From NCBI GenBank assembly GCA_021732525.1, contig JAKFUU010000018.1, positions 124,001 to 188,000 on the forward strand: a DNA stretch of 64,000 nt. The letters are read 5' to 3'. The notes beneath the pieces are model-generated. The model was given only the letters and a program-made list of their open reading frames with translations. It was not told the DNA's origin and made no database searches. Positions 1 to 64,000 of this stretch are shown here, one piece after another. The position numbers and the translations under genes were made by a program. Positions within the stretch are counted from its first letter, which is position 1. Each line of letters begins with the position of its first letter. Source of the DNA: Sphingomonadaceae bacterium. Lineage in GTDB: Bacteria > Pseudomonadota > Alphaproteobacteria > Sphingomonadales > Sphingomonadaceae.

Positions 1-72
1 GCCGCGTACCGGGCGATGTGCATCTAAACCAAGGGGCCGCAGTTGTGCAGCGATCTGATGAGGAGAATGGTG

Positions 73-615
73 ATGGCGATTGACGAAGCGGCCTTGCAGC
101 GCCTGCTTGACAAAGAAGAAATTCGCGAAGCCGTGCTCAAATATTCGCGTGGAACGGACCGCCATGACGAAGACTTGATGCGGCAGGCCTACCACCCCGA
201 TGCCCGGGATGATCATGGCGGATATATCGGGGGTCCTGAGGGGCTTATCCAATATGTCAATGCAGTCCACACGGACAACTGGAGGGCCCATCACCACTTT
301 GTCACCAACATGACAATCGAGATCGAGGGTGATGTCGCCCATTGCGAGACCTATAGCCTTGTAACACTCGCCCGCCACGAGGGCGGCATGATCGATGTGG
401 GTGCCGGTCGCTATATGGACCGCTGCGAAAAGCGCGGGGGCAAATGGGCCATAGCCGAACGGATCAACATTGTTGAATATGTCGGTCTCCTCCCCGAAGC
501 GAGCGAAGGCTCGGTGGACTACGATATGTTCGTGCGCGGCGCGTGGGACAGGTCGGATCCGTCCTATATGCGGCCGCTAAAGCTGGGCCGGCCAGACCGC
601 TCTCCGCAGCAATAG
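73..615 (+). CDS. SnoaL-like (NTF2 fold) protein
   Basis: This is a small single-domain protein of about 180 residues. The N-terminal pattern (two helices, then YSRGTDRHDEDLMRQAY and a DDHG turn) is typical of the SnoaL-like/NTF2 cone fold. The same pattern recurs in the protein encoded at 10973-11509, so the two look like paralogues. Members of this fold act as small hydratases, isomerases or ring-modifying enzymes; no reaction can be assigned here. A TTG at 43 is also in frame, but the ATG at 73 has AGGAGA six bases upstream and is the better start. It is followed by about 250 bases and a palindromic operator-like site before the VOC gene. Confidence 0.75.
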   Translation: MAIDEAALQRLLDKEEIREAVLKYSRGTDRHDEDLMRQAYHPDARDDHGGYIGGPEGLIQYVNAVHTDNWRAHHHFVTNMTIEIEGDVAHCETYSLVTLARHEGGMIDVGAGRYMDRCEKRGGKWAIAERINIVEYVGLLPEASEGSVDYDMFVRGAWDRSDPSYMRPLKLGRPDRSPQQ

Positions 616-711
616 GTGCTGTGCGAGCAATGCGGACAGGGGAGGCGGGCTGTGGTTCACACCTGCGGGCCCTATGGGGGAGCAGGTGGTCCATCTGGCA
701 TTAAAAAACAG

Positions 712-719
712 TGACATCA
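712..719. promoter_or_regulatory. Operator-like palindrome (copy 1)
   Basis: TGACATCA core, 149 bases upstream of the VOC gene at 868. A TATAGA hexamer follows at 732-737 and could be a -10 box. It belongs to the family of 11 intergenic copies described in the findings. Confidence 0.45.
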
Positions 720-867
720 TGTTCAAATAGGTATAGAGCTGGGGCTGCAGGACCCGAAGTCGAAATTCGCATGTAGCGTATTTGCAGCCTTACTGTTGTG
801 CGCCAGTCGACTGGCGGTCGGAGCAGCTTGCTAGAGCCTCACGAGGCCAATTGAGAGAGGGGATAAT

Positions 868-1380
868 ATGTTCGAGTCGAACCAAATATTTCAGGCCGCA
901 TATGTCGTGGAAGATCTCGACGCAGCAATGGACAATTGGATGCGCGTCGCCCAGATCGGCCCGTTCTTCGTTTTGCCCGATTGCGCCCCCGATGTGATTT
1001 ACCGCGGCCAGCCTGGTGAACTTCTGGCAGATGTCGCCTTTTGCCAGGCCGGCTCTACAATGATCGAATTGATCAAGGTAAAGAGCGACGGCCCCAATCA
1101 TTATCGCGACACCGTTCCAAAAGGCACGGACGCATATCATCATCAAGGGTATTTTACCGATGACTTTGATGCCGAGGTCGCCCGTTTCGCGGCGATGGGC
1201 GTCGAAGCAGCATGCCTCGGGCAATTCGAGACAACGCGCTACGCCTATTTTGACACGACGCACCTTGTCGGTTGCATGACGGAGGTTCTGGAACGTGATC
1301 CGCTCATTCTCGATATGTTCAAGAAGGTCGCTGACGCTGCGGAAAACTGGGACGGCTCCGATCCGGTGCGAATGATCTGA
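868..1380 (+). CDS. VOC family (glyoxalase-like) protein
   Basis: This 170-residue protein has the vicinal-oxygen-chelate pattern: an N-terminal beta-alpha unit (QAAYVVEDLDAAMDNW) and a second unit beginning with HHQGYFTDDFDAEVARF, where the His could be a metal ligand. The family includes dioxygenases, isomerases, epimerases and glyoxalases that use a divalent metal; the reaction here is unknown. A purine-rich RBS (GAGAGAGGGG) precedes the ATG. It is the first gene of a plus-strand run with the DUF1214 protein, an SDR and a sulfotransferase, so all four probably work on the same compound. Confidence 0.75.
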   Translation: MFESNQIFQAAYVVEDLDAAMDNWMRVAQIGPFFVLPDCAPDVIYRGQPGELLADVAFCQAGSTMIELIKVKSDGPNHYRDTVPKGTDAYHHQGYFTDDFDAEVARFAAMGVEAACLGQFETTRYAYFDTTHLVGCMTEVLERDPLILDMFKKVADAAENWDGSDPVRMI

Positions 1381-1411
1381 GACGGGTAAGGTGACATAGC
1401 AGGAGAGGCGT

Positions 1412-2590
1412 GTGAACAGGGCAATTGGAAACTGGGACGAATATGTCGATCTTTTGAAGCCTGCAGGGCAGGATCTGCTCAAGCTATTATGGAAACCGGA
1501 AGATGATCAATACAAGGCGGATTTCTATCGCCAGTTGGTGATGAATATCAGCTATGCCTATTTCCAATATTTCCAGTCGAACAGCGAACACCCGGAATTC
1601 ATGCCGTTGTGGAATTCGGTGTTCATGTTTCAGCCCAATCCAGACGATGTTTATTACTACGCGCCGCTGGACGGCACAAAGCGCTATCGCATTGTGGGTG
1701 ATCGCGGCACCATCCGCATGCTGATGTTCCAGTTTGGCAGGGGCCTGATTGGTATGGTCGACGAAGTCGGCCAGCAATTCAGCAGTTTCCTGAATGACGA
1801 CGAAATAGTGCCAGGGCCGGACGGGAAATTCGAAATTCTCTTGTCAGCTACGCCGCCCGAACCGGGTTACAAGGGCATTTGGCACGAGATCCAGGAAGAC
1901 GTGGATTATACGCTTGTGCGTATGCGTTCCTACGACTGGGGCAACGAAATCGATACCCGCATGGCAATCGAATGCCTCGACGCGCCGCTTCAAAAGCGCC
2001 GGATGTCGGCCGCCGAGATTGACGAGCGACTGCGCCGCGCCCTTACGCTTTCAGAACGCTATTGCCCTCTAATGTACGGGCTGCAGAATGACTCTAAAGA
2101 AAAGATTGGTGTCAACAAGTTCAATCTTCAAACAAATCACGGCATCGGCCTTGTTCAGCAATATTATTGGGTGGCGTATTTTGAGGTGGGCGAGGATGAA
2201 GCGCTGATCCTGGAGACCGATATCCCGAAGGGCCGGTACTGGAACGTCCAGACCAACGATCCCTACTTCAACACTGTGGAATATGTCTACCGCCAGTCGA
2301 GTCTGAACGGACATCAGGCGCGACTGGACAGCGATGGAAAATTCCGTGCAGTGGTCTCGCATACTGATCCCGGCGTGCACAATTGGCTGGACACGGGCGG
2401 TTTTACCGAAGGTACGTTTTACGGCCGATGGACGCAATGCGAGAGCAATCCGCTGCCGACGCTCAAGCGGGTGAAGCTAGCCGACATCCGCCAGCACCTT
2501 CCCATCGATACGCCGGTGATCAGCGAGCCAGAGCGTCGCGAGATTTTGAGCAAGCGGCGCCTAGGTGCGCAGTTGCGACGTCGGTGGTGA
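1412..2590 (+). CDS. DUF1214 domain protein
   Basis: This 392-residue protein carries a C-terminal DUF1214-like region, recognisable from the block around ILETDIPKGRYWNVQ and the later FYGRWTQCESNPLPTLKRV. The biochemical role of the family is not established. Such proteins are common in sphingomonad and actinobacterial degradation clusters next to SDR and SnoaL-like genes. The start is GTG, eight bases after AGGAGAG, 31 bases after the VOC gene, so the two are likely co-transcribed. No signal peptide or membrane segment is visible. Confidence 0.7.
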   Translation: MNRAIGNWDEYVDLLKPAGQDLLKLLWKPEDDQYKADFYRQLVMNISYAYFQYFQSNSEHPEFMPLWNSVFMFQPNPDDVYYYAPLDGTKRYRIVGDRGTIRMLMFQFGRGLIGMVDEVGQQFSSFLNDDEIVPGPDGKFEILLSATPPEPGYKGIWHEIQEDVDYTLVRMRSYDWGNEIDTRMAIECLDAPLQKRRMSAAEIDERLRRALTLSERYCPLMYGLQNDSKEKIGVNKFNLQTNHGIGLVQQYYWVAYFEVGEDEALILETDIPKGRYWNVQTNDPYFNTVEYVYRQSSLNGHQARLDSDGKFRAVVSHTDPGVHNWLDTGGFTEGTFYGRWTQCESNPLPTLKRVKLADIRQHLPIDTPVISEPERREILSKRRLGAQLRRRW

Positions 2591-2638
2591 TTTAAAACCG
2601 GACACCAAGAAGCCAGCAATCAAGCAGGAGAGAATAAC

Positions 2639-3400
2639 ATGACCAATCGTTGGTCGAACGTCAGCTTCGACTTTTCAGGCGCCACGGTTCTGGTGACCGG
2701 CGGCACCAGCGGGATCGGAGCGTCCATCGCTGCAGCCTATCATGAAGCGGGTGCGGAAGTGATCATCACCGGTACCCGCGCGACGCCTGCCGACTATGAC
2801 ACCGATCTTTCGGCCTATCGCTATTTCCAGATGGACGTGGAGAAGCCCGAGCAAATCGACGCAGTCGCTGCGGCAATTTCGAAACTGGACATTCTGATCA
2901 ACAACGCTGGCTTTCTACTCGCCAGTGAGGCTGATGAGATGGATCCCGACAATTTTGAAAGGGCCATCAGGATTCACCTGCTCAGTTGCCAGCGACTCGC
3001 AGTGCGCTGCAAGGACAAGCTAGCGCAATCCAGGCTGCCCGGCGGAGCGTCTGTTATAGGTTTGGGGTCGCTTGGTTCCTATTTCGGTATGCTGGGTCTT
3101 GCTGGCTATGGACCGGCCAAAACGGGGCTGCTCGGACTCACGCGCAGTCTGGCTGTCACATGGGGAAGCGACAATATCCGCGTGAACGTCGTAGCGGCGG
3201 GCGCCATTGACACCCCTTTGTGTGCGTCCTTTCTGTCGAACCCCGAACAGTCTGGCCCGCATACAGCCCGCACCCCGCTAGGCCGGCTCGGCGTGACGGA
3301 CGATGTGAACGGGGTTGTCCTTTTCCTCACCAGCGGTGCGGCATCCTGGATCACCGGACAGACCGTTATGGTTGATGGCGGCTATACGATCTTTGGCTGA
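2639..3400 (+). CDS. SDR family oxidoreductase
   Basis: A classical short-chain dehydrogenase/reductase of 253 residues. The NAD(P)-binding TGGTSGIG lies near the N terminus, NNAG in the middle and a YGPAK catalytic Tyr-Lys pair in the second half, with a VDGGYTIFG C terminus. Such enzymes interconvert alcohols and ketones. The start has an AGGAGAG RBS. It lies 48 bases after the DUF1214 gene and 22 bases before the sulfotransferase start, so it is in the middle of one operon. The substrate is not predictable from sequence alone. Confidence 0.88.
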   Translation: MTNRWSNVSFDFSGATVLVTGGTSGIGASIAAAYHEAGAEVIITGTRATPADYDTDLSAYRYFQMDVEKPEQIDAVAAAISKLDILINNAGFLLASEADEMDPDNFERAIRIHLLSCQRLAVRCKDKLAQSRLPGGASVIGLGSLGSYFGMLGLAGYGPAKTGLLGLTRSLAVTWGSDNIRVNVVAAGAIDTPLCASFLSNPEQSGPHTARTPLGRLGVTDDVNGVVLFLTSGAASWITGQTVMVDGGYTIFG

Positions 3401-3422
3401 TCTACATATGGGAGTGGTTGCA

Positions 3423-4976
<1,554 letters not shown>

Positions 4977-4996
4977 TCAGCGATTGGCCGGGCGGA

Positions 4997-5827
4997 TCAT
5001 GACTCCTCCGCACGCCAGGCCGCGGCGTTATCGTAGGCCGCCAGAATGCGATCGAAGTAATTTTCGACAAGCGGTCTCATCCCGGCGTGGGTGACGATCA
5101 ACGGTGCGTTGGCCTTCAGCCCCGCAACGGTACGCGCAGCCACTTCATCCGGCGATATGAGCAAGGGCGGATGAGGTTTTGGCAGGTCGTCTCGGAAGGT
5201 TATTTCACCGCCGTCGGGAGGAACGTGACGTGCTGAGTCGACGACAGCCGTTTCGGTTCCCCCCGCCAGCAATATCGAGACTTTGACACCCATTTCTGCA
5301 GCTTCGTGGCGCAGCGCGAAGGCGAGCGCAAGCATCGCCGCTTTGGCCGGTGTATATGGGCCATGGCCCAAAACCCAGTCGGGAAAGAGGGCAACCTGCG
5401 ATCCCGTGAACAGGATGGTTCCCGAGCCACGGGCCGCCATGTCGGGATAGAATGCTTCGACGCAGTTGGTCGCTCCCCGAAGGTTTAGATCGAGTGACCA
5501 ATCCCAGTCAGCACTGTGATGGTCCAAATAAGTTCCAATGGTCGTCGCGCCGGCGTTTGCGCATAGCAGGTCCACCTGACCGAAACGGTCCTTCACGCTC
5601 TCGGCCAGCACTTGGACCTGCTTCCTGTCAGCGACATCGCAAACATAAGCAGCGACCTCACGTCCGCTGGACTGACGCAGCTTTTCGGCGGCGTTGTCGA
5701 GCTTTACCTTGTTTGTGGCCGCGATGGCTATATCCATTCCCTCGCTCGCGAGGCGCTGCGCCAGTGAAAACCCGATTCCGCTACTGCCGCCGGTGACTAC
5801 TGCGATCTGGTTCGCCCATACGCCCAT
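4997..5827 (-). CDS. SDR family oxidoreductase
   Basis: A classical SDR of 276 residues: TGGSSGIG cofactor loop at the N terminus, ANAG, then YTPAK with the catalytic Tyr and Lys. The C-terminal part is longer than in the neighbouring SDRs and ends without the usual VDGG motif, resembling the SDRs whose C-terminal section starts with a 'SPDEVA' turn. It is convergent with the sulfotransferase and lies downstream of the MFS transporter on the minus strand, about 150 bases from it. A 7-of-8 match to the operator core (TGATGTCG, 5866-5873) lies upstream, but I do not count it. Confidence 0.85.
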   Translation of the reverse strand: MGVWANQIAVVTGGSSGIGFSLAQRLASEGMDIAIAATNKVKLDNAAEKLRQSSGREVAAYVCDVADRKQVQVLAESVKDRFGQVDLLCANAGATTIGTYLDHHSADWDWSLDLNLRGATNCVEAFYPDMAARGSGTILFTGSQVALFPDWVLGHGPYTPAKAAMLALAFALRHEAAEMGVKVSILLAGGTETAVVDSARHVPPDGGEITFRDDLPKPHPPLLISPDEVAARTVAGLKANAPLIVTHAGMRPLVENYFDRILAAYDNAAAWRAEES

Positions 5828-5979
5828 CTTCAGATCCTCTTCGTTATATACATGTCAGATGGGCATGATGTCGTGGAACACCGGCGCCGGTCATTTTCAG
5901 CTTTTTGGCCTTGCCTCGATTCACATTGCGCCACGCCTTTGCAACACCATTTCTCGTCACTCCGTGCGAATTCGCCGGC

Positions 5980-7164
5980 TCATGCTGCCGACCTGCGGCC
6001 TAGGTTAACGAGAATCACAATTAAAATACCCGCCACTATTGAGGCGGAGATCATCAGGAACAGAGGAGGGATGCCCAGTATGATCGGCACTGGCGCGGTC
6101 ACTGCAGGACCCGCTGCGGCACCAAAGTAAAGACATGTATACATGAGTCCCATTGTCTTCGTCGCCAGTTCCGGTGGAGCAGCGCGCGTCGCCCATGTAA
6201 AAAGGCAGGACAGAGTCAACCCTATTCCCACTCCATACACCAGGATCGGGGCCACGAATGTCTCGAATGACCAGGCACCCGCCGAGCCTCCTAGCCCGAT
6301 CGCAATGAGAATAAAGCCGCAAACCACGCCCGTCGAAGGTAATATATGAACGAACCAGCGTCCAAATGCGAAAGATGCGGCAGCTACCGCACACGAAAGA
6401 AGCGCGAAGATCGCGCCGATAGCCGAGGGCGTACCGAATGGCATTGCTCCAATCAGAAACGCCAAGTGGATCTGAAAGGTGCTCGAGATCGCCTGCATTG
6501 CCAAAGCCAGCGCCAGTACCGGAAAAGTTGATTTTAGAGCCTTGTAACTGCCGGATGCGGGTTTGCGCGTTTCAGCGGCCTTGCCCCTTTTCATACACAA
6601 AACGGGGCCTAGGAAAATGACGCTCACGATGGCGTGAAGCAGGAAAGGGGTGCGCCAAGTGAATGCGGACGCGATGTAACCAGATACGAGGATGAAACCA
6701 ACGCCGGTAAGGGTTCCGAACGTAATCAGCCATCCGATCATCCGAGCACGATCGGGGCCGTCGAAATTGACTGCCACATGACCGAAGCAGCAGGAAAGCA
6801 TAGCGCCGGAGGCGATACCAAGAAGAAATCGAGTGACGAGAAGCAGCCATGCATGGTCGATCGCAGCCCCCACTGATCCGAGGAAGCCGAACGCGACCAG
6901 AGCGACCAGAAGAACATTTCGGGTGCCGTAGCGCCGGACGGGGAAGTCTACGAGCAGCCCGGCGATCATAATCCCAAAAAAGGGTAAGGAACTCGCAAAT
7001 TGTGCAATCACCTGGCCTTGTCCGCCGCCGCCGAAATGCTTTGCCAGCGGAATCAGCACAGGAGGGAGCACATCCCAGATCAGCGACAAACCTGCATTGC
7101 CACTGAAAACGGCAAGGATTGCTGCCCGTTCTCGCCAGGCGGGTTGGCTAGCTGGCATCGCCAT
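5980..7164 (-). CDS. MFS transporter
   Basis: A 394-residue integral membrane protein with about twelve hydrophobic segments, a short basic cytoplasmic stretch in the middle (MKRGKAAETRKP) and an MFS-like loop between helices 2 and 3 (DFPVRRYGTRN). It probably moves a small organic compound, perhaps a pathway substrate or intermediate, across the inner membrane by proton coupling. It lies between two SDR genes on the same strand. The start is not marked by a clear RBS; ATG codons at 7164 and 7158 are both possible. Confidence 0.85.
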   Translation of the reverse strand: MAMPASQPAWRERAAILAVFSGNAGLSLIWDVLPPVLIPLAKHFGGGGQGQVIAQFASSLPFFGIMIAGLLVDFPVRRYGTRNVLLVALVAFGFLGSVGAAIDHAWLLLVTRFLLGIASGAMLSCCFGHVAVNFDGPDRARMIGWLITFGTLTGVGFILVSGYIASAFTWRTPFLLHAIVSVIFLGPVLCMKRGKAAETRKPASGSYKALKSTFPVLALALAMQAISSTFQIHLAFLIGAMPFGTPSAIGAIFALLSCAVAAASFAFGRWFVHILPSTGVVCGFILIAIGLGGSAGAWSFETFVAPILVYGVGIGLTLSCLFTWATRAAPPELATKTMGLMYTCLYFGAAAGPAVTAPVPIILGIPPLFLMISASIVAGILIVILVNLGRRSAA

Positions 7165-7287
7165 CGCTCATTACTGAGCCAGCCGGTGCTTTTGCAGGCA
7201 GCGCAAATCGCTTCAGCAAACGGCGGGAGGGGAACACGGAAAATTTAGAGAGCGCGTTTTTCGATACCGTCCCGAACGGACATCCTG

Positions 7288-8073
7288 TCATGGGAGAAGC
7301 AGTCCGCCATCGACGACTATGGAACTGCCCGTCACATATCGACTGTCTTCGCTGGCGAGGAACAGTACCGCATTTGCGATGTCGTTGGCATCGGCCATGA
7401 AGCCTAGTGGTACTGTTGCTTCGGCCATAGCACCCAATTCTTGCGGGGTCGGCGGAGCGCCATCTTCGCCATTGCCGAGATGGTCCCAGGCCGGCGTCGC
7501 TACCATGCCTGGATGCAGTGAGTTCACCCGGATGTTCATTTTTCCTTGTGCACACTCGAGCGCGGCAACTTTTGAAAGTTGAGCGACCGCGGCCTTGCTG
7601 GCGCAATAGGCTGACATGTTGGCATAGACCTTCATTGCAGCGGCTGATGACATATTGATTATGCTGCCGCCGCCACTCGCCGCGATTAACGGGATTGCGT
7701 GTTTCATCCCAAAAAACATGCCGTCGAGATTAAGCGCGAATACTTCGCGGAACGTTTCATACGACATGTCGACTAGCAGCGCAGATCGACCGATCCCAGC
7801 GTTATTCAGCAAGATATGCAAGCCACGATAGGCGGATTTCGTCTCAGCAATGGCTTCAACCCAAGCCGACTCCTTCGTAGCGTCAAGCGCAATGTAAGTG
7901 GCGCGTCCACCTGCGGCGCTAATACTTTCGACGACCGCGCGACCGCCCGTTTCCTGTATATCCGCAATCACTATCGCGGCGCCTTCCCTCGCCATGAGGA
8001 GTGCGGAAGCTTTGCCAATTCCCTGCGCACCGCCTGTGACTAGTGCAACTTTGTTATCGAGCTTTCCGGCCAT
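7288..8073 (-). CDS. SDR family oxidoreductase
   Basis: A 261-residue classical SDR with TGGAQGIG at the N terminus, NNAG, an NMSSAAA serine segment and YCASK. The C terminus (VDGGLLLP) is of the FabG/cyclohexanol-dehydrogenase style. A GGGAGAGG RBS precedes the ATG. It is divergent from the TonB receptor at 8294; one operator-like palindrome lies in the shared upstream region. It is probably the first gene of a minus-strand unit that continues into the MFS transporter and the next SDR. Confidence 0.88.
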   Translation of the reverse strand: MAGKLDNKVALVTGGAQGIGKASALLMAREGAAIVIADIQETGGRAVVESISAAGGRATYIALDATKESAWVEAIAETKSAYRGLHILLNNAGIGRSALLVDMSYETFREVFALNLDGMFFGMKHAIPLIAASGGGSIINMSSAAAMKVYANMSAYCASKAAVAQLSKVAALECAQGKMNIRVNSLHPGMVATPAWDHLGNGEDGAPPTPQELGAMAEATVPLGFMADANDIANAVLFLASEDSRYVTGSSIVVDGGLLLP

Positions 8074-8213
8074 TCTGCCTCTCCCATTTTGGCCCCGTCA
8101 GCGGGGGGCAATAGCCAAATTCGTGCTTCACCATCTGGTTGACGTCCGAATGACCAACCAAGAGGCAGCCTATTAACGACGTCGGGTTGAATCAAAAAAT
8201 CAAAACACAAAGT

Positions 8214-8221
8214 TGACATCA
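8214..8221. promoter_or_regulatory. Operator-like palindrome (copy 2)
   Basis: TGACATCA core preceded by T, giving TTGACA, which also fits a -35 box. It lies 73 bases upstream of the TonB receptor ATG and within the divergent region shared with the SDR ending the minus-strand unit. Confidence 0.5.
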
Positions 8222-8293
8222 CTATTCATTTACGGTAGTCCGAGCCGCAGTTAGCTGCAAGTTAAAAATCAAAAAGGTGAGGGAGAGATCGAT

Positions 8294-10702
8294 ATGAAAT
8301 TGCGTATACCTCGGAAGAGTTTGCTCGTTGGTGCCAGCTGTATCGCGGTTTCAACCGCATCAGGTGCATTTGCGCAACAGGGCGAAGAGGTGCCGCAGGC
8401 GACTGAATCGCGCTCCCAGAATCAATTCGACGAGATCATTGTGACCGCGCGCAAACGCGATGAATCGCTTATGGACGTTCCCGTTGCGGTTACTGCCATC
8501 GGTGCGGCTCAGCTCGAACGGACAGGCGCCGTCGGTCTTGAGCAGATCGCCCAGTTGGCGCCGCAGGTGATCATAGCTCGCGCAAGTTCGGGTGCAGGCG
8601 CGAGCCTCTCGATCCGCGGACTGGGCACGCCGTTTTTTGATCCGGCGGCCGAGAACAGTGTCGCAGTCAATATTGACGGCGTAGCGGCAAGCCGCGGCAA
8701 TATCATCTCTCAAGGCTTTTTCGACCTGCAGCAGGTTGAAGTTCTGAAAGGCCCTCAGGCGCTGTTCTTCGGAAAGAACAGCCCCGCTGGCGTCATTTCC
8801 CTGCGCAGTGTAAGCCCTAGCGATACGCTGGAAGGTTATGTGCGCGTTGGCTATGAGTTCGAGGCGCGTGAGCGCTATGCAGAGGCTGCAATTGGCGGAC
8901 CGCTGACTGAATCGCTAAGGGCGCGAATCGCAATTCGCGGGTCAAAGATGCGTGGCTGGCTGACCAACACGGCAGTACCACTGAATCCCAATCCGTTTTA
9001 CGGCGCTCCGACGCCGGGTGCCACATCGAAGGGCAACGGCGGCGAGGACATTCTTGGTCGCGTGACGCTGGTCTATGAACCGGGGTCGGATTTCGATGCC
9101 ACGCTCAAGGTCTCTGCAGGCAAGCACAAGGACAATGGCACGACCGGCCAAGCGGTTTGTGCGCCAGAAAGCGGCCTGACTCAGCCGACCATCTTCGGCT
9201 TCTTCAGTGATCCGGGCGGCGACTGTAAGTTCGACCAGCGTTACCAGAATGCATCCATAACAGAAACCTTTGCCAAGAACTACGTCCTCGGTCGTAATGG
9301 TAAACCCTATGCCGATAGCCAATCTATGCTGGCATCGTTGACCATGAATTATAATTTCGGCAATCTCACGCTCACCAGCGTAACTGGCTATTTCAAGTTG
9401 AAATACAAAAATTTAGCGGATTTCAGTTTTAGCAGCACAGCTACGAATTCATCCACCGCCGCCGAAGATACCGAGCGGTTCTCGCAGGAGTTACGTCTGG
9501 TCAGCGACTTCGATGGCCCGCTCAATTTTACGTTGGGGGGATATTATGAGGACGGTAAGGTCGATACCTTGGCCAGTGCGATATTCGTACCGGTGTATGA
9601 TCCCGTCGCCGACACTTTCCAGTCCTATGTCTATGAGTCGGGCGTCGACAGCAAGGCCCTATCAGTATTCGGCCAGCTGCGTTGGGAAATCGTGGAACAA
9701 CTGGAGCTTGCCGGCGGCGTTCGTTATAGCCGTGACAGGAAGAGCATCACTCAGGGTCAGTTGTATGTGAACCCGGCTTTCGGATTTATCCGTACCGCAG
9801 GTGATTTCCTGAGCGGCAAGTTCAAGGACAGCAACTGGTCACCCGAAGTGACACTGTCCTGGAAGCCCAACGATGACGTCCTCGTGTATGGCGGGTTCAA
9901 GACAGGTTACAAAGGCGGTGGTATCGGCACCCCGGCCCTGTTGGCGGCTGGTCAAGTGCTCTCTGATATTTCGTATGGAAGCGAAACAATTAAGGGCTTC
10001 GAAGGCGGGGTAAAGGCCGAACTGCTGGATCGCACGGCGCGCGTTCAGTTGACCGCCTATAGCTATGACTATAGCAATTTGCAGATCAGCGTTTTTGACC
10101 AGACGCTGTTCCAGTTCCGCTTGGCGAACGCGCCGTCGTCTCGGATCAAGGGACTGGAATTGGCGGGTGAGTTGCGTCCCGTTAATGGCCTCTCGCTGAA
10201 CGCGGCTCTGGCTTACAATGACGCCAAATATACTTCTTTCCCGTCTTTTGCGTGCTACCAGTACCAGACCATAGCGCAGGGCTGTACGGGCGGGGTTGTA
10301 GATCCAGTCACTGGGTTCGTCGCGGGTGGGCAACAGTCCCTCACGGGCCGATCCTTGTCGCGCGCGCCCAAATGGGCAGTAAATGCCGGCTTCAATTACG
10401 ATCATGAAATGGGTAACGGCATCGGCATTGGCATCAATGCCGATGCCAACTACTCCAGCGGCTATGATGCGGCGGAAGATAAGGCACCGGTCGCTCGACA
10501 GAAATCCTATTGGCTGCTCAATGCCGGCGCTCGGGTCTATTCAGATGATGCCGGTTGGGATTTGTCCATTGTCGGCCGCAATCTGACCAACAGATACTAC
10601 CGGCACATTGCGCACGGAAAGAGCGGTGGCTCGCCGTTTGAGTATACGACTTACCTGCCGCGCACCCGTGAGATTCGCGTTCAGTTGGGCTATAAGTTCT
10701 AA
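8294..10702 (+). CDS. TonB-dependent outer membrane receptor
   Basis: An 802-residue outer-membrane receptor. A signal peptide ends around AFAQ (residue 27-28), then a TonB box (DEIIVTARKRDE), a plug domain with the conserved LEVLKGPQ-type element (VEVLKGPQALFFGKNSPAG) and a 22-strand barrel ending GYKF with a terminal aromatic residue. In sphingomonads such receptors import many organic substrates besides iron chelates. The RBS (AGGTGAGGGAGAG) is clear, a palindromic operator lies 73 bases upstream and a strong terminator follows at 10723. It is likely a single-gene unit for uptake of the island's substrate. Confidence 0.92.
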   Translation: MKLRIPRKSLLVGASCIAVSTASGAFAQQGEEVPQATESRSQNQFDEIIVTARKRDESLMDVPVAVTAIGAAQLERTGAVGLEQIAQLAPQVIIARASSGAGASLSIRGLGTPFFDPAAENSVAVNIDGVAASRGNIISQGFFDLQQVEVLKGPQALFFGKNSPAGVISLRSVSPSDTLEGYVRVGYEFEARERYAEAAIGGPLTESLRARIAIRGSKMRGWLTNTAVPLNPNPFYGAPTPGATSKGNGGEDILGRVTLVYEPGSDFDATLKVSAGKHKDNGTTGQAVCAPESGLTQPTIFGFFSDPGGDCKFDQRYQNASITETFAKNYVLGRNGKPYADSQSMLASLTMNYNFGNLTLTSVTGYFKLKYKNLADFSFSSTATNSSTAAEDTERFSQELRLVSDFDGPLNFTLGGYYEDGKVDTLASAIFVPVYDPVADTFQSYVYESGVDSKALSVFGQLRWEIVEQLELAGGVRYSRDRKSITQGQLYVNPAFGFIRTAGDFLSGKFKDSNWSPEVTLSWKPNDDVLVYGGFKTGYKGGGIGTPALLAAGQVLSDISYGSETIKGFEGGVKAELLDRTARVQLTAYSYDYSNLQISVFDQTLFQFRLANAPSSRIKGLELAGELRPVNGLSLNAALAYNDAKYTSFPSFACYQYQTIAQGCTGGVVDPVTGFVAGGQQSLTGRSLSRAPKWAVNAGFNYDHEMGNGIGIGINADANYSSGYDAAEDKAPVARQKSYWLLNAGARVYSDDAGWDLSIVGRNLTNRYYRHIAHGKSGGSPFEYTTYLPRTREIRVQLGYKF

Positions 10703-10722
10703 GGCGTGCACGATCGCGAAAG

Positions 10723-10761
10723 CTAATCTCCCCGGAAATCCATGATTTGCGGGGAGATTAG
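10723..10761 (+). terminator. Rho-independent terminator after TonB receptor
   Basis: A perfect 12-bp inverted repeat (CTAATCTCCCCG at 10723-10734 and CGGGGAGATTAG at 10750-10761) with a further AAATC/GATTT pairing inside the loop. It is followed by ATTTT. It starts 20 bases after the receptor stop codon. Confidence 0.85.
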
Positions 10762-10972
10762 ATTTTGATGCAATTCAGGCAAAGATCTGATGTCGCTTGT
10801 AATCCACGCGTAAGCCGAAGTTCAGTTAAATATCGCGCAAGAATGCATCGGCCTTTGCGCAATATATTCCCAAACGGGCCCTAGCGGACTCTCCGGCGGT
10901 CGATTTGCGCGGAGGAAAATGAATACCTCTCACGTCGGCAAAAATTCCTATTAAGCGAGCAGGTGAAAAGAT

Positions 10973-11509
10973 ATGACAAGTGACCAGCCACCACTAACAT
11001 CGACTGAGTTAACGCAGCTGCGGGCAATCCTTGAACGTGACGCGATCCGACAGGTCTTGGAAGGCTATGTGCGCGGGAATGATCGAGGCGAGGAAGCGCC
11101 CATGCGCGCCGCATATTGGGACGACGCCTATGACGATCACGGTCCGTTCAAAGGCAACGCTCAGGATTTTTGCACCTGGGCGCTGCCGCTCGGCAAAGAA
11201 ACTTCCGGTCACCAGCACTTTCTCGGGCAATCCGTCATTTCCGTCGAAGACGATCTGGCATCTGCGGAGACCTATTTTGTCTATTACGCCGAGAACGGGC
11301 GTACGCCGGAACCCAACGTAGTAAACGCGCTCGCTGGCCGCTATGTCGATACGCTTGAGCGGCGCGACGGGGTGTGGAAAATCGCGCATCGGATCGTGGT
11401 CGTCGACTGGAGCACTGTATGGCGTTCGGACGAGAGGTTCTGGGACATCGAAAAATTCGTCAGCGGCGACTGGTATCCGAACGACCAGATCTACAAGAAG
11501 CCGCTTTAG
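10973..11509 (+). CDS. SnoaL-like (NTF2 fold) protein
   Basis: A 178-residue protein whose core (IRQVLEGYVRGNDRGEE, then DDAYDDHG) closely parallels the protein at 73-615, so the two are paralogues. It also has the C-terminal RRDGVWKIAHRIVVVDW strand pair that marks this fold. The reaction is unknown. The gene follows the terminator at 10723 by about 210 bases and is followed after 73 bases by a second SnoaL-like gene, suggesting a two-gene unit. A 7-of-8 operator match (10788-10795) lies upstream, but it is not counted. Confidence 0.78.
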   Translation: MTSDQPPLTSTELTQLRAILERDAIRQVLEGYVRGNDRGEEAPMRAAYWDDAYDDHGPFKGNAQDFCTWALPLGKETSGHQHFLGQSVISVEDDLASAETYFVYYAENGRTPEPNVVNALAGRYVDTLERRDGVWKIAHRIVVVDWSTVWRSDERFWDIEKFVSGDWYPNDQIYKKPL

Positions 11510-11582
11510 TTAGTGGGGTTGGCATTAGCGCAATCCCGCCCGAAGGTGTTGATCGCTTGTGTTCGACAAAAAGGATGTTGAT

Positions 11583-12053
11583 ATGGATGCAGTTGACAGA
11601 TTGTCTGCAATCGAAGGCATAAAACTCGCAAAGGCTCGCCATCAAAGAGGGGTCGATACGAAAGACGGCGACTTGTTGCGCCGCGCATTTGCGGACGATG
11701 TCGAAATCGATTGTCGCGGGGTAATGGTCGACCCGGCTACGGGTGCGAATTTTGCTCCGGCCACCGATGAGATGATCCGCGGCAGCGACAACGCGGTCAA
11801 TGCTGCCCTCGTCTCACTCAAGGGTTTGGTTTCGGTCCATCATGTGAGTGTGCCAGAAATCGAGATTACCGGCCCGACGAGCGGCAAGGCTATTTGGCCA
11901 ATGGTCGACCGGATCCTTTTGGGTGCAGACGCGGAATTCAAAGAAATCATCGGCTACGGCTTCTACTATGAGGCTTACGAGTGTGTTGGTGATGACTGGC
12001 GGATGAAGACGATGCGCCTAGTTCGGACCCGAATGGATTTTGTTCCTCGCTAG
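11583..12053 (+). CDS. SnoaL-like (NTF2 fold) protein
   Basis: A protein of about 156 residues with the SnoaL-like layout: an N-terminal helix (AIEGIKLAKARHQRGVD), an acidic turn (DDVEID) and a C-terminal strand pair (YYEAYECVGDDWRMKTMRLVRTRMDF). A GTG at 11559 is in frame, but the ATG at 11583 with AAAGGA eight bases upstream is a better start. It is more diverged from the SnoaL-like proteins at 73 and 10973 than these are from each other. Function unknown; probably co-transcribed with the preceding gene. Confidence 0.7.
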   Translation: MDAVDRLSAIEGIKLAKARHQRGVDTKDGDLLRRAFADDVEIDCRGVMVDPATGANFAPATDEMIRGSDNAVNAALVSLKGLVSVHHVSVPEIEITGPTSGKAIWPMVDRILLGADAEFKEIIGYGFYYEAYECVGDDWRMKTMRLVRTRMDFVPR

Positions 12054-12164
12054 CGTATTGTGAAGCCTCGCATTGGAAGGTGGCGATTTGCAGTAGTGCG
12101 TGTCGCGATAGCCTGTTTTCAAATGCAGTAGATGGTCTTCAATCCTCGAACTTGCATTGCCGGA

Positions 12165-12530
12165 TCATAGCGTTCGCATTTCTTCAAACAACATCAGCCG
12201 CGTTGCGGACCGGTCCATGAACTGTTCCTCATCCGCGACAATGACTGAAGCAATTTCCGGCCGCGAAACGAAGGCGAGCATTTCCTCAAGCGCCTCCCGC
12301 GAAGCATACCAGACCTCGGTGATGCAATCGTAGTCGGGCTCGCCATCGGCGCCTTGGCCAAACGGGTCGAATTTTGCATCTTCGATACGGTAGTTCCGGC
12401 GATAATCGAGCGGGTGCGGCACGAGTTCGCGGATAAGAGGGACGTGACCGTTTTCATACTGGTCCTTGAATTGTTCGAGCGTCATTCCGGCCTTGCGCTT
12501 GAAGTGGCATATAAGCTTGACCATGATCAT
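12165..12530 (-). CDS. EthD domain protein
   Basis: A 121-residue dimeric alpha/beta-barrel type protein with the EthD signature: VKLICHFKRKAGMTLEQFKDQYENGHVPLI near the N terminus is recognisable by its KRKxGMTxEQF and H-x-P elements. EthD proteins accompany P450 or ring-degradation systems, and some act as small decarboxylases or lyases. The ATG overlaps the stop of the upstream SDR (ATGA), so the two are translationally coupled. A second ATG three codons... two codons in (12524) is also possible. A related gene is at 23640. Confidence 0.8.
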   Translation of the reverse strand: MIMVKLICHFKRKAGMTLEQFKDQYENGHVPLIRELVPHPLDYRRNYRIEDAKFDPFGQGADGEPDYDCITEVWYASREALEEMLAFVSRPEIASVIVADEEQFMDRSATRLMLFEEMRTL

Positions 12531-13354
12531 GGTTCTCCATCGCTCGCGTGTGATGTGTGATCTGCCACGGTGGCGTTTTCAGCCATGACTTCGTACGGCA
12601 ATTCGTCGGGCTGAACTTGCCGGAGCAGATGGTTGCCGTTATCGACGGTCAATGTTGCGCCGGTGACGGCCGCATTGGGGCTGCAGAGCCACAGGCAGGC
12701 ATCCGCGATCTCGTGGGCCTTCACTGCCCGGCCGAGGGGAATTTCCTTCAAAACTGCCTTCCAGGCTTCCGGATTGGCTTGCAGAACCGCAGTCATCGGC
12801 GTTTCTATGATGCCTGGCTGTACGGCATTTACACGTATTCCTCTGGACGCATATTCAAGCGCGGCATATTTGACGAGGACGCCGGCCGCGCCTTTGGCGC
12901 AACCATAACTGCTATAGCCGATGAGGGGCTGCGTCGTCGTGGTCGACGTGATCACCACGATGGCTCCGCCGTCGCGCATGTGGCGCGCCATATGCTTCAC
13001 AAAGTGAAACGGGCCGAAGAAGTTGATGTCGATGGCCTGCCTCATCGTTTCAGGGGCAATGGCATCGATTGTGCCGACAAACGGTACTCCCGCCGTCATT
13101 ATGGCTATATCGATCGGGCCGTGCGCGGCCACGGCTGCCTTGGCCATTGCTTCCACATCGGCCTCGATCGAAGCATCGCAGCGAACGGCCTGGCCACCGA
13201 TAAGGTAGGCAAGCTCCTGTACGCCCGCCATTCGCCGCGCTCCAACTGTAACGCGAGCTCCCTGATCCGCAAGCTGTCTTGCGGTCTCCCAGCCACAGTT
13301 CCCCGGAGCAGAAGCACCCAAAACTACGGCGCATTTATTTTGGAATGCGGACAT
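12527..13354 (-). CDS. SDR family oxidoreductase
   Basis: A protein of about 275 residues. The cofactor loop is atypical (GASAPGNCGWETA), as in the divergent or complex-type SDRs, but the catalytic YGCAK and a VITSTTTT serine segment are present. An upstream in-frame start exists at 13393; the ATG at 13354 has GGGAG upstream and fits the family N terminus. The extra C-terminal tail of about 30 residues after DNGNHLL is unusual. Downstream it overlaps the EthD gene by four bases, and upstream it follows another SDR on the same strand by 40 bases. Confidence 0.85.
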   Translation of the reverse strand: MSAFQNKCAVVLGASAPGNCGWETARQLADQGARVTVGARRMAGVQELAYLIGGQAVRCDASIEADVEAMAKAAVAAHGPIDIAIMTAGVPFVGTIDAIAPETMRQAIDINFFGPFHFVKHMARHMRDGGAIVVITSTTTTQPLIGYSSYGCAKGAAGVLVKYAALEYASRGIRVNAVQPGIIETPMTAVLQANPEAWKAVLKEIPLGRAVKAHEIADACLWLCSPNAAVTGATLTVDNGNHLLRQVQPDELPYEVMAENATVADHTSHASDGEP

Positions 13355-13393
13355 GGCTCTTCTCCCAGCTTTCATAAAACGAATCTGAAACAA

Positions 13394-14218
13394 TTAGCAG
13401 TAACTGAGATTCATCCGATTGAAGTCGCTATAATGCGGCATATGCATGGTTATACCGCCATCAATGACAATATTCTGACCGGTGATGAATTGCGCATCAT
13501 CAGAACACAAATATAAAGCCATGCTAGCCACGTCCTCAGGCTTGCCGAGCTGAGGAGTCAGCGTATTTTCTTCCAATATGGTCAGCACTTCGCCGAACAC
13601 ATGTTGTGCACCACCCTCCGTAAGGATCACGCCCGGGCAAACGCAATTGCATCGCAGACCCTGCTTGCCGTAAATGACGGCGATGTTGCGCGCTAGGTTG
13701 ATCACTGCTGCCTTGGAGGCACCATAAGCAATATTTGACATGCTCCCCAGGATGCCGGCACCAGAGGAGGTCATCACGATAGACCCTTGGCCTTGGTCGA
13801 GCATGTGGGGAATAGCGAATTTGCACCCCGCAAGATAGCCGCGGACATTCGCTGCCATGATCCGATCCCACCATTCAAAGTCGATATTGACCGGATCGGT
13901 GTCGTTGACATTAGCCTCGACGGACATCAGCGCAGCATTGTTAAAGAGAAAGTCCAACCGGCCGAATTGGTTGACCGTCGTGTCGATCATTTTCTCGACT
14001 GAAGCAACATCAAGTGCATCAAACTGGATCGGCAATACCCTGTCGCCCAGTGCATGGGCGAGCTCGCATGCCTTTTCATCGTTGATATCGCCGATAGCCA
14101 CATAGGCCCCCGCTGCTGCGAAGCGCTTTACAGCTGCGGCGCCAATGCCAGAGGCGCCACCAGTTACGACCGCAACTTTTCCTTCGATGCCTCGCACCCT
14201 GGACTCCTTTTCGACCAT
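13394..14218 (-). CDS. SDR family oxidoreductase
   Basis: A 274-residue classical SDR with TGGASGIG, NNAA, a TSSGAG serine segment and YGASK. The C-terminal IDGG motif is followed by an unusual tail (ITMHMPHYSDFNRMNLSYC). The ATG at 14218 is the first start; a GTG seven codons later has AAGGAG upstream and may be the real one. It is the first gene of the minus-strand SDR-SDR-EthD unit. A palindromic operator lies 27 bases upstream of the ATG. Confidence 0.87.
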   Translation of the reverse strand: MVEKESRVRGIEGKVAVVTGGASGIGAAAVKRFAAAGAYVAIGDINDEKACELAHALGDRVLPIQFDALDVASVEKMIDTTVNQFGRLDFLFNNAALMSVEANVNDTDPVNIDFEWWDRIMAANVRGYLAGCKFAIPHMLDQGQGSIVMTSSGAGILGSMSNIAYGASKAAVINLARNIAVIYGKQGLRCNCVCPGVILTEGGAQHVFGEVLTILEENTLTPQLGKPEDVASMALYLCSDDAQFITGQNIVIDGGITMHMPHYSDFNRMNLSYC

Positions 14219-14244
14219 AGGACAGAACCTAGTAGGAAAAAATA

Positions 14245-14252
14245 TGATGTCA
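14245..14252. promoter_or_regulatory. Operator-like palindrome (copy 3)
   Basis: TGATGTCA core with AT-rich flanks, 27 bases upstream of the SDR ATG at 14218. On the minus strand it reads TTGACATCAT. Confidence 0.5.
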
Positions 14253-14392
14253 ATATTAGTTATTACATCTCGTCCGGTCCTGATGCAATGTAGTGCCGTG
14301 CAGAGGAGCCAAATCAGCCATTTTCAGGATGCTGTGAGAATGTCGCGCTGCTTGGCAAGGGAAAGAGGGCGACGACTGTCATTTAATTATAT

Positions 14393-14400
14393 TGACGTCA
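14393..14400. promoter_or_regulatory. Operator-like palindrome (copy 4)
   Basis: TGACGTCA core, fully self-complementary, in the context ATTGACGTCAC, 158 bases upstream of the CoA-transferase start at 14558. Confidence 0.5.
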
Positions 14401-14441
14401 CTTTTTGTTTGTGCTCTTAAAAGTACGGTCGGTTTGGAGTG

Positions 14442-14485
14442 CAGCCCAGCCCAGCAGCCCAGCAGCCCAGCCCAGCAGCGCAGCG
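14442..14485. repeat. CAG / CAGCC microsatellite-like tract
   Basis: About 44 bases built from mixed CAGCC and CAG units (order roughly CAGCC twice, CAG, CAGCC, CAG, CAGCC twice, CAG). It lies in the leader between the operator and the CoA-transferase start. Copy-number change here would alter leader length but not the coding frame if translation starts at 14558. Confidence 0.7.
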
Positions 14486-14557
14486 GAGGCGGCTCACGCG
14501 GCAACAAAGCTGGATGGACTATCGGAACGAATTGAGATCGAAAGGCAAATTACGACG

Positions 14558-15454
14558 ATGAGCAAACTCGCACCCTTAAGCGCGATCGATGATTTGGTAA
14601 GGGACGGAGACATGGTGGCGTTGGGAGGTGGTTGGCTTGCCAACCACCCAATGGCAGCAGTTCGTCAGTTGATCCGCAGTGGAAAGAAGGATCTTCGCTT
14701 GGTGTCGAACATCGGTTCGATCGATGTCGATCTTCTGGTTGCTGGTGATTGCGTTGCCGAGGTTCATTACTCAATGGTGTCTCTTGAAGCGTTCGGCTTC
14801 GCTAATCACATGCGCGCTGGATTTGAAAGTGGCCGGGTCAAGGCAAAGGAAATTCCGGGTCTCGCCATGCTCATCGGGCTTGATGCTGCGGGTCGCGGCA
14901 TACCGTCAATCTCTTATGTGGGACCCTTTGGTTCGGATCTGATTGATTGCAACCCCGATCTCAAGCGAGTCAAGTGCCCGTTCAGCGATAGAGACATGAT
15001 AGCCGTGCGGGCAATAAAGCCCGATGTGGCGCTGCTCCACGTGACGCGATGTGACAGTGACGGGAACGCGCAGTGGCACGGAACGGTTGCACCAGATGTT
15101 GTCATGGGCAAAGCTGCCAAGCGCGTGATCATAACCTGCGAGGAGGTCGTGAGCCGCGGGGAAATCGTGAAAACGGCGGCTGCCACAGGTCTTCCGGGTT
15201 ACTATGTTGAGGCGGTTATAGAAGTACCCTTCGGTGCACACCCGTGTTCGCATGTCCCCCGCTACGCGATGGACGCTTTCAACATATGGGACTATTCGGA
15301 ACTCAAGCCCGGCGACCCCAAGCTTGCGGATTTTATCGCCCGGCTTCGGGGGGAAAGTGAAGTCGAATATCGCGCCCGGGTTCTGGATCGCGAAACAGCG
15401 CAGATCCTGCGCACTCTGGCCGATCTCGGCCGTCCTCTGGCGGAGGCCGCGTGA
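14558..15454 (+). CDS. CoA-transferase subunit A (IpdA/GctA-like)
   Basis: A protein of about 298 residues of the class I CoA-transferase alpha type: an N-terminal DLVRDGDMVALGGG loop, then IGSIDVDLLVAGDCVAEVHYS and a YVGPFGSDL segment. The best-known relatives in catabolic clusters are glutaconate CoA-transferase and the steroid ring-opening hydrolase IpdAB. The frame is open from 14405 through the CAG repeats, but the ATG at 14558 (MSKLAPLS) matches the family N terminus. The stop overlaps the start of subunit B, so the two form one heteromeric enzyme. Confidence 0.82.
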   Translation: MSKLAPLSAIDDLVRDGDMVALGGGWLANHPMAAVRQLIRSGKKDLRLVSNIGSIDVDLLVAGDCVAEVHYSMVSLEAFGFANHMRAGFESGRVKAKEIPGLAMLIGLDAAGRGIPSISYVGPFGSDLIDCNPDLKRVKCPFSDRDMIAVRAIKPDVALLHVTRCDSDGNAQWHGTVAPDVVMGKAAKRVIITCEEVVSRGEIVKTAAATGLPGYYVEAVIEVPFGAHPCSHVPRYAMDAFNIWDYSELKPGDPKLADFIARLRGESEVEYRARVLDRETAQILRTLADLGRPLAEAA

Positions 15455-16314
15455 TGAAAGTCGAAACACATGAATTGATGGTCTGCCTGATTGCCAATGA
15501 GGTGCGTAACCACGGCGTCGTTGTCTTCGGATCATACACCCCGCTTGCCTATAGCTCCTACATGCTGGCTAAACTTACCCATGCAAAGGACGTGACTCTA
15601 ATCGGCTATAATGCGATCGACATGTCGGCCGTAGAAATGAGCTATTTCGGTCATGAAGCGGCAGCCTACAAATGCTCGACCGCCCGTATGGATGCACTTA
15701 ATGAAGTCAACAGCATTCACCTTAGTCATCGTGGCACGGTAGAGTGTATTTCGCCTGCCCAGATCGATGGGTCGGGAGCCTTCAATACCTCGATCATCGG
15801 CGATCCAGCCCAACCCAAAGTCTATCTTCCGGGCCAGGCAGGCGCCTCCGACGTTGCGCAGCATTATGAACGGATGGTTTTCTATATCGGTAACCATTCG
15901 ACCCGAACCCTGGTTCCCAAGGTTGACTTTGTTTCCGGCAATCGGTGGAAGATCAGTGCTACGGAACGCCGCAAGCACGGCCTGGTCCCGGGCCCCTACA
16001 AAGTAGTCACCAACATGGCCGTCATGGATAAGGACGATGAAGATCGGCCGTTCCGTCTGGTCAGTGTCCATCCGGGCCTGAGCGTCGAGGATGTCGTCAG
16101 CCAAACCGGCTTCGAGCTCGATACGACGGACACGATCGTCACCCCCGATCCCGATACGGTCCACCTCGACCTGCTGCGCACGCGCATCGATCCGCGCGGT
16201 ACGGCGAAGCTCGGCATTTTGGGCGGCCAAGAGAGGCGCGACTATCTTCGCCAGATCATCGAATATGAATGGCAGCGGGCGAAAGATCATTTGAAACTAT
16301 CCGCCGCTGCGTAG
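15454..16314 (+). CDS. CoA-transferase subunit B (IpdB/GctB-like)
   Basis: A protein of about 286 residues, partner of subunit A; its ATG overlaps the stop of A, with GTG at 15451 as an alternative start and GGAGG upstream. The family core VVVFGSYTPLAYSSYMLAKLTHA and the glycine-rich YLPGQAGASD segment are visible. At the place where true class I transferases show a Ser-Glu-Asn/Ser-Gly loop I see GYNAIDM, so the usual catalytic glutamate is not obvious. This points towards the IpdAB-type hydrolase or another non-transferase role rather than simple CoA transfer. Confidence 0.8.
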   Translation: MKVETHELMVCLIANEVRNHGVVVFGSYTPLAYSSYMLAKLTHAKDVTLIGYNAIDMSAVEMSYFGHEAAAYKCSTARMDALNEVNSIHLSHRGTVECISPAQIDGSGAFNTSIIGDPAQPKVYLPGQAGASDVAQHYERMVFYIGNHSTRTLVPKVDFVSGNRWKISATERRKHGLVPGPYKVVTNMAVMDKDDEDRPFRLVSVHPGLSVEDVVSQTGFELDTTDTIVTPDPDTVHLDLLRTRIDPRGTAKLGILGGQERRDYLRQIIEYEWQRAKDHLKLSAAA

Positions 16315-16343
16315 CGCAGTGTTGGTCGGATCCGTGAACTGAT

Positions 16344-16364
16344 CATAAATCGGCCGGATTTATG
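16344..16364. promoter_or_regulatory. Inverted repeat between CoA-transferase and TonB receptor
   Basis: Perfect 8-bp arms CATAAATC (16344-16351) and GATTTATG (16357-16364) around GGCCG. There is no T-tract after it on the plus strand. It could be a terminator for the transferase pair or an operator for the receptor 80 bases downstream. Confidence 0.45.
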
Positions 16365-16445
16365 AAAGATGACGCACTAAATAATTGATAAAAAATAATA
16401 AAACACTCAAATATTATCTTATTAAGTTTCAGGAGAGAAGTCGAA

Positions 16446-18836
16446 ATGCGCCAATCAAAGTATTATTTGATGACTTTGGTGTCTCCATTGGCGTTCTTTT
16501 GCCCCGCGAGCGTGCATGCACAGGATGCAATACCTACGACGTCTTCATCTATGCCAAACGACGGAGAGATCGTCGTGACAGCGCAAAAGCGTGAACAGTC
16601 ACTCAACGATGTCGGCATAACAATCACAGCGGCAACGGGCGACCAGTTGCAGGACCGCCGAATTACATCGGTGAACGACCTTACTACGCTTGTGCCTGGC
16701 TTCACGGTGCAGGAGAGCGCCTTCAATTCGACCTCATTTACCATGCGCGGTGTCGGCTTCTTCAACAGCGACCTTGCGACGCCTCCAACGGTCAGTGTTT
16801 ACGTCGACGAGGTCCCGGTCGCCTATCCGGCGATGACCCGGCTGGTGGCGTTCGATCTGGAGCGAGTCGAAGCCCTGAAAGGGCCCCAGGGCACTCTTTA
16901 TGGCCAAAATGCTACGGGCGGCGCTATTAACTACATAGCCGCGAAGCCGACCAGCCAACTGGCTTATGGCTTCGACGCGGGTTTTGGGCGTTTTAACATG
17001 TTCGAGCTCGGAGGATTTGTTAGCGGCCCTCTTTCGAACACACTCAGTGCCCGCCTGGCGGTGAAGGGGACGCATGGCGATGCATGGCAGAAAAGCACGA
17101 CGCGCCCCGGCGACACGCTCGGCCGAAAGCGCGAATTGCAAGGGCGCCTGACCCTTGACTGGGAACCCAGTGATCGCTGGACATCAAGGTTCACCGCCTT
17201 CGGCTGGCGTGATCGGTCCGATACGCTCGCACCCCAGTTGCAGAGCCTTGCGCCTGGCATTCCAGCGCTGGTCAATCCTAATCTGCTTAATTATCCTATC
17301 GTCCTGAACAGCCGCGCCGCTGACTGGACGCCCGGGCGCGACTATTCAAAGAGCGACCAGTTCATTCAGGTCGCCTTGCGCAATGAGTATCAAATATCTG
17401 ACGATATTCAGCTTACTTCGCTCACCTCATACGGGCGCATGAAAACGTCCTATGCTCAGGATTTCGATGGCACTTCACTTGAACTGTTCGACATCGAGTA
17501 CCGAGGCAGAGGGCTGGAGCCGTTTGGCATCAACGGAAGAAACGGGTCGATCAAATCCATTACGCAGGAGCTGCGCGTCGGTGGAAATACCGGTCCACTG
17601 AGCTGGCTGCTAGGCGTCAATTATGAACACGATCTGATCAAGGACGCCCCGGGCTTGCGCTTCGGGGATTTCTCGAGCGCACACGCGTTCGAACCAGGAT
17701 TTGGTATCGTCGGAGCCGCCGCCCGGGGAGTGGGCAGATATGATGTCGATACCTACGGTATATTCGGGAATGCCGAATACGAGCTGATGAATGGCTTTAC
17801 TGTCCAGGCGGCCGTTCGCTATAACAACGACAAGCGGAAATTCGCGGGGTGCTCCTTTAGCGAACCTGGCGGAAGCCCGCTTGCTCAGGGCGGTGGTTCG
17901 TCAGCTGTTATGCAGGTGCTTCAGGGCTTTCTGAACGGTGGAGCACCTGTCGTGCCAATCACTGACGGCACCTGTTATACCCTAGATGTGACGCGCAACT
18001 TCGTTCCAATAGGAATTGTTCAAGAAACACTCCACGAGGATAACATTTCCTGGAAGGTTGGTGCCACATGGAAGTCTGCGCCGGGCACACTGCTTTATGC
18101 GAACGTGTCAAAGGGGTACAAGGCCGGTACATTCCCGGTCGTCGGAGCGTCGCTGAGTTCGCAGTACGCGCCTGTTACCCAGGAGTCCGTCGTTGCCTAC
18201 GAGGCAGGGTTCAAGGCCGGTTTGTTTGATAGGAAATTGCAGCTAAACGGGGCGGGGTTTTACTATGACTACCGCAACAAGCAGCTTCGCGGAAAATTCC
18301 TCGATCCAGTGTTTGGGGCCCTGGAGGCTCTAGTAACGATCCCCAAATCGCGTGTTATTGGGTTTGAGGGTCAGGCAGTAATCAGGCCGATCGACGGACT
18401 GGTGATTGATACTTCGGTCACCTACGTCGATACCAAGATACAGCGCTTCATCGGGCTCGACAGCTTGGGGGTGCCGGGTGACCAGGCCGGTACGCGGTTC
18501 CCTTACTCGCCAAAGCTTCAATGGATTACTGACGCGCAATATACTCGCTCGATCACAACTGGCTGGAATGCCTTTCTTGGTGGCACTGTAACATACAACA
18601 GCAAGACTAGTTCGGGCATTGGCAATCCGACTGTACTTGCCATTGATAGCTATACACTGCTTGACCTACGAGGCGGCGTTGAATCTCAAGACGGACGCTA
18701 TCGGATTGCCGCTTGGGCCAAGAATGTCACGGGCAAGTATCACTGGAGCAACGCATTCCTTAGTTTCGATACAATCGTCCGCTTTCCGGCGCGGCCATCG
18801 ACCTATGGCGTAACCTTCTCTTATCGCTTCGATTAG
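16446..18836 (+). CDS. TonB-dependent outer membrane receptor
   Basis: A 796-residue receptor with a signal peptide ending near VHAQ, a TonB box (GEIVVTAQKREQS), a plug with VEALKGPQGTLYGQNATGG, and a beta-barrel rich in alternating aromatic residues. The protein ends SYRFD, so the usual terminal aromatic residue is followed by one extra Asp. The start has an AGGAGAG RBS. It lies 131 bases after the CoA-transferase pair; the intervening DNA is AT-rich and holds the inverted repeat at 16344. It probably imports a pathway substrate. Confidence 0.92.
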   Translation: MRQSKYYLMTLVSPLAFFCPASVHAQDAIPTTSSSMPNDGEIVVTAQKREQSLNDVGITITAATGDQLQDRRITSVNDLTTLVPGFTVQESAFNSTSFTMRGVGFFNSDLATPPTVSVYVDEVPVAYPAMTRLVAFDLERVEALKGPQGTLYGQNATGGAINYIAAKPTSQLAYGFDAGFGRFNMFELGGFVSGPLSNTLSARLAVKGTHGDAWQKSTTRPGDTLGRKRELQGRLTLDWEPSDRWTSRFTAFGWRDRSDTLAPQLQSLAPGIPALVNPNLLNYPIVLNSRAADWTPGRDYSKSDQFIQVALRNEYQISDDIQLTSLTSYGRMKTSYAQDFDGTSLELFDIEYRGRGLEPFGINGRNGSIKSITQELRVGGNTGPLSWLLGVNYEHDLIKDAPGLRFGDFSSAHAFEPGFGIVGAAARGVGRYDVDTYGIFGNAEYELMNGFTVQAAVRYNNDKRKFAGCSFSEPGGSPLAQGGGSSAVMQVLQGFLNGGAPVVPITDGTCYTLDVTRNFVPIGIVQETLHEDNISWKVGATWKSAPGTLLYANVSKGYKAGTFPVVGASLSSQYAPVTQESVVAYEAGFKAGLFDRKLQLNGAGFYYDYRNKQLRGKFLDPVFGALEALVTIPKSRVIGFEGQAVIRPIDGLVIDTSVTYVDTKIQRFIGLDSLGVPGDQAGTRFPYSPKLQWITDAQYTRSITTGWNAFLGGTVTYNSKTSSGIGNPTVLAIDSYTLLDLRGGVESQDGRYRIAAWAKNVTGKYHWSNAFLSFDTIVRFPARPSTYGVTFSYRFD

Positions 18837-18973
18837 ACTGACGGCGTTAGGGCCGCTGGTGAGCGGCTCCAGCCTGGTAATGAAAGCGGGGATCGGTTTT
18901 CAGGCGGTCCGGTATTTTGGCAGATCTTTTGGCCCAACCGGAAGATCCGCCAACCCAAGAAACGGAGTTTGCC

Positions 18974-19846
18974 GTGAAGATTGGTGCAGTATATCCCCAG
19001 ATCGAGCTTGGCGGCGCCCCGGAGGCGCTGGATGCCCTAGGGCGCGCAGTCGAGGAGATGGGGCTCGATCATCTGACGATGTACGATCATGTGGTCGGCG
19101 CGGTTCATGAGGGTAGGGATCCCCCTCTGCTGGGGCCCTACACCGAAAACGATCCGTTTCACGATCCATTCGTAGCATTCGGTTATCTGGCCGGCATCAC
19201 CCGCCGGATCGAATTTGTCACGGGCATACTCATTCTGCCGCAGCGACAAACGGTTCTCGTGGCCAAGCAGGCAACGGATGTCGATCTTCTTTCGGGTGGA
19301 CGACTTTGTCTAGGCGTGGGCATTGGCTGGAATTACGTCGAGTATAACGCATTGGGTCAGGATTTCCGGTCGCGGGGCGAACGCCTCAGTGAACAGATTC
19401 CCTTATTGCGTCGCCTATGGACCGAATCCGATATCCTGTGGAAGGGCAGGTTTGATTCCATCGATCATGGCAACATCATTCCCCGGCCAAAGAGGTCCAT
19501 TCCAATTTTTTGCGGTGGGGCCTCCAATGCTGCTTACAAGCGTGCAGCGCACCTCGCCGACGGGTTCATCTTTGCGGGGAAGGAAGTGCATGATGTGATT
19601 GCAGACTGGCAGCTTATGCAGAATTTGTTGATCGAGTCAGGCCGTTCGATTGACGGGTTTGGTGGTCACTGCTTGATAATGAATGGTCAGTTCGAAGCCC
19701 TTGGGGCCGTAGAGGCGGCGGATTCCATCCGCAGATGGGAGGACGCGGGCGGCACACATGCAAGTGTCGTTACCATGGGCAAAGGGTTTGCAGCCGCCGG
19801 GCAGCATATCGATTATCTGCATGAAGTAAAACACCGTACCCAATGA
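18974..19846 (+). CDS. LLM-class oxidoreductase, candidate F420-dependent
   Basis: A luciferase-like monooxygenase family protein of about 290 residues with a (beta/alpha)8 barrel pattern: an N-terminal KIGAVYPQ strand, HLTMYDHVVG, VTGILILPQRQTVLVAKQ, and the SGGRLCLGVGIGWN segment typical of the F420-binding subfamily (resembling TIGR03619-type proteins). GTG at 18974 with ACGGAG upstream is the best start; ATG at 18917 is also in frame. The family uses FMN or F420 and the cofactor is not decided by eye, but a full F420 operon in this window supports F420. It precedes a sulfotransferase, a SnoaL-like gene and a second LLM gene. Confidence 0.82.
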   Translation: MKIGAVYPQIELGGAPEALDALGRAVEEMGLDHLTMYDHVVGAVHEGRDPPLLGPYTENDPFHDPFVAFGYLAGITRRIEFVTGILILPQRQTVLVAKQATDVDLLSGGRLCLGVGIGWNYVEYNALGQDFRSRGERLSEQIPLLRRLWTESDILWKGRFDSIDHGNIIPRPKRSIPIFCGGASNAAYKRAAHLADGFIFAGKEVHDVIADWQLMQNLLIESGRSIDGFGGHCLIMNGQFEALGAVEAADSIRRWEDAGGTHASVVTMGKGFAAAGQHIDYLHEVKHRTQ

Positions 19847-20001
19847 CGAGCCCGGATACAGACGGGCATTGTTCGGCTGCACCGGCGATGTGGAACTGGA
19901 GCTTCAGAAAGCTTCAACGGTCTCTTTCCTGTCGCAATCGCATCCCGTCATTCGATAGCCGTGCGTCTACGGATCACAGACAATGAGAGAGGAGCAAAGC
20001 A

Positions 20002-21156
20002 TTGAGCATCCTGGAAGCGAATGAACTACTGCTGTTGGCGCAAGCGCGCACTGGTCTTTCTGACTTTGGCCCGGAAGATTTTCGCGAAGGGTTGCAAACG
20101 CTGATCGCGGGGTTGAACGCCGACGCCGAAGTTCGGCCAGACCGCGTCAAGCACCTTCGCGAAAACATCTTGCGCATACTCGTCAACCGGCTGTGGTTCC
20201 ACAAGGATCTGGCCGATCATCCAGAAATCCTGGACGAGGTGATAGCTTCGCCTATCATCATTTCCTCTCTGCCAAGAACCGCCAGCACCAAGCTCCACCG
20301 GCTGCTCGGTGCAACGGGGGATTTCCAGATCGTCGAATACTGGAAAGGCCATATGTTTGCGAGGCGACCCAGTCTGCCGGATGGCGGCCGCGAACAGCGT
20401 ATCGCCGACACCCGCGCCTACGAGAAATGGCTGTATGAAGTTTCGCCCGACATGATAACCGGGCATCCCGTCTTTACCGATGAAGCTGAAGAAGAAATGC
20501 AGCTGTTTGAATACACGTTCCGGACAGCCTCATGTGGGTGCTTCCCGTCCAGTTCCTACTTCAACTGGCTTCTGACTGCGGATCCCATACCAGCCTATGA
20601 TTATCTCAAGATGCAGTTGCAGTATTTGCAATGGCAATTCCCCGAGAGCCGCAGCAAGCCGTGGCTGCTCAAAACGCCTGTACATTTTGGGCTTGAGTCA
20701 CAGCTTTGCCGGATTTTCGACCGCCCGCGCTTCATCGTCACTCATCGGGACCCAGCGAAGTGCGTACCTTCGGCTGCGGTCGTTACGTACAACTGGCATC
20801 GGCTCTACGTCGATTCGGAAATTGATTTTACGGTGGGGGAAGGGATTGCCCACTACCTGGGTATGGCTACGGACGATCACCTGGCCTGGCGCGACACGAA
20901 CCCCGGCCTCGACATCCTCGACATCGCGTTCAACGACATCGCCTTGCACGACATGGATGTGGTTCGCACTATTTATGATCGGTTCGGCTTGAAACTGACC
21001 GACAAGAGTAGGCAAGCCATGCAGGACTGGTCTGCAGGCAATCCGCGCAACAAGTTTGGAGGACACTCCTATTCTGCCGAGCAGTTTGGAACCTCCGACG
21101 CAGCGATCCACAAGCGCTTCGAGGCCTATATCGAGCGTTTCGGTCCGCTCCTTTGA
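20002..21156 (+). CDS. Sulfotransferase family protein
   Basis: A 384-residue paralogue of the protein at 3423, sharing the TGLSDFG N-terminal element. The PAPS loop is altered from PRSGTT to PRTAST, and the second element is FIVTHRDPAKCVPS. The start is TTG with GAGAGGAG upstream. It sits between two LLM oxidoreductase genes and is followed after 40 bases by a SnoaL-like gene. It probably sulfates a hydroxyl group of a pathway compound, although the altered loop leaves activity uncertain. Confidence 0.8.
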   Translation: MSILEANELLLLAQARTGLSDFGPEDFREGLQTLIAGLNADAEVRPDRVKHLRENILRILVNRLWFHKDLADHPEILDEVIASPIIISSLPRTASTKLHRLLGATGDFQIVEYWKGHMFARRPSLPDGGREQRIADTRAYEKWLYEVSPDMITGHPVFTDEAEEEMQLFEYTFRTASCGCFPSSSYFNWLLTADPIPAYDYLKMQLQYLQWQFPESRSKPWLLKTPVHFGLESQLCRIFDRPRFIVTHRDPAKCVPSAAVVTYNWHRLYVDSEIDFTVGEGIAHYLGMATDDHLAWRDTNPGLDILDIAFNDIALHDMDVVRTIYDRFGLKLTDKSRQAMQDWSAGNPRNKFGGHSYSAEQFGTSDAAIHKRFEAYIERFGPLL

Positions 21157-21196
21157 GAAAATCGGGAGTGCGTCAACAGGCAGCGGGAGAGCAGCT

Positions 21197-21772
21197 GTGA
21201 GCGAGATGGAGACGCGCCTTGAGCGCATTGAAGCGCACCGCGAAATCAGCGATGTTGTCTACAGGTTCTGCCGAGCCGTCGATCGCAGCGACCTTGACGC
21301 CATAGCCCCGCTATTTCACGACAATGCGGTGGACAATCACGCCTTCTATGAAGGCGACGTGCCCGGACTGGTTGAGTGGTTGCGGAACCGGCACCGCAAC
21401 ATATTGCACGCCAGCCACAATGTCAGCAACCTGCTGATCGAATGGGCCGACCCAGACCGGGCGCTCGTCGAATCCCGTGTCATCGTTTGCATACGCTATA
21501 ATCCCGAAGGGGGTGCGGCCTTTGCGAAAGCGGCGGGGCTTTCCTTGGCGGTCAACCGGTTTGTCGATGTGCTGTCCTTTGCCCGCTACATTGACGTGTT
21601 CGAGCGGCGCGACGGCCAGTGGAAGATCGCTTCACGCACGGGGGTGCCGGAGCAGAGCCTGTTCTTCGAAGTGGCTGATGGAACAGACATCACGTCGCCG
21701 ATCACCATTTTGCCGCGGCGTGATCAAAACGATCTGGTGTTCAGGCTGCGCCGCGAACTGGGCATCGCGTGA
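21197..21772 (+). CDS. SnoaL-like (NTF2 fold) protein
   Basis: A protein of about 191 residues with the fold's hallmarks: REISDVVYRFCRAVDRSDLD, an acidic DNAVDNHA turn and the terminal RRDGQWKIASR strands. The frame is open from 21056 inside the sulfotransferase gene; GTG at 21197 with GGGAGA six bases upstream is the probable start. It lies between the sulfotransferase and the second LLM oxidoreductase and is likely co-transcribed with both. Function unknown. Confidence 0.77.
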   Translation: MSEMETRLERIEAHREISDVVYRFCRAVDRSDLDAIAPLFHDNAVDNHAFYEGDVPGLVEWLRNRHRNILHASHNVSNLLIEWADPDRALVESRVIVCIRYNPEGGAAFAKAAGLSLAVNRFVDVLSFARYIDVFERRDGQWKIASRTGVPEQSLFFEVADGTDITSPITILPRRDQNDLVFRLRRELGIA

Positions 21773-21830
21773 ACCGGTTACCGTCTGCATGCCCCCAGCA
21801 ACCCCGCCAGATGACAACAGGAGACTCGTC

Positions 21831-22736
21831 ATGACTACCGATCGTACAATTGGCCTGACCACGGGCTGCACCGCCTCCACCGTATCGCCATCGGAACTTG
21901 GGAGATGGATGGAGGGAAACGGCTTCGATTCTCTCTGGTTCGGAGAGCACAGTCACATCCCAGTCAACCTCCAGTCTAAGCGCCGAAACTACCAGAATAT
22001 CCCTCAAGGCATGAAGCAGATGTACGATCCGTTGCTGGCCCTGATGGCGGTGGCCAACACTACGACGAACTTGAAACTCGGCACTTCAATTGCGCTCCTG
22101 ACTGGCCATCATGCCATCAGCTTCGCAAAACGGGTCGCCACTCTCGATCACATCTCTGGGGGGCGATTGATTCTGGGCGTTGGGGCCGGCTGGAGCGCAG
22201 AGGAAATGGCCGACCACGGCGTGTCTTTCGAGAATCGTTGGAAATATGTCCGCGAATGTGTTCTCGCTGCGCGCGAAATCTGGGGCAATGAGATTGCCGA
22301 GTATCGCGGCGAAATGATAAGCTTTCCGCCGATGTGGTGCGGACCCAAGCCGGTGAGGGGAGCAATGCTGCCGGTGCTCATAGGCGCGTCGGGGAAATAT
22401 GCTTTCCCCCGCATGGTCGAATATGGCGAAGGCTGGATTCCGATTGATCAGGGAGAAGCGATGGGCACCATCGTTGACGATCTCCGGCACTATCTGTCGG
22501 AACACGGAAAGGCGTTTAAAGACTTTGATCATACCGTCATAACGCATCCGCTCAGTGCCACCGACGTCGACTCTGCGAAACACTTCGGCGGAAATGCCGA
22601 AGCCTTGAAACAGCGGATCGATGAATTGCACGGTATGGGCTTCAACCGCGTGCTGCTGCAGCTTTCCTTTGACGAGAGGGACGCCCAGTGGAAGGAGTTG
22701 GAACGCCTTCAGTCTGTCATGAAGGCGTTTGCATAG
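21831..22736 (+). CDS. LLM-class oxidoreductase, candidate F420-dependent
   Basis: A protein of about 301 residues of the luciferase-like family. Recognisable elements are the GLTTGCTASTVSP N-terminal strand, FDSLWFGEHSHIPV, LKLGTSIALLTGHHAISFAKR and SGGRLILGVGAGW. The closest subfamily by pattern is the probable F420-dependent one. ATG at 21831 with ACAGGAGA upstream is the start; the frame is open further upstream but out of family register. It is only distantly similar to the LLM protein at 18974, so the two likely have different substrates or steps. Confidence 0.82.
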   Translation: MTTDRTIGLTTGCTASTVSPSELGRWMEGNGFDSLWFGEHSHIPVNLQSKRRNYQNIPQGMKQMYDPLLALMAVANTTTNLKLGTSIALLTGHHAISFAKRVATLDHISGGRLILGVGAGWSAEEMADHGVSFENRWKYVRECVLAAREIWGNEIAEYRGEMISFPPMWCGPKPVRGAMLPVLIGASGKYAFPRMVEYGEGWIPIDQGEAMGTIVDDLRHYLSEHGKAFKDFDHTVITHPLSATDVDSAKHFGGNAEALKQRIDELHGMGFNRVLLQLSFDERDAQWKELERLQSVMKAFA

Positions 22737-23051
22737 GATCAGCAACCGAATCAGCTGACTAAGCTTATGCTCGAAGAATCTGGTTCTCGGTATATTGAAG
22801 GCGGTGGTACACAACAAGTGTTACTGCGGACGCATTGCTTGCGTCTCAAAAATCCGGCGAGCGAGAAAAGGTTCGAACTGGCACCAAACCCGAGTTCTAT
22901 AAAGGGTAAAACCTATACGGAAACGCCCAACGCTATACTCGTAAGTAGAGCATCTAAAAACGCAATATTGACGTCATATTATTAGTAGTATAGCTGGCTA
23001 ACTGATGCAGCTGCTGTCATGCATTAATATGCTGCCGAGAAGGAGGCTGGA
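22737..23051. promoter_or_regulatory. Promoter region of the cupin-SDR operon
   Basis: A 315-base gap without a gene. It holds a short hairpin (GACGCA 22829-22834, TGCGTC 22840-22845) and an operator-like palindrome at 22969-22976 followed by TATAGC at 22989-22994, a possible -10 box. Confidence 0.45.
22969..22976. promoter_or_regulatory. Operator-like palindrome (copy 5)
   Basis: TGACGTCA core flanked by CAATAT on the left and TATTATTA on the right, 76 bases upstream of the cupin gene. It is among the best matches to the extended motif. Confidence 0.55.
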
Positions 23052-23609
23052 ATGGAGAGTCTGAGGCGAGTAGTATCGGGAATCGACAAGGACGGGCTGT
23101 CACGGTTCGTGTCCGACGAAATCATAAACGGTATTGTACCGCCTACGCTCGGGACAACCCTCATCCAGCTTTTTGGCAACGATGAACCGCTGGTGGTTCC
23201 GAACGACGGCTCGCAAGAGGGCGGCTTGAACTTCTTCCCAAAAGTCCCTGGCGCCACTCGGTTCTTCATTTTTACCTACCGGGGAAAAAACGATCCGCCG
23301 CACCCCGATTTTGATCCTACTGATAATGAGGGGACCGAAAGGCTGACGCCGGGAATGGGCGAAATAATTTCCGACGCCAGTGGCATGCATGCCTCAACAA
23401 CCGTCGATCTTGAATATGTTTTGTCAGGCGCGTTAACTCTCATCCTCGACAGCGGCGAACGTAAGGTACTTCGTGCGGGAGACTGCCTGATCCAATGCGG
23501 GACGAAACATTCGTGGGTCAACGAGAGCGATGAACCGGCAACAGTGCTCTGCGTATTTCTGGGCGCAGATCAGGACGCTTCAAGGTTCGCAAGCGAGCGG
23601 CAGTCGTAG
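23052..23609 (+). CDS. Cupin domain protein
   Basis: A 185-residue protein with a C-terminal cupin_2 barrel: VDLEYVLSGALTLILDSGE (motif 1) and CLIQCGTKHSWVNESDEPATVL (motif 2) with a His in the second motif and only weak metal ligands in the first. An N-terminal section of about 100 residues precedes it. It may be a sensor, a lyase or an isomerase. It is the first gene of a plus-strand unit running through EthD, enoyl-CoA hydratase, CoA-transferase and SDR genes. Confidence 0.75.
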   Translation: MESLRRVVSGIDKDGLSRFVSDEIINGIVPPTLGTTLIQLFGNDEPLVVPNDGSQEGGLNFFPKVPGATRFFIFTYRGKNDPPHPDFDPTDNEGTERLTPGMGEIISDASGMHASTTVDLEYVLSGALTLILDSGERKVLRAGDCLIQCGTKHSWVNESDEPATVLCVFLGADQDASRFASERQS

Positions 23610-23639
23610 AAAACACTAAAAGGGATATGGTCGAACGCC

Positions 23640-23999
23640 ATGGTTAAATTGCTCTCTTTCATCAAGTATCTCCCTGAGATTTCGCGAGAGGTTGGGCAGG
23701 AGCTTTATGAACGTGAACATGCGCCGCTAGTAGTTCGGTTGTTGCCGATGATCAGGGAATATCGGCGAAATTATTTCCCAAATCTACAATCAATTGGCGG
23801 CGCGGGCGTGGCTTTTAATGCGGTAACCGAAATCTGCTTCGAAAGCCAAGAAGCTTTGGGTGAGTTCCGAAAAATGCTGCAAGGCGAGGCGGGCTCTATC
23901 ATTCGAGACGACGCCGTACGTTTCATTCAGGTGGATGCAACAGTGACATGTGCGGTTGAGGTGTTGGAGTCGAACATCGTCGCGCCGGGAAACAGTTGA
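23640..23999 (+). CDS. EthD domain protein
   Basis: A 119-residue protein related to the EthD protein at 12165: VKLLSFIKYLPEIS at the start, EREHAPLVVRLLPMIREYRRNYFP and a conserved AVTEICFESQEALGEF segment that parallels CITEVWYASREALEEM in the other copy. Its role is not known; EthD-like proteins form dimeric barrels and often act beside ring-modifying enzymes. It lies 30 bases after the cupin gene and 90 bases before the enoyl-CoA hydratase. Confidence 0.75.
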   Translation: MVKLLSFIKYLPEISREVGQELYEREHAPLVVRLLPMIREYRRNYFPNLQSIGGAGVAFNAVTEICFESQEALGEFRKMLQGEAGSIIRDDAVRFIQVDATVTCAVEVLESNIVAPGNS

Positions 24000-24090
24000 T
24001 TTTCGGTAGTAAGGGAAGTCTGGCCGCAGCGAGAATTGGCGCGCACAGGATGATCGTCCCGCACCCGCAGTTCTAATTGAGGGATATGGC

Positions 24091-24909
24091 ATGTCGGACA
24101 CGAAAGACCACATAGTTTACGCACGACGCGGTGCGATGGCGCTGATCACGCTTAATCGTCCCGACGTGCTGAACGCCTTCACGGCCGAGATGGTTGCCGA
24201 CATTCGTGATGCGGCTCGCAGGGCAGAGCGAGACCCGGACGTTTTTGCGCTCGTGATCACCGGCACGGGGCGAGGGTTTTGCGCCGGCTTCGACGGAGCG
24301 TCGCTTGACGAAGTGATGAATGATCCGTCGCGCGAGCCAGAAACAATCATCGAAGGCGAAATTCCTGCGCTGTTCAGCTTCCTGCAGGATATCTCGAAGC
24401 CCGTCATTGCTGCGGTGAATGGCGTTGCCGCAGGTGGGGGGCTTGTTCTGGCGCTGATGTGCGATATTCGTTTCACGTCGACGGCTGCCAGTTTCACGAC
24501 CGTCTTTGGGCGCCGAGGCCTTATTGCCGAGTGCGGCATTGGCTGGCTTCTTCCTCGCCTCATCGGCGTCAGCCGCGCGCTTGACCTGCTGCTAAGCTCC
24601 CGCCGAGTATCCGCCGAGGAGGCATACCGTCTCGGATTGGCCGACCGGCTGACCGCTCCGGAAGATTTGCTCGGCGAAGTTACCTCATATATTGAGACCT
24701 ATGCTGCAACCGTCTCTGCAAGCTCGGCCGCTGTTATGAAGGCGCAAATCTATCACGGCCTTTCCGAGGATTTCGCGGCCGCCGCTGATCGATCTAACCT
24801 CCTCAAGCTGGAAAGCTTCAAACACCCCGACGCTTTAGAGGGCGCCCAGTCGTTCATGGAGAAGCGTCCGCCGCGCTTTGCACCCTGGTCCAGAAGTGCA
24901 AGAATTTGA
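24091..24909 (+). CDS. Enoyl-CoA hydratase/isomerase family protein
   Basis: A 272-residue crotonase. The oxyanion-hole segments are GRGFCAGFDGASLDE and AVNGVAAGGGLVLALMCDIRF, and the catalytic-site strand is FGRRGLIAECGIGWLLPRLIG with one of the two family glutamates visible. It would hydrate or isomerise an enoyl-CoA. The stop overlaps the TTG start of the class III CoA-transferase by four bases (TTGA), so the two genes are translationally coupled, which fits activation of an acid to its CoA ester and then beta-oxidation steps. Confidence 0.88.
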   Translation: MSDTKDHIVYARRGAMALITLNRPDVLNAFTAEMVADIRDAARRAERDPDVFALVITGTGRGFCAGFDGASLDEVMNDPSREPETIIEGEIPALFSFLQDISKPVIAAVNGVAAGGGLVLALMCDIRFTSTAASFTTVFGRRGLIAECGIGWLLPRLIGVSRALDLLLSSRRVSAEEAYRLGLADRLTAPEDLLGEVTSYIETYAATVSASSAAVMKAQIYHGLSEDFAAAADRSNLLKLESFKHPDALEGAQSFMEKRPPRFAPWSRSARI

Positions 24910-26111
24910 GCAGCCGGTCAAGGAACGGCGCCACTACGGCAATTGCAGGAGGACCGCTTGCGGGCGTCCGAATCCTTGATCTCAGCAACGTGATCATGGG
25001 GCCTTATGCCACACAGTTGCTGGGCGACCTCGGAGCCGAGGTCGTAACTGTCGAACCGATTGAAGGTGGCATGAACCGTACGATGGGGCCGGGGCCGCAT
25101 CCGGAATTTTCGGGTATCTCGCTCAATCTGCTGCGAAACAAGCGATGCATCAGCCTTGACCTGAAGGACGCTGGCGGTCGTGAAGCATGCCTGCGTATCG
25201 CGGCAACGTGCGATGTATTCATCACGAACATGCGCTCAAAGGCCCTGCGCAGCCTCATGCTCAGCTATGACGACCTCAAGATTGCTCGTGACGACATCAT
25301 CTACTGCCATGCGCAAGGGTTTAGCAGCCAAGGCCTCCGCAGTGATGACCCGGCCTATGATGATATCATTCAGGCGGAATGTGGTCTTGCAGATGCGGCG
25401 CAGCGGGTCACAGGCAAGCCTGCACTTGCCGCTACAATCCTTGCGGACAAGGTTTGTGGCATGGCCATTGCGGGGGCAGTCACCGCAGCCCTGTTCCACC
25501 GCGAGAAGACCGGTGAAGGGCAGCACATCGAAGTTCCGATGCTGGATTTCATGATCTCGTTCACATTAGTTGAACATGGTGCTGGGGCTATCGGAGATCC
25601 AGAGTCTGCTGCAGGGTACAGCCGCGTCCTCGCCCCAGAGCGTGGGCCGCAGCGTACGTCCGATGGCTGGCTCAACATCTTGCCTTACGCGAGGGCCGAC
25701 TATGACAGGATCTTCTCGGCTGGCGGGCGTCAGGATTTGGTCGGTGATGTTCGAACCAGCAGTCTGGCGCAGACAACCCAAAACGCTGCATTTCTTTATG
25801 ATGCGCTCCAGCCGATCATAGCGACCAGAACTACCGAGCAGTGGCTGGAATTCTGCGCCTCGCATGGGATTGCTGTTGGCAAGGTTGCAAAGCTTGAAGA
25901 ACTGGTGGCCGAATTACCCACTGCGCGGCATCCGGTTGCGGGTGAGTATAAAGTGATTCCGCCGCCAATCCGCTTCTCGGCCACTCCCTGTGCTGTCAGA
26001 ATTCCCGCGCCGTCTATCGGTGGAAATACATGTGCGGTGCTCCAAAGGGCAGGGCTTGCGTCAAGCGAAATTGAAGATCTGCTATCGCGCGGTGTGGCGC
26101 GGCAGGCGTAG
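24906..26111 (+). CDS. CaiB/BaiF class III CoA-transferase
   Basis: A 401-residue family III CoA-transferase. The N-terminal GVRILDLSNVIMGPYATQLLGDLGAEV element is characteristic, and the aspartate in the PAYDDIIQAECGL segment corresponds to the family's acyl-anhydride-forming residue. It moves CoA between carboxylic acids. The start is TTG, overlapping the enoyl-CoA hydratase stop. It is followed after 71 bases by an SDR on the same strand. The substrate cannot be told from sequence. Confidence 0.88.
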   Translation: MSSRSRNGATTAIAGGPLAGVRILDLSNVIMGPYATQLLGDLGAEVVTVEPIEGGMNRTMGPGPHPEFSGISLNLLRNKRCISLDLKDAGGREACLRIAATCDVFITNMRSKALRSLMLSYDDLKIARDDIIYCHAQGFSSQGLRSDDPAYDDIIQAECGLADAAQRVTGKPALAATILADKVCGMAIAGAVTAALFHREKTGEGQHIEVPMLDFMISFTLVEHGAGAIGDPESAAGYSRVLAPERGPQRTSDGWLNILPYARADYDRIFSAGGRQDLVGDVRTSSLAQTTQNAAFLYDALQPIIATRTTEQWLEFCASHGIAVGKVAKLEELVAELPTARHPVAGEYKVIPPPIRFSATPCAVRIPAPSIGGNTCAVLQRAGLASSEIEDLLSRGVARQA

Positions 26112-26182
26112 CGATGATGCCTTACGAGCATTTTTCGCGTACTCGGGCGAGCATAGCAATGTCAGGATGAGAAGGTATAGGC

Positions 26183-27139
26183 ATGAAGGAACTACGTTTT
26201 GACGGTCAAGTAGCATTGGTTACGGGTGCCGGCGGCAGCATGGGGCGAAGCTATGCGATTGAGCTCGCTCGGCGCGGCGCGCGCATGGTCGTTAACGATT
26301 ATGGTGGTACCACCGGCGGTGTTGCAGGAAGTTCGGACCGTGCCGAGGCCGTGGTGCGTGAAATCGCCGCGCTGGGCGGCGTTGCGGTTGCCAACGGCGC
26401 GGCCGTCGGGACTGAAGATGCGGCGCGCGCAATGGTCGAACAGGCTGTCGATACATTCGGCAGGTTGGACATCCTCATCAACAATGCCGGGATTGCTGTG
26501 CTAGGCGGCTTGGATAGCGTGCCTTTCGACAGCGTTGAGACGGTCTATCGTACCAACCTCATTGGCCCGCACGCCCTGATCAGTGCGGCATGGCCGGTAA
26601 TGAAGCGCCAAGGCTATGGCCGCATTCTCAACGTCTCATCTAACTCTACGCTGGGATCCGGTGGCTGTGCTTCCTACTCTGCGTCAAAAGCAGGGATGAT
26701 CGGTCTCGCAATGGACGCTGCGCGTGACGGGGAGTCGCTCGGAATCAATGTCAATGCGGTATTGCCGATCGCCTATTCCCGAATGTTCGAAGAGGTACCG
26801 GAGCCAGCTTTCATTGCATGGATAAAGTCCAATTTCCCCGCGGACATGGTCGCACTGGCCATGCTTCCGCTGCTATCTCCCGATTGCGACATCACCGGCC
26901 GCATTTTTTCGACCGGCGGTGGCCGAATTGCGCGCGTCGCTTTCATCGAAGATGAGGGCGTATACCTCCCCGATCTCACGCCTGAACAGGTCCAGTCTAA
27001 ACTGACAGCAATCGTTGCATTGGACGCCCCCGTGACGCTCAATGCCCACAGCGATGAGCTGGCGCTTTACACGCGCCTATTCCCGTTCGACGGACCTGGC
27101 GGCCCCGGCGTGGATCCATCGAATATCACGAATAGCTGA
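26183..27139 (+). CDS. SDR family oxidoreductase (MFE-2/3-hydroxyacyl-CoA DH type)
   Basis: A 318-residue SDR of the multifunctional-enzyme type: TGAGGSMGRSYA cofactor loop followed by VVNDYGG, NNAG, a VSSNSTLGSGG serine segment and YSASK. The long C-terminal part after the Rossmann core is typical of the peroxisomal MFE-2-like 3-hydroxyacyl-CoA dehydrogenases. The neighbouring enoyl-CoA hydratase and CoA-transferase support a beta-oxidation role. It is the last gene of the unit that starts with the cupin gene. Confidence 0.82.
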   Translation: MKELRFDGQVALVTGAGGSMGRSYAIELARRGARMVVNDYGGTTGGVAGSSDRAEAVVREIAALGGVAVANGAAVGTEDAARAMVEQAVDTFGRLDILINNAGIAVLGGLDSVPFDSVETVYRTNLIGPHALISAAWPVMKRQGYGRILNVSSNSTLGSGGCASYSASKAGMIGLAMDAARDGESLGINVNAVLPIAYSRMFEEVPEPAFIAWIKSNFPADMVALAMLPLLSPDCDITGRIFSTGGGRIARVAFIEDEGVYLPDLTPEQVQSKLTAIVALDAPVTLNAHSDELALYTRLFPFDGPGGPGVDPSNITNS

Positions 27140-27221
27140 AAGGCGAAGCGGACAAAGCAACAGGAATGCGACTTGGCAATTCCGGTCGACGGCATGGCAA
27201 GGTGGCGGGAGGAGTTTGACC

Positions 27222-27255
27222 CACTGGTTCACTTGCGTGTGCCAAAGAACCAGTG
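27222..27255. repeat. Inverted repeat upstream of the PQQ dehydrogenase
   Basis: Nine-base perfect arms CACTGGTTC (27222-27230) and GAACCAGTG (27247-27255) with a 16-base loop, ending 19 bases before the start codon. It might mask or expose the GGGAGGA RBS, or be a protein-binding site. No T-tract follows. Confidence 0.45.
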
Positions 27256-27274
27256 AGTACTTGGGAGGATTGCC

Positions 27275-29383
27275 ATGAAGGTTCCAACCACTTGGCCTAT
27301 CAGCATTGCGGTCGCAGGGGCCGCACTGATGCTGGCGTCTTGCCAGTCAGGGCAGGGCAAGATTGAGGGGTCGGAGAAGGACCATGCCCAGATGCTGGAT
27401 ACATACAGCGGCGGCAATTGGCTGGGCTATGGTCGTAGCTATGGCTAGCAGCATTACAGTCCTCTGACCCAGATCAACGACGGCAATGTCGCGCAGCTTG
27501 GACTCGCATGGGCGCTCGATTTCGATACCGGCAATACCGTAACCGTTCCGATTGCCGTTGACGGCGTGATCTATAGTGCCACGGGCCTCAGCGTTGTCAC
27601 GGCGATCGATGCGCTCACCGGCAAGATCAAATGGGTGTATGACGACAAGATCGGCGAAAAGGCTGGCGCAAGAATGCGTCCGCAATGGGGCAGCCGGGGC
27701 CTGTCTTATTGGAACGGCAAGATCTACGTCGGCGGCGCAGACGGGAGGTTGATTGCCATCAATGCTGCGGATGGCAAGAAGGTATGGGCCGTGCAGACCG
27801 CTCCCGGAGAGAGAAATCTGCGATACATCACCGGGGCGCCTAGAGTCTTCGATGGCAAGGTCATCATTGGACATGGTGGTGCCGATAGCTCGGACAACCG
27901 GGGCTATGTTACAACTTACAATGCGGAGACAGGCAAGCAGCTTTGGCGCTTCTACATTGTCCCCGGCGATCCGAAGAAAGGCTTCGAGGACGAGACCCAG
28001 GAATTGGCTGCCAGGACCTGGACCGGCGAGTGGTGGAAACATGGCGGCGGTGGTGCTGCTTGGAACGCCTTTTCCTATGATTCCGAAACAGGCCTGGTGT
28101 TTGTCGGCACCGGCAATGGCGCGCCATGGAATCAAAGGATCCGCAGTCCAGGCGGTGGCGACAATCTGTTCCTATGTTCCATCGTCGCGCTCGACGCGAA
28201 GACCGGCAAGTATAGGTGGCATTACCAAGTGAACCCGGGTGAAACCTGGGATTTCAACGCCGCGATGGACATGCATCTTGCCGATCTCCTGATCGACGGC
28301 AAACGGCGCAAGGTGTTGATTCAGGCACCAAAGAATGGTTTTCTTTATGTGATAGACCGCATCATTGGGAAGCTGATATCGGCGGAGAAGTTCGCACGGG
28401 TGAACTGGGCCTCGCATATCGACCTGAAGACGGGCCGTCCGGCAGAGACGCCGGACGCCCGGTTCCCCGATGGACGATCTGTCACACTCTGGCCTGCTTC
28501 GCGCGGCGCGCATGGCTCGATGCCTTCCGCATTCAGCCCTCAAACCAAGCTGGTCTATATTCCCAAGGTGGAAGCAGCGCGGATCTACAACGACAAGGGC
28601 ATAGACCCGAAGAATTGGAAGCGCGTGTCCGGCAATGGTTTTGATGCCGCCGTGAATGTCGACTACGCCGTCGACGATCCAATGCAGCACACCAGTTCGC
28701 TCATCGCCTGGAACCCCGTCGCCCAGGAAAAAGTCTGGGAAAAAAGGACGATTGGCGGCTTGAATAGCGGCGTGTTGGCGACTGCCGGCAATCTGGTATT
28801 CCAGGGCCAACTCGATGGCCGGTTTAGCGCTTTTTCGGCTGCCAACGGAAAGGAGCTGTGGAGCTTTGACGCTCAGAATGCCGTGCTCGCCGCGCCAATC
28901 AGTTACTCCGTGGATGGTGAGCAATTTGTAACCGTAATGGTTGGCATTGGTGGAAGTTCTGGCGCCCTCTCAAAGGAACTGGGAGGCTTGACCTTTGACT
29001 ATCGCACCCAGAGGCGACGCATGTTGACCTTGAGGCTTGGCGGTGACGGCAAGTTGCCGCAGAAGGATCCGCCCTTTGTCCCGGTCGCCTTTGAAGATCC
29101 CGATTAAAGACGCAATGACGCACTGGCCGCGAAGGGTTCGATGCTCGTCGGTCAGCGCTGCATGGCGTGCCATGGCATCGTTCTGGTTGCAGCCGGCGTG
29201 GCACCTGATCTACGAACTTCTCCGATGGTGCTCGACGCAGCCGCTTTCAAGCAGGTTGTCCAGCAAGGCGTTCTGACGGCTAATGGGATGCCCAGCTTCA
29301 AAGAACTGCGCGCCCTGGATATCGAGGCAATTCGCCAATATATCCGCCGCGAAGCGGCGTTTCTAAGGCTGAAGGGCAGCTAA
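27275..29383 (+). pseudogene. Quinohaemoprotein (PQQ) alcohol dehydrogenase, two in-frame stops
   Basis: One continuous frame of 703 codons encodes a complete PQQ-dependent alcohol dehydrogenase: a lipoprotein-type signal (LMLASC), a beta-propeller with repeated tryptophan-docking motifs, and a C-terminal haem c domain (GQRCMACHG). It is interrupted by TAG at 27446-27448 (codon 58, within YGRSYG-stop-QHYSPL) and by TAA at 29105-29107 just before the haem domain. Each can arise by a single G-to-T change from a Glu codon, and no frameshift is present. Probably a recent pseudogene; sequencing error or readthrough are alternatives. The middle part alone (27566-29107) is an intact frame of 513 codons. 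Confidence 0.85.
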
Positions 29384-29499
29384 GCCGGTCACCAAGAATG
29401 ATTGAGTAGCCTGACCGAACCGTCCGCATTCTCATGATCGCCTTGGCGTGTTCGATTCCTGCCGCATGGGGTCTCGCTCACCTGAGTTTTGACGGCTTT

Positions 29500-31656
29500 T
29501 TAGAACCGGAAATCCACAGACACGCCGTAGGTCCGCGGTGCACCCGGATTGTAGGGATAGCCCGAAGGGCCGGCGGCTGTATTGGCCTGAACAACATATT
29601 GTTTGTCTGTCAGATTTCGTCCCCACAAGCGGATATCAAACCGTTCAGTTGGTGAATACTTTAGCTGAACGTCCAGCAAGCCGAAGTTCGGCTGATGTAG
29701 AAGGTTGTCTGGTTCGAAATTATATCCTTGGTTGTAATAATAGTCGATACTTGCGGCCCACGACCCGATCGGCGATTCAAATTTGTAAGTCGCTCCTGCA
29801 TTCATGGTGAATTTGGAAGACAACGGCAACCGTCGGCCACTTGCGTCGATGCTGATGAGCGGGTTGGCCGAGCCAAAGGGTGGTAGAAGGTTTTCCGGAC
29901 CGCTCGGTGCGTTCAAATAGGACTTGTATTTCGAATCCAGATAAGTTGCCGCGAGGCGTGCCTCTAAGCCTCCGGTCATGGCGGCCACAATGTCGACCTC
30001 CGCACCCTTCACTCGTGCGCTTCGGGCATTGGACAATGTGATGTTACCCGCGTTGGCCAGCTGAACCTGAGGATTGCTGATATCATAGAGGAACAACGAG
30101 GAATTGAAGCGCACACGCTTGTCCAGCAGGTCGGTTTTCAGGCCGATTTCATAGGCGTCGATCACTTCCGGCTTCGTTGGCACGGGATTAAAGAACAGCA
30201 GGTTGTAAGTGGCCGCCTTGTATCCACGGCTAAAAGAGCCGTAAGCCATCACGTCGTCTGTGACCTTGTAGTCCGCCGCAATCCGGAAGGTCACCTTTTC
30301 GATGGCGTCCCGGGCGCTTTGGAAGGGGATAGCGGGAATTGGCGGCGTGGTGTTCAATTCGCCGCGGCCGCTTCCGGCGATCTCGTCCCGCGTATAGCGC
30401 AGACCTGCGGTTAAGTTGAGTTGGGGGACGACCTCGTAGCTAGCCTGTCCGTACGCTGCGTAGGATTTGGCGTGGACGCGGCTGTCGCCAATCAGGCTCA
30501 ACCCGCCAAACGGCGCTCCGCTGCCAACGATCCGCGTATATTTGCTGACCGCATCATAGTAGAATAAGCCGACAAGCCAATTCAGGCGGTCACCAGCTTC
30601 TGATCCAAGTTGGAACTCTTGTGTGAACTGAGCAGTTGTCGATGCCAAAAAGAAGGTAAAGTCCGGACGCGGTGTGCTGTCGGCGTCGAACAGCGTCCGT
30701 TCCTTCATCTGGGAGTGCGCAGAGATGCTCGTCAGATTTGCAAAGCCCAGATCGAGGTCGCCGCGCAACGATCCGCCCCAACTATTCGAGATCGCATATT
30801 GATCGATGTCGTTGCGCTGGCCATAGAAGTCCGGCAGCGGCCCGAGCTGCTGGAAAGGTGGGGTGTTAAACCCTTGATTTTTACCTGGGAACACATTCCC
30901 GCCTGTGCCTGACTTGGTATAGCCGTAGAAGCCTGTGACCGTGAGCTTAAACGTCTCGGTCGGCTCCAAGAGTACCTTCGATCTGGCTAGGAAGTTGTCG
31001 TTGAAGCCGGCGCGGTTGCCGGTCGGAGTATTGGTTCCCCAACCCTCGCCTTGGCGTCGCCCGTTTACCGAGATATCCATGGCGATCTTCTCGGACAGGC
31101 CGGCGGAGGCGTAGAGAGCCCCCTCCAGCGTCTCGTAATTGGCATAGCTCAAGGTACCGCTCAGTATGGGTGGATAAGAGGGATCCTTAGTGACGATATG
31201 GATGACACCGCCGCTCGAGTTGCGACCAAACAAGGTACCCTGCGGGCCCTTGATAACCTCGACGCGCTCGACGTTGGCGAGAGAGAAGAAGCCCACCGGT
31301 AGGCGGGTGAAATAAACTCCGTCGGTATAGATGGCTACACTGGATTCATTACCCACCGCATTCGATGCATTGCCTATGCCGCGCAGAAACGGCAGCATTA
31401 CGCCGTTTTGCGGTGTGATCTGCACCCCCGGCACGGCCACGGCAATCTGCGTCAGATCGCTAATACCCCGATCCTGCAACGCGTCGCCGCCGATTGCGGT
31501 CACCGACACCGGCACGTCCTGAAGCCTTTGGTCACGCTTTTGAGCGGTGACTACTATATCCTCTATTCCGACCGAAGGTTCGTCGGCTTGCGCCATCGCG
31601 GTGCTGGCATAAAAGAGAGCCGTGGCGCTTGCAAACAAGACTATTTTGATTTTCAT
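29500..31656 (-). CDS. TonB-dependent outer membrane receptor
   Basis: A receptor of about 718 residues. A signal peptide ends near AMAQ, then a TonB box (EDIVVTAQKRDQRL), a plug with VEVIKGPQGTLFGRNSSGG and a barrel ending VDFRF with a terminal aromatic residue. The frame is open from 31725, but the ATG at 31656 with AGGGAAAGGGAG upstream is the start. It is divergent from the HyuB/HyuA pair with one palindromic operator between them. The promoter on the minus strand shows TTGACC and TATAGG hexamers 15 bases apart downstream of the operator. Confidence 0.9.
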   Translation of the reverse strand: MKIKIVLFASATALFYASTAMAQADEPSVGIEDIVVTAQKRDQRLQDVPVSVTAIGGDALQDRGISDLTQIAVAVPGVQITPQNGVMLPFLRGIGNASNAVGNESSVAIYTDGVYFTRLPVGFFSLANVERVEVIKGPQGTLFGRNSSGGVIHIVTKDPSYPPILSGTLSYANYETLEGALYASAGLSEKIAMDISVNGRRQGEGWGTNTPTGNRAGFNDNFLARSKVLLEPTETFKLTVTGFYGYTKSGTGGNVFPGKNQGFNTPPFQQLGPLPDFYGQRNDIDQYAISNSWGGSLRGDLDLGFANLTSISAHSQMKERTLFDADSTPRPDFTFFLASTTAQFTQEFQLGSEAGDRLNWLVGLFYYDAVSKYTRIVGSGAPFGGLSLIGDSRVHAKSYAAYGQASYEVVPQLNLTAGLRYTRDEIAGSGRGELNTTPPIPAIPFQSARDAIEKVTFRIAADYKVTDDVMAYGSFSRGYKAATYNLLFFNPVPTKPEVIDAYEIGLKTDLLDKRVRFNSSLFLYDISNPQVQLANAGNITLSNARSARVKGAEVDIVAAMTGGLEARLAATYLDSKYKSYLNAPSGPENLLPPFGSANPLISIDASGRRLPLSSKFTMNAGATYKFESPIGSWAASIDYYYNQGYNFEPDNLLHQPNFGLLDVQLKYSPTERFDIRLWGRNLTDKQYVVQANTAAGPSGYPYNPGAPRTYGVSVDFRF

Positions 31657-31710
31657 TGCATAACTCCCTTTCCCTCTGACCCTATATGCGCTAGACACCT
31701 TGGTCAATAG

Positions 31711-31718
31711 TGATGTCA
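31711..31718. promoter_or_regulatory. Operator-like palindrome (copy 6)
   Basis: TGATGTCA core between the divergent TonB receptor (start 55 bases away) and the HyuB gene (start 37 bases away). It lies just upstream of the likely -35 of the receptor. Confidence 0.55.
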
Positions 31719-31754
31719 TATTCACATTTTTAGTCTTTTTGAGAGGGTTTGGCG

Positions 31755-33386
31755 ATGAGCGCTGTTGAATCGGGCAAAACTACGGACGCACTGGAAAAGC
31801 AGATATTCCGCTACACGGTGGCGTCGATCACCGAGGAGTTGGAAATCAATATCACACGGACTGCGTACAGCCCTCTGATTCAGGAGGCGCAGGACTATTG
31901 CATTGCGCTCATGACGCCCGATTTCAGGCCTTTCATGCAGTCGCAGGCGTCGATTCCGATTTTCATGACGGATATGGGCGAGCCTGTGCGCGATTGTGTG
32001 TCGATCATCGGCGTTGAAAAGCTGCAAGCGGGCGACGTCTTCGTAACGAATTACCGTTCGGGCCAGCACATCAACAACGTGACGTTAGCTACACCCCTGT
32101 TCCATGGTGACCGACTCACCGGCTATCTCGCCATTCGCGCGCACTGGGCGGACCTTGGCGGGCTGGCGCCGGGAGGGCAGTCGATGGCGTCGCGTTCGAT
32201 CTTCCATGACGGCACGCGATACCGTGGCTTGCGCCTGATGCGCGGCGGCGAGCTGGTGCCCGAAGTTATGGCTACCATTCAGGCAAACACTTGGCAGATC
32301 GAGGCGCTTACAGGAGATGCGATGGCGCAGCTCTCGGCGTGCGTATTGGGTGCGACCCGGTGGCAGGAAAGAGTGGCGACGCGCTGGAGTGCGGACGAAG
32401 TGTCCGTTTTGGTCGAGGCGCAACTGAAAGCCAGCGAAGCGTTGGCTCGCCGTGCAATCGCGGCCCTGCCGGACGGTACATATGCCTGCGAGCGCCCCTG
32501 GCAGTTTTCGCTGGGTGGAGTGGAGATTGACACAACCTTGCGCATGAAGCTGATCGTCGATGGCGACAGGATGATCTGCGACCTTTCCGGCATGCCCCCA
32601 GAGACGGACTTGCCGATTAACGCAGGCAGTGCCGGAGGCGGTATGGCCGCCGTAAAGCTGGCTTTCCGCTATCTCGCGGGCGGCGATGCGCCCGCGGATG
32701 CAGGTTTTTTCGATGCTCTTGAGGTTATTCTTCCTGAAGGCACGATCGTCAGCGCCAAGGACGACGCCCCGATGGCTTTTTGGAACATGGCCATCTCGAC
32801 CCTGATCGACATGTTCTATTCGGCTATCGGCACAGTCCATCCTGAACTTGTGCCAGCCTCGCATGGCGGCGTCATTGGTGCGGTAATGTTTGCTGGAAAG
32901 CGTCCCGATGGCTCGTGGTGGCGCTATGTGGAGGGCTCTACCGGCGGACTGGGAGCGGATCAAGAATCCGAGGGATACGGCCCCGTGCAGACGCTTTTCA
33001 CCGGCAACATGAAGAACATCCCCGTCGAAGTGATAGAGGGGCGTTATCCGCTCAGGATCCGGGAAACATGGCTTGACCGTGATGCTGGCGGCGACGGACT
33101 CCATCGCGGTGGCCCCGCTTGCGGCAGGTTGTTCGAGACTCTGACGGATTGTACTTTTGACGCCTATCCACAACCGGTATCTCCTGCGCCCGGTCTGGCA
33201 GGCGGAGGCGCGGGCAGGCCAGGGACGATGCATATTAAAAAGCCGGGCTGTGACGCGTGGACTGAACCAGGCGGAGCGGTTCCTGCGGGAACATTGATCC
33301 GTCAGATCGGTCAGGGTGGCGGGGGCTGGGGTACGCCCCGATCGCACGGTGCAAATAAGGATGACGGGAAGGGAAAAGTCGCGTGA
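31755..33386 (+). CDS. Hydantoinase B/oxoprolinase family protein (HyuB-like)
   Basis: A protein of about 543 residues of the HyuB family, with the early TAYSPLIQEAQDYCIAL segment and the TNYRSGQHINNVTL and SAGGGMAAVKLAF elements. It pairs with HyuA in ATP-dependent enzymes such as 5-oxoprolinase-like hydrolases and the acetone, acetophenone and related carboxylases. In frame TTG at 31749 and ATG at 31755 are both possible; the latter has GAGAGGG at better spacing. It overlaps the HyuA start (GTGA). Confidence 0.87.
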   Translation: MSAVESGKTTDALEKQIFRYTVASITEELEINITRTAYSPLIQEAQDYCIALMTPDFRPFMQSQASIPIFMTDMGEPVRDCVSIIGVEKLQAGDVFVTNYRSGQHINNVTLATPLFHGDRLTGYLAIRAHWADLGGLAPGGQSMASRSIFHDGTRYRGLRLMRGGELVPEVMATIQANTWQIEALTGDAMAQLSACVLGATRWQERVATRWSADEVSVLVEAQLKASEALARRAIAALPDGTYACERPWQFSLGGVEIDTTLRMKLIVDGDRMICDLSGMPPETDLPINAGSAGGGMAAVKLAFRYLAGGDAPADAGFFDALEVILPEGTIVSAKDDAPMAFWNMAISTLIDMFYSAIGTVHPELVPASHGGVIGAVMFAGKRPDGSWWRYVEGSTGGLGADQESEGYGPVQTLFTGNMKNIPVEVIEGRYPLRIRETWLDRDAGGDGLHRGGPACGRLFETLTDCTFDAYPQPVSPAPGLAGGGAGRPGTMHIKKPGCDAWTEPGGAVPAGTLIRQIGQGGGGWGTPRSHGANKDDGKGKVA

Positions 33387-35443
33387 CCGACATGACTGCT
33401 AACACAGAGGGATTTTCCCGCATCGGCGTAGACATCGGGGGAACTTTTACCGACGTTGCTGCTGTGGACAGCCAAGGGCGGCTCCATATTGGTAAGCGCC
33501 TCACGACGCATGGCGCTGAGAATGAAGGGGCCATTCAGGCCGTCCTCGATACCGGCATTGACTCGAACGCGAGCGGCACCCTGCTCGCCCATGGCACCAC
33601 CTTGGTGATTAATGCCCTACTCGAGCGCAAAGGAGCGAAAGTCGCTTTGGTGACCACTCGCGGCTTCACCGATGTCCTGGACATTGGTCGCGGTAATCGA
33701 AGCGAGCTGTTCAATCTGCGGTATCGTAGGCAAGGTCCGCTTGTCCCACGAGAGCTGCGCTTCGAGATCAGTGAACGCTCAAACGGCGACGGGTCGATCG
33801 GACACGTACCTACTGACGAAGATTTGAAAGCACTGATCGCCGATCTCAAAGCGGCGCAGGCCGAATCTGTCGCAGTGGCGTTTCTCAACTCCTATGCCAA
33901 TCCTCAGAATGAGGAGCAGGTGGCGATGTATATTAGGGACCACCTTCCGGACGTCCCCGTAACGACTTCATCTTCACTGAGCCGACAGTGGCGTGAATAT
34001 GAGCGATTTACCACCGCCACGGCCAATGCATATATCGCGCCAGTGGCGCATCGATATCTCCAGCGTCTTGTTGAGGGGGTGTCGGAGGGTGGCTTCCAGG
34101 GCGAATTCGTCGTGCTTGATTCGAGCGGCGGTGCGATGAAACTCGAAACCGCGATCGATAAGCCAGTTCAAGCAGTGGAGTCCGGTCCGGTTGGGGGCGT
34201 GATCGCGGCGCGCTCACTCGCGGCTCGGCTGGGCATCGACGATCTTTGCACCTTTGACATGGGCGGAACTACCGCCAAGTCGGCGCTGGTCGAAAATGGC
34301 GACTACGCCCGGCGCGACCTTTATTGGATTGGTGGCGAGCGGAAAGGCTTTCCGCTGCAGGTTTCGACTGTCGATATCATCGAGACGGCAGTCGGAGGCG
34401 GTTCCATTGCAAGCCTCAACGACATGGGGGAATTGCAAGTGGGGCCGAGGTCGGCTGGTTCACGGCCCGGCCCGGCCTGCTATGGCCTAGGCGGCGTGCA
34501 GCCTACCCTTACCGACGCCAATCTCTATTGCGGTCGCATCAACAAGGATCATTTTGCCGGCAATTTTGCGCTCGATGTCGAGGCGGCATCGCGCGTGATC
34601 GAGGGTCTCGCGAAAGAGGCCGGCCTAACGCCCGATCGGCTGGCACTCGGTATTATCCGGCTCGCGAATCTCGGGGTTGCGTCCACTGTTCGCCGCCAGA
34701 CTCTCGAGCGAGGCAACGACCCTCGAAAATATTCGCTGCTGGCGAGCGGGGGGGCTGGGCCGTTGCATGCCTGCGAGGTCGCGAGAGAAGTTGGGATTAA
34801 CCGCGTTCTAATCCCTCGTTTCCCCGGCCACTATTCGGCGCTTGGCATGCTCGAAGCAAATCTGCGCCGGGAACGGCGCGAGCTTATCGGCGGGGATCTT
34901 GCCACGCTGGAGCCTGCGCGGTTGCGTGATCTGGTGGACAGGATCGCCAACGAACTCCGTGCCGATCTGGAATCGAGCGCCGGCGGAGATCGCGAAATCA
35001 ATCTGAGTTGCGCGTTGGCGGTGCGGTTCCGGGGACAAGAGCATACAGTTTGGATATCCGTCGGTTCTGGCACCGATATTCCGAATGACTTTGCCGAACA
35101 TGTCCGTCAGGCTTTTGATACCGAGTATGTGCGGCGCTACGGTCATATCGATGCGTTGTCGCCGCGCGAGGCTGTAGAATTGCAGGTGGTCATGGAACGC
35201 GTCCTGCCGCCAGTTCCTCTCAATTTCTACGAGCCCGAAGGTGGCGAGCGGTCAACTCAGCGGGCAATGTGGGACGATGAGGGCTTTGTAGACACCCCTG
35301 TCATTGCGCGAGCCAGTCTTCAGATCGGAGAGACCATTGTTGGACCGGTCGTTCTTTATGAAACGGGTTCGACCACGGCGATACCTCCTGGCGCAGTCGC
35401 AAAAGTACTCGACGATGGCACAATCATGGTCGAAATAAGCTGA
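33383..35443 (+). CDS. Hydantoinase A/acetone carboxylase beta family protein (HyuA-like)
   Basis: A 686-residue ATP-binding partner of HyuB. The N-terminal RIGVDIGGTFTDVAAVD and the downstream MGGTTAKSALVENGDY are the actin/hexokinase-type phosphate-binding motifs of the family. The start is GTG, four bases before the end of HyuB, so both are translated as a coupled pair. Known HyuAB-type pairs hydrolyse cyclic imides/lactams or carboxylate ketones; the substrate here is unresolved. A third subunit typical of acetone carboxylase is not seen next to it. Confidence 0.87.
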   Translation: MTDMTANTEGFSRIGVDIGGTFTDVAAVDSQGRLHIGKRLTTHGAENEGAIQAVLDTGIDSNASGTLLAHGTTLVINALLERKGAKVALVTTRGFTDVLDIGRGNRSELFNLRYRRQGPLVPRELRFEISERSNGDGSIGHVPTDEDLKALIADLKAAQAESVAVAFLNSYANPQNEEQVAMYIRDHLPDVPVTTSSSLSRQWREYERFTTATANAYIAPVAHRYLQRLVEGVSEGGFQGEFVVLDSSGGAMKLETAIDKPVQAVESGPVGGVIAARSLAARLGIDDLCTFDMGGTTAKSALVENGDYARRDLYWIGGERKGFPLQVSTVDIIETAVGGGSIASLNDMGELQVGPRSAGSRPGPACYGLGGVQPTLTDANLYCGRINKDHFAGNFALDVEAASRVIEGLAKEAGLTPDRLALGIIRLANLGVASTVRRQTLERGNDPRKYSLLASGGAGPLHACEVAREVGINRVLIPRFPGHYSALGMLEANLRRERRELIGGDLATLEPARLRDLVDRIANELRADLESSAGGDREINLSCALAVRFRGQEHTVWISVGSGTDIPNDFAEHVRQAFDTEYVRRYGHIDALSPREAVELQVVMERVLPPVPLNFYEPEGGERSTQRAMWDDEGFVDTPVIARASLQIGETIVGPVVLYETGSTTAIPPGAVAKVLDDGTIMVEIS

Positions 35444-35482
35444 TCGGAAAGGGCTAGTCAGGTCGCTGCACCTGTTGGGCGA

Positions 35483-36553
35483 CTAGCGGCAGTTTTCCAT
35501 TGCATTGCGCGCCAGTGCGGCAAGCCTCGGCAGTGCTGCGGTCCGTTCCCGGGCCTGAGCATTGCTGGCCGTGCCGCGCAGTACCCGACCTTTGATGCCG
35601 TGGAAGATTGCAGCAAGGCGAAACAAGTTGAAGGCCAGATAGAAATCCCAGTTGGGAATGCTCTCTCGTCCCGTTCGATCACAATAGACGGCTATATACT
35701 TTTCCTCGGACGGCAAACCGAGTGGGATTGGATCCTGTCCGCCGAGGCCGGCCACAATATCGCCCGGCATATGGTACATCATCGCGTGATAGGCAAAATC
35801 CGCCAGTGGGTGCCCCAGCGTCGAAAGCTCCCAATCCAGCACTGACAAAATACGTGGCTCGGTAGGGTGGAAAATCATATTGTCGCAGCGGAAATCGCCA
35901 TGGACGATGCTGGTTTCGTCGCCTTCAGGGACTGCTGTGGGTAGCCATTCGACAAGTGCGTCCATATCCGGCAAGCGACCAGCGAGTTCATCGTCGAGAT
36001 ACTGCTTGCTCCAGCGCCCGATCTGTCGGGCGAAATAGTTGCTAGGGCGCCCATAGTCTCCCAGGCCTGCTGCCTGATAATCAACGCTGTGCAGCGCCGC
36101 GATCACACGGTTCATTTCGTCGAAATAGTCGGCACGTTGATCTAGGGGAACTTCAGGGAAGGTTGCGTCCCAAAACACCCGGCCTTCGACCATCTCCATC
36201 ACGTAGAACTCGCTGCCGATCACGGCTTCGTCGACTCCCAAAGCGAAAATACGCGCCACCGGCACGTCGGTTCCGGCCAGTGCCTGCTGCACCCTTGCTT
36301 CCCGCAGAACGTCGTGCGCGCCTTTCAGCAGAGGCCCTGGCGGTTTGCGCCGCAGCACATAGCGCGTACCAGGCGTCGTCAGGCGATAAGTGGGATTGGA
36401 TTGGCCTCCGTTGAACTGTTCCACCGTCAGCGAACCAGAGAAACCAGTCACATGTTGTTCCATCCACGAAGCCAGTGCCGCTTCATCGAAGGTCACGCGA
36501 ACCTTTCCAGTTCCCGTGGTCGCAGCCACTACGTCGTTGTTCGACTCACGCAT
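35483..36553 (-). CDS. APH-family phosphotransferase (LvaA/ACAD10-like)
   Basis: A protein of about 356 residues of the aminoglycoside-phosphotransferase/choline-kinase-like fold: VEQFNGGQSNPTYRL, VLRRKPPGPLL, catalytic VHGDFRCDNMIF and VLDWELSTLGHPLADFAYH. The ATG at 36553 overlaps the end of the acyl-CoA dehydrogenase gene by eight bases. This kinase-dehydrogenase pairing is the one known from LvaA/LvaC and the eukaryotic ACAD10/ACAD11 proteins, where the kinase phosphorylates 4-hydroxyacyl-CoA. Similar function is inferred here. An upstream start at 36682 would overlap the dehydrogenase too far. Confidence 0.85.
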   Translation of the reverse strand: MRESNNDVVAATTGTGKVRVTFDEAALASWMEQHVTGFSGSLTVEQFNGGQSNPTYRLTTPGTRYVLRRKPPGPLLKGAHDVLREARVQQALAGTDVPVARIFALGVDEAVIGSEFYVMEMVEGRVFWDATFPEVPLDQRADYFDEMNRVIAALHSVDYQAAGLGDYGRPSNYFARQIGRWSKQYLDDELAGRLPDMDALVEWLPTAVPEGDETSIVHGDFRCDNMIFHPTEPRILSVLDWELSTLGHPLADFAYHAMMYHMPGDIVAGLGGQDPIPLGLPSEEKYIAVYCDRTGRESIPNWDFYLAFNLFRLAAIFHGIKGRVLRGTASNAQARERTAALPRLAALARNAMENCR

Positions 36554-37730
36554 TGGCATGCTTCCAGTCACGGCCGATCTTCTTTGCAAGGCTCCACTTG
36601 TGGACCTCGGTCGGGCCGTCGTAGATGCGGAAGGCGCGGACCTCGCGGAACATCGTTTCCACAATAGTCTGGTCGGCAACACCCGTTCCGCCCATCACCT
36701 GAACACACTTGTCAGCAACGCGCATCAGCGCCTCTGACACTGCGACTTTGGTCATGCTGCTTTCCACCGTTCCGAGCGAACCCGTATCGAGCACGCCAGC
36801 GCACCAATCGATCATCAGTTCGATCTGTTTCAAGTCGATCATGTTTTCAGCCAGCATGAAACCCACGCCTTCATGATCGATCAACTGCTTGCCAAAAGCC
36901 ATGCGGCGGTTGGCATAATCGGTGGCGATCTCCTGCGCTCGGATGCAGCCACCCAGCCAGCGCATGCAGTGCGACAGTCGTGCCGGGCTGAGGCGGATTT
37001 GGGCATATTTGAAGCCTTCGCCCGCGTCGCCCAGCATCTGGTCGGCCGGGATGCGCAGATTGTCGATGCTGATGTCCGCATGCCCGCCCGGCATCGAACT
37101 GTCTATCGTGTTGGGAACGTTTGTGATAGTGATCGCCGGATCGGGCAGATCTATCAGGAACAGGCAGGCCCCACCCTTCGTGTCCGGTTCCTCAGATTTG
37201 GCCATGACGATACCCACCTTCGCGCCGTCCGCTCCGGTAATGAAGCATTTTTTGCCATTGACCACCCAGTGGTTGCCGTCGCGGTGGCAAGTGGTGATCA
37301 TCATTGAGGGGTCAGCGCCCGCACCTTGCAGTTCAGCCGGCTCGGTCATAAAGAATGCTGATCTTGCACGCCCCTCAACGAGTGGCTTTAGGAACCGAGC
37401 TTTCAGGTCTGGATTGCCGACATGGCCGATCAGATACATATTGCCTTCGTCGGGCGCCTGCGTGTTGCAAGCAAGCATGCCCAATGGAGTAAGGCCCGAC
37501 TTGATGAGGATCGCTGCGGTTTCCCGCTGGTTGAAGTGGCTGCCGTTGGGACGGATGTGCGGTGTCAGCACTCCCGCATTGCGCGCCAGTTCGCGCATTT
37601 CCATCACTAGCTCATCGGTTGGGGCACCATGATGGTCGCGGCGGAAGTCCTGTTCGTACGGGAATATCCTACCCCGCACGAACGCCTCAACCCTTGCCGC
37701 CATTTCAAGCGCTTCGTTGCTGATCGTCAT
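36546..37730 (-). CDS. Acyl-CoA dehydrogenase (LvaC/ACAD11-like)
   Basis: A 394-residue acyl-CoA dehydrogenase. FAD-domain elements include FFMTEPAELQGAGADP and WVVNGKKCFITGADG; the C terminus FRIYDGPTEVHKW has the DGP-TEV variant seen in ACAD10/11- and LvaC-like proteins. With the overlapping kinase it may convert a phosphorylated 4-hydroxyacyl-CoA onwards to the 3-hydroxy isomer, rather than perform a simple desaturation. It is divergent from the aldolase at 37930, with one palindromic operator between them. Confidence 0.87.
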   Translation of the reverse strand: MTISNEALEMAARVEAFVRGRIFPYEQDFRRDHHGAPTDELVMEMRELARNAGVLTPHIRPNGSHFNQRETAAILIKSGLTPLGMLACNTQAPDEGNMYLIGHVGNPDLKARFLKPLVEGRARSAFFMTEPAELQGAGADPSMMITTCHRDGNHWVVNGKKCFITGADGAKVGIVMAKSEEPDTKGGACLFLIDLPDPAITITNVPNTIDSSMPGGHADISIDNLRIPADQMLGDAGEGFKYAQIRLSPARLSHCMRWLGGCIRAQEIATDYANRRMAFGKQLIDHEGVGFMLAENMIDLKQIELMIDWCAGVLDTGSLGTVESSMTKVAVSEALMRVADKCVQVMGGTGVADQTIVETMFREVRAFRIYDGPTEVHKWSLAKKIGRDWKHANA

Positions 37731-37813
37731 CTCAAACCCTTTCTGCGTAATCTAGCGCTCGATCATCGGCGCAGATATTGCTCTCCCCCTTGTGGGTTCG
37801 AGAAAATATTAGA

Positions 37814-37821
37814 TGATGTCA
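37814..37821. promoter_or_regulatory. Operator-like palindrome (copy 7)
   Basis: TGATGTCA core (TTGACATCAT on the minus strand) with AT-rich flanks, in the 199-base divergent region. It is 84 bases from the acyl-CoA dehydrogenase ATG and 109 bases from the aldolase ATG. Confidence 0.52.
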
Positions 37822-37929
37822 ATATTTTGTTTTGTCTCGAGGGCACGGATGGTATGGACCTTTGATTTTGAACCAATCACTTTACAGGATGTAAGGCCAT
37901 CATTAGCCATAAACGGAGAGGAATGTTAG

Positions 37930-38697
37930 ATGTCTCAAAATCCCGGTCAGGACGCTCTGCGCCACATCTCACGTAAGGTTGGTGTGCCACCTTTAGGCAT
38001 CTTCATTGCCTCGGTGGACCCGTCCACGACCGAGATCGCCGCTGATGCCGGCTTCGACTATGCCGTCATAGACGCAGAACATGGTCCGCTGGATCGACTG
38101 ACGGTTCTTGGTCATGTCCGGGCGGCCGAAGCCAGCGGGATCATTCCTTTGGCCCGCATCCTTGATTGCTCCGACCAAACTATCCAGTCGATGCTCGACG
38201 TGGGCCTGAAAGGCGTCATGGTCCCAAAGGTGGAGAGCGCCGAGCAAGCAGCCCAGATCGTCGCGGCCACGCGCTATGCGCCCGAAGGCAAACGCGGCAT
38301 GTGCCCTGCTTGTCACGATGGACGCTATACTATGATCGACTTCACGAACCGTATGCGGAAACGCAACCTGGAGGCTCTTGCCATCCCGATCATCGAGACG
38401 CGCAAGGGCGTCGAGAATATCGAGGCAATCGTGGCGGTCAAGGGTATGAACATCGTCCACTTCGGACCAGGTGACCTGTCTGCGGACATGGGGCTGAACC
38501 TAGAGACCGACGCCCACTTGCTGCAGGAGGCCTGGGTCCATGTGCGGGATGTTTCCCGCGCTGCGGGGAAAGCAGTTCTCGTTTCGGCAAATCTCGGATT
38601 CGAGGGCGCTGATGCGCATATCTTGCCGATGGAACTGATGATCTTGAGCACCACTCTGACAAAGTTGGCGGCGGACGTACGCGCAGGGTTGGCTTAA
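37930..38697 (+). CDS. HpcH/HpaI class II aldolase family protein
   Basis: A 255-residue TIM-barrel aldolase. DAGFDYAVIDAEHGPLD holds the conserved acid-His pair, and VPKVESAEQAAQIV and FGPGDLSADMG carry the metal-ligand Glu and Asp segments. The family makes and breaks carbon-carbon bonds to pyruvate or acetaldehyde-type donors with a divalent metal. It may cleave a hydroxy-oxo acid produced by the catabolic pathway. It is followed after 23 bases by an AhpD-like gene. Confidence 0.87.
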   Translation: MSQNPGQDALRHISRKVGVPPLGIFIASVDPSTTEIAADAGFDYAVIDAEHGPLDRLTVLGHVRAAEASGIIPLARILDCSDQTIQSMLDVGLKGVMVPKVESAEQAAQIVAATRYAPEGKRGMCPACHDGRYTMIDFTNRMRKRNLEALAIPIIETRKGVENIEAIVAVKGMNIVHFGPGDLSADMGLNLETDAHLLQEAWVHVRDVSRAAGKAVLVSANLGFEGADAHILPMELMILSTTLTKLAADVRAGLA

Positions 38698-38720
38698 TAA
38701 ATAGAGCGGAATAGCGACAG

Positions 38721-39332
38721 ATGTCTGACCCCCGATCTACATTGCTGCCGAACTTCAGGTCTGATGATCCTTATGCCTGGCTAGCGCCCGTCGATCCGTC
38801 CTATGTGCTGCCGCAGGATTGGCTGGATAGCCCGGTCCCTGAAAAGAACGCCATGAAAGTTCTTAACCCCTATGACGTGGCGAGCAATGAGCGCATGGCG
38901 GCCTATATGGGTCCGCCGTTCATGGACCCCGACTACGGGTTGCTCTCGATGGCTGAACGCAAGCTGATTGGGGTGGTCGTATCCAGCATCAACGCATGTG
39001 TAACCTGTCTGATTATTCATGGGCACGCGCTTGGTGAGTTGATAGGCGACCATGGTCGGGCTCGACGGATTGCGATCAATTATCGGACAGTGGAATTGTC
39101 CCCTCAGGAGCGGGCAATTGCTGACTATTGCGTGAAATTGACCCAAACGCCGTCCGAGATGGAGCAGGCCGATTTACAACGACTGCGCGATACGGGGATT
39201 AGTGATCACAAGATCTATTATATTGTTGAAATGGCAGCGTTGTTCAACATGACCAACCGGTTGACCGCTGGTTATGGCATGCGGCCCGACGAGGAATTCA
39301 TGCGCGAGATCGAACCCGCATCCGGGGCGTAA
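38721..39332 (+). CDS. AhpD/carboxymuconolactone decarboxylase-like protein
   Basis: A 203-residue protein with the CxxC-x3-H element of the AhpD/CMD superfamily (INACVTCLIIHGHALGEL, residues about 90-107). A retained CxxC and His mean it can be redox-active like AhpD or the peroxidase-related proteins, rather than a true carboxymuconolactone decarboxylase. It follows the HpcH/HpaI aldolase closely and is convergent with the SnoaL-like gene at 39381. Confidence 0.8.
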   Translation: MSDPRSTLLPNFRSDDPYAWLAPVDPSYVLPQDWLDSPVPEKNAMKVLNPYDVASNERMAAYMGPPFMDPDYGLLSMAERKLIGVVVSSINACVTCLIIHGHALGELIGDHGRARRIAINYRTVELSPQERAIADYCVKLTQTPSEMEQADLQRLRDTGISDHKIYYIVEMAALFNMTNRLTAGYGMRPDEEFMREIEPASGA

Positions 39333-39380
39333 GAACGCCACCAGATGTTCGCCACCGATTAGGCTAGGCTGGTTGGCTCG

Positions 39381-39806
39381 TCAGGTCTTTTTCAAATTTG
39401 GGTTTTCAGGAAAAAGCGTCAATTTTCGGTAAGAGAATTTCCATTCTCCATCTATTTTCCGGAACTTGTCTTCCCAATACCCTTTGAGTCTGTTTGGTTG
39501 ACCGCCCACATAACTGCTTTCCAGCAACAACGTTGTGGTCGTGCTCGCCTCATTCTCACTTAAATCCGTGAGTATGAAGTTGAAGTACATGTGCATCATA
39601 TCGACCATCATCGGCGAATATTTTGCATAAAACGCCCGTAAACTCTCTCTTCCATCCAGATATGCTCCCGGGATAACCGAAGTCTCATCGAAAATCGCGT
39701 CCTCAGTAAAAAGATCAAGTGCCTTTTCGATCTCGAAATTGCTCATGTATAGGGCGTATCGATGCAGCACGTCCTCAATCGCCTCTTTATCATTCATTTT
39801 ATACAT
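39381..39806 (-). CDS. SnoaL-like (NTF2 fold) protein, AT-rich
   Basis: A 141-residue protein with the family core EAIEDVLHRYALYMSNFEIEKALDLFTEDAIFDE and the C-terminal KIDGEWKFSYRKLTLF strands. The ATG has AGGAG five bases upstream. Its codon use is clearly more AT-rich than the neighbours (many AAT, TTT, AAA, ATA codons), which suggests separate acquisition. It is less similar to the other SnoaL-like proteins of the window. It is downstream of the acyl-CoA ligase on the same strand by about 100 bases. Confidence 0.72.
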   Translation of the reverse strand: MYKMNDKEAIEDVLHRYALYMSNFEIEKALDLFTEDAIFDETSVIPGAYLDGRESLRAFYAKYSPMMVDMMHMYFNFILTDLSENEASTTTTLLLESSYVGGQPNRLKGYWEDKFRKIDGEWKFSYRKLTLFPENPNLKKT

Positions 39807-39907
39807 GAGATACTCCTCTGAGATAATTTTGAATGAGTTTAAAACTTGCAGACCAACTTTAAAGTTTCAACTTTGCAAGCTCCGCAATTCGCCAGCGCGT
39901 TGTATTG

Positions 39908-41335
39908 CTATTCTTCGGCCTCAGTGGCCCACCTAAGCAAGGTCTGTCGAGAGAGTTTCCCGGATGAGTCCATCGGAAGCGAATCAAGGAAATGTACCTT
40001 TCGGGGGACGCGATAGGCCGTCGTTTGTGTTCGCAACCAGGCAAGTAGGCTCTCTGTCTCTAGTGTTGTATCAGGACGTCGAACGACAAAGGCGACGAGC
40101 TTCGTCGTCCACATCGGGTCATCGATTGGCACGACAGCAGAGCGGAGGACGTCGGGATGACGGTCAATCAACGCAGTGACCTCGACCGTCGAGACTCGAT
40201 TTCCGCCCACATTGACTTGATCGTTCACCCGGCCAGTGATGTACAGAAAGCCTTCTTCATCGAGCCGTCCCACATCGCCAGCGGCAAACCAGTCACCCAC
40301 CGGATTGTCTCCGACATATCCGGTAAACATTTCCGGACCGCGCATCAATATCTGTCCTTCTTCGCCTGACGCTACCTCATTGGACGTTCCGGGTTCTACA
40401 AAGCGCACCTCGCGTCCGGGCATGAGTCGGCCAACGGAAGAGGGCCGATGCTCGAGTTCGGCTGCCCGCGCAAAAGCCATGTTTGGATGTTCACTCATGC
40501 CATAGAGCATGAAAGCATTTGGGAAATGACGAGCCAATCGTTGCCGACTGTCAAGATCGAGGTGCTCGCCTCCCACCATCAGACCCTTCATCCCAGCCCA
40601 ACCAGCGCCTTCCAGCCCATCGCGGCTTTGCGCCAGGCGAAGCATCGTCGGGACGCAATAGGCACCTGAGATTCGCAAATCCGCAAGTCGTTGTCCAAGT
40701 TCTTCGGAGAAAGAACCAACTACAACGGTCGCTCTCAGTGCAATTATGCCCATCACCAGTGTCACGAAGGCCACACTGGCGTACGGCACCATCAGCAAAT
40801 AGCGATCGCCAAGGTCAAGGGGATATCCAAGCAATTTCAGATTGTGCGTCGCAATGATGTCCGCGCCCACTGAGCGCTGAACGATCTTAGGGACGCCTGT
40901 TGAGCCGGACGTGAGAAGCATTGTATTAATGTCATCGGGAGATTGGGCGGGAAGCGGCCCTGCCACACCTTCGTCCGACATGTCTCCACTCAACGTTGGC
41001 AGACCTTCGACGGCCCTGCCTACCATTACGGTTGCACCGGACTGCTCATAGATTTTAACCAGGAGTTCATCAGGTACGCGGCTGTCAACCATCAGGGCCG
41101 GTCTGCCGGCCATGCGTGCTCCTAGAACTGCAACTGTATGAAGCAATGGGTCGGCCGAACTGACAAGAACAGGTGCGTGATCGCCTGCCAGGGTGGTTGC
41201 CGTCGAACCCATTCTCGCAGCGAGCTGCTTGATCGTAAGTGTATTGGAACCATGTTCCAACGCCACCCAATCAGTTTCAGCAGATTGCGCCAGTTCGTGA
41301 ATGAGCTCTGGCCAAGATGAAGGTAAGTTCGACAT
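39908..41335 (-). CDS. AMP-binding acyl-CoA synthetase
   Basis: A 475-residue adenylate-forming enzyme. The P-loop TSGSTGVPK, the LYGMSEHP A5-like motif, GDVGRLDEEGFLYITGRVNDQVNVGG and a C-terminal SSGKLSR lysine segment are all visible, so it is complete although at the short end for the family (usually about 500-550). It activates an acid to acyl-AMP and then acyl-CoA. It lies with NmrA, SDR, GST and acyl-CoA dehydrogenase genes on the minus strand. Confidence 0.88.
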   Translation of the reverse strand: MSNLPSSWPELIHELAQSAETDWVALEHGSNTLTIKQLAARMGSTATTLAGDHAPVLVSSADPLLHTVAVLGARMAGRPALMVDSRVPDELLVKIYEQSGATVMVGRAVEGLPTLSGDMSDEGVAGPLPAQSPDDINTMLLTSGSTGVPKIVQRSVGADIIATHNLKLLGYPLDLGDRYLLMVPYASVAFVTLVMGIIALRATVVVGSFSEELGQRLADLRISGAYCVPTMLRLAQSRDGLEGAGWAGMKGLMVGGEHLDLDSRQRLARHFPNAFMLYGMSEHPNMAFARAAELEHRPSSVGRLMPGREVRFVEPGTSNEVASGEEGQILMRGPEMFTGYVGDNPVGDWFAAGDVGRLDEEGFLYITGRVNDQVNVGGNRVSTVEVTALIDRHPDVLRSAVVPIDDPMWTTKLVAFVVRRPDTTLETESLLAWLRTQTTAYRVPRKVHFLDSLPMDSSGKLSRQTLLRWATEAEE

Positions 41336-41372
41336 TTTGCGTCCGCCCTACTTTTCCGGTCTTAAATTAGGT

Positions 41373-42293
41373 TCAAGCTGCATTGAAATGGGTAGTCTGG
41401 TATGACGCCACAGCTTCCGCAACGCCATTTGCAACATCATTGCGCACATATCCAAGCAACTTGGTCTCTTCCGGATCTGGCTCGTACCGGATCCAGTTGC
41501 CACGTCCCTGAACCATCATAAAGTCGGGAAAGATTGGATGCGCTTCGTCACGTGATTCAATCCGGACTGGACTCCCCACCGCCTCGAAAAACAGGTTCAG
41601 ATATTCAGCAACGCTCAGCGTCTCATCACCTACCAGATAAGCCTTGCCGGGCTCGCCTCGGAGAAGTGCGCCTTCGATCGCTTGGCTCAATGAAAGGTAA
41701 CTCATGAAATTCGTGCCGCCTGCGGGCGCGAACAGAGGCGCTTCTGTCTTGCCCAAAGCCCACTCAACATAGGGATCTAGCATGTAACTCGCCAAACCTG
41801 TCACCCCTCCCACCATGAACGATGGATTGACGCTGATGACGTCAAAACCCGGTCGACCCTCGGCGCGCGTGCCTTCACAAGCAAGAAGGCGTGATTGAAT
41901 ATAGAAACTATCTTTCAAAAGTTCCGGCGCGGCCTGTGGGTAAAAGGTGCCGATTTGGACCATACGCTTGACCCCCGCCTCGCGCGCAGAACGTGCAAAA
42001 CTGGGGATTCCTTCGACATTGGCGTGGTGTAATTGGCCTTCTGCATTATCCAAGCTCGGGCAGTGGCGTAGATCATTGCCGGCAGCGAACACGACTGCTT
42101 CGAAGCCGCGCAGCCGATCCGGCGTGAATTCGCCGTTCACATAGTCGCCTTGCAAAAAGGGAAGGTCCGCTATCGGTGTGCCCTTAATGGGCGCCCTACG
42201 CGAAGCAATAGTGATCTCATGTCCTTGTCCGCTGAGATAGTTGGCAGCATGCGCACCAAGGGCTCCGGTGCCTCCCACGACTAGAATTTTCAT
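41373..42293 (-). CDS. NAD(P)-binding NmrA/epimerase-like protein
   Basis: A 306-residue atypical/extended SDR. The N-terminal KILVVGGTGALGAHAANYL is a GGTGxxG cofactor loop, and AAGND and QIGTFYPQ lie further in. There is no clear YxxxK pair at the usual spacing, which fits the NmrA-like group. It is 37 bases downstream... upstream in transcription from the acyl-CoA ligase and about 80 bases after the SDR at 42373-43170. Role unknown, perhaps a reductase or a redox-sensing protein. Confidence 0.75.
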   Translation of the reverse strand: MKILVVGGTGALGAHAANYLSGQGHEITIASRRAPIKGTPIADLPFLQGDYVNGEFTPDRLRGFEAVVFAAGNDLRHCPSLDNAEGQLHHANVEGIPSFARSAREAGVKRMVQIGTFYPQAAPELLKDSFYIQSRLLACEGTRAEGRPGFDVISVNPSFMVGGVTGLASYMLDPYVEWALGKTEAPLFAPAGGTNFMSYLSLSQAIEGALLRGEPGKAYLVGDETLSVAEYLNLFFEAVGSPVRIESRDEAHPIFPDFMMVQGRGNWIRYEPDPEETKLLGYVRNDVANGVAEAVASYQTTHFNAA

Positions 42294-42372
42294 TTGCTAT
42301 AATCCTCTCACGTTCGGTTTTGGGGCGAAAATTTCAGTCCCCCGGAATATTGGGTGTTTACTTCGTCGATTA

Positions 42373-43170
42373 TCAGACCTCCAGCGCCGCCAAGTTGAAG
42401 GCGTCATAGGAAGCGTAGGTAAGCCCGCCATCCACAGCCAGGGTTTCACCGACGACATAGTTTCCGGCCTTGCTCGCTAAGAATACTGCTGGTCCGACGA
42501 TATCTTCAAGGCGCCCGACGCGCTTAGCCGGGATATGGCTGGCCAGCTCGTCGGCTCGATCCCGAACAGCCCGGTTGATCTTGGTAGGAAAGGCGCCAGG
42601 CGCGATGCAATTTACGACAATATGATCCTCAATCAGTCGTGCCGCCAACCGGCGAGTAAGATGATTCAAGGCAGCCTTGGATGCCTGATAAGCATAGGTC
42701 TCGTGAGCACTGATACGCAGCCCGTCCACCGATGACACATTGATCACCTTGGAAGGGCAGTCAGCAGTCGCATTCGCACAGAGCAGCGGGTGAAATGCCT
42801 GAATCAGGAAAAAGGGCGATCTGACGTTGAGAGCCATGACCTTGTCCCAGCCATGCATCGGGTATTCGGCAAATGGTGCCCCCCAGGCCGCCCCTGCATT
42901 ATTCACGAGCAGGTCGAGCTGTCCCTCATTGTCCTTTATGCGCGCTACCAGCTGGTCGATATCTTCTTGGCTGGAGATATCTCCCGGTGCGGAAATACAA
43001 TTAGGGCCGAGCTCCTGCGCCGTGGCCTGGCATTCTTCCTCGCTTCGCGAGGTGATATAAACTTTCGCTCCGCGCGCCACAAACCCGCCGGCAATCATCT
43101 TCCCGATACCACGGCCCCCGCCGGTCACCACAGCAATGCGGTCTTTTAGTGAAAATAGATCGTCAAACAT
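42373..43170 (-). CDS. SDR family oxidoreductase
   Basis: A 265-residue classical SDR with TGGGRGIG, NNAG, INVSSVDG and YQASK, and a C-terminal VDGGLT element. It resembles the rhlG/FabG-type reductases. It lies between the GST (24 bases upstream in the same direction) and the NmrA-like gene, within the minus-strand group. Probably a dehydrogenase for a hydroxy intermediate; the exact substrate is not predictable. Confidence 0.87.
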   Translation of the reverse strand: MFDDLFSLKDRIAVVTGGGRGIGKMIAGGFVARGAKVYITSRSEEECQATAQELGPNCISAPGDISSQEDIDQLVARIKDNEGQLDLLVNNAGAAWGAPFAEYPMHGWDKVMALNVRSPFFLIQAFHPLLCANATADCPSKVINVSSVDGLRISAHETYAYQASKAALNHLTRRLAARLIEDHIVVNCIAPGAFPTKINRAVRDRADELASHIPAKRVGRLEDIVGPAVFLASKAGNYVVGETLAVDGGLTYASYDAFNLAALEV

Positions 43171-43194
43171 GCAAGGGCCCTCTCAGGATCTGAT

Positions 43195-43833
43195 CTATAT
43201 TTTCGTCCGGACGGGCGCTGCGTCTTGCACTGCGCGTGCTCGCAGATATCCCGGACGAATCTTAAGTCGGCCCCAATACGAAGCCACCTCGGGTGAAAAG
43301 TAAGACCCAAGACCTAGGTCCTCAGCCAGTAACAGAGCATAGCCGACAGAGATGTCGGCAATAGTGAATTGCGATCCGAGCAGGAATTCCGAGCTGCGCA
43401 AAGAGGCCGTGACTGCGCGCAAGCGAGACAGGAACCATCGTGTATAATCCTCTGAAACCTGGGGATTGCGCCGCTCTTCTGGCTCTAGCCTCGTATACCG
43501 AAGAACCAGTGTTTGGGGAAAGGTGAGGGTAGCCTCTCCGAAGTGTATCCAGTTCAAATACTGTCCATAGCTGGTATCTTCGACAGGGACCGACAATTCA
43601 CCTTTGCCATAGCGATCGACGATATATTGGCACATCGCGGCAGATTCCGTCATCCGCCGACCTTCGTCAAGCAAAGTCGGAACAGTGCCAACAGGATTGA
43701 GATCGAGATAACCTGCGCACTCACTTCTGGGCGGGAAGGGGACGCGGACCAGTTCATAGGGTAGTTGCAGTTCTTCCAAGGTCCACAGAGGCCTGAAGGA
43801 ACGTGCATCATAGCTATGATAGAGCGCTATCAT
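43195..43833 (-). CDS. Glutathione S-transferase family protein
   Basis: A protein of about 212 residues with an N-terminal thioredoxin-like half (LYHSYDARSFRPLWTLEEL, NPVGTVPTL, MTESAAMCQYIVD) and a C-terminal helical half (FTIADISVGYALLL). The ATG at 43833 shares one base with the stop of the acyl-CoA dehydrogenase (TAATG); an ATG nine bases upstream also exists. It could conjugate, isomerise or dehalogenate an intermediate with glutathione. Confidence 0.85.
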   Translation of the reverse strand: MIALYHSYDARSFRPLWTLEELQLPYELVRVPFPPRSECAGYLDLNPVGTVPTLLDEGRRMTESAAMCQYIVDRYGKGELSVPVEDTSYGQYLNWIHFGEATLTFPQTLVLRYTRLEPEERRNPQVSEDYTRWFLSRLRAVTASLRSSEFLLGSQFTIADISVGYALLLAEDLGLGSYFSPEVASYWGRLKIRPGYLRARAVQDAAPVRTKI

Positions 43834-44972
43834 TACATCCATCCTGCCTGACGTGCTGCAAGCTCTTTCATCACCTCTTCCGCGCCGCCGCCAATGGCGT
43901 TAACTTTAACATCCCTGTATAACCGCTCGACAGTGACGCCTCGCATAAAGCCCATGCCGCCGTGAATCTGCACAGCTTCGGACGCGCAATAGGCATAAGT
44001 TTGGGTCGCCTGGTTCTTCGCCATGGCAATTTCGCCACCAATTTTTTCGCCTTGAGACATGCGCCAGGCCAGCATTTCCACTAGTGCCTGGCTGGCGTTA
44101 ATGCGCATCGCCATGTCGACTAGTTTATGGCGGATGACCTGCTGTTCGATGAGGGGCCGACCAAAGACGTTGCGCTGTCTAGCCCAACTTACCGCTTCAT
44201 CGAGACAGAGCTGGGAATATGCGGTGCTTTGCGCGGCCATCCAGAGACGCTCGGAATTGAACACTTCCATAACAGCGTGAAATCCGCTGTTTTCCTCGCC
44301 AAGCAAATTGGCAACAGGTACTTTTACGTCGTCAAAGTAGAGTTCGGCAGTATCTGATGCCCACCACCCCATCTTCTTCAGAGGTGTACGGGTCAGACCG
44401 GGGGAATCTCCTTCAATTACGAGTATCGATATGCCGCGGATGCCGGGACCGCCAGTGCGCACGGCGACGGTTAGAAAGTCCGCACGGATGCCAGACGTAA
44501 TGAAGGTCTTTTGTCCGTTGACCCGATAGTAATCACCGTCTCGTACTGCGCTTGTCCTCAAGGCAGCGACGTCGGAGCCTCCGCTGGGTTCCGTAACCGC
44601 GAGAGCGGATATTTTCTGTCCGGACAAAATATCTGGCAGAAACCGCTGTTTCTGCTCGTCGGAACCAAGGGCGACGATTGCCGGCGCGCCGATGTTATGG
44701 GTCATCAATCCGGAAACGACACCACCTGCACCGGCTCGCGCCAGCTCCTGGGCCAGAATGATGTAAAAAAATCGGTCGGCCGTAATACCGCCAAATTCTT
44801 CCGGAAAATTAAGCGCAAACAGCCCTGCGTCAGCAGCTTTTGCATAAAGCTCCCTCGGGAAAGAGCCTTCCTCTTCCCATTGAGCTCCATTCGGCGCGAT
44901 TTCGCGCTCCACAAAGCGTCGGATTGTGTCACGGTATGCCTCGTGATCAGCCGTGTAAAATGGATGCGCCAT
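43833..44972 (-). CDS. Acyl-CoA dehydrogenase
   Basis: A protein of about 379 residues. ALAVTEPSGGSDVAALRTSA and YYRVNGQKTFITSGIRAD are the FAD-domain signatures, VQIHGGMGF the C-terminal one. The loop IGGGAEEVM at the place of the common YEGTSE is of the type in which the catalytic base sits on another helix (LCAD/IVD-like). ATG at 44972 with AAGGGAA upstream is preferred over 44996. A palindromic operator lies 32 bases upstream of this ATG, downstream of a TATAGA hexamer. Confidence 0.87.
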   Translation of the reverse strand: MAHPFYTADHEAYRDTIRRFVEREIAPNGAQWEEEGSFPRELYAKAADAGLFALNFPEEFGGITADRFFYIILAQELARAGAGGVVSGLMTHNIGAPAIVALGSDEQKQRFLPDILSGQKISALAVTEPSGGSDVAALRTSAVRDGDYYRVNGQKTFITSGIRADFLTVAVRTGGPGIRGISILVIEGDSPGLTRTPLKKMGWWASDTAELYFDDVKVPVANLLGEENSGFHAVMEVFNSERLWMAAQSTAYSQLCLDEAVSWARQRNVFGRPLIEQQVIRHKLVDMAMRINASQALVEMLAWRMSQGEKIGGEIAMAKNQATQTYAYCASEAVQIHGGMGFMRGVTVERLYRDVKVNAIGGGAEEVMKELAARQAGWM

Positions 44973-45003
44973 TCGGTTCCCTTCGAATCTTAACAAGTGA
45001 ATA

Positions 45004-45011
45004 TGACGTCA
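45004..45011. promoter_or_regulatory. Operator-like palindrome (copy 8)
   Basis: TGACGTCA core. On the minus strand it follows TATAGA by four bases, so it covers the likely transcription start of the acyl-CoA dehydrogenase gene, a typical repressor position. Confidence 0.55.
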
Positions 45012-45289
45012 TCTTTCTATACATGTGTCTAACCTTTGTCTACACGATACCCGCTCAAACGTGTTCGAGGACTGGTCCCGTTCAACCTGGGGTTATGGCC
45101 GGTCAAAATAACCGAAACCAGCTGGCTGTCATGTAGGCTTGGCTCAATGTAGCCATTGACACATGAGGGCTCCGGCATAACTTGTTGGAGAGTTGGCGGT
45201 TGATGGATGGAGAACGCCCGGCTGGAAATAGGGTCGGGCCATGGAAAGCACTATTGCGGAGCAAGCTTACGCAAAGACAGTCCAGCAAC

Positions 45290-45311
45290 ATAATATTGAC
45301 GTCAATATTAT
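45290..45311. promoter_or_regulatory. Operator-like palindrome (copy 9), 22-bp perfect
   Basis: Two perfect 11-base arms, ATAATATTGAC and GTCAATATTAT, meeting at the centre of TGACGTCA (45297-45304). It is 160 bases upstream of the acyl-CoA dehydrogenase at 45472 and is the best copy of the shared motif. Confidence 0.65.
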
Positions 45312-45471
45312 TTTATATTAGCTGCTGTCAACAACGCGTTGTACCGTTGCCCATATATGCATTAGTCGGTCTTGTCCGAGAGGATTAGACCCCACGTTCG
45401 CACCGGTTAAGCGGTGGGACGAGTGGAGAGTGGTCAGGTTTTGGGGCGTTGCGCTTTGATCAAAAAGGAAA

Positions 45472-46644
45472 ATGTTCATGGACTTCGAACTTGGCGAAGA
45501 GAAGCGGCAGCTTCGCTCCACCCTTCGCAGCTTCTTCAAGAAAGAAGCGCCTACAGCCGAGATCAGCCGCCTGGATCGCGAAGCCACCTTTCCGCGCGAA
45601 ATCTATCGCAAAATGGCGGACCTGGGTCTTTGCGGTATCACCATTCCAGAGGAATTTGGCGGCTCGCCTTTGGATGAGATTTCTCGATGCATCGTATTGG
45701 AAGAAATCGCGCGTGCGGGCGGCTGCCTCGTTTACTCCTTCGCACCAACTGTGGCCTTCAGCGCGGTTGGGATCCAGCGATATGGTAGCGATCGCCAAAA
45801 GCAGGAATTCCTTCCGAAGATCGCATCGGGAGACTTGCGTATTGCGATGGGCCTAAGCGAACCCGCTTCTGGTTCAGATCTTGCCAGTCTTTCAACCAGA
45901 GCAACGCTGGATGGTGATATATATGTGATCAACGGGCAGAAAATCTGGACGACTGGCGCTGACACTTCGGAATATATCATGACTTTCGTCAGGACCGACA
46001 ATGAGACGAAAGGACATCAGGGTCTTTCGATCCTCTTGGTTGATCGAAACTTGGAGGGGATTGACGTCCGCCCTATCCCGAAACTCGCCGGGCAGGCCAC
46101 ACACACTTGCGAAGTATTCTTCGATAATGTGCGTGTCCCTGCGGAGAATCTGCTTGGGCCGCTTGGTGGCGGCACCAAGTTGATCTTCAGTTTGCTCGAT
46201 GCAGAGCGGGTTTACGTCGCAGCGCAAGCTTGTGGCATTGCACAAGGCGCCTTTGAACAGGCGCTGGGCTATGCCAAGGAGCGCAAGCAGTTTGGCGTTG
46301 AAATCATCCATCATCAGGCCGTAGGTCACATGCTGGCGGAAATCGCGGCCGAGATTCATGCGGCGCGGCTTACCTGCTGGCAGGCGGCGTGGCGGCTCGA
46401 TCAAGGGTTGTCTTGTTCGACGGAAGCGGCGGTCGCGAAGATCATCGCCAGCGAGACCGCAACCCGCTGTATTGGAAAGGCAATGCAGGTGATGGGGGGC
46501 TATTCCTATGCCGTCGAATTCCCTCTCGAACGATATTGGCGCGAAACCAAGCTGTTCGAGATTGCTGGTGGATCCAACCAGATACAGCGGAACATAATCG
46601 TCAAAAATCTGCTCAAGCAGGATGATCTTGATTATGCACCGTAG
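45472..46644 (+). CDS. Acyl-CoA dehydrogenase
   Basis: A 390-residue acyl-CoA dehydrogenase with AMGLSEPASGSDLASL and YVINGQKIWTTGADT in the FAD domain and VMGGYSYAVEFPLERYWRE near the end. The loop EIAGGSNQIQRNI lacks the Glu of the YEGTSE-type proteins, as in the dehydrogenase at 43833. ATG codons at 45472 and 45478 are both possible after AAAGGAAA. It starts a plus-strand unit with two SDR genes, one of them DECR2-like, so it likely serves a beta-oxidation of an unsaturated or ring-derived acyl-CoA. Confidence 0.87.
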   Translation: MFMDFELGEEKRQLRSTLRSFFKKEAPTAEISRLDREATFPREIYRKMADLGLCGITIPEEFGGSPLDEISRCIVLEEIARAGGCLVYSFAPTVAFSAVGIQRYGSDRQKQEFLPKIASGDLRIAMGLSEPASGSDLASLSTRATLDGDIYVINGQKIWTTGADTSEYIMTFVRTDNETKGHQGLSILLVDRNLEGIDVRPIPKLAGQATHTCEVFFDNVRVPAENLLGPLGGGTKLIFSLLDAERVYVAAQACGIAQGAFEQALGYAKERKQFGVEIIHHQAVGHMLAEIAAEIHAARLTCWQAAWRLDQGLSCSTEAAVAKIIASETATRCIGKAMQVMGGYSYAVEFPLERYWRETKLFEIAGGSNQIQRNIIVKNLLKQDDLDYAP

Positions 46645-46707
46645 AATTGCCCGTCAGTTGTGGCTTTGAGCCAAGGCGCGGCTCGTCAAGTCGGCGGAAA
46701 ATTAAGG

Positions 46708-47478
46708 ATGGACGATATGCAGGACTTCCAGGGCAAGACTGCCTTCATAACAGGTGCATCGACAGGACTTGGCTTGCACTTCGCCGAAATTCTTGCCCGT
46801 CATGGATGTGCTGTAATGTTAGCCGCACGCAGGGCTGATCTGTTAAAAGAGCATGTGAATCGACTTAGGGGTGAGGGCCATATTGCGGAGGCCATTAGCC
46901 TCGATGTTCGTGATACGGCCGCGATAATATCCGCTCTGGACGAGGCAGAAAAGCTGCTCGGTCCGCTGTCTGTCCTGGTCAATAATGCTGGGATTGCACC
47001 CGGCAATCCTGCTCTTGCGGTTGAACAGGCCGAATGGGACCAGGTTTTCGAGATCAACAGCCGAGGTGTGTTCTTTGGTTCGACGGAAGCGGCGCGCCGT
47101 ATGATCGCGAACGGTACCGCTTCGAGGGGAGATGCCCGCATTTTGAACATCTCTTCGATCACCGCCCAAATGGTGACGCCTGGCCTTTCTGCCTATTCGG
47201 CGTCAAAAGCGGCGGTGTCGTCCCTGACCAAAATTTTGGCTCGTGAATGGGCGAGGTCAGGCATATCGGTGAATGCGTTGTGTCCGGGATATATCGAGAC
47301 CGAAATGAACAGCGACTGGTTTGCCTCGGAAGGCGGCGAAGCGCAAATAAAGTCGTGGCCACGGCGTCGGATGATCCCCGTCGATACTCTTGACGACATT
47401 TTCCTAGCGTTGTGTGGCAAGGCAGGCCGGTATATCACCGGCTCACTGTTTACCATTGATGACGGGCAAAGCTTGTAG
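46708..47478 (+). CDS. SDR family oxidoreductase
   Basis: A protein of about 256 residues with TGASTGLG, NNAG, NISSITA and YSASK and a truncated C-terminal IDDGQSL element in place of the usual VDGG. The frame opens at 46660; ATG at 46708 or 46717 is more plausible from spacing to AAGG and GGCGGA. It follows the acyl-CoA dehydrogenase at 45472 by 63 bases and precedes the DECR2-like SDR by 73 bases. Confidence 0.85.
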   Translation: MDDMQDFQGKTAFITGASTGLGLHFAEILARHGCAVMLAARRADLLKEHVNRLRGEGHIAEAISLDVRDTAAIISALDEAEKLLGPLSVLVNNAGIAPGNPALAVEQAEWDQVFEINSRGVFFGSTEAARRMIANGTASRGDARILNISSITAQMVTPGLSAYSASKAAVSSLTKILAREWARSGISVNALCPGYIETEMNSDWFASEGGEAQIKSWPRRRMIPVDTLDDIFLALCGKAGRYITGSLFTIDDGQSL

Positions 47479-47551
47479 GCTGCAAATTGCGGCTCTCGCC
47501 TTGCCGCTAACGAGTGGTTGAGATTTACTTCCCTGAATTAAGGAAATCGAA

Positions 47552-48367
47552 ATGCAGGACAAAACCGATCGTAAGGCGCCTTCCCCTCACACCTACGATG
47601 GAAAGGTTGTCTTCATCGCTGGCGCATCGAGCGGCATTAACCTTAGTATTGGCCAAGCTTTTGCGCGGGCTGGTGCGAAGGTGGCTCTGATCAGTCGGAG
47701 CTTGGACAAGATCACGGCAGCGACAAAAACTATCACAGATGAAGGCTACGAGGCGATTGGTATGGCTGCAGACGTGCGGGATTATCAAGCTGTCGAAGAT
47801 GCGCTGAAGCTTACCGCCAGTCAATTCGGCAAGATTGATGTTGTCGTTTCCGGTGCGGCCGGCAACTTTCCTGCTGCGGCCTTGGACATGAGCGCTAACG
47901 GTTTCAAGACGATTATCGACATCGACCTCATCGGCACATTCAACGTGTTTCGCGCGTCGTTTGAGTTCCTCAGTCGCCCGGGCGCGTCACTGATTGCAAT
48001 TTCGGGCCAAGCTCCGCGACCCACAATGCATCAGTCGCATGTTTGTTCAGCCAAAGCTGGCGTCAACATGTTGACTCAGTGCCTAGCGATGGAATGGGGA
48101 CAAGCGGGCGTGCGTGTCAATGCCATTGCGCCAGGCATGATCGGCGACACTGAGGGTATGCGGCGTCTGGCGCCCAGTGTAGCCGAGGATCAGGCCAATG
48201 CAGGCAGCATTCCCTTGCGCGCCTATGGCGCGAAGGATGATATCGCTGATGCAGCACTTTTTCTATCGTCGGACAGCGCCCGCTACATTACCGGTGCGAT
48301 CCTCTTCGTGGACGGCGGCTTAATTCTTGGCGACTCGAGCACAACTGCTAGGCCGGGTATCGGATGA
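47552..48367 (+). CDS. SDR of 2,4-dienoyl-CoA reductase (DECR2) type
   Basis: A 271-residue SDR. The cofactor loop is GASSGINLSIG and the position of the catalytic Tyr is not Tyr: the segment reads HQSHVCSAKAGVN, with Val four residues before the Lys. The same absence is known for peroxisomal 2,4-dienoyl-CoA reductases (QVHAGSAKAAV in DECR2), and the following LAMEWG is shared with them. It would reduce a 2,4-dienoyl-CoA with NADPH. It ends the acyl-CoA dehydrogenase-SDR-SDR unit; a terminator follows. Confidence 0.8.
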   Translation: MQDKTDRKAPSPHTYDGKVVFIAGASSGINLSIGQAFARAGAKVALISRSLDKITAATKTITDEGYEAIGMAADVRDYQAVEDALKLTASQFGKIDVVVSGAAGNFPAAALDMSANGFKTIIDIDLIGTFNVFRASFEFLSRPGASLIAISGQAPRPTMHQSHVCSAKAGVNMLTQCLAMEWGQAGVRVNAIAPGMIGDTEGMRRLAPSVAEDQANAGSIPLRAYGAKDDIADAALFLSSDSARYITGAILFVDGGLILGDSSTTARPGIG

Positions 48368-48379
48368 GTTTATGTCGCT

Positions 48380-48408
48380 AAACGGCCAAGCTCAATGCTT
48401 GGTCGTTT
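48380..48408. terminator. Hairpin terminator between convergent units
   Basis: AAACGGCCAAGC (48380-48391) pairs with GCTTGGTCGTTT (48397-48408), with one G-U wobble and a 5-base loop, and ends in TTT on the plus strand and AAA-reverse (TTT) on the minus strand. It lies between the DECR2-like SDR and the ferredoxin, which are convergent. Confidence 0.75.
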
Positions 48409-48430
48409 CACGCTGTTGAGTGTGTTTCGC

Positions 48431-48751
48431 TCAGAATTGAGATTCAGGAACGTCGACGAGCAAGCCGTCTAGCGTATCGGTCAGCTGGATTTGGCAACTG
48501 AGCCTGCTTCCCGGGCGGGGGTCGGGTACGACTTCAAGCATGTCGATCTCGTCTGCTCCTGCCGCCGGAATTTTCGCGATCCACTCTTCATCGACATAGA
48601 CGTGACACGTGGCACAGCTCAGGGTTCCACCACATTCGGCAATAATTCCGGGGATATCGGCATTTTTTGCGACCTCCATCAGGCTGGTGCCGTTCGCTCC
48701 ATCAACGATCTTGTCCATATTGCCAGGAAGGCGAAATGTTATTTTTGGCAT
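48431..48751 (-). CDS. [2Fe-2S] ferredoxin (adrenodoxin/putidaredoxin type)
   Basis: A 106-residue electron carrier. The four cluster cysteines are in the pattern C-x5-C-x2-C (AECGGTLSCATCHVY) and a later LSCQI. This is the vertebrate/bacterial P450-partner type. The P450 gene lies just upstream on the same strand with a SnoaL-like gene between, so the ferredoxin probably feeds electrons to it. No ferredoxin reductase is visible in the window; one must come from elsewhere. Confidence 0.9.
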   Translation of the reverse strand: MPKITFRLPGNMDKIVDGANGTSLMEVAKNADIPGIIAECGGTLSCATCHVYVDEEWIAKIPAAGADEIDMLEVVPDPRPGSRLSCQIQLTDTLDGLLVDVPESQF

Positions 48752-48872
48752 TGTCTATCCGTCAAATATTTAGTTAAAAACAATAATATATTGTGATTGC
48801 GCGTTCGGTGAACGAGGTTCAAAGTACTCGGTCAATCGACATTGCCCCGATCCTTGGCTCGCTAACCATCAA

Positions 48873-49340
48873 TCAACCCTTTCGATGGTCCCGATTTTCG
48901 TCAAATTTCGCGGTAACGCTGTGCACATTTCCAATGAAGCGGCTCGCAATTCGCCACACGCCGTTCTCGCGTCGGCACACATCTATATAGTCGCCCATGC
49001 CCCCGGCCGTTGGTGAGCCATCAGCCTGTAAAACCATCATGATGCAATGTGAGCGCGCCACCGCTATATTAGGATTCTCGCCATCAGGCTCCACCCAGAG
49101 CGACGTGACGCAGTGTCGTGAAGGAAGACCGCGCCCGGCCATGCCAACATCCAGTACGAATTGGAGCCGGTTGGAGAGGCCGTCGTGGCCCTGATAGGGA
49201 ATGTCGCCTTCAACCTGCCAGACGCAGTCCTGAGTGTAGTTGGAGAGATATTCATCCTTGGACATCCACTTGTCCTGAAACCACGAAACACGAGCGATCA
49301 GATTTCGGATCGCCAGTTCATCATCTAAATTCATTTCCAT
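48873..49340 (-). CDS. SnoaL-like (NTF2 fold) protein
   Basis: A 155-residue protein with LAIRNLIARVSWFQDKW... shortened here to the helix ELAIRNLIARVSW, an acidic turn at DCVW and a C-terminal RENGVWRIASRFI strand pair, typical of the fold. It lies between the P450 and the ferredoxin on the minus strand (26 bases after the P450 stop), so it is probably co-expressed with them and may act on the P450 product. The reaction is unknown. Confidence 0.72.
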   Translation of the reverse strand: MEMNLDDELAIRNLIARVSWFQDKWMSKDEYLSNYTQDCVWQVEGDIPYQGHDGLSNRLQFVLDVGMAGRGLPSRHCVTSLWVEPDGENPNIAVARSHCIMMVLQADGSPTAGGMGDYIDVCRRENGVWRIASRFIGNVHSVTAKFDENRDHRKG

Positions 49341-49366
49341 CTCCTAACTTTAACCGCTTAAAAACT

Positions 49367-50629
49367 TCAAGCGGTGAACGGATCAAACCGGACCGGCAAG
49401 CGCTTTGGCCCCGTGACATTGTTCGACGCGAGCCACTCTACTTCACCGGCTATTTCGATGTTCCTAAACCTGTTGATCATCGCGCTTACTAACGTCTTCA
49501 TTTCCAGTCGAGCGAGGTTCCTGCCAAGACAAAGATGCGGCGAAGCGGCTGCGTTGAACGTCAAATGCGGGTTTGGGTTGCGGGTCACATCAAATTTGGT
49601 CGGGTGGTGGAAAACTCTCTCATCTCGATTGCCCGAGACAAGCCAGCTGACAACCCAGTCGTCCTTTTTGATAAGCTTGCCACCCAACTCAATATCGCGA
49701 GTGGCGACACGCAGCGTATGCTTACTGGGATTTGACCAGCGCAAAACTTCCTCGATTGCCGTGTCAATTAGCGAGGGCTCGGCCCTGACCAAGTCGGCCT
49801 GTTCAGGATTTTGCAGCATAGCATGCATGCCGGTCGCGAAGCCGTTCCGTGTTGTATCGAGTCCGCCGACAACCATCGTCCAGCACCACCAACCGACATA
49901 ATACATATCCCAAGGCTCGCCATCGGTACTCATGCTTGCAATCAGACTGACAAGATCATCTCCCGGGTTCTTCCGTCGCTCTGCCGCAAGCGGGCTCAGA
50001 TATTCATACAATTCTTGAAAAGCACCAAATCTGCTCTCGTTTGCGGATTCGCCCGGGCGACGAAACTCCGGGTCGGTGGAGCCTTGGATGAGGTTTGCCA
50101 AGCGGTCCATCAAAGGCCAGTCCTGTTGAGGTATGGCCATCAAGTCCAAGATCAAACGAAGCGGGAGCTGGCCCGCTACCTCGTCGACGAGATCGCATGA
50201 GCCACGCGGGGCGACTTCCGCAACTATATCACCAGTTATGCGATCGATGGTTGAAACCATCTTGTTGATCACATGAACTGTGAAGTGCTTGTTGAAGGGG
50301 CGCCGGTAGGTAAGATGGCTGGGCGCATCTACAAAAGTAGGTATTGCATCAAACCCAAGCGCATGGTGATCCATTGCAAGAAAAGCGACCGGGTCGGGGG
50401 GCAAATTCCCACCATATTTGGAACTGAAGGTTTCAGCGTCGGTCTGAACCTGAATGATATCGGCATGTCTGGTGACATGCCAGAGCGGACGGCCATAGGA
50501 ATTGTCCGTCCAATGTACGGGATCGTGATCACGCAAAAGCTTGAATGAATCGTGATAACCGTCAGACGTATAGTACTCATCCAACGTAATATTATCGTCA
50601 ATTTCTTTCCAGTCCACATCCGTCTCCAA
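49367..50629 (-). CDS. Cytochrome P450
   Basis: A 420-residue soluble bacterial P450. The I-helix oxygen-binding motif is VVGGLDTTR, the ExxR motif EEVLR. The haem loop reads FNAAASPHLCLGRNLARLE: the Cys ligand and the following Gly are present, but alanines and Ser replace the usual FGxG glycines and the Phe lies nine residues before the Cys rather than seven or eight. Hydroxylation of a pathway compound is expected, with the adjacent ferredoxin as redox partner. The start is ATG at 50629; the upstream region carries an operator-like palindrome at 50863. Confidence 0.92.
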   Translation of the reverse strand: METDVDWKEIDDNITLDEYYTSDGYHDSFKLLRDHDPVHWTDNSYGRPLWHVTRHADIIQVQTDAETFSSKYGGNLPPDPVAFLAMDHHALGFDAIPTFVDAPSHLTYRRPFNKHFTVHVINKMVSTIDRITGDIVAEVAPRGSCDLVDEVAGQLPLRLILDLMAIPQQDWPLMDRLANLIQGSTDPEFRRPGESANESRFGAFQELYEYLSPLAAERRKNPGDDLVSLIASMSTDGEPWDMYYVGWWCWTMVVGGLDTTRNGFATGMHAMLQNPEQADLVRAEPSLIDTAIEEVLRWSNPSKHTLRVATRDIELGGKLIKKDDWVVSWLVSGNRDERVFHHPTKFDVTRNPNPHLTFNAAASPHLCLGRNLARLEMKTLVSAMINRFRNIEIAGEVEWLASNNVTGPKRLPVRFDPFTA

Positions 50630-50862
50630 ATTTATCGCATCACCACCCGAGCGCCGCCAGCAGAGTTCGTATTTGCACTTGAGCAGCGCTCCAATTCTAT
50701 CAGATGATGCTGCTAAAAGTTGCTACTTCCAAGCAATCCGGCAGGGCGAACCCACTTTCCAGATGCGACCTCCGCTTGCCGCATATGAGCAACTCCCTCG
50801 TGATCCCTTTAGCGAACTCTTTCCAAACTAATCCAGTAGTGATGGGTAACAAATGATAAGGT

Positions 50863-50870
50863 GATGTCAA
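50863..50870. promoter_or_regulatory. Operator-like palindrome (copy 10)
   Basis: TGATGTCA core (TTGACATCAC on the minus strand), 234 bases upstream of the P450 start. Confidence 0.5.
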
Positions 50871-51106
50871 TCTTTCTTTTTAGCTGTTTCAGATTTGCGA
50901 ACCCGAACGCTGGGTTGAGCCCTACAGACATTAGCGTTCAATGCAGAGCGCGCGCATGCACCGGCTGACGAGCAAATTGGCGCGGATCATGGCGCGCATG
51001 CATCATCTCCACTCTATCCAACGTTTGACGGCTGGCGCTTCGAGCGCCACGCCCCTCTTGAGCGCGGAATTTTACACTCCCGTAAGCCGACAATCAAATG
51101 TTTCAA

Positions 51107-51114
51107 TGACATCA
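51107..51114. promoter_or_regulatory. Operator-like palindrome (copy 11)
   Basis: TGACATCA core followed by TGTTTTTTTATA, 236 bases upstream of the small ORF at 51350 and 381 bases upstream of the fbiC GTG. It links the F420 operon to the shared motif set. Confidence 0.5.
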
Positions 51115-51349
51115 TGTTTTTTTATACTTGCTAGCTGGGGCTGTGCAAGGTAGCTACTGAATCAGCATACTCTGAACATAGGAGTTCGGGGCGGCAAAGC
51201 CAAATTGGCAGATTCCCTACCATGATGTCGATGGATTCAATTGGGAAAGATATGGGCCAAAGCATGATAGGGACGGTGAAGTACGCAGTCATGGAAACTC
51301 TGCCCCGCCAGCAACAGCAGCGATCACAGCTTTTGGTAAAGGAAGCATA

Positions 51350-51505
51350 ATGAATGTATCCGTAGATCTCGACGCCGTTACAGGCAGGTCTACACCTTCG
51401 GCGGCGGTGCCTGGCATGAATGCGATGCTTGATGCCAGTCAGATAATCTTAGTGCACATAACGTTGGTTCCAAGTCATCGACAAGGGCAGGCGTGTGGTT
51501 TCTAG
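51350..51505 (+). CDS. Small leader ORF (51 codons) upstream of fbiC
   Basis: ATG at 51350 has AAAGGAAG five bases upstream and opens a 51-codon frame (start MNVSVDLDAVTGRSTPS, end HRQGQACGF) whose stop lies 11 bases inside the fbiC start. The stretch is too short for most gene finders. It has no recognised family. It may be a coupling leader, an unrelated small protein, or the N-terminal part of FbiC split off by a +1 frameshift; homologous FbiC proteins normally have some 30-40 more residues before the first radical-SAM domain. Confidence 0.4.
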   Translation: MNVSVDLDAVTGRSTPSAAVPGMNAMLDASQIILVHITLVPSHRQGQACGF

Positions 51506-53849
51506 CATTTCCTTCGATGATCTTACACTTGATTGCATCATGCAATCCGCAGCGGCCGTTAGGGATGCAGCCTTTGGAATTAACCAGACCTGGTCGCCCA
51601 AGGTCTTCATACCGCTGACCCACTTGTGCCGGGACTTGTGCCATTATTGCACCTTCTCGCGCCCCCGCCCTGGCCAGCGCGCCTACATGTCGCCGGAGGA
51701 CGTGCTTGACGTGGCACGCGCGGGGGCTGCCGCCGGGTGCACCGAGGCATTGTTCACGCTCGGCGACAAACCTGAACTCCGGTTTGCACAGGCCCGTAGG
51801 GAACTAGCCGAGTTCGGATACGTGACCACGCTCGACTATCTCGAGGCGATGTGCCAGCTAGTGATTTCCCAAACTGGCTTGATCCCGCACGTCAACGCTG
51901 GCGTCATGGAGGCGAAGGACATTGCCCGCCTGCGCGCGGTGTCAGCCTCGCAAGGGTTGATGCTTGAAACGGTGGCAAACCGGCTGGGGGACAAGGGCGG
52001 TCCTCACTATCGCTCACCCGACAAGGTGCCCGCGAAGCGGCTCGCAACCATCCGCGCGGCGGGTGAGCTCAAGGTGCCCTTCACGACCGGAATACTTATC
52101 GGGATCGGCGAAACCCGGGCAGAGCGAATAGAAGCGCTGCTGGCGATCCAAGACCTGCACGCTGAATTCGGCCATATTGCCGAAGTGATCATACAGAATT
52201 TTCGCGCCAAACCGGGCACTCCAATGTCCGGTGCGGTCGAACCGGACATGGATGACCTGCTCTGGACTATCGCTGCGGCGCGGCTGACTCTTCCGCCCGA
52301 CATATCGGTTCAGGCCCCACCAAACCTGGCCGACGCCATTTTCCCCCGCCTGATGGATGCTGGGATCAACGATTGGGGTGGAATCAGCCCTGTAACACCC
52401 GATCACGTCAACCCTGAATGCCCGTGGCCTGCAGTCGAAAAGCTGTTTGCGGCGACCGAAGCTGCCGGACGGCGATTGGTGGCACGGCTGCCGGTTTACC
52501 CGGGCTGGGCCGGTGCGGAATGGCAGGACGCGGCGATCCTGCCGTTGCTTGCCGCAAATAGCGATGCCGAGGGCTATGCCCGCGCCGATGCCTGGTCGCC
52601 CGGCCTCCCGCTGCCGGCGCAGCCTGAACCGGCGCGCGGTATGTCTTCACCGCATATCGCCCGTCTGATCGATCGCGCGCAGTCAGGCGACTCTCTTAAT
52701 GAGGATGAAATCGTCGCGCTGTTTGCGGCACGCAGTTCCGACGTCGAACATGTTTGTGCCGGAGCCGATGCACTGCGACGCACGACACGCGGCGATGAGA
52801 TAAGTTTTGTCGTCAACCGCAACATCAACTACACTAATATCTGCGCCTACGCCTGCGGGTTCTGTGCCTTCTCCAAGGGGCGTGGCGCCGACAGCCTGCG
52901 TGGACGCCCTTATGATCTCGACCTGTCCGAAGTGACGCGCCGCGCGCACGAGGCTGTTGCCCGGGGCGGCACCGAGGTCTGCATGCAGGGCGGAATTCAT
53001 CCGGCCTATACTGGTGATACTTACCTGCAGCTGCTGCGCGCGGTCAAATCGGCCGAGCCGGGCCTGCACATCCACGCTTTCAGCCCGCTTGAGGTGCGGC
53101 ACGGCGCGGACACGCTAGGCCTCAGCCTCGAGGACTATCTGACCCGTCTCAAGGAGGCTGGGCTCGACTCGCTTCCCGGTACCGCGGCCGAGATCCTCGA
53201 TGACGATGTGCGGGACGTGATCTGCCCAGACAAGCTCAACACCGCCGAATGGCTCGAGACGGTCGAGGCAGCGCACCGCGTGGGGCTGAAGACCACCGCA
53301 ACGATCATGTTCGGTCATGTCGATACACCGCGCCACTGGGCTCGACACCTGATCCGGGTGCGCGACCTGCAGGCCCGCACGGGTGGAATAACGGAGTTCG
53401 TTCCTTTGCCCTTCGTTCCGATGGAAGCGCCGATGACGCTGCGCGGGATTGCCAGGCGGGGTCCGACATTCCGCGAGGTGCGATTGATGCACGCCGTGGC
53501 GCGACTGGCGCTGCACCCGCATATTACCTCGATCCAGACTAGCTGGGTCAAGCTGGGGCGTGAGGGAGTAGCGGCCTGCCTCAACGGTGGTGCCAACGAT
53601 ATCGGCGGCACCCTGATGGACGAAAGCATCAGCCGCGCTGCCGGCGCAGCGCATGGGCAGGAAATGCCTCCCTGCGAAATGGAAGAGTTGATCTGCGGTC
53701 TGGATCGCCAGCCACGCCAGCGCACCACACTTTACGAAGACGTCGATGACCTGACGCGCACGCGTGGGCACCATGCGGTTCCGCTAACGCCAGTCGTGCT
53801 GACGCCGCCCAAGAAAATCAAGCAAAAGGAAATGATAGATGTCGAATGA
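51495..53849 (+). CDS. fbiC: FbiC: FO synthase (CofG-CofH fusion)
   Basis: A 784-residue protein with two radical-SAM domains. The N-terminal CofG-like cluster is CRDLCHYC (Cys 45, 49, 52) and the C-terminal CofH-like one CAYACGFC (Cys 450, 454, 457). It joins tyrosine and the diaminouracil precursor into FO, the deazaflavin chromophore of F420, using two SAM-dependent radical steps. The start is GTG with AAGGG upstream. It overlaps the npdG start by 11 bases. It is the first enzyme gene of the F420 operon. Confidence 0.93.
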   Translation: MVSSISFDDLTLDCIMQSAAAVRDAAFGINQTWSPKVFIPLTHLCRDLCHYCTFSRPRPGQRAYMSPEDVLDVARAGAAAGCTEALFTLGDKPELRFAQARRELAEFGYVTTLDYLEAMCQLVISQTGLIPHVNAGVMEAKDIARLRAVSASQGLMLETVANRLGDKGGPHYRSPDKVPAKRLATIRAAGELKVPFTTGILIGIGETRAERIEALLAIQDLHAEFGHIAEVIIQNFRAKPGTPMSGAVEPDMDDLLWTIAAARLTLPPDISVQAPPNLADAIFPRLMDAGINDWGGISPVTPDHVNPECPWPAVEKLFAATEAAGRRLVARLPVYPGWAGAEWQDAAILPLLAANSDAEGYARADAWSPGLPLPAQPEPARGMSSPHIARLIDRAQSGDSLNEDEIVALFAARSSDVEHVCAGADALRRTTRGDEISFVVNRNINYTNICAYACGFCAFSKGRGADSLRGRPYDLDLSEVTRRAHEAVARGGTEVCMQGGIHPAYTGDTYLQLLRAVKSAEPGLHIHAFSPLEVRHGADTLGLSLEDYLTRLKEAGLDSLPGTAAEILDDDVRDVICPDKLNTAEWLETVEAAHRVGLKTTATIMFGHVDTPRHWARHLIRVRDLQARTGGITEFVPLPFVPMEAPMTLRGIARRGPTFREVRLMHAVARLALHPHITSIQTSWVKLGREGVAACLNGGANDIGGTLMDESISRAAGAAHGQEMPPCEMEELICGLDRQPRQRTTLYEDVDDLTRTRGHHAVPLTPVVLTPPKKIKQKEMIDVE

Positions 53850-54513
53850 GCGCCTGACCATCGCCGTGCTAGGTGGAACCGGCAAGGAAGGCGGCGGCCT
53901 TGCACTGCGTTGGGCACACAAGGGACACGAGGTCATCCTCGGCAGCCGCACCGCAGAACGCGCTGAACAAGCCGCCGCTGCGATGCGCGCAGAACTGGGC
54001 AGCGCATCACAGGTCAGTGGCATGGCCAACCCCGATGCCGCAGCGGCGGCGGATCTAGTGGTCCTTTCAGTCCCCTATTCGGCTCAGCAATCAACCGTGC
54101 TGGACGTCGCTGAGCAGTTGAAGGGCAAGATTCTGATCGACGTTACCGTACCGCTGATCCCGCCCAAGGTCAACCGGGTGCAGTTGCCCGAAGGCGGCAG
54201 TGCGGTGGAAGCAGTGCAACGATTGCTGGGTGACGAGGTCAAGGTGGTGTCTGCTTTTCAGAACATCTCGGCCCATCACCTTGCCAAACTCGACGAGGAA
54301 ATGGACTGCGACGTGTTGGTCTGCGCCGACGATCCCGAAGCTGCCGACAAGGTCGTGGCATTGAGCGAGGAGATCGGCCTGACCGCTTGGAATGCCGGTC
54401 CGCTGGCCAATTCGGTCGTGGCCGAAGCACTGACCAGTGTACTGATTGCGCTTAACCGCCGGTACAAAGTGCCCGGGTCTGGCATTCGCGTTACTGGTGT
54501 GCCACGTCCCTGA
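53839..54513 (+). CDS. npdG: F420-dependent NADP reductase (NpdG/Fno-like)
   Basis: A 224-residue protein with an N-terminal Rossmann motif VLGGTGKEGGGLALRW followed by VILGSR, and a C-terminal half (SAFQNISAHHL, GLTAWNAGPLANS) typical of F420:NADP oxidoreductase. It moves hydride between NADPH and F420, producing the F420H2 that the LLM enzymes need. It starts inside the end of fbiC and ends two bases before the cofE start, so it is co-translated with them. Confidence 0.9.
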   Translation: MSNERLTIAVLGGTGKEGGGLALRWAHKGHEVILGSRTAERAEQAAAAMRAELGSASQVSGMANPDAAAAADLVVLSVPYSAQQSTVLDVAEQLKGKILIDVTVPLIPPKVNRVQLPEGGSAVEAVQRLLGDEVKVVSAFQNISAHHLAKLDEEMDCDVLVCADDPEAADKVVALSEEIGLTAWNAGPLANSVVAEALTSVLIALNRRYKVPGSGIRVTGVPRP

Positions 54514-54515
54514 AC

Positions 54516-55295
54516 GTGTCCGCATTCAGCTTTTCCGTAAGCGCCATGTCCGGCGTTCCGGCGATTCGCCCCGGCGATGACTTGGCGCGCGTGGCGCTCG
54601 ATGCCATGCAGGCGAACGGGCTTGATTTTGCCGATGGCGACGTGCTGGTGATGGCGCAGAAGATCGTCTCCAAGTCCGAGGGACGGCAGGTCGCGCTGGG
54701 CAGCGTCGTTCCCGGACAGGCGGCGTTGGCTCTCGCGGAACAGACCGGCAAGGACGCGCGACTGGTCGAACTGATCCTGTCCGAAGCGCAGGAGGTGCTG
54801 CGCACCCGCCCAAACCTCATCGTGGTCAGACACCGGCTCGGCCTTGTGCTGGCCAATGCCGGGATCGACCAATCGAACGTCGGCGCGGGTGACGGCTATG
54901 GGGAGGGCGCGCAGGCGCTACTTCTGCCGTTCGATCCCGATGCCAGCGCGGCGCGGCTGCGCGATGCGATCCGCGCCGCAACGAGTAAGCAAGTTGCGGT
55001 GCTGGTGATCGACAGCATGGGCCGCGCCTGGCGTATGGGCACCACTGGTACTGCGATCGGAGTCTCCGGAATTCCCGCATTGCTCGACCTTCGGGGTCGG
55101 CCTGACCTCAATGGACGGCGGCTCGAAACAAGCGAGCTGGGGCTTGCCGACGAGATTGCCGCAGCCGCCTCTCTCGCGATGGGCCAGGCGGGCGAGGGAC
55201 GTCCACTGGTGCTGGTGCGCGGCCTGCCAACGATGGGAAAGCCGGGCGCGGCCGCCGACCTGATCCGGCCCGTACAGATGGACCTGTTCCGGTGA
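54516..55295 (+). CDS. cofE: F420-0:gamma-glutamyl ligase (CofE)
   Basis: A 259-residue single-domain CofE: PAIRPGDDLARVALDA, VLVMAQKIVSKSEGR, LGLVLANAGIDQSNVG and a C-terminal GVSGIPALLDLRGRPDLNGR segment. It adds glutamate residues to F420-0. It lacks the C-terminal flavin reductase domain of mycobacterial FbiB (about 450 residues), which reduces dehydro-F420-0; see the finding. The start is GTG. The stop overlaps the cofD start (GTGA). Confidence 0.9.
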   Translation: MSAFSFSVSAMSGVPAIRPGDDLARVALDAMQANGLDFADGDVLVMAQKIVSKSEGRQVALGSVVPGQAALALAEQTGKDARLVELILSEAQEVLRTRPNLIVVRHRLGLVLANAGIDQSNVGAGDGYGEGAQALLLPFDPDASAARLRDAIRAATSKQVAVLVIDSMGRAWRMGTTGTAIGVSGIPALLDLRGRPDLNGRRLETSELGLADEIAAAASLAMGQAGEGRPLVLVRGLPTMGKPGAAADLIRPVQMDLFR

Positions 55296-56224
55296 TCCTC
55301 GCTCTGGCTGGAGGCGTGGGCGGAGCGCGGCTGGCCAATGGACTGGCCAGGGTACTGACACCTGGCGAACTGACCGTGGCGGTCAATATCGGCGACGATT
55401 TTACGCATCTTGGTCTGCCGATCTGCCCCGATATCGACACGGTCACTTATACGCTCGCCGGGCGCAACAACCACGAACTTGGCTGGGGCATCGCTGGAGA
55501 GAGCTGGGCTTTCATGGACGAACTCAGGGCGCTAGGCGGCCCAGACTGGTTCAACCTTGGCGACCGCGACCTAGCCAAGCACATGCTCCGTGGCGAATGG
55601 CTGCGCCAGGGCCAGAGCCTGTCACAGGTCACCACCGAACTTGCCCGTCGGCAGGGCATCCCGCAGGTGATCGTGCCGATGAGCGACGAACCGGTCCGCA
55701 CGGTAGTCCTGACCGACGAAGGAGAGCTGCCTTTCCAGGACTATTTCGTTCGCCGCCGCTGCGAGCCGCGGTTCCTCTCGATTCGGTTCGATGGGGCCGC
55801 AAGCGCGAACATAAGCCCCGGCCTGCAGAGCGCGCTGGCGGATCCGGGCCTGGAAGCGATCGTGGTCTGTCCCTCGAACCCGGTCCTGAGCATTGGGCCG
55901 TTCCTGTCCGTCCCCTCTATCCTCGACGCATTGCATTCTGCAAAGGTTCCCCGCGTGGCCGTATCGCCCTTTATTGGCGGCGATGCGGTCAAGGGACCGG
56001 CAGCCAAGATCATGCGCGAACTCGGCGAACAGCCGGGCGCGGCCTGCCTAGTGCGGTACTATTGCGGGATCATCGACGCGGTGCTCTGCGACCATGAAGA
56101 CCCGGCGGCCGGAAAGGTGATCGATGGCATGGCCTTTCACGCTACCGACACGCTGATGAAGGACGAAGCCGACCAGCAGCGGTTGGCAACCGAAGTGCTC
56201 GCGCTTGCACGGACCTTGCCATGA
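55292..56224 (+). CDS. cofD: 2-phospho-L-lactate transferase family (CofD/FbiA)
   Basis: A 310-residue transferase that joins a phospho-carboxylate (phospholactate, phosphoglycerate or phosphoenolpyruvate, depending on organism) to FO. The nucleotide-binding ALAGGVGGARLANGLA and the VNIGDDFTHLGL, GWGIAGESW and LGDRDLAKH elements are all intact. The start is GTG, overlapping cofE by four bases; the stop overlaps the cofC start (ATGA). Confidence 0.92.
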   Translation: MILALAGGVGGARLANGLARVLTPGELTVAVNIGDDFTHLGLPICPDIDTVTYTLAGRNNHELGWGIAGESWAFMDELRALGGPDWFNLGDRDLAKHMLRGEWLRQGQSLSQVTTELARRQGIPQVIVPMSDEPVRTVVLTDEGELPFQDYFVRRRCEPRFLSIRFDGAASANISPGLQSALADPGLEAIVVCPSNPVLSIGPFLSVPSILDALHSAKVPRVAVSPFIGGDAVKGPAAKIMRELGEQPGAACLVRYYCGIIDAVLCDHEDPAAGKVIDGMAFHATDTLMKDEADQQRLATEVLALARTLP

Positions 56225-56886
56225 CGCTCCGGATCATCATCCCGGTGCGTCCGCTTGGCGAAGGGAAGTCGCGCCTTGGTTCGGCGCTCGCGCCGACCGC
56301 TCGCGCCTCGTTGACCGAATGGATGTTCCGGCACGTGCTGGGAACCGCGGAGCAGTGCGGCCCGACCTGGACCGTGAGCAGGGATCCGGCATTGTTGGCA
56401 TTATCGGCGCGGGCTGTCCATGAAGCCGAGCACGGCCTCAATCGGGCACTGGAACAAGCATCTGCAGGTCTGGAAGGCAACGGCCCCGTGCTGGCCCTGA
56501 GCGCTGACCTGCCGCTTCTAGCCCTCGACGATCTGGAGGCGATGGCTGCCTTGTTGGTCGAAGCGGACGTGGTCGCGGCCCCGGATCGCGCCGGGAGTGG
56601 CACCAATGCCTTGTTGCTCGCCCGACCGAGGTTGATCCGCTATTGCTTCGGGGAAGCCAGCCTCGCTGCGCATCGCGCGGCGGCGGATGCCAATGGCCTG
56701 CGCTTCGCTACCTATGAGTGCGCGGGCCTCGCGACCGATATTGACCGGCCCGATGATCTCGCGATGTTGCCGCCCGAACTGCTGAGCACACTTGGATTTC
56801 AGCCTCTTGTGAACGACGCCGCTGCGATCATTTCGAGCACTGTGCCCGCATGTTCCTTCCGGCAGATCAGCAAGTCGGGGAGGTAG
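56221..56886 (+). CDS. cofC: Phospholactate guanylyltransferase (CofC/FbiD)
   Basis: A 221-residue nucleotidyltransferase. The start IIIPVRPLGEGKSRLGSAL, LSADLPLLALDDLEAMA and APDRAGSGTNALLL and ATDIDRPDDLAML match CofC. It makes the nucleotide-activated carboxylate used by CofD. After about residue 195 the C terminus reads antisense through the end of cysQ for 88 bases, so its native stop seems lost and the tail is an add-on. Confidence 0.9.
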   Translation: MTLRIIIPVRPLGEGKSRLGSALAPTARASLTEWMFRHVLGTAEQCGPTWTVSRDPALLALSARAVHEAEHGLNRALEQASAGLEGNGPVLALSADLPLLALDDLEAMAALLVEADVVAAPDRAGSGTNALLLARPRLIRYCFGEASLAAHRAAADANGLRFATYECAGLATDIDRPDDLAMLPPELLSTLGFQPLVNDAAAIISSTVPACSFRQISKSGR

Positions 56887-57590
56887 ACGTCGCGCTGGTT
56901 GTAGATCAGCGGCGAACCGTCGATCCGTGAGCAGTGAAGGCCGTGCGCTTGCGCGACAGCAACCGGAGCCATCGAATCCCATTCATACTGGCCGCCGCTG
57001 TGCAGATAGATGTCCGCCTGGTCGAGGATAACTGCCATCGCCTTGGCGCCGGCGGAACCCATTGGAACCAGTTCGGCGTCGAGGCACTTGGCCACCGCGA
57101 CCGCTTCCGCTGCGGGTCGGGTGCGCGATACGACAATTCGAAGCTTTTCGGGCGCGGGCGGTATGGGTCGCAGCCGGTCGGAGCGCAGGACCGTGCCCTG
57201 GCCGGTGCCTGCAAGGTCAAGCCCAGGCAGCGCCACGGCACCGATCGCTGGTTGGCCATCGATCGCCAGGCCAACGTGCACCGCCCAGTCTGCACGCTCC
57301 TCGCCATATTCGCGCGTGCCATCGACCGGATCGACGATCCACACCCGGCTTTGGTCGAGCCGCGCAAGATTGTCCTTTTCCTCCTCAGAGAGGATTCCGT
57401 CTGTGCCCCGCATTTCGCGCAGCGCATGGATCAGGAACTGGTTGGCGGTCTGGTCGCCGGCCTTGCCTAGCGCCTTGGCTTCAAATAGGCCGGAGGCGCG
57501 AATGTTCAACAGAATTCTGCCCGCCACCTCGGCAAGGTGAGCGGCAAGGTCGGCGTCACCCATCGACTTGGGGTCGATGCGGGTGTTCAT
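56799..57590 (-). CDS. cysQ: 3'(2'),5'-bisphosphate nucleotidase (CysQ)
   Basis: A 263-residue inositol-monophosphatase-fold enzyme: ILSEEEKDN and [25 protein letters not shown] are the two metal-binding motifs, and [16 protein letters not shown] the C-terminal one. It removes the 3'-phosphate from PAP, the by-product of sulfotransferases and PAPS reductase. The ATG overlaps the cysNC stop. Its end overlaps cofC tail-to-tail by 88 bases. Confidence 0.9.
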
Positions 57591-59497
57591 GGAATCAGCC
57601 TGGCGACAATGACGTCGGCGGCTTCGTCTGCGCTCATCCCAGTGGTGTCAATGCGGATCTCGGGATCTTCTGGCGGCTCATAAGGGCTGTCGATGCCTGT
57701 GAAGTTCTTGAGCTGGCCGGCGCGCGCCTTCTTGTAGAGTCCTTTGACGTCACGGGCTTCCGCATCAGCAAGTGGGGTATCGATATGCACTTCTATGAAC
57801 TCGCCTGGCTGCATCATCTGCCGCACCATCTCGCGCTCTGCACGGAAAGGCGAGATGAAAGCGGTAATGACGATGAGGCCGGCGTCCGTCATGAGCTTTG
57901 CCACTTCGCCCACGCGACGAATATTTTCCACCCGGTCGGCATCGGTAAAACCCATATCCCTGTTGAGGCCGTGGCGGACATTGTCGCCGTCAAGAAGAAA
58001 GGTGTGACGGTTCATCCGCGCCAGCTTCTTTTCGACAATGTTGGCGATCGTCGACTTGCCCGCGCCGGAAAGGCCGGTGAACCACAGAACGGCAGGCTTC
58101 TGGTTCTTCAGGCCGGCATGGAATTCGCGGCTGACGTCGGTTGCCTGCCAATGGACATTCTGCGCCCTACGCAGGCTGAAATGCAGCATTCCAGCCGCCA
58201 CAGTGGAGTTCGTGATCTTGTCTACGAGAATGAAGCCACCCAATGCCCGGCTAGCCTCATAAGGTTCGAACACGATCGGCCGGTCGGTCGACAGGTTCGC
58301 GACTCCAATGGCGTTGAGGTCTAGTGTCTTGGCCGCCAGATGCTCCATCGTGTTAACATTGACCTGATATTTGGGCTGCTGGACCGTGGCGGTAACCGTC
58401 TGTGCACCGAGCTTGAGCCAGTAAGACCGGCCTGGGAGCATCTCCTCGTCGGCCAGCCACACAAGCGTCGCTTCGAACTGATCGGCGGCCTGCGGGGGAT
58501 TGTCGGCCAAGGCAATAACGTCACCTCGCGAACAGTCTATTTCGTCAGCGAAACAGATCGTCACCGACTCGCCGGCGGCCGCCTGATCCAGATCGCCGTC
58601 CAGCGTCACAATCCGGTTCACTGTGCTGGTCTTGCCCGATGGCAGCACGCGCACAGCGTCGCCGGGCTTGACCACGCCGGTCGCAATCAGCCCGGAAAAT
58701 CCGCGGAAGTCCAGATTGGGACGATTGACCCACTGCACTGGCATCCGGAAGGGCTTTTCGGCATCAGCGGCACTGTTGACTTCGACGGTTTCGAGATGCT
58801 CGATCAGAGCAGGACCCTTATACCATGGGGTATTGTCTGATGGTCCAGTGATATTGTCTCCCTTGAAGCCGGAAATAGGCATCGCGGTGAAGCTCTCGAT
58901 CCCGATCGATTTCGCGAAGGTGGTATAGTCGGCGACGATCTCGTTGTACCTAGCCTGATCGTAGTCGATCAAGTCCATCTTGTTGACGGCCAGCACGATG
59001 TTGCGAATGCCGATCAGGTGGGCAAGGTAGGAGTGCCGCCGGGTCTGGACGAGCACGCCCTTGCGTGCATCGATCAGGATCACCGCGAGGTCCGCGGTGC
59101 TCGCCCCGGTGACCATATTGCGCGTGTATTGCTCGTGCCCAGGGCAGTCGGCAACGATGAACTTGCGCTTTTCGGTATTAAAGAAGCGATAGGCAACGTC
59201 AATGGTGATGCCTTGCTCACGCTCGGCGGCGAGGCCATCGACCAGCAACGCGAAGTCGATCTCCTGCCCTTGCGTGCCGACCTTCTTGCTATCACTTTCG
59301 AGTGCGGCGAGCTGATCCTCGAAAATCATCTTGCTGTCATAAAGCAGTCGCCCGATCAGTGTGGACTTGCCGTCATCCACCGATCCGCAGGTGATGAAGC
59401 GTAGCATGGACTTGTGCTGGTGTTGGACGAGATAGGCGTCGATGTCCTGAGAGATCAGGGTCTCGGTGACGTAAATGGGATCAACTGCGTCCGACAT
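57587..59497 (-). CDS. cysNC: Bifunctional sulfate adenylyltransferase subunit 1/APS kinase (CysNC)
   Basis: A 636-residue fusion. The N-terminal GTPase domain shows [21 protein letters not shown] and NKMDLID; the C-terminal APS-kinase domain shows the P-loop GLSGAGKST and [12 protein letters not shown]. It makes PAPS with CysD. The ATG overlaps the cysD stop by one base (TAATG), and cysQ follows directly, so cysD-cysNC-cysQ form one unit that both makes PAPS and recycles PAP. Confidence 0.95.
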
Positions 59498-60408
59498 TAG
59501 AAGTACCCCTGCTGCTTCTTGACTTCCATGCCGGCACCGCCAGCATCTTTGTCGATAGCGCGACCCTGGCGCTCGCTGGTAGTGGTGAGCAGGGTTTCCT
59601 GGATCACCTCAGGCAGGGTCGTAGCTTCGCTCAGCACCGCACCAGTCAGCGGGTAGCAGCCCAGCGTGCGAAAGCGGATCGAGCGTTCGACCGGCACTTC
59701 ACCGGGTTGCAGCGGGAAGCGGTCATCGTCGACCATCAGCAGCATCCCGTCGCGCTCAACTGATGGGCGCTTAGCCGCGAAGTACAGCGGAACGATCGGA
59801 ATGTCGTTCAGCTGGATATATTGCCACACGTCAAGCTCGGTCCAGTTACTGATCGGGAAGACGCGGATGCTTTCGCCCTTGTTCTTGCGCGCGTTGTAAA
59901 GGTTCCACAGTTCCGGACGCTGGTTCTTGGGGTCCCAGCCATGGCTGGCGGTGCGGAATGAGAATATCCGTTCCTTGGCGCGGCTCTTTTCTTCGTCTCG
60001 GCGAGCACCGCCGAACGCGGCATCGAAGCCATATTTATCGAGTGCCTGCTTCAGTCCTTCCGTCTTCCACATGTCGGTGTGGAGCGCGCCATGATCGAAC
60101 GGGTTGATCCCGCGCGCTGCGGCTTCAGGGTTCTGGTAGACCAGCAGCTCCATGCCGGAAAGTTCTGCCATCTTGTCGCGAAGCTTGTACATCTCCTTGA
60201 ACTTCCAGGTCGTGTCGACATGCAGCAGCGGGAACGGCGGCGGCGCGGGATAGAATGCCTTCCGCGCTAGGTGCAGCATCACGGCGCTGTCCTTGCCCAC
60301 TGAATACATCATCACCGGCTTCTCGGCTTCGGCCACAACTTCACGCATGATGTGGATGGCCTCGGACTCAAGTCGCTCTAGGTGCGTCAAACTGGATTTC
60401 TCGGTCAA
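59497..60408 (-). CDS. cysD: Sulfate adenylyltransferase subunit 2 (CysD)
   Basis: A protein of about 303 residues of the PP-loop ATPase type: [34 protein letters not shown] and [16 protein letters not shown]. It adenylates sulfate with CysN. The frame opens at 60453, but a TTG at 60408 eight bases after AAGGA gives the family N terminus ([13 protein letters not shown]) and is preferred. It is divergent from the LuxR-type regulator at 60500. Confidence 0.92.
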
Positions 60409-60499
60409 TTCAGCTATCCTTCGACGCTTGGTTTCTTGCCACTGACGCGCCATTGCAGGTGAGGCTTGACCTTAAAGCTCCCATATGGGAACAAAATGA

Positions 60500-61612
60500 A
60501 TGACTTCTTTCTCCGGGTATCAGCGAGAACTGTCGCTTCCGCTGATCAGCGGCATCCAGGAAGATCCGCCCTGGACCACATTCATGCGCTGTTTGGTCGA
60601 ACAGACATACGCACGGCGCGCTTTTCTCGTCATGACATTGGCGAATGCAATGCCGTCGCAGGAACCCGCGGTCGTCCATGTTACCTCCACCAGAGCTTTG
60701 AGCGAACCTCCGATCGACTTTCAGCAAATCGCCGCAGTCAACCTTAGTCCTTACGGCCTCATGCGACCGGAACGGATTTATGCATTGGAAGAAATGCTCG
60801 ATCACAGTGCTGCCGCTCATCACGATCGGCAGCGAGAAGCCTTGAATGCCCTGGGCATAAATTTTGGCCGCTGGCTAAGAATCAGTGTCAACGGTTTTGC
60901 TGATGCGTGGGTGCTGCTGGTCAGGGAACGGGAAGATTTTAGCGCTTTTGCATCGTCGCTGCTTTCATCGATCATCCCCCATTTCAAGGCCGCGATACAG
61001 ACTTACGTTACGCTTTCCGAACTGCGCCTGTCTTCTGCCATGGCCAACAGGCAACTTGAACGTATCGGGGTGGGGCAGCTTGCGTTTGACAGTAGCGGCC
61101 GGGTGATTGCTGCGGACCCACTTTCGGAATCGTTCCTGTCCTTTTTGCCTGAACCCGGGACCAGGGCAGGGCGGAGGCTGCAAGTCCGCGCGGACGTTGC
61201 CCAGGCTCTCGCGACAGCATGTGCCGAGTTGAGCAATGGTACCAGCGATGTGCGACGCTTGATCCGTCTCGACACAAAGCATGGTTTGAACATGCTCCTG
61301 CGGCCATCCGATCTTGATTTGGGAAAGTTTGTGCTGCATCCCTCGGTTATCGGCACTCTCAAGATCGGTGATCGGGATCTACCGGTCGGCGCAGCAAAGC
61401 TTTTGTCAGATCTTTATGGCCTCTCGTACAACGAGGCCTCGCTCGCCTTTGGACTGGCAACCGGAGAGTCGATCAGCGCCGCGGGTCGACGCCTTCATCT
61501 CACGCCCGAGACAGCCCGAATTTACTCAAAGCGGGTCTACGCGAAGACCGGCGCGAATGGTCAGGCCGATCTTGTCCGTCTGATATTGGTCAGCCTGGCT
61601 CCATTTGCGTGA
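60500..61612 (+). CDS. LuxR-type transcriptional regulator
   Basis: A 370-residue regulator. The C-terminal 65 residues are a LuxR/GerE-type HTH (LYGLSYNEASLAFGLATGESISAAGRRL then TPETARIYSKRVYAKTGANGQADLVRLI). A PAS-like strand block (VGQLAFDSSGRVIAADPLSESFL) precedes it. There is no autoinducer-binding domain of the LuxR kind. ATG at 60500 with GGGA upstream is the start. Target genes are unknown; it could govern the divergent cysDNCQ unit or the catabolic island. A hairpin GTGCCG/CGGCAC (61644-61662) follows but has no T-tract. Confidence 0.78.
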   Translation: MTSFSGYQRELSLPLISGIQEDPPWTTFMRCLVEQTYARRAFLVMTLANAMPSQEPAVVHVTSTRALSEPPIDFQQIAAVNLSPYGLMRPERIYALEEMLDHSAAAHHDRQREALNALGINFGRWLRISVNGFADAWVLLVREREDFSAFASSLLSSIIPHFKAAIQTYVTLSELRLSSAMANRQLERIGVGQLAFDSSGRVIAADPLSESFLSFLPEPGTRAGRRLQVRADVAQALATACAELSNGTSDVRRLIRLDTKHGLNMLLRPSDLDLGKFVLHPSVIGTLKIGDRDLPVGAAKLLSDLYGLSYNEASLAFGLATGESISAAGRRLHLTPETARIYSKRVYAKTGANGQADLVRLILVSLAPFA

Positions 61613-61850
61613 TGCAGGGGCAGAACTGGGTCTCTGACTGTGGGTGCCGACATATCCGGCACGGCCGCACCGACGATTTCTTCGGCTTGGCCGACCGCCA
61701 GGTGGGCGCGGAAAAGGCAATCAAGTAGCGCTGCTGCCGGACGGTCGCTCCTAGATGACGCATATTCGAATAGAACTCGATGACCGGCTAGGGTGGTCTG
61801 ATTAGGGCAGACCTAGACGATCCACAGCGATTTTAAAGTAGGTCGTAACC

Positions 61851-62516
61851 CTAACGAAGATTGGCGAATTCAGGTTTGAAGATGGCGTGGGCCCATAGCT
61901 GCGTTACGCGAATTGTAAGATTTTCGGGTTCATTGGCGGCTACGATTGATGGGCGAACTAGACGTCTGTAAACCGCGTTTTCCGTCATCCCTACCAGCAA
62001 TTCAGCAGTGGAAGTCGCATCGACATCAGTGTAACTGATCCCGTCCATCTGTGCTCGCTCGATAAGATGCGCAATTCTCTTGTTAATCCGATTGCGCAAT
62101 TCATTCCATAGTTCTTCAATGTGCGGAATGGTTTGTGAAGTTTCCCACAAAATCTTAAGAATGTCTCGATTCTCTGACGCGAAGCTAATGACTTGTTGAG
62201 TTGATTTAAAAAGCGATTTCGTGGGATATGCAGGTTCATAATGAACGTCTAAAAACGTTACGGCATAAGATTGTTCAAAGTAAAGAGCTATCAAATCATC
62301 GAGAATATCTTCTTTGTCTTTAAAATATCTGTAAAAGGCTCCGAGAGAAAAGTTTGCTTCTGTTGTGATATCTTGGACGCGTGCGTTGACAAACCCCATC
62401 CGACTGAATACCGACCTTGCTGCGGTCATCAATTCGGCCTTGGTTTTTAGTCCTTTTTTGCCCAACTGACGATTCGCGAACTCATCTTCAGTTTTTTGCG
62501 TGCTGCTATACGCCAT
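61851..62516 (-). CDS. TetR/AcrR family transcriptional regulator
   Basis: A 221-residue repressor-type protein. The N-terminal HTH (TKAELMTAARSVFSRMGFVNARVQDITTEANFSLGAFYRYFKDKEDILDDLIA, shown by its VQDITTEAN and LGAFYRYFKDKED parts) is a TetR-type DNA-binding domain; the C-terminal ligand domain is divergent. Its base composition is more AT-rich than the surrounding genes. TetR proteins bind palindromes, so it is one candidate to read the shared operator motif; this is inference. No perfect copy of the motif is found in its own upstream region. Confidence 0.85.
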   Translation of the reverse strand: MAYSSTQKTEDEFANRQLGKKGLKTKAELMTAARSVFSRMGFVNARVQDITTEANFSLGAFYRYFKDKEDILDDLIALYFEQSYAVTFLDVHYEPAYPTKSLFKSTQQVISFASENRDILKILWETSQTIPHIEELWNELRNRINKRIAHLIERAQMDGISYTDVDATSTAELLVGMTENAVYRRLVRPSIVAANEPENLTIRVTQLWAHAIFKPEFANLR

Positions 62517-62866
62517 CTACTGAGGACCCCTTTTTATGACATGCTGATCGTTCGTCTAGCGAAACTTGCTTGATAGATGCAAGCGCATTCTGGATAGTGG
62601 TCGTTTACACGGCAGAACTCCCTTCCTGCGCTTTTTGGAGTTGGGAAAAAATTTATGCACGCCAAATCTATCCCTTCCTTGTCCAACAGATCCCGAGATT
62701 TTTGGCGTTGACAGACGATTGATTTGTATGATGAAACGTTTGTCAAGGGTGCCGCTGGCAGCAAAGTTTTTGTCCACAACCGACGACATTGAAGACGATC
62801 AGTTGACATAAGACCGATCTCGAAAGCGGTCGTTGCTGAGGTTGCTGGTTATGCTATAATGAAGTG
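62517..62866. other. Intergenic region, nothing recognised
   Basis: About 350 bases between the TetR gene and the small NTF2-like gene, AT-rich. The short open frames in it resemble nothing I know. TGACATGC at about 62538 is only a partial match to the operator core. Confidence 0.4.
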
Positions 62867-63286
62867 ATGTCTAATGCTGATACACTCTTTCAACCGCATC
62901 CGCAGACCGACGAAGATGCGACGGCCCTAGCAGAGGCGGTTCGTTGTATTGAAGCATTCACAAGCCGGTTCAACGCACGCGACCTAGCTGGGATGGATGA
63001 ACTTCTTCACTTTCCGCATATCATTCTGTCGGGAGAGCATCTTGTCGTCTGGGCGGAACCTGCCAATCTCCCCGCCTCATTTTTTGATGATCTTGAGCGT
63101 GACACGGGGTGGGCGGAATCGCGATACCAGCGCAAGGATGCTGTGCTGGTTAGCCCCCGTAAAGTTCATTTGGTAGTCGAGTACACCCGGAATCGCGCCG
63201 ATGGATCAGTAGCGAGCAGTCACAAGAATTTATGGGTCGTGACCTTCGCTGACGGTCGATGGGGCATCAAGCTGCGATCATATTGA
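62867..63286 (+). CDS. Small NTF2-like hypothetical protein
   Basis: A protein of about 139 residues. CIEAFTSRFNARDLAGMDELLHFPHIILSG and the C-terminal NLWVVTFADGRWGIKLRSY pattern fit the NTF2-like fold. GTG at 62864 and ATG at 62867 are both possible and neither has a good RBS. It stands alone between the TetR gene and the transposase remnant. Function unknown. Confidence 0.6.
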   Translation: MSNADTLFQPHPQTDEDATALAEAVRCIEAFTSRFNARDLAGMDELLHFPHIILSGEHLVVWAEPANLPASFFDDLERDTGWAESRYQRKDAVLVSPRKVHLVVEYTRNRADGSVASSHKNLWVVTFADGRWGIKLRSY

Positions 63287-63600
63287 CCAGTAGGGATAAC
63301 GGCCGCTTTCGCACCCGCCGCGTTAAATCCGGACAGTCGGCAATCCCCAACTTTCCGGTCGTTTGAGCTTCGCATCGATTGGCTTCGTCCGTTCCGAGGT
63401 CAGCTGATGCACAATCCGTGCATAGACTTGTATCCGGTCGAGGCCGAAGCCGCGTACCATAATCCGTATTCACATCCCCGGATCGAGCAAAGGCGGATGC
63501 GGACCAAACTACTACTGGGCGTTTTCAGGCGCCATCAATCTTCCCGGTCACGCATCACACCAACCCGCGTCGCCTTATTGAGCCTGTTGCAACATAGGCA
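63287..63600. other. Region between NTF2-like gene and transposase
   Basis: About 310 bases. The sequence GAGCCTGTTGCAACATAGGC near 63580-63599 could be part of the end of the insertion sequence. I see no gene here. Confidence 0.4.
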
Positions 63601-64000
63601 TCAGGCGGCGCGGAGCTCGGCACCTTGCGGGACCAGACCGGTCTCCACAAAGCGCCAAAGCGCGATTAGCAATTTGCGGGCAAGCGCCACGATCCCAACC
63701 TTGGCAGCGCGTCCGCCGTTGCCCTTGAAGCGTTCACGATACCAGACCGCCAACTCGCTGCCAGGCTGATATCGCAGCCAACACCATGCAAGCTCGACCA
63801 TCAGCACGCGGGTGCCATGGTTGCCAGCCTTGCTGATGCCTTGATCGCGCGACACGTCTCCGCTGGCAAAGGGAGCCGGTGCCAAGCCAAGGAAAGCCGC
63901 GACGTGTCGTCGACTTTCAAACTTGCGGCAAAACACCTCAGCAACCAGCATCGCCGCGCTGTTTGCACCAATGCCCTTCAACTGTTCGAGGCGAACGGCC
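63601..64000 (-). mobile_element. IS110-family transposase, 3' part (cut by window edge)
   Basis: The minus strand encodes the C-terminal domain of an IS116/IS110/IS902 transposase: RLEQLKGIGANSAAML, FESRRHVAAFLGLAPAPFASGDVSRDQGISKAGNHGTRVLMVELAWCW is recognisable by its AFLGLAP and GISKAGNHGTR parts. The frame stays open to the window edge; TTG at 63981 is not the true start. The N-terminal DEDD catalytic part lies beyond 64000. Confidence 0.85.

Follow-up and report, generated by a model that had tools for sequence, protein, structure and literature searches.

The window, as we call the whole stretch of 64,000 nucleotides analysed here (C2:124001-188000), belongs to an 80-kb island with genes for F420 synthesis, P450s, a sulfotransferase and acyl-CoA enzymes. 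Gene calls were made in this analysis, without annotation, and gene starts are approximate. Between the called genes lie eleven copies of the palindromic core TGAYRTCA (Table 1), whose longer form reads A-N4-A-N3-TGAYRTCA-N3-T-N4-T. The distance from site to gene start ranges from overlap with the called start up to about 400 bp. Across 46 pairs of site and gene, with site 188983 excluded, no -10 element keeps a constant spacing from the operator, and a reading of TTGACR as a -35 box was rejected, as -10 elements are not enriched 17 bp downstream.

Table 1. Operator cores, operons next to them and candidate regulators (window positions unless prefixed C2; score, weight-matrix score).
Feature	Position	Strand	Details
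Core TGACATCA	712..719		score 27.7; ahead of glyoxalase-type, DUF1214, SDR, sulfotransferase genes (868-4688 +)
Core TGACATCA	8214..8221		score 30.3; SDR (7288-8073 -) one side, TonB receptor (8294-10702 +) other
Core TGATGTCA	14245..14252		score 29.6; ahead of SDR 13394-14218 (-)
Core TGACGTCA	14393..14400		score 32.5; ahead of CoA-transferase pair 14558-16314 (+)
Core TGACGTCA	22969..22976		score 27.6; ahead of cupin, EthD-type, ECH, CoA-transferase III, SDR genes (23052-27139 +)
Core TGATGTCA	31711..31718		score 21.9; TonB receptor (29500-31656 -) one side, HyuB/HyuA (31755-35443 +) other
Core TGATGTCA	37814..37821		score 33.0; acyl-CoA dehydrogenase/APH-family pair (35483-37730 -) one side, HpcH/HpaI aldolase (37930-38697 +) other
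Core TGACGTCA	45004..45011		score 26.0; ahead of acyl-CoA dehydrogenase, GST, SDR, epimerase, AMP-binding genes (44972-39908 -)
Core TGACGTCA	45297..45304		score 35.8 (top); ahead of acyl-CoA dehydrogenase and two SDRs (45472-48367 +)
Core TGATGTCA	50862..50869		score 31.4; ahead of P450, SnoaL, ferredoxin genes (50629-48431 -)
Core TGACATCA	51107..51114		score 28.0; ahead of F420 operon FbiC, F420_oxidored, CofE, CofD, CofC (51495-56886 +)
Five further intergenic sites, outside window	C2:108714, 118089, 119510, 121525, 188983		own gene calls, weight-matrix scan
LuxR-type protein P0003, disfavoured as regulator	60500..61612	+	GerE E=0.016, below curated cut-off
TetR-family protein P0001, proposed regulator	61851..62516	-	PF00440 E=4.4e-11

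The first-pass annotation had named these eleven intergenic cores and expected fewer than one by chance. All of them exist, ten exactly at the starts given and one (50863) in fact at 50862, and the 7,750 intergenic bases are expected to hold 0.40 (mean of 200 dinucleotide shuffles). A background that itself predicts eleven, which would have undone the argument, is not what the shuffles give, since they reach two at most. The count of two copies inside genes was too low: the named variants are intragenic at three positions (3617, 41837, 57745) and TGATATCA at two (25361, 30078), and none of these five ranks among the top 45 places in the weight-matrix scan. In total, the window holds 16 copies (shuffle mean 4.03).

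The operator extends past the window to 16 intergenic sites across the 80 kb, where 0.66 are expected and 200 dinucleotide shuffles of the intergenic DNA never exceed four. When this island and the related island of G741 described below are pooled, TGAYRTCA is the commonest of 256 intergenic palindrome classes (16 and 15 copies); the runner-up has 4 and 5 copies and shares TGACGTCA with it. Genome-wide, the bare core occurs 223 times in 3.01 Mb, with about 190 expected from the scaled-up window shuffle mean, and thus without clear excess. ANNNTGAYRTCANNNT occurs 29 times, inside the range of 12-36 of 36 genus mates, and 13 of these copies fall within C2:108710-174873, about 2% of the genome. 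The motif hence stands out by its position and not by its genome total; among the sites examined in the rest of the genome, none reached island scores.

Motif counts covered 347 genomes of the family, and sites were listed for eight, chosen by eye and not by rank. Individual sites were viewed completely in G641, G741, G755 and G988 and partly in G839, but not in G530, G035 or G011, such that other clusters may exist. G741, which belongs to another genus, was chosen on motif count and clustering, before the TetR search there. It carries a related island with 18 intergenic motif matches, where 0.10 are expected. A matrix trained on the present island alone finds 19 matches with scores above 14 when run on 100 kb of the G741 genome, 18 of them outside called genes and all within 1165-1227 kb, limits that were drawn around the matches themselves. 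Together with the shuffle statistics, this second island supports the earlier suggestion that the whole island forms a single regulon with a common operator. Of 17 reciprocal-best gene pairs between the islands, 13 are site-led in both, while base rates alone would give about 11. The G741 orthologues of the CoA-transferase pair, of the cupin gene of the 23052-27139 operon and of the first gene of the 45472-48367 operon are likewise site-led. Three motif matches lie within 21 kb of G988, the best two scoring 21.8 and 13.4, and one of the three adjoins hydantoinase-type genes. A TetR relative did not turn up in the 60 kb examined, and G988, if sampled there, is absent from the five genomes that match the TetR protein (see below). 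The score of 21.8 in this genome speaks against the TetR reading.

An observation named in advance as speaking against the regulon was that orthologous operons lack the motif. They do lack it where the F420 genes are considered alone, but not where the TetR protein is present, with the 13 of 17 pairs in G741 given above. For 29 FbiC copies from 26 other genomes of the order, with flanks of at most about 1.5 kb, the best matrix score is 13.4, with six bare cores, and 35 stretches around FbiC orthologues reach 14.3 at best. A control scan without L157, L158 and L184 (three of 18 stretches) gave a best score of 6.7 in 409,872 bases; once these are included, the FbiC best is 14.3.

P0001 shows the N-terminal helix-turn-helix of the TetR family (PF00440) and matches solved TetR proteins. 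A search of 337 family genomes returned five that match at E<=1e-12, and a close orthologue exists only in this genome and in G741, which has two (57-60% identical). The recognition segment SLGAFYRYF is identical in all three proteins. Because the related island has the same operator together with the same kind of repressor, this TetR protein is most likely the reader of the operator. The palindrome is present near the target genes, and its tie to the TetR protein is co-occurrence. P0001 scores 49 bits against the ScbR equivalog (NCBIfam NF041196), below the curated cut-off of 150, and its predicted structure (pLDDT 38) is too poor for use.

Autoregulation is common among TetR proteins. Here, the 260 bp preceding the window tetR and each of its two G741 orthologues contain no core. 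A degenerate TGAC-N6 match lies close to the start codon of the window tetR. We examined the promoters of 13 distant homologues with 23-34% identity; in two of these genes the unannotated start had to be guessed. Two of the 13 promoters have strong sites: in G533 and G850, whose TetR proteins are 90% identical to each other, AAAAGTGACATTGACATCACTTTT begins 67 and 81 bp upstream of the called start (scores 29.3 and 33.7). In G349, a weaker CGATGTCG scores 19.8, the Rhodococcus WAY2 promoter contains only TGAC-N6-GTCA, and the remaining nine show no operator. The wider TetR scan yielded 48 distant loci with 22-51% identity across the matched stretch, and at the 15 Cupriavidus-type loci nothing scores above 11.

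We consider it probable that the TetR protein reads TGAYRTCA, with its A/T-rich arms, as its operator and that the island is repressed until a pathway intermediate binds this protein. We infer direct binding, repression and an inducer in the following form. TetR dimers would sit ahead of most operons of the catabolic island and keep them off, namely those for uptake receptors, oxidoreductases, acyl-CoA enzymes, P450s and F420 synthesis. An intermediate, which is probably either an acyl-CoA or a lipophilic compound of alicyclic or isoprenoid type, would bind TetR and cause its release. Repression until a pathway compound arrives, as proposed from the first reading, fits the TetR family.

A more elaborate version seems rather doubtful to us. 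Here, a TetR clade would move with the mobile catabolic island and read AAAANTGAY half-sites in two arrangements, with the spacing setting dimer occupancy. Abutting half-sites (TGAYRTCA) would serve enzyme promoters. TGAY-N6-RTCA, with half-sites 6 bp apart, would occur at promoters of regulators and at a few composite sites and would represent two overlapping dimer sites, and operator spacing would decide between one and two dimers across the regulon. The odds of this version are lowered because intergenic N6 pairs, two in each island, do not outnumber several other spacings.

Among the rivals of the TetR reading, it is unlikely, if still the best of them, that another regulator reads the sites, be it the HxlR protein (C2:119066-119446) or a protein whose gene lies elsewhere in the two genomes. 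The latter gains some room from the fact that regulators were surveyed inside the islands only; in G741, other DNA-binding domains were checked in ten further genes and in those with relatives in this island. The HxlR gene was our first candidate for its place in the island, adjoining two sites and lying between them. We dropped it on the evidence of two out of 1,100 matching plasmid records, those of Sphingobium RAC03 and Sphingomonas aerolata: its orthologues there (86-87%) form a module of two genes together with a divergent NAD(P)-binding gene, and no site scores in it (best matrix scores 3.0 and 0.8, respectively). No match to HxlR exists among the G741 called genes at E<=1e-8. Slightly less probable is that TetR binds the sites as an activator or acts in two ways. 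The varying site-to-start distances would allow for this, but repressors form the majority of the TetR proteins investigated (excerpt of PMC3511530).

That the LuxR-type protein reads the sites is improbable. It was the second candidate, partly on geometry, as a 7-2-7 reading ANNNTGA-YR-TCANNNT would fit a GerE-type dimer, and in the G741 matches the central YR is indeed less conserved than TGA/TCA. Its gene lies in the island, adjoining CysD/CysNC/CysQ, and its orthologues adjoin steroid-type catabolic genes on Sphingobium and Novosphingobium plasmids. It was dropped because its orthologues lie in site-poor stretches. Of these, 35 were scanned, namely 23 genome loci, six larger genome stretches and six plasmid stretches, the last from a set of 16 records whose orthologue is 52-58% identical; they yield a best score of 6.7 and a few bare cores. 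The only LuxR-type homologue listed in G741 (35%) lies about 850 kb off the motif cluster, with no match above 8 in its 18-kb stretch. Of the two proteins that the first-pass annotation had put forward for binding tests, the TetR protein is favoured and the LuxR-type protein disfavoured. Chance or AT-rich composition, to which the genome-wide figure for the bare core and the larger totals of extended matches in some relatives might point, is practically negligible in view of the island shuffles and the same pattern in G741.

The island regulon resembles in kind the KstR regulon of mycobacterial lipid and cholesterol catabolism, to judge from an excerpt of PMC1995591, where binding and derepression were demonstrated; ours is known from sequence. 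In both, one TetR repressor would go with one palindrome repeated between the genes of a large catabolic set, with many sites between divergent genes and one region with two copies. The KstR operator TnnAACnnGTTnnA and the protein itself differ, and KstR represses its own gene via the operator, whereas no core precedes tetR here. TnnAACnnGTTnnA has three matches in the window (0.50 expected; 1 of 100 shuffles reaches three), of which two are intragenic and the third is at 45055; none coincides with the eleven sites. EdcR of Caenibius tardaugens (excerpt of PMC8700777) is likewise a TetR repressor and acts on a steroid (oestradiol) cluster whose divergent promoters contain a proposed palindrome, but it controls a single cluster of two operons through TnnCnnTACnAnTnGTAnnGnnA, which has no match in the window with at most one mismatch. 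AtuR/RdmA of Pseudomonas (excerpt of PMC9973270) is a TetR repressor of an acyclic terpene cluster, whose atuA and carboxylase genes this island shares; its operator AGCAAGCGCTTGG differs from TGAYRTCA. In the window, AGCAAGCGCTTGG is matched only at the level of two mismatches, six times (2.49 expected; 6 of 100 shuffles reach six). RutR, a TetR protein of E. coli, has the consensus TTGACCAnnTGGTCAA with half-sites 6 bp apart. Its half-site TGAC/GTCA is like the N6 sites near some of the homologues, but the spacing is 6 bp as compared to 0 here; one two-mismatch match occurs in the window (0.16 expected). In the chiefly open-access literature, we found no bacterial TetR system with TGACGTCA (among the matches listed) or TGACATCA, and none linking F420 with Sphingobium.

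From a biological point of view, the analysis provides a testable candidate regulator-operator pair for the island. The operator flags the operons that probably belong to the pathway, and the ligand of the TetR protein would hint at the substrate of the island. Because the pair recurs in another genus, our data suggest that regulator, operator and pathway are inherited or move together.

We counted 16 copies of the palindromic core TGAYRTCA in the window; 100 dinucleotide shuffles average 4.03 and never exceed 14. All 11 operator sites listed in the first-pass annotation were found again, one of them starting at 50862 instead of 50863, and all are intergenic; these 11 cores lie in 7,750 intergenic bases, for which 200 shuffles average 0.40 and reach at most 2. 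Inside genes, where two copies had been noticed, there are five cores, of which three belong to the named variants and two are TGATATCA. Start codons are approximate, since genes were called by our own script without annotation. The genome overall is not motif-rich: it holds 29 extended matches (12-36 in 36 genus mates), 13 of which are packed into about 2% of its length. The sites range from C2:108714 to C2:188983 in contig coordinates, and thus the regulon extends about 15 kb beyond the window's left edge and ends just past its right edge.

Aligned in both orientations, the sites reveal a longer palindrome, A-N4-A-N3-TGAYRTCA-N3-T-N4-T, with A in 91% at the position four bases 5' of the core. 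A weight matrix was built from 16 sites and run across 185 kb of the contig. The training sites score 21.9-35.8 and the best non-overlapping other matches 17.1 (coding) and 14.9, a gap that is partly circular because the same 16 sites trained the matrix. Elsewhere, the stretches scored were those around core matches, and their best score is 18.7; most of the genome was covered by pattern search alone.

The gene types placed behind the sites by the first reading were borne out by Pfam, run on most called island genes: TonB receptors, SDRs, the CoA-transferase pair, the cupin-led operon and HyuB/HyuA, as well as three acyl-CoA dehydrogenases, P450s and the F420 operon. Pfam identified two more operons outside the window: one, with AtuA, biotin carboxylase and carboxyltransferase, follows site 118089, and the other, LLM/P450, follows site 121525. 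Under a rough operon rule, 54 of 71 genes count as site-led. No site was found at the CysQ/CysNC/CysD sulphate-activation block, the LuxR-type gene or the TetR gene, all located at the island's right end. Between operator 188983 and the called start of the IS110 gene there are 231 bp; no catabolic operon adjoins this site, which is perhaps a remnant. Of 396 genomes drawn from the order, 27 have FbiC, our own included. Homologues on Sphingobium and Novosphingobium plasmids point to a sphingomonad as the probable host.

Location of features in and around the island (L005 and L024, sequence stretches examined; C2, contig coordinates)
Feature	Coordinates	Remark
F420 synthesis operon, FbiC to CofC	51495-56886	
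CysQ, CysNC, CysD, LuxR-type gene	window 56799-61612	without operator
HxlR and divergent F420_oxidored-like gene	L005:18209-19446	
IS110-type and rve transposase genes	L024:7601-10031 (C2:187601-190031)	right end of island

A test free of the circularity is provided by a second genome, G741. WWNDTGAYRTCAHNWW was counted in 347 family genomes, and site lists were made for eight genomes chosen by eye, some with high counts and some above their genus mates. G741 carries five WWNDTGAYRTCAHNWW sites inside 49 kb, and a related catabolic island lies within the 100-kb stretch examined. In this stretch the matrix, trained on the window's island only, gives 19 matches above 14, all at 1165-1227 kb and 18 of them outside called genes. 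The intergenic DNA holds 18 matrix matches (0.10 expected) and 15 cores (0.79 expected). Enzymes of this island reach 84.5% identity to those of the window's island, and it also encodes two TetR proteins that share 57 and 60% identity with the one in the window. The TetR search was done after the motif pick: 5 of 337 family genomes have a match at E<=1e-12, namely our own, G741 and three others at only 28-33% identity. If a single other genome in 336 carries the close TetR, the chance that it falls among the eight picks is about 2.4%, and that it is one of the two clusters followed about 0.6%. Reciprocal-best pairs that are site-led in both islands (13 of 17, from 20 G741 sites, one scoring only 11.9) add little, as base rates alone give about 11.

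It is probable that the palindrome is the operator of the window's TetR, which would keep the site-led island operons silent until it binds a pathway compound and releases them. Ligand-released repression is proposed because the TetR proteins studied so far mostly act as repressors, and a ligand often releases them. No fixed distance from site to -10-like element was found in 46 site-gene pairs, and therefore steric repression fits better than activation from a fixed position. Judging by the AtuA, acyl-CoA and P450 genes, the ligand may be isoprenoid, alicyclic or steroid-like.

Three regulators were identified among the scanned island genes: HxlR, the LuxR-type protein (weak GerE match) and TetR. 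That a regulator other than TetR, e.g., HxlR or one encoded outside the islands, reads the sites appears quite improbable. HxlR orthologues, 86-87% identical, occur on two Sphingobium/Sphingomonas plasmids, again paired with a single divergently oriented NAD(P)-binding gene; neither plasmid locus has a scoring site. LuxR-type orthologues (52-58%) adjoin steroid-type catabolic genes; the 35 stretches around them score at most 6.7 and show few bare cores. The gene order CysQ/CysN/CysD plus LuxR-type recurs on the Novosphingobium EMRT-2 plasmid pABRDHK22, and our island has sulfotransferase genes besides CysQ/CysNC/CysD.

Thirteen TetR homologues with 23-34% identity were also examined. In two of them, from genomes G533 and G850 and mutually 90% identical, the start codon is preceded by a 24-bp inverted repeat, AAAAGTGACATTGACATCACTTTT, which includes TGACATCA and as a whole reads TGAY-N6-RTCA. 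A third (G349) shows a weaker match of 19.8. In 16.6 kb of Rhodococcus WAY2 there are five TGAY-N6-GTCA palindromes flanked by AT-rich DNA, one directly before the TetR gene. For 9 of the 13, nothing was found in 300 bp. Intergenic N6 sites occur at 109719 and 118083 in the window's island and at 1196250 and 1220911 in G741; the N6 spacing is not favoured in either island, several others being equally frequent. That the TetR clade reads both abutting and 6-bp-apart half-sites is thus a doubtful reading, in which the N6 form would be, at a guess, two overlapping dimer sites. Three contigs named as Flavobacteriaceae-type bacteria carry a near-identical element around TGACATCA (L118 3242, L122 8585, L123 8585), about 1.4 kb ahead of a TetR-type match. 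Another genome, G988, contains three matches to the motif in a 21-kb span (L195 14054, L196 15636), one adjoining hydantoinase-type genes, and no TetR relative within the 60 kb examined.

Returning to TetR as the probable reader of the sites, the mycobacterial KstR study (PMC1995591) describes a regulon of the same architecture with a different operator; the operators of EdcR and AtuR differ from ours too. Since the architecture matches while all three operators differ, the island regulon would function like that of KstR, yet would be distinct from it.
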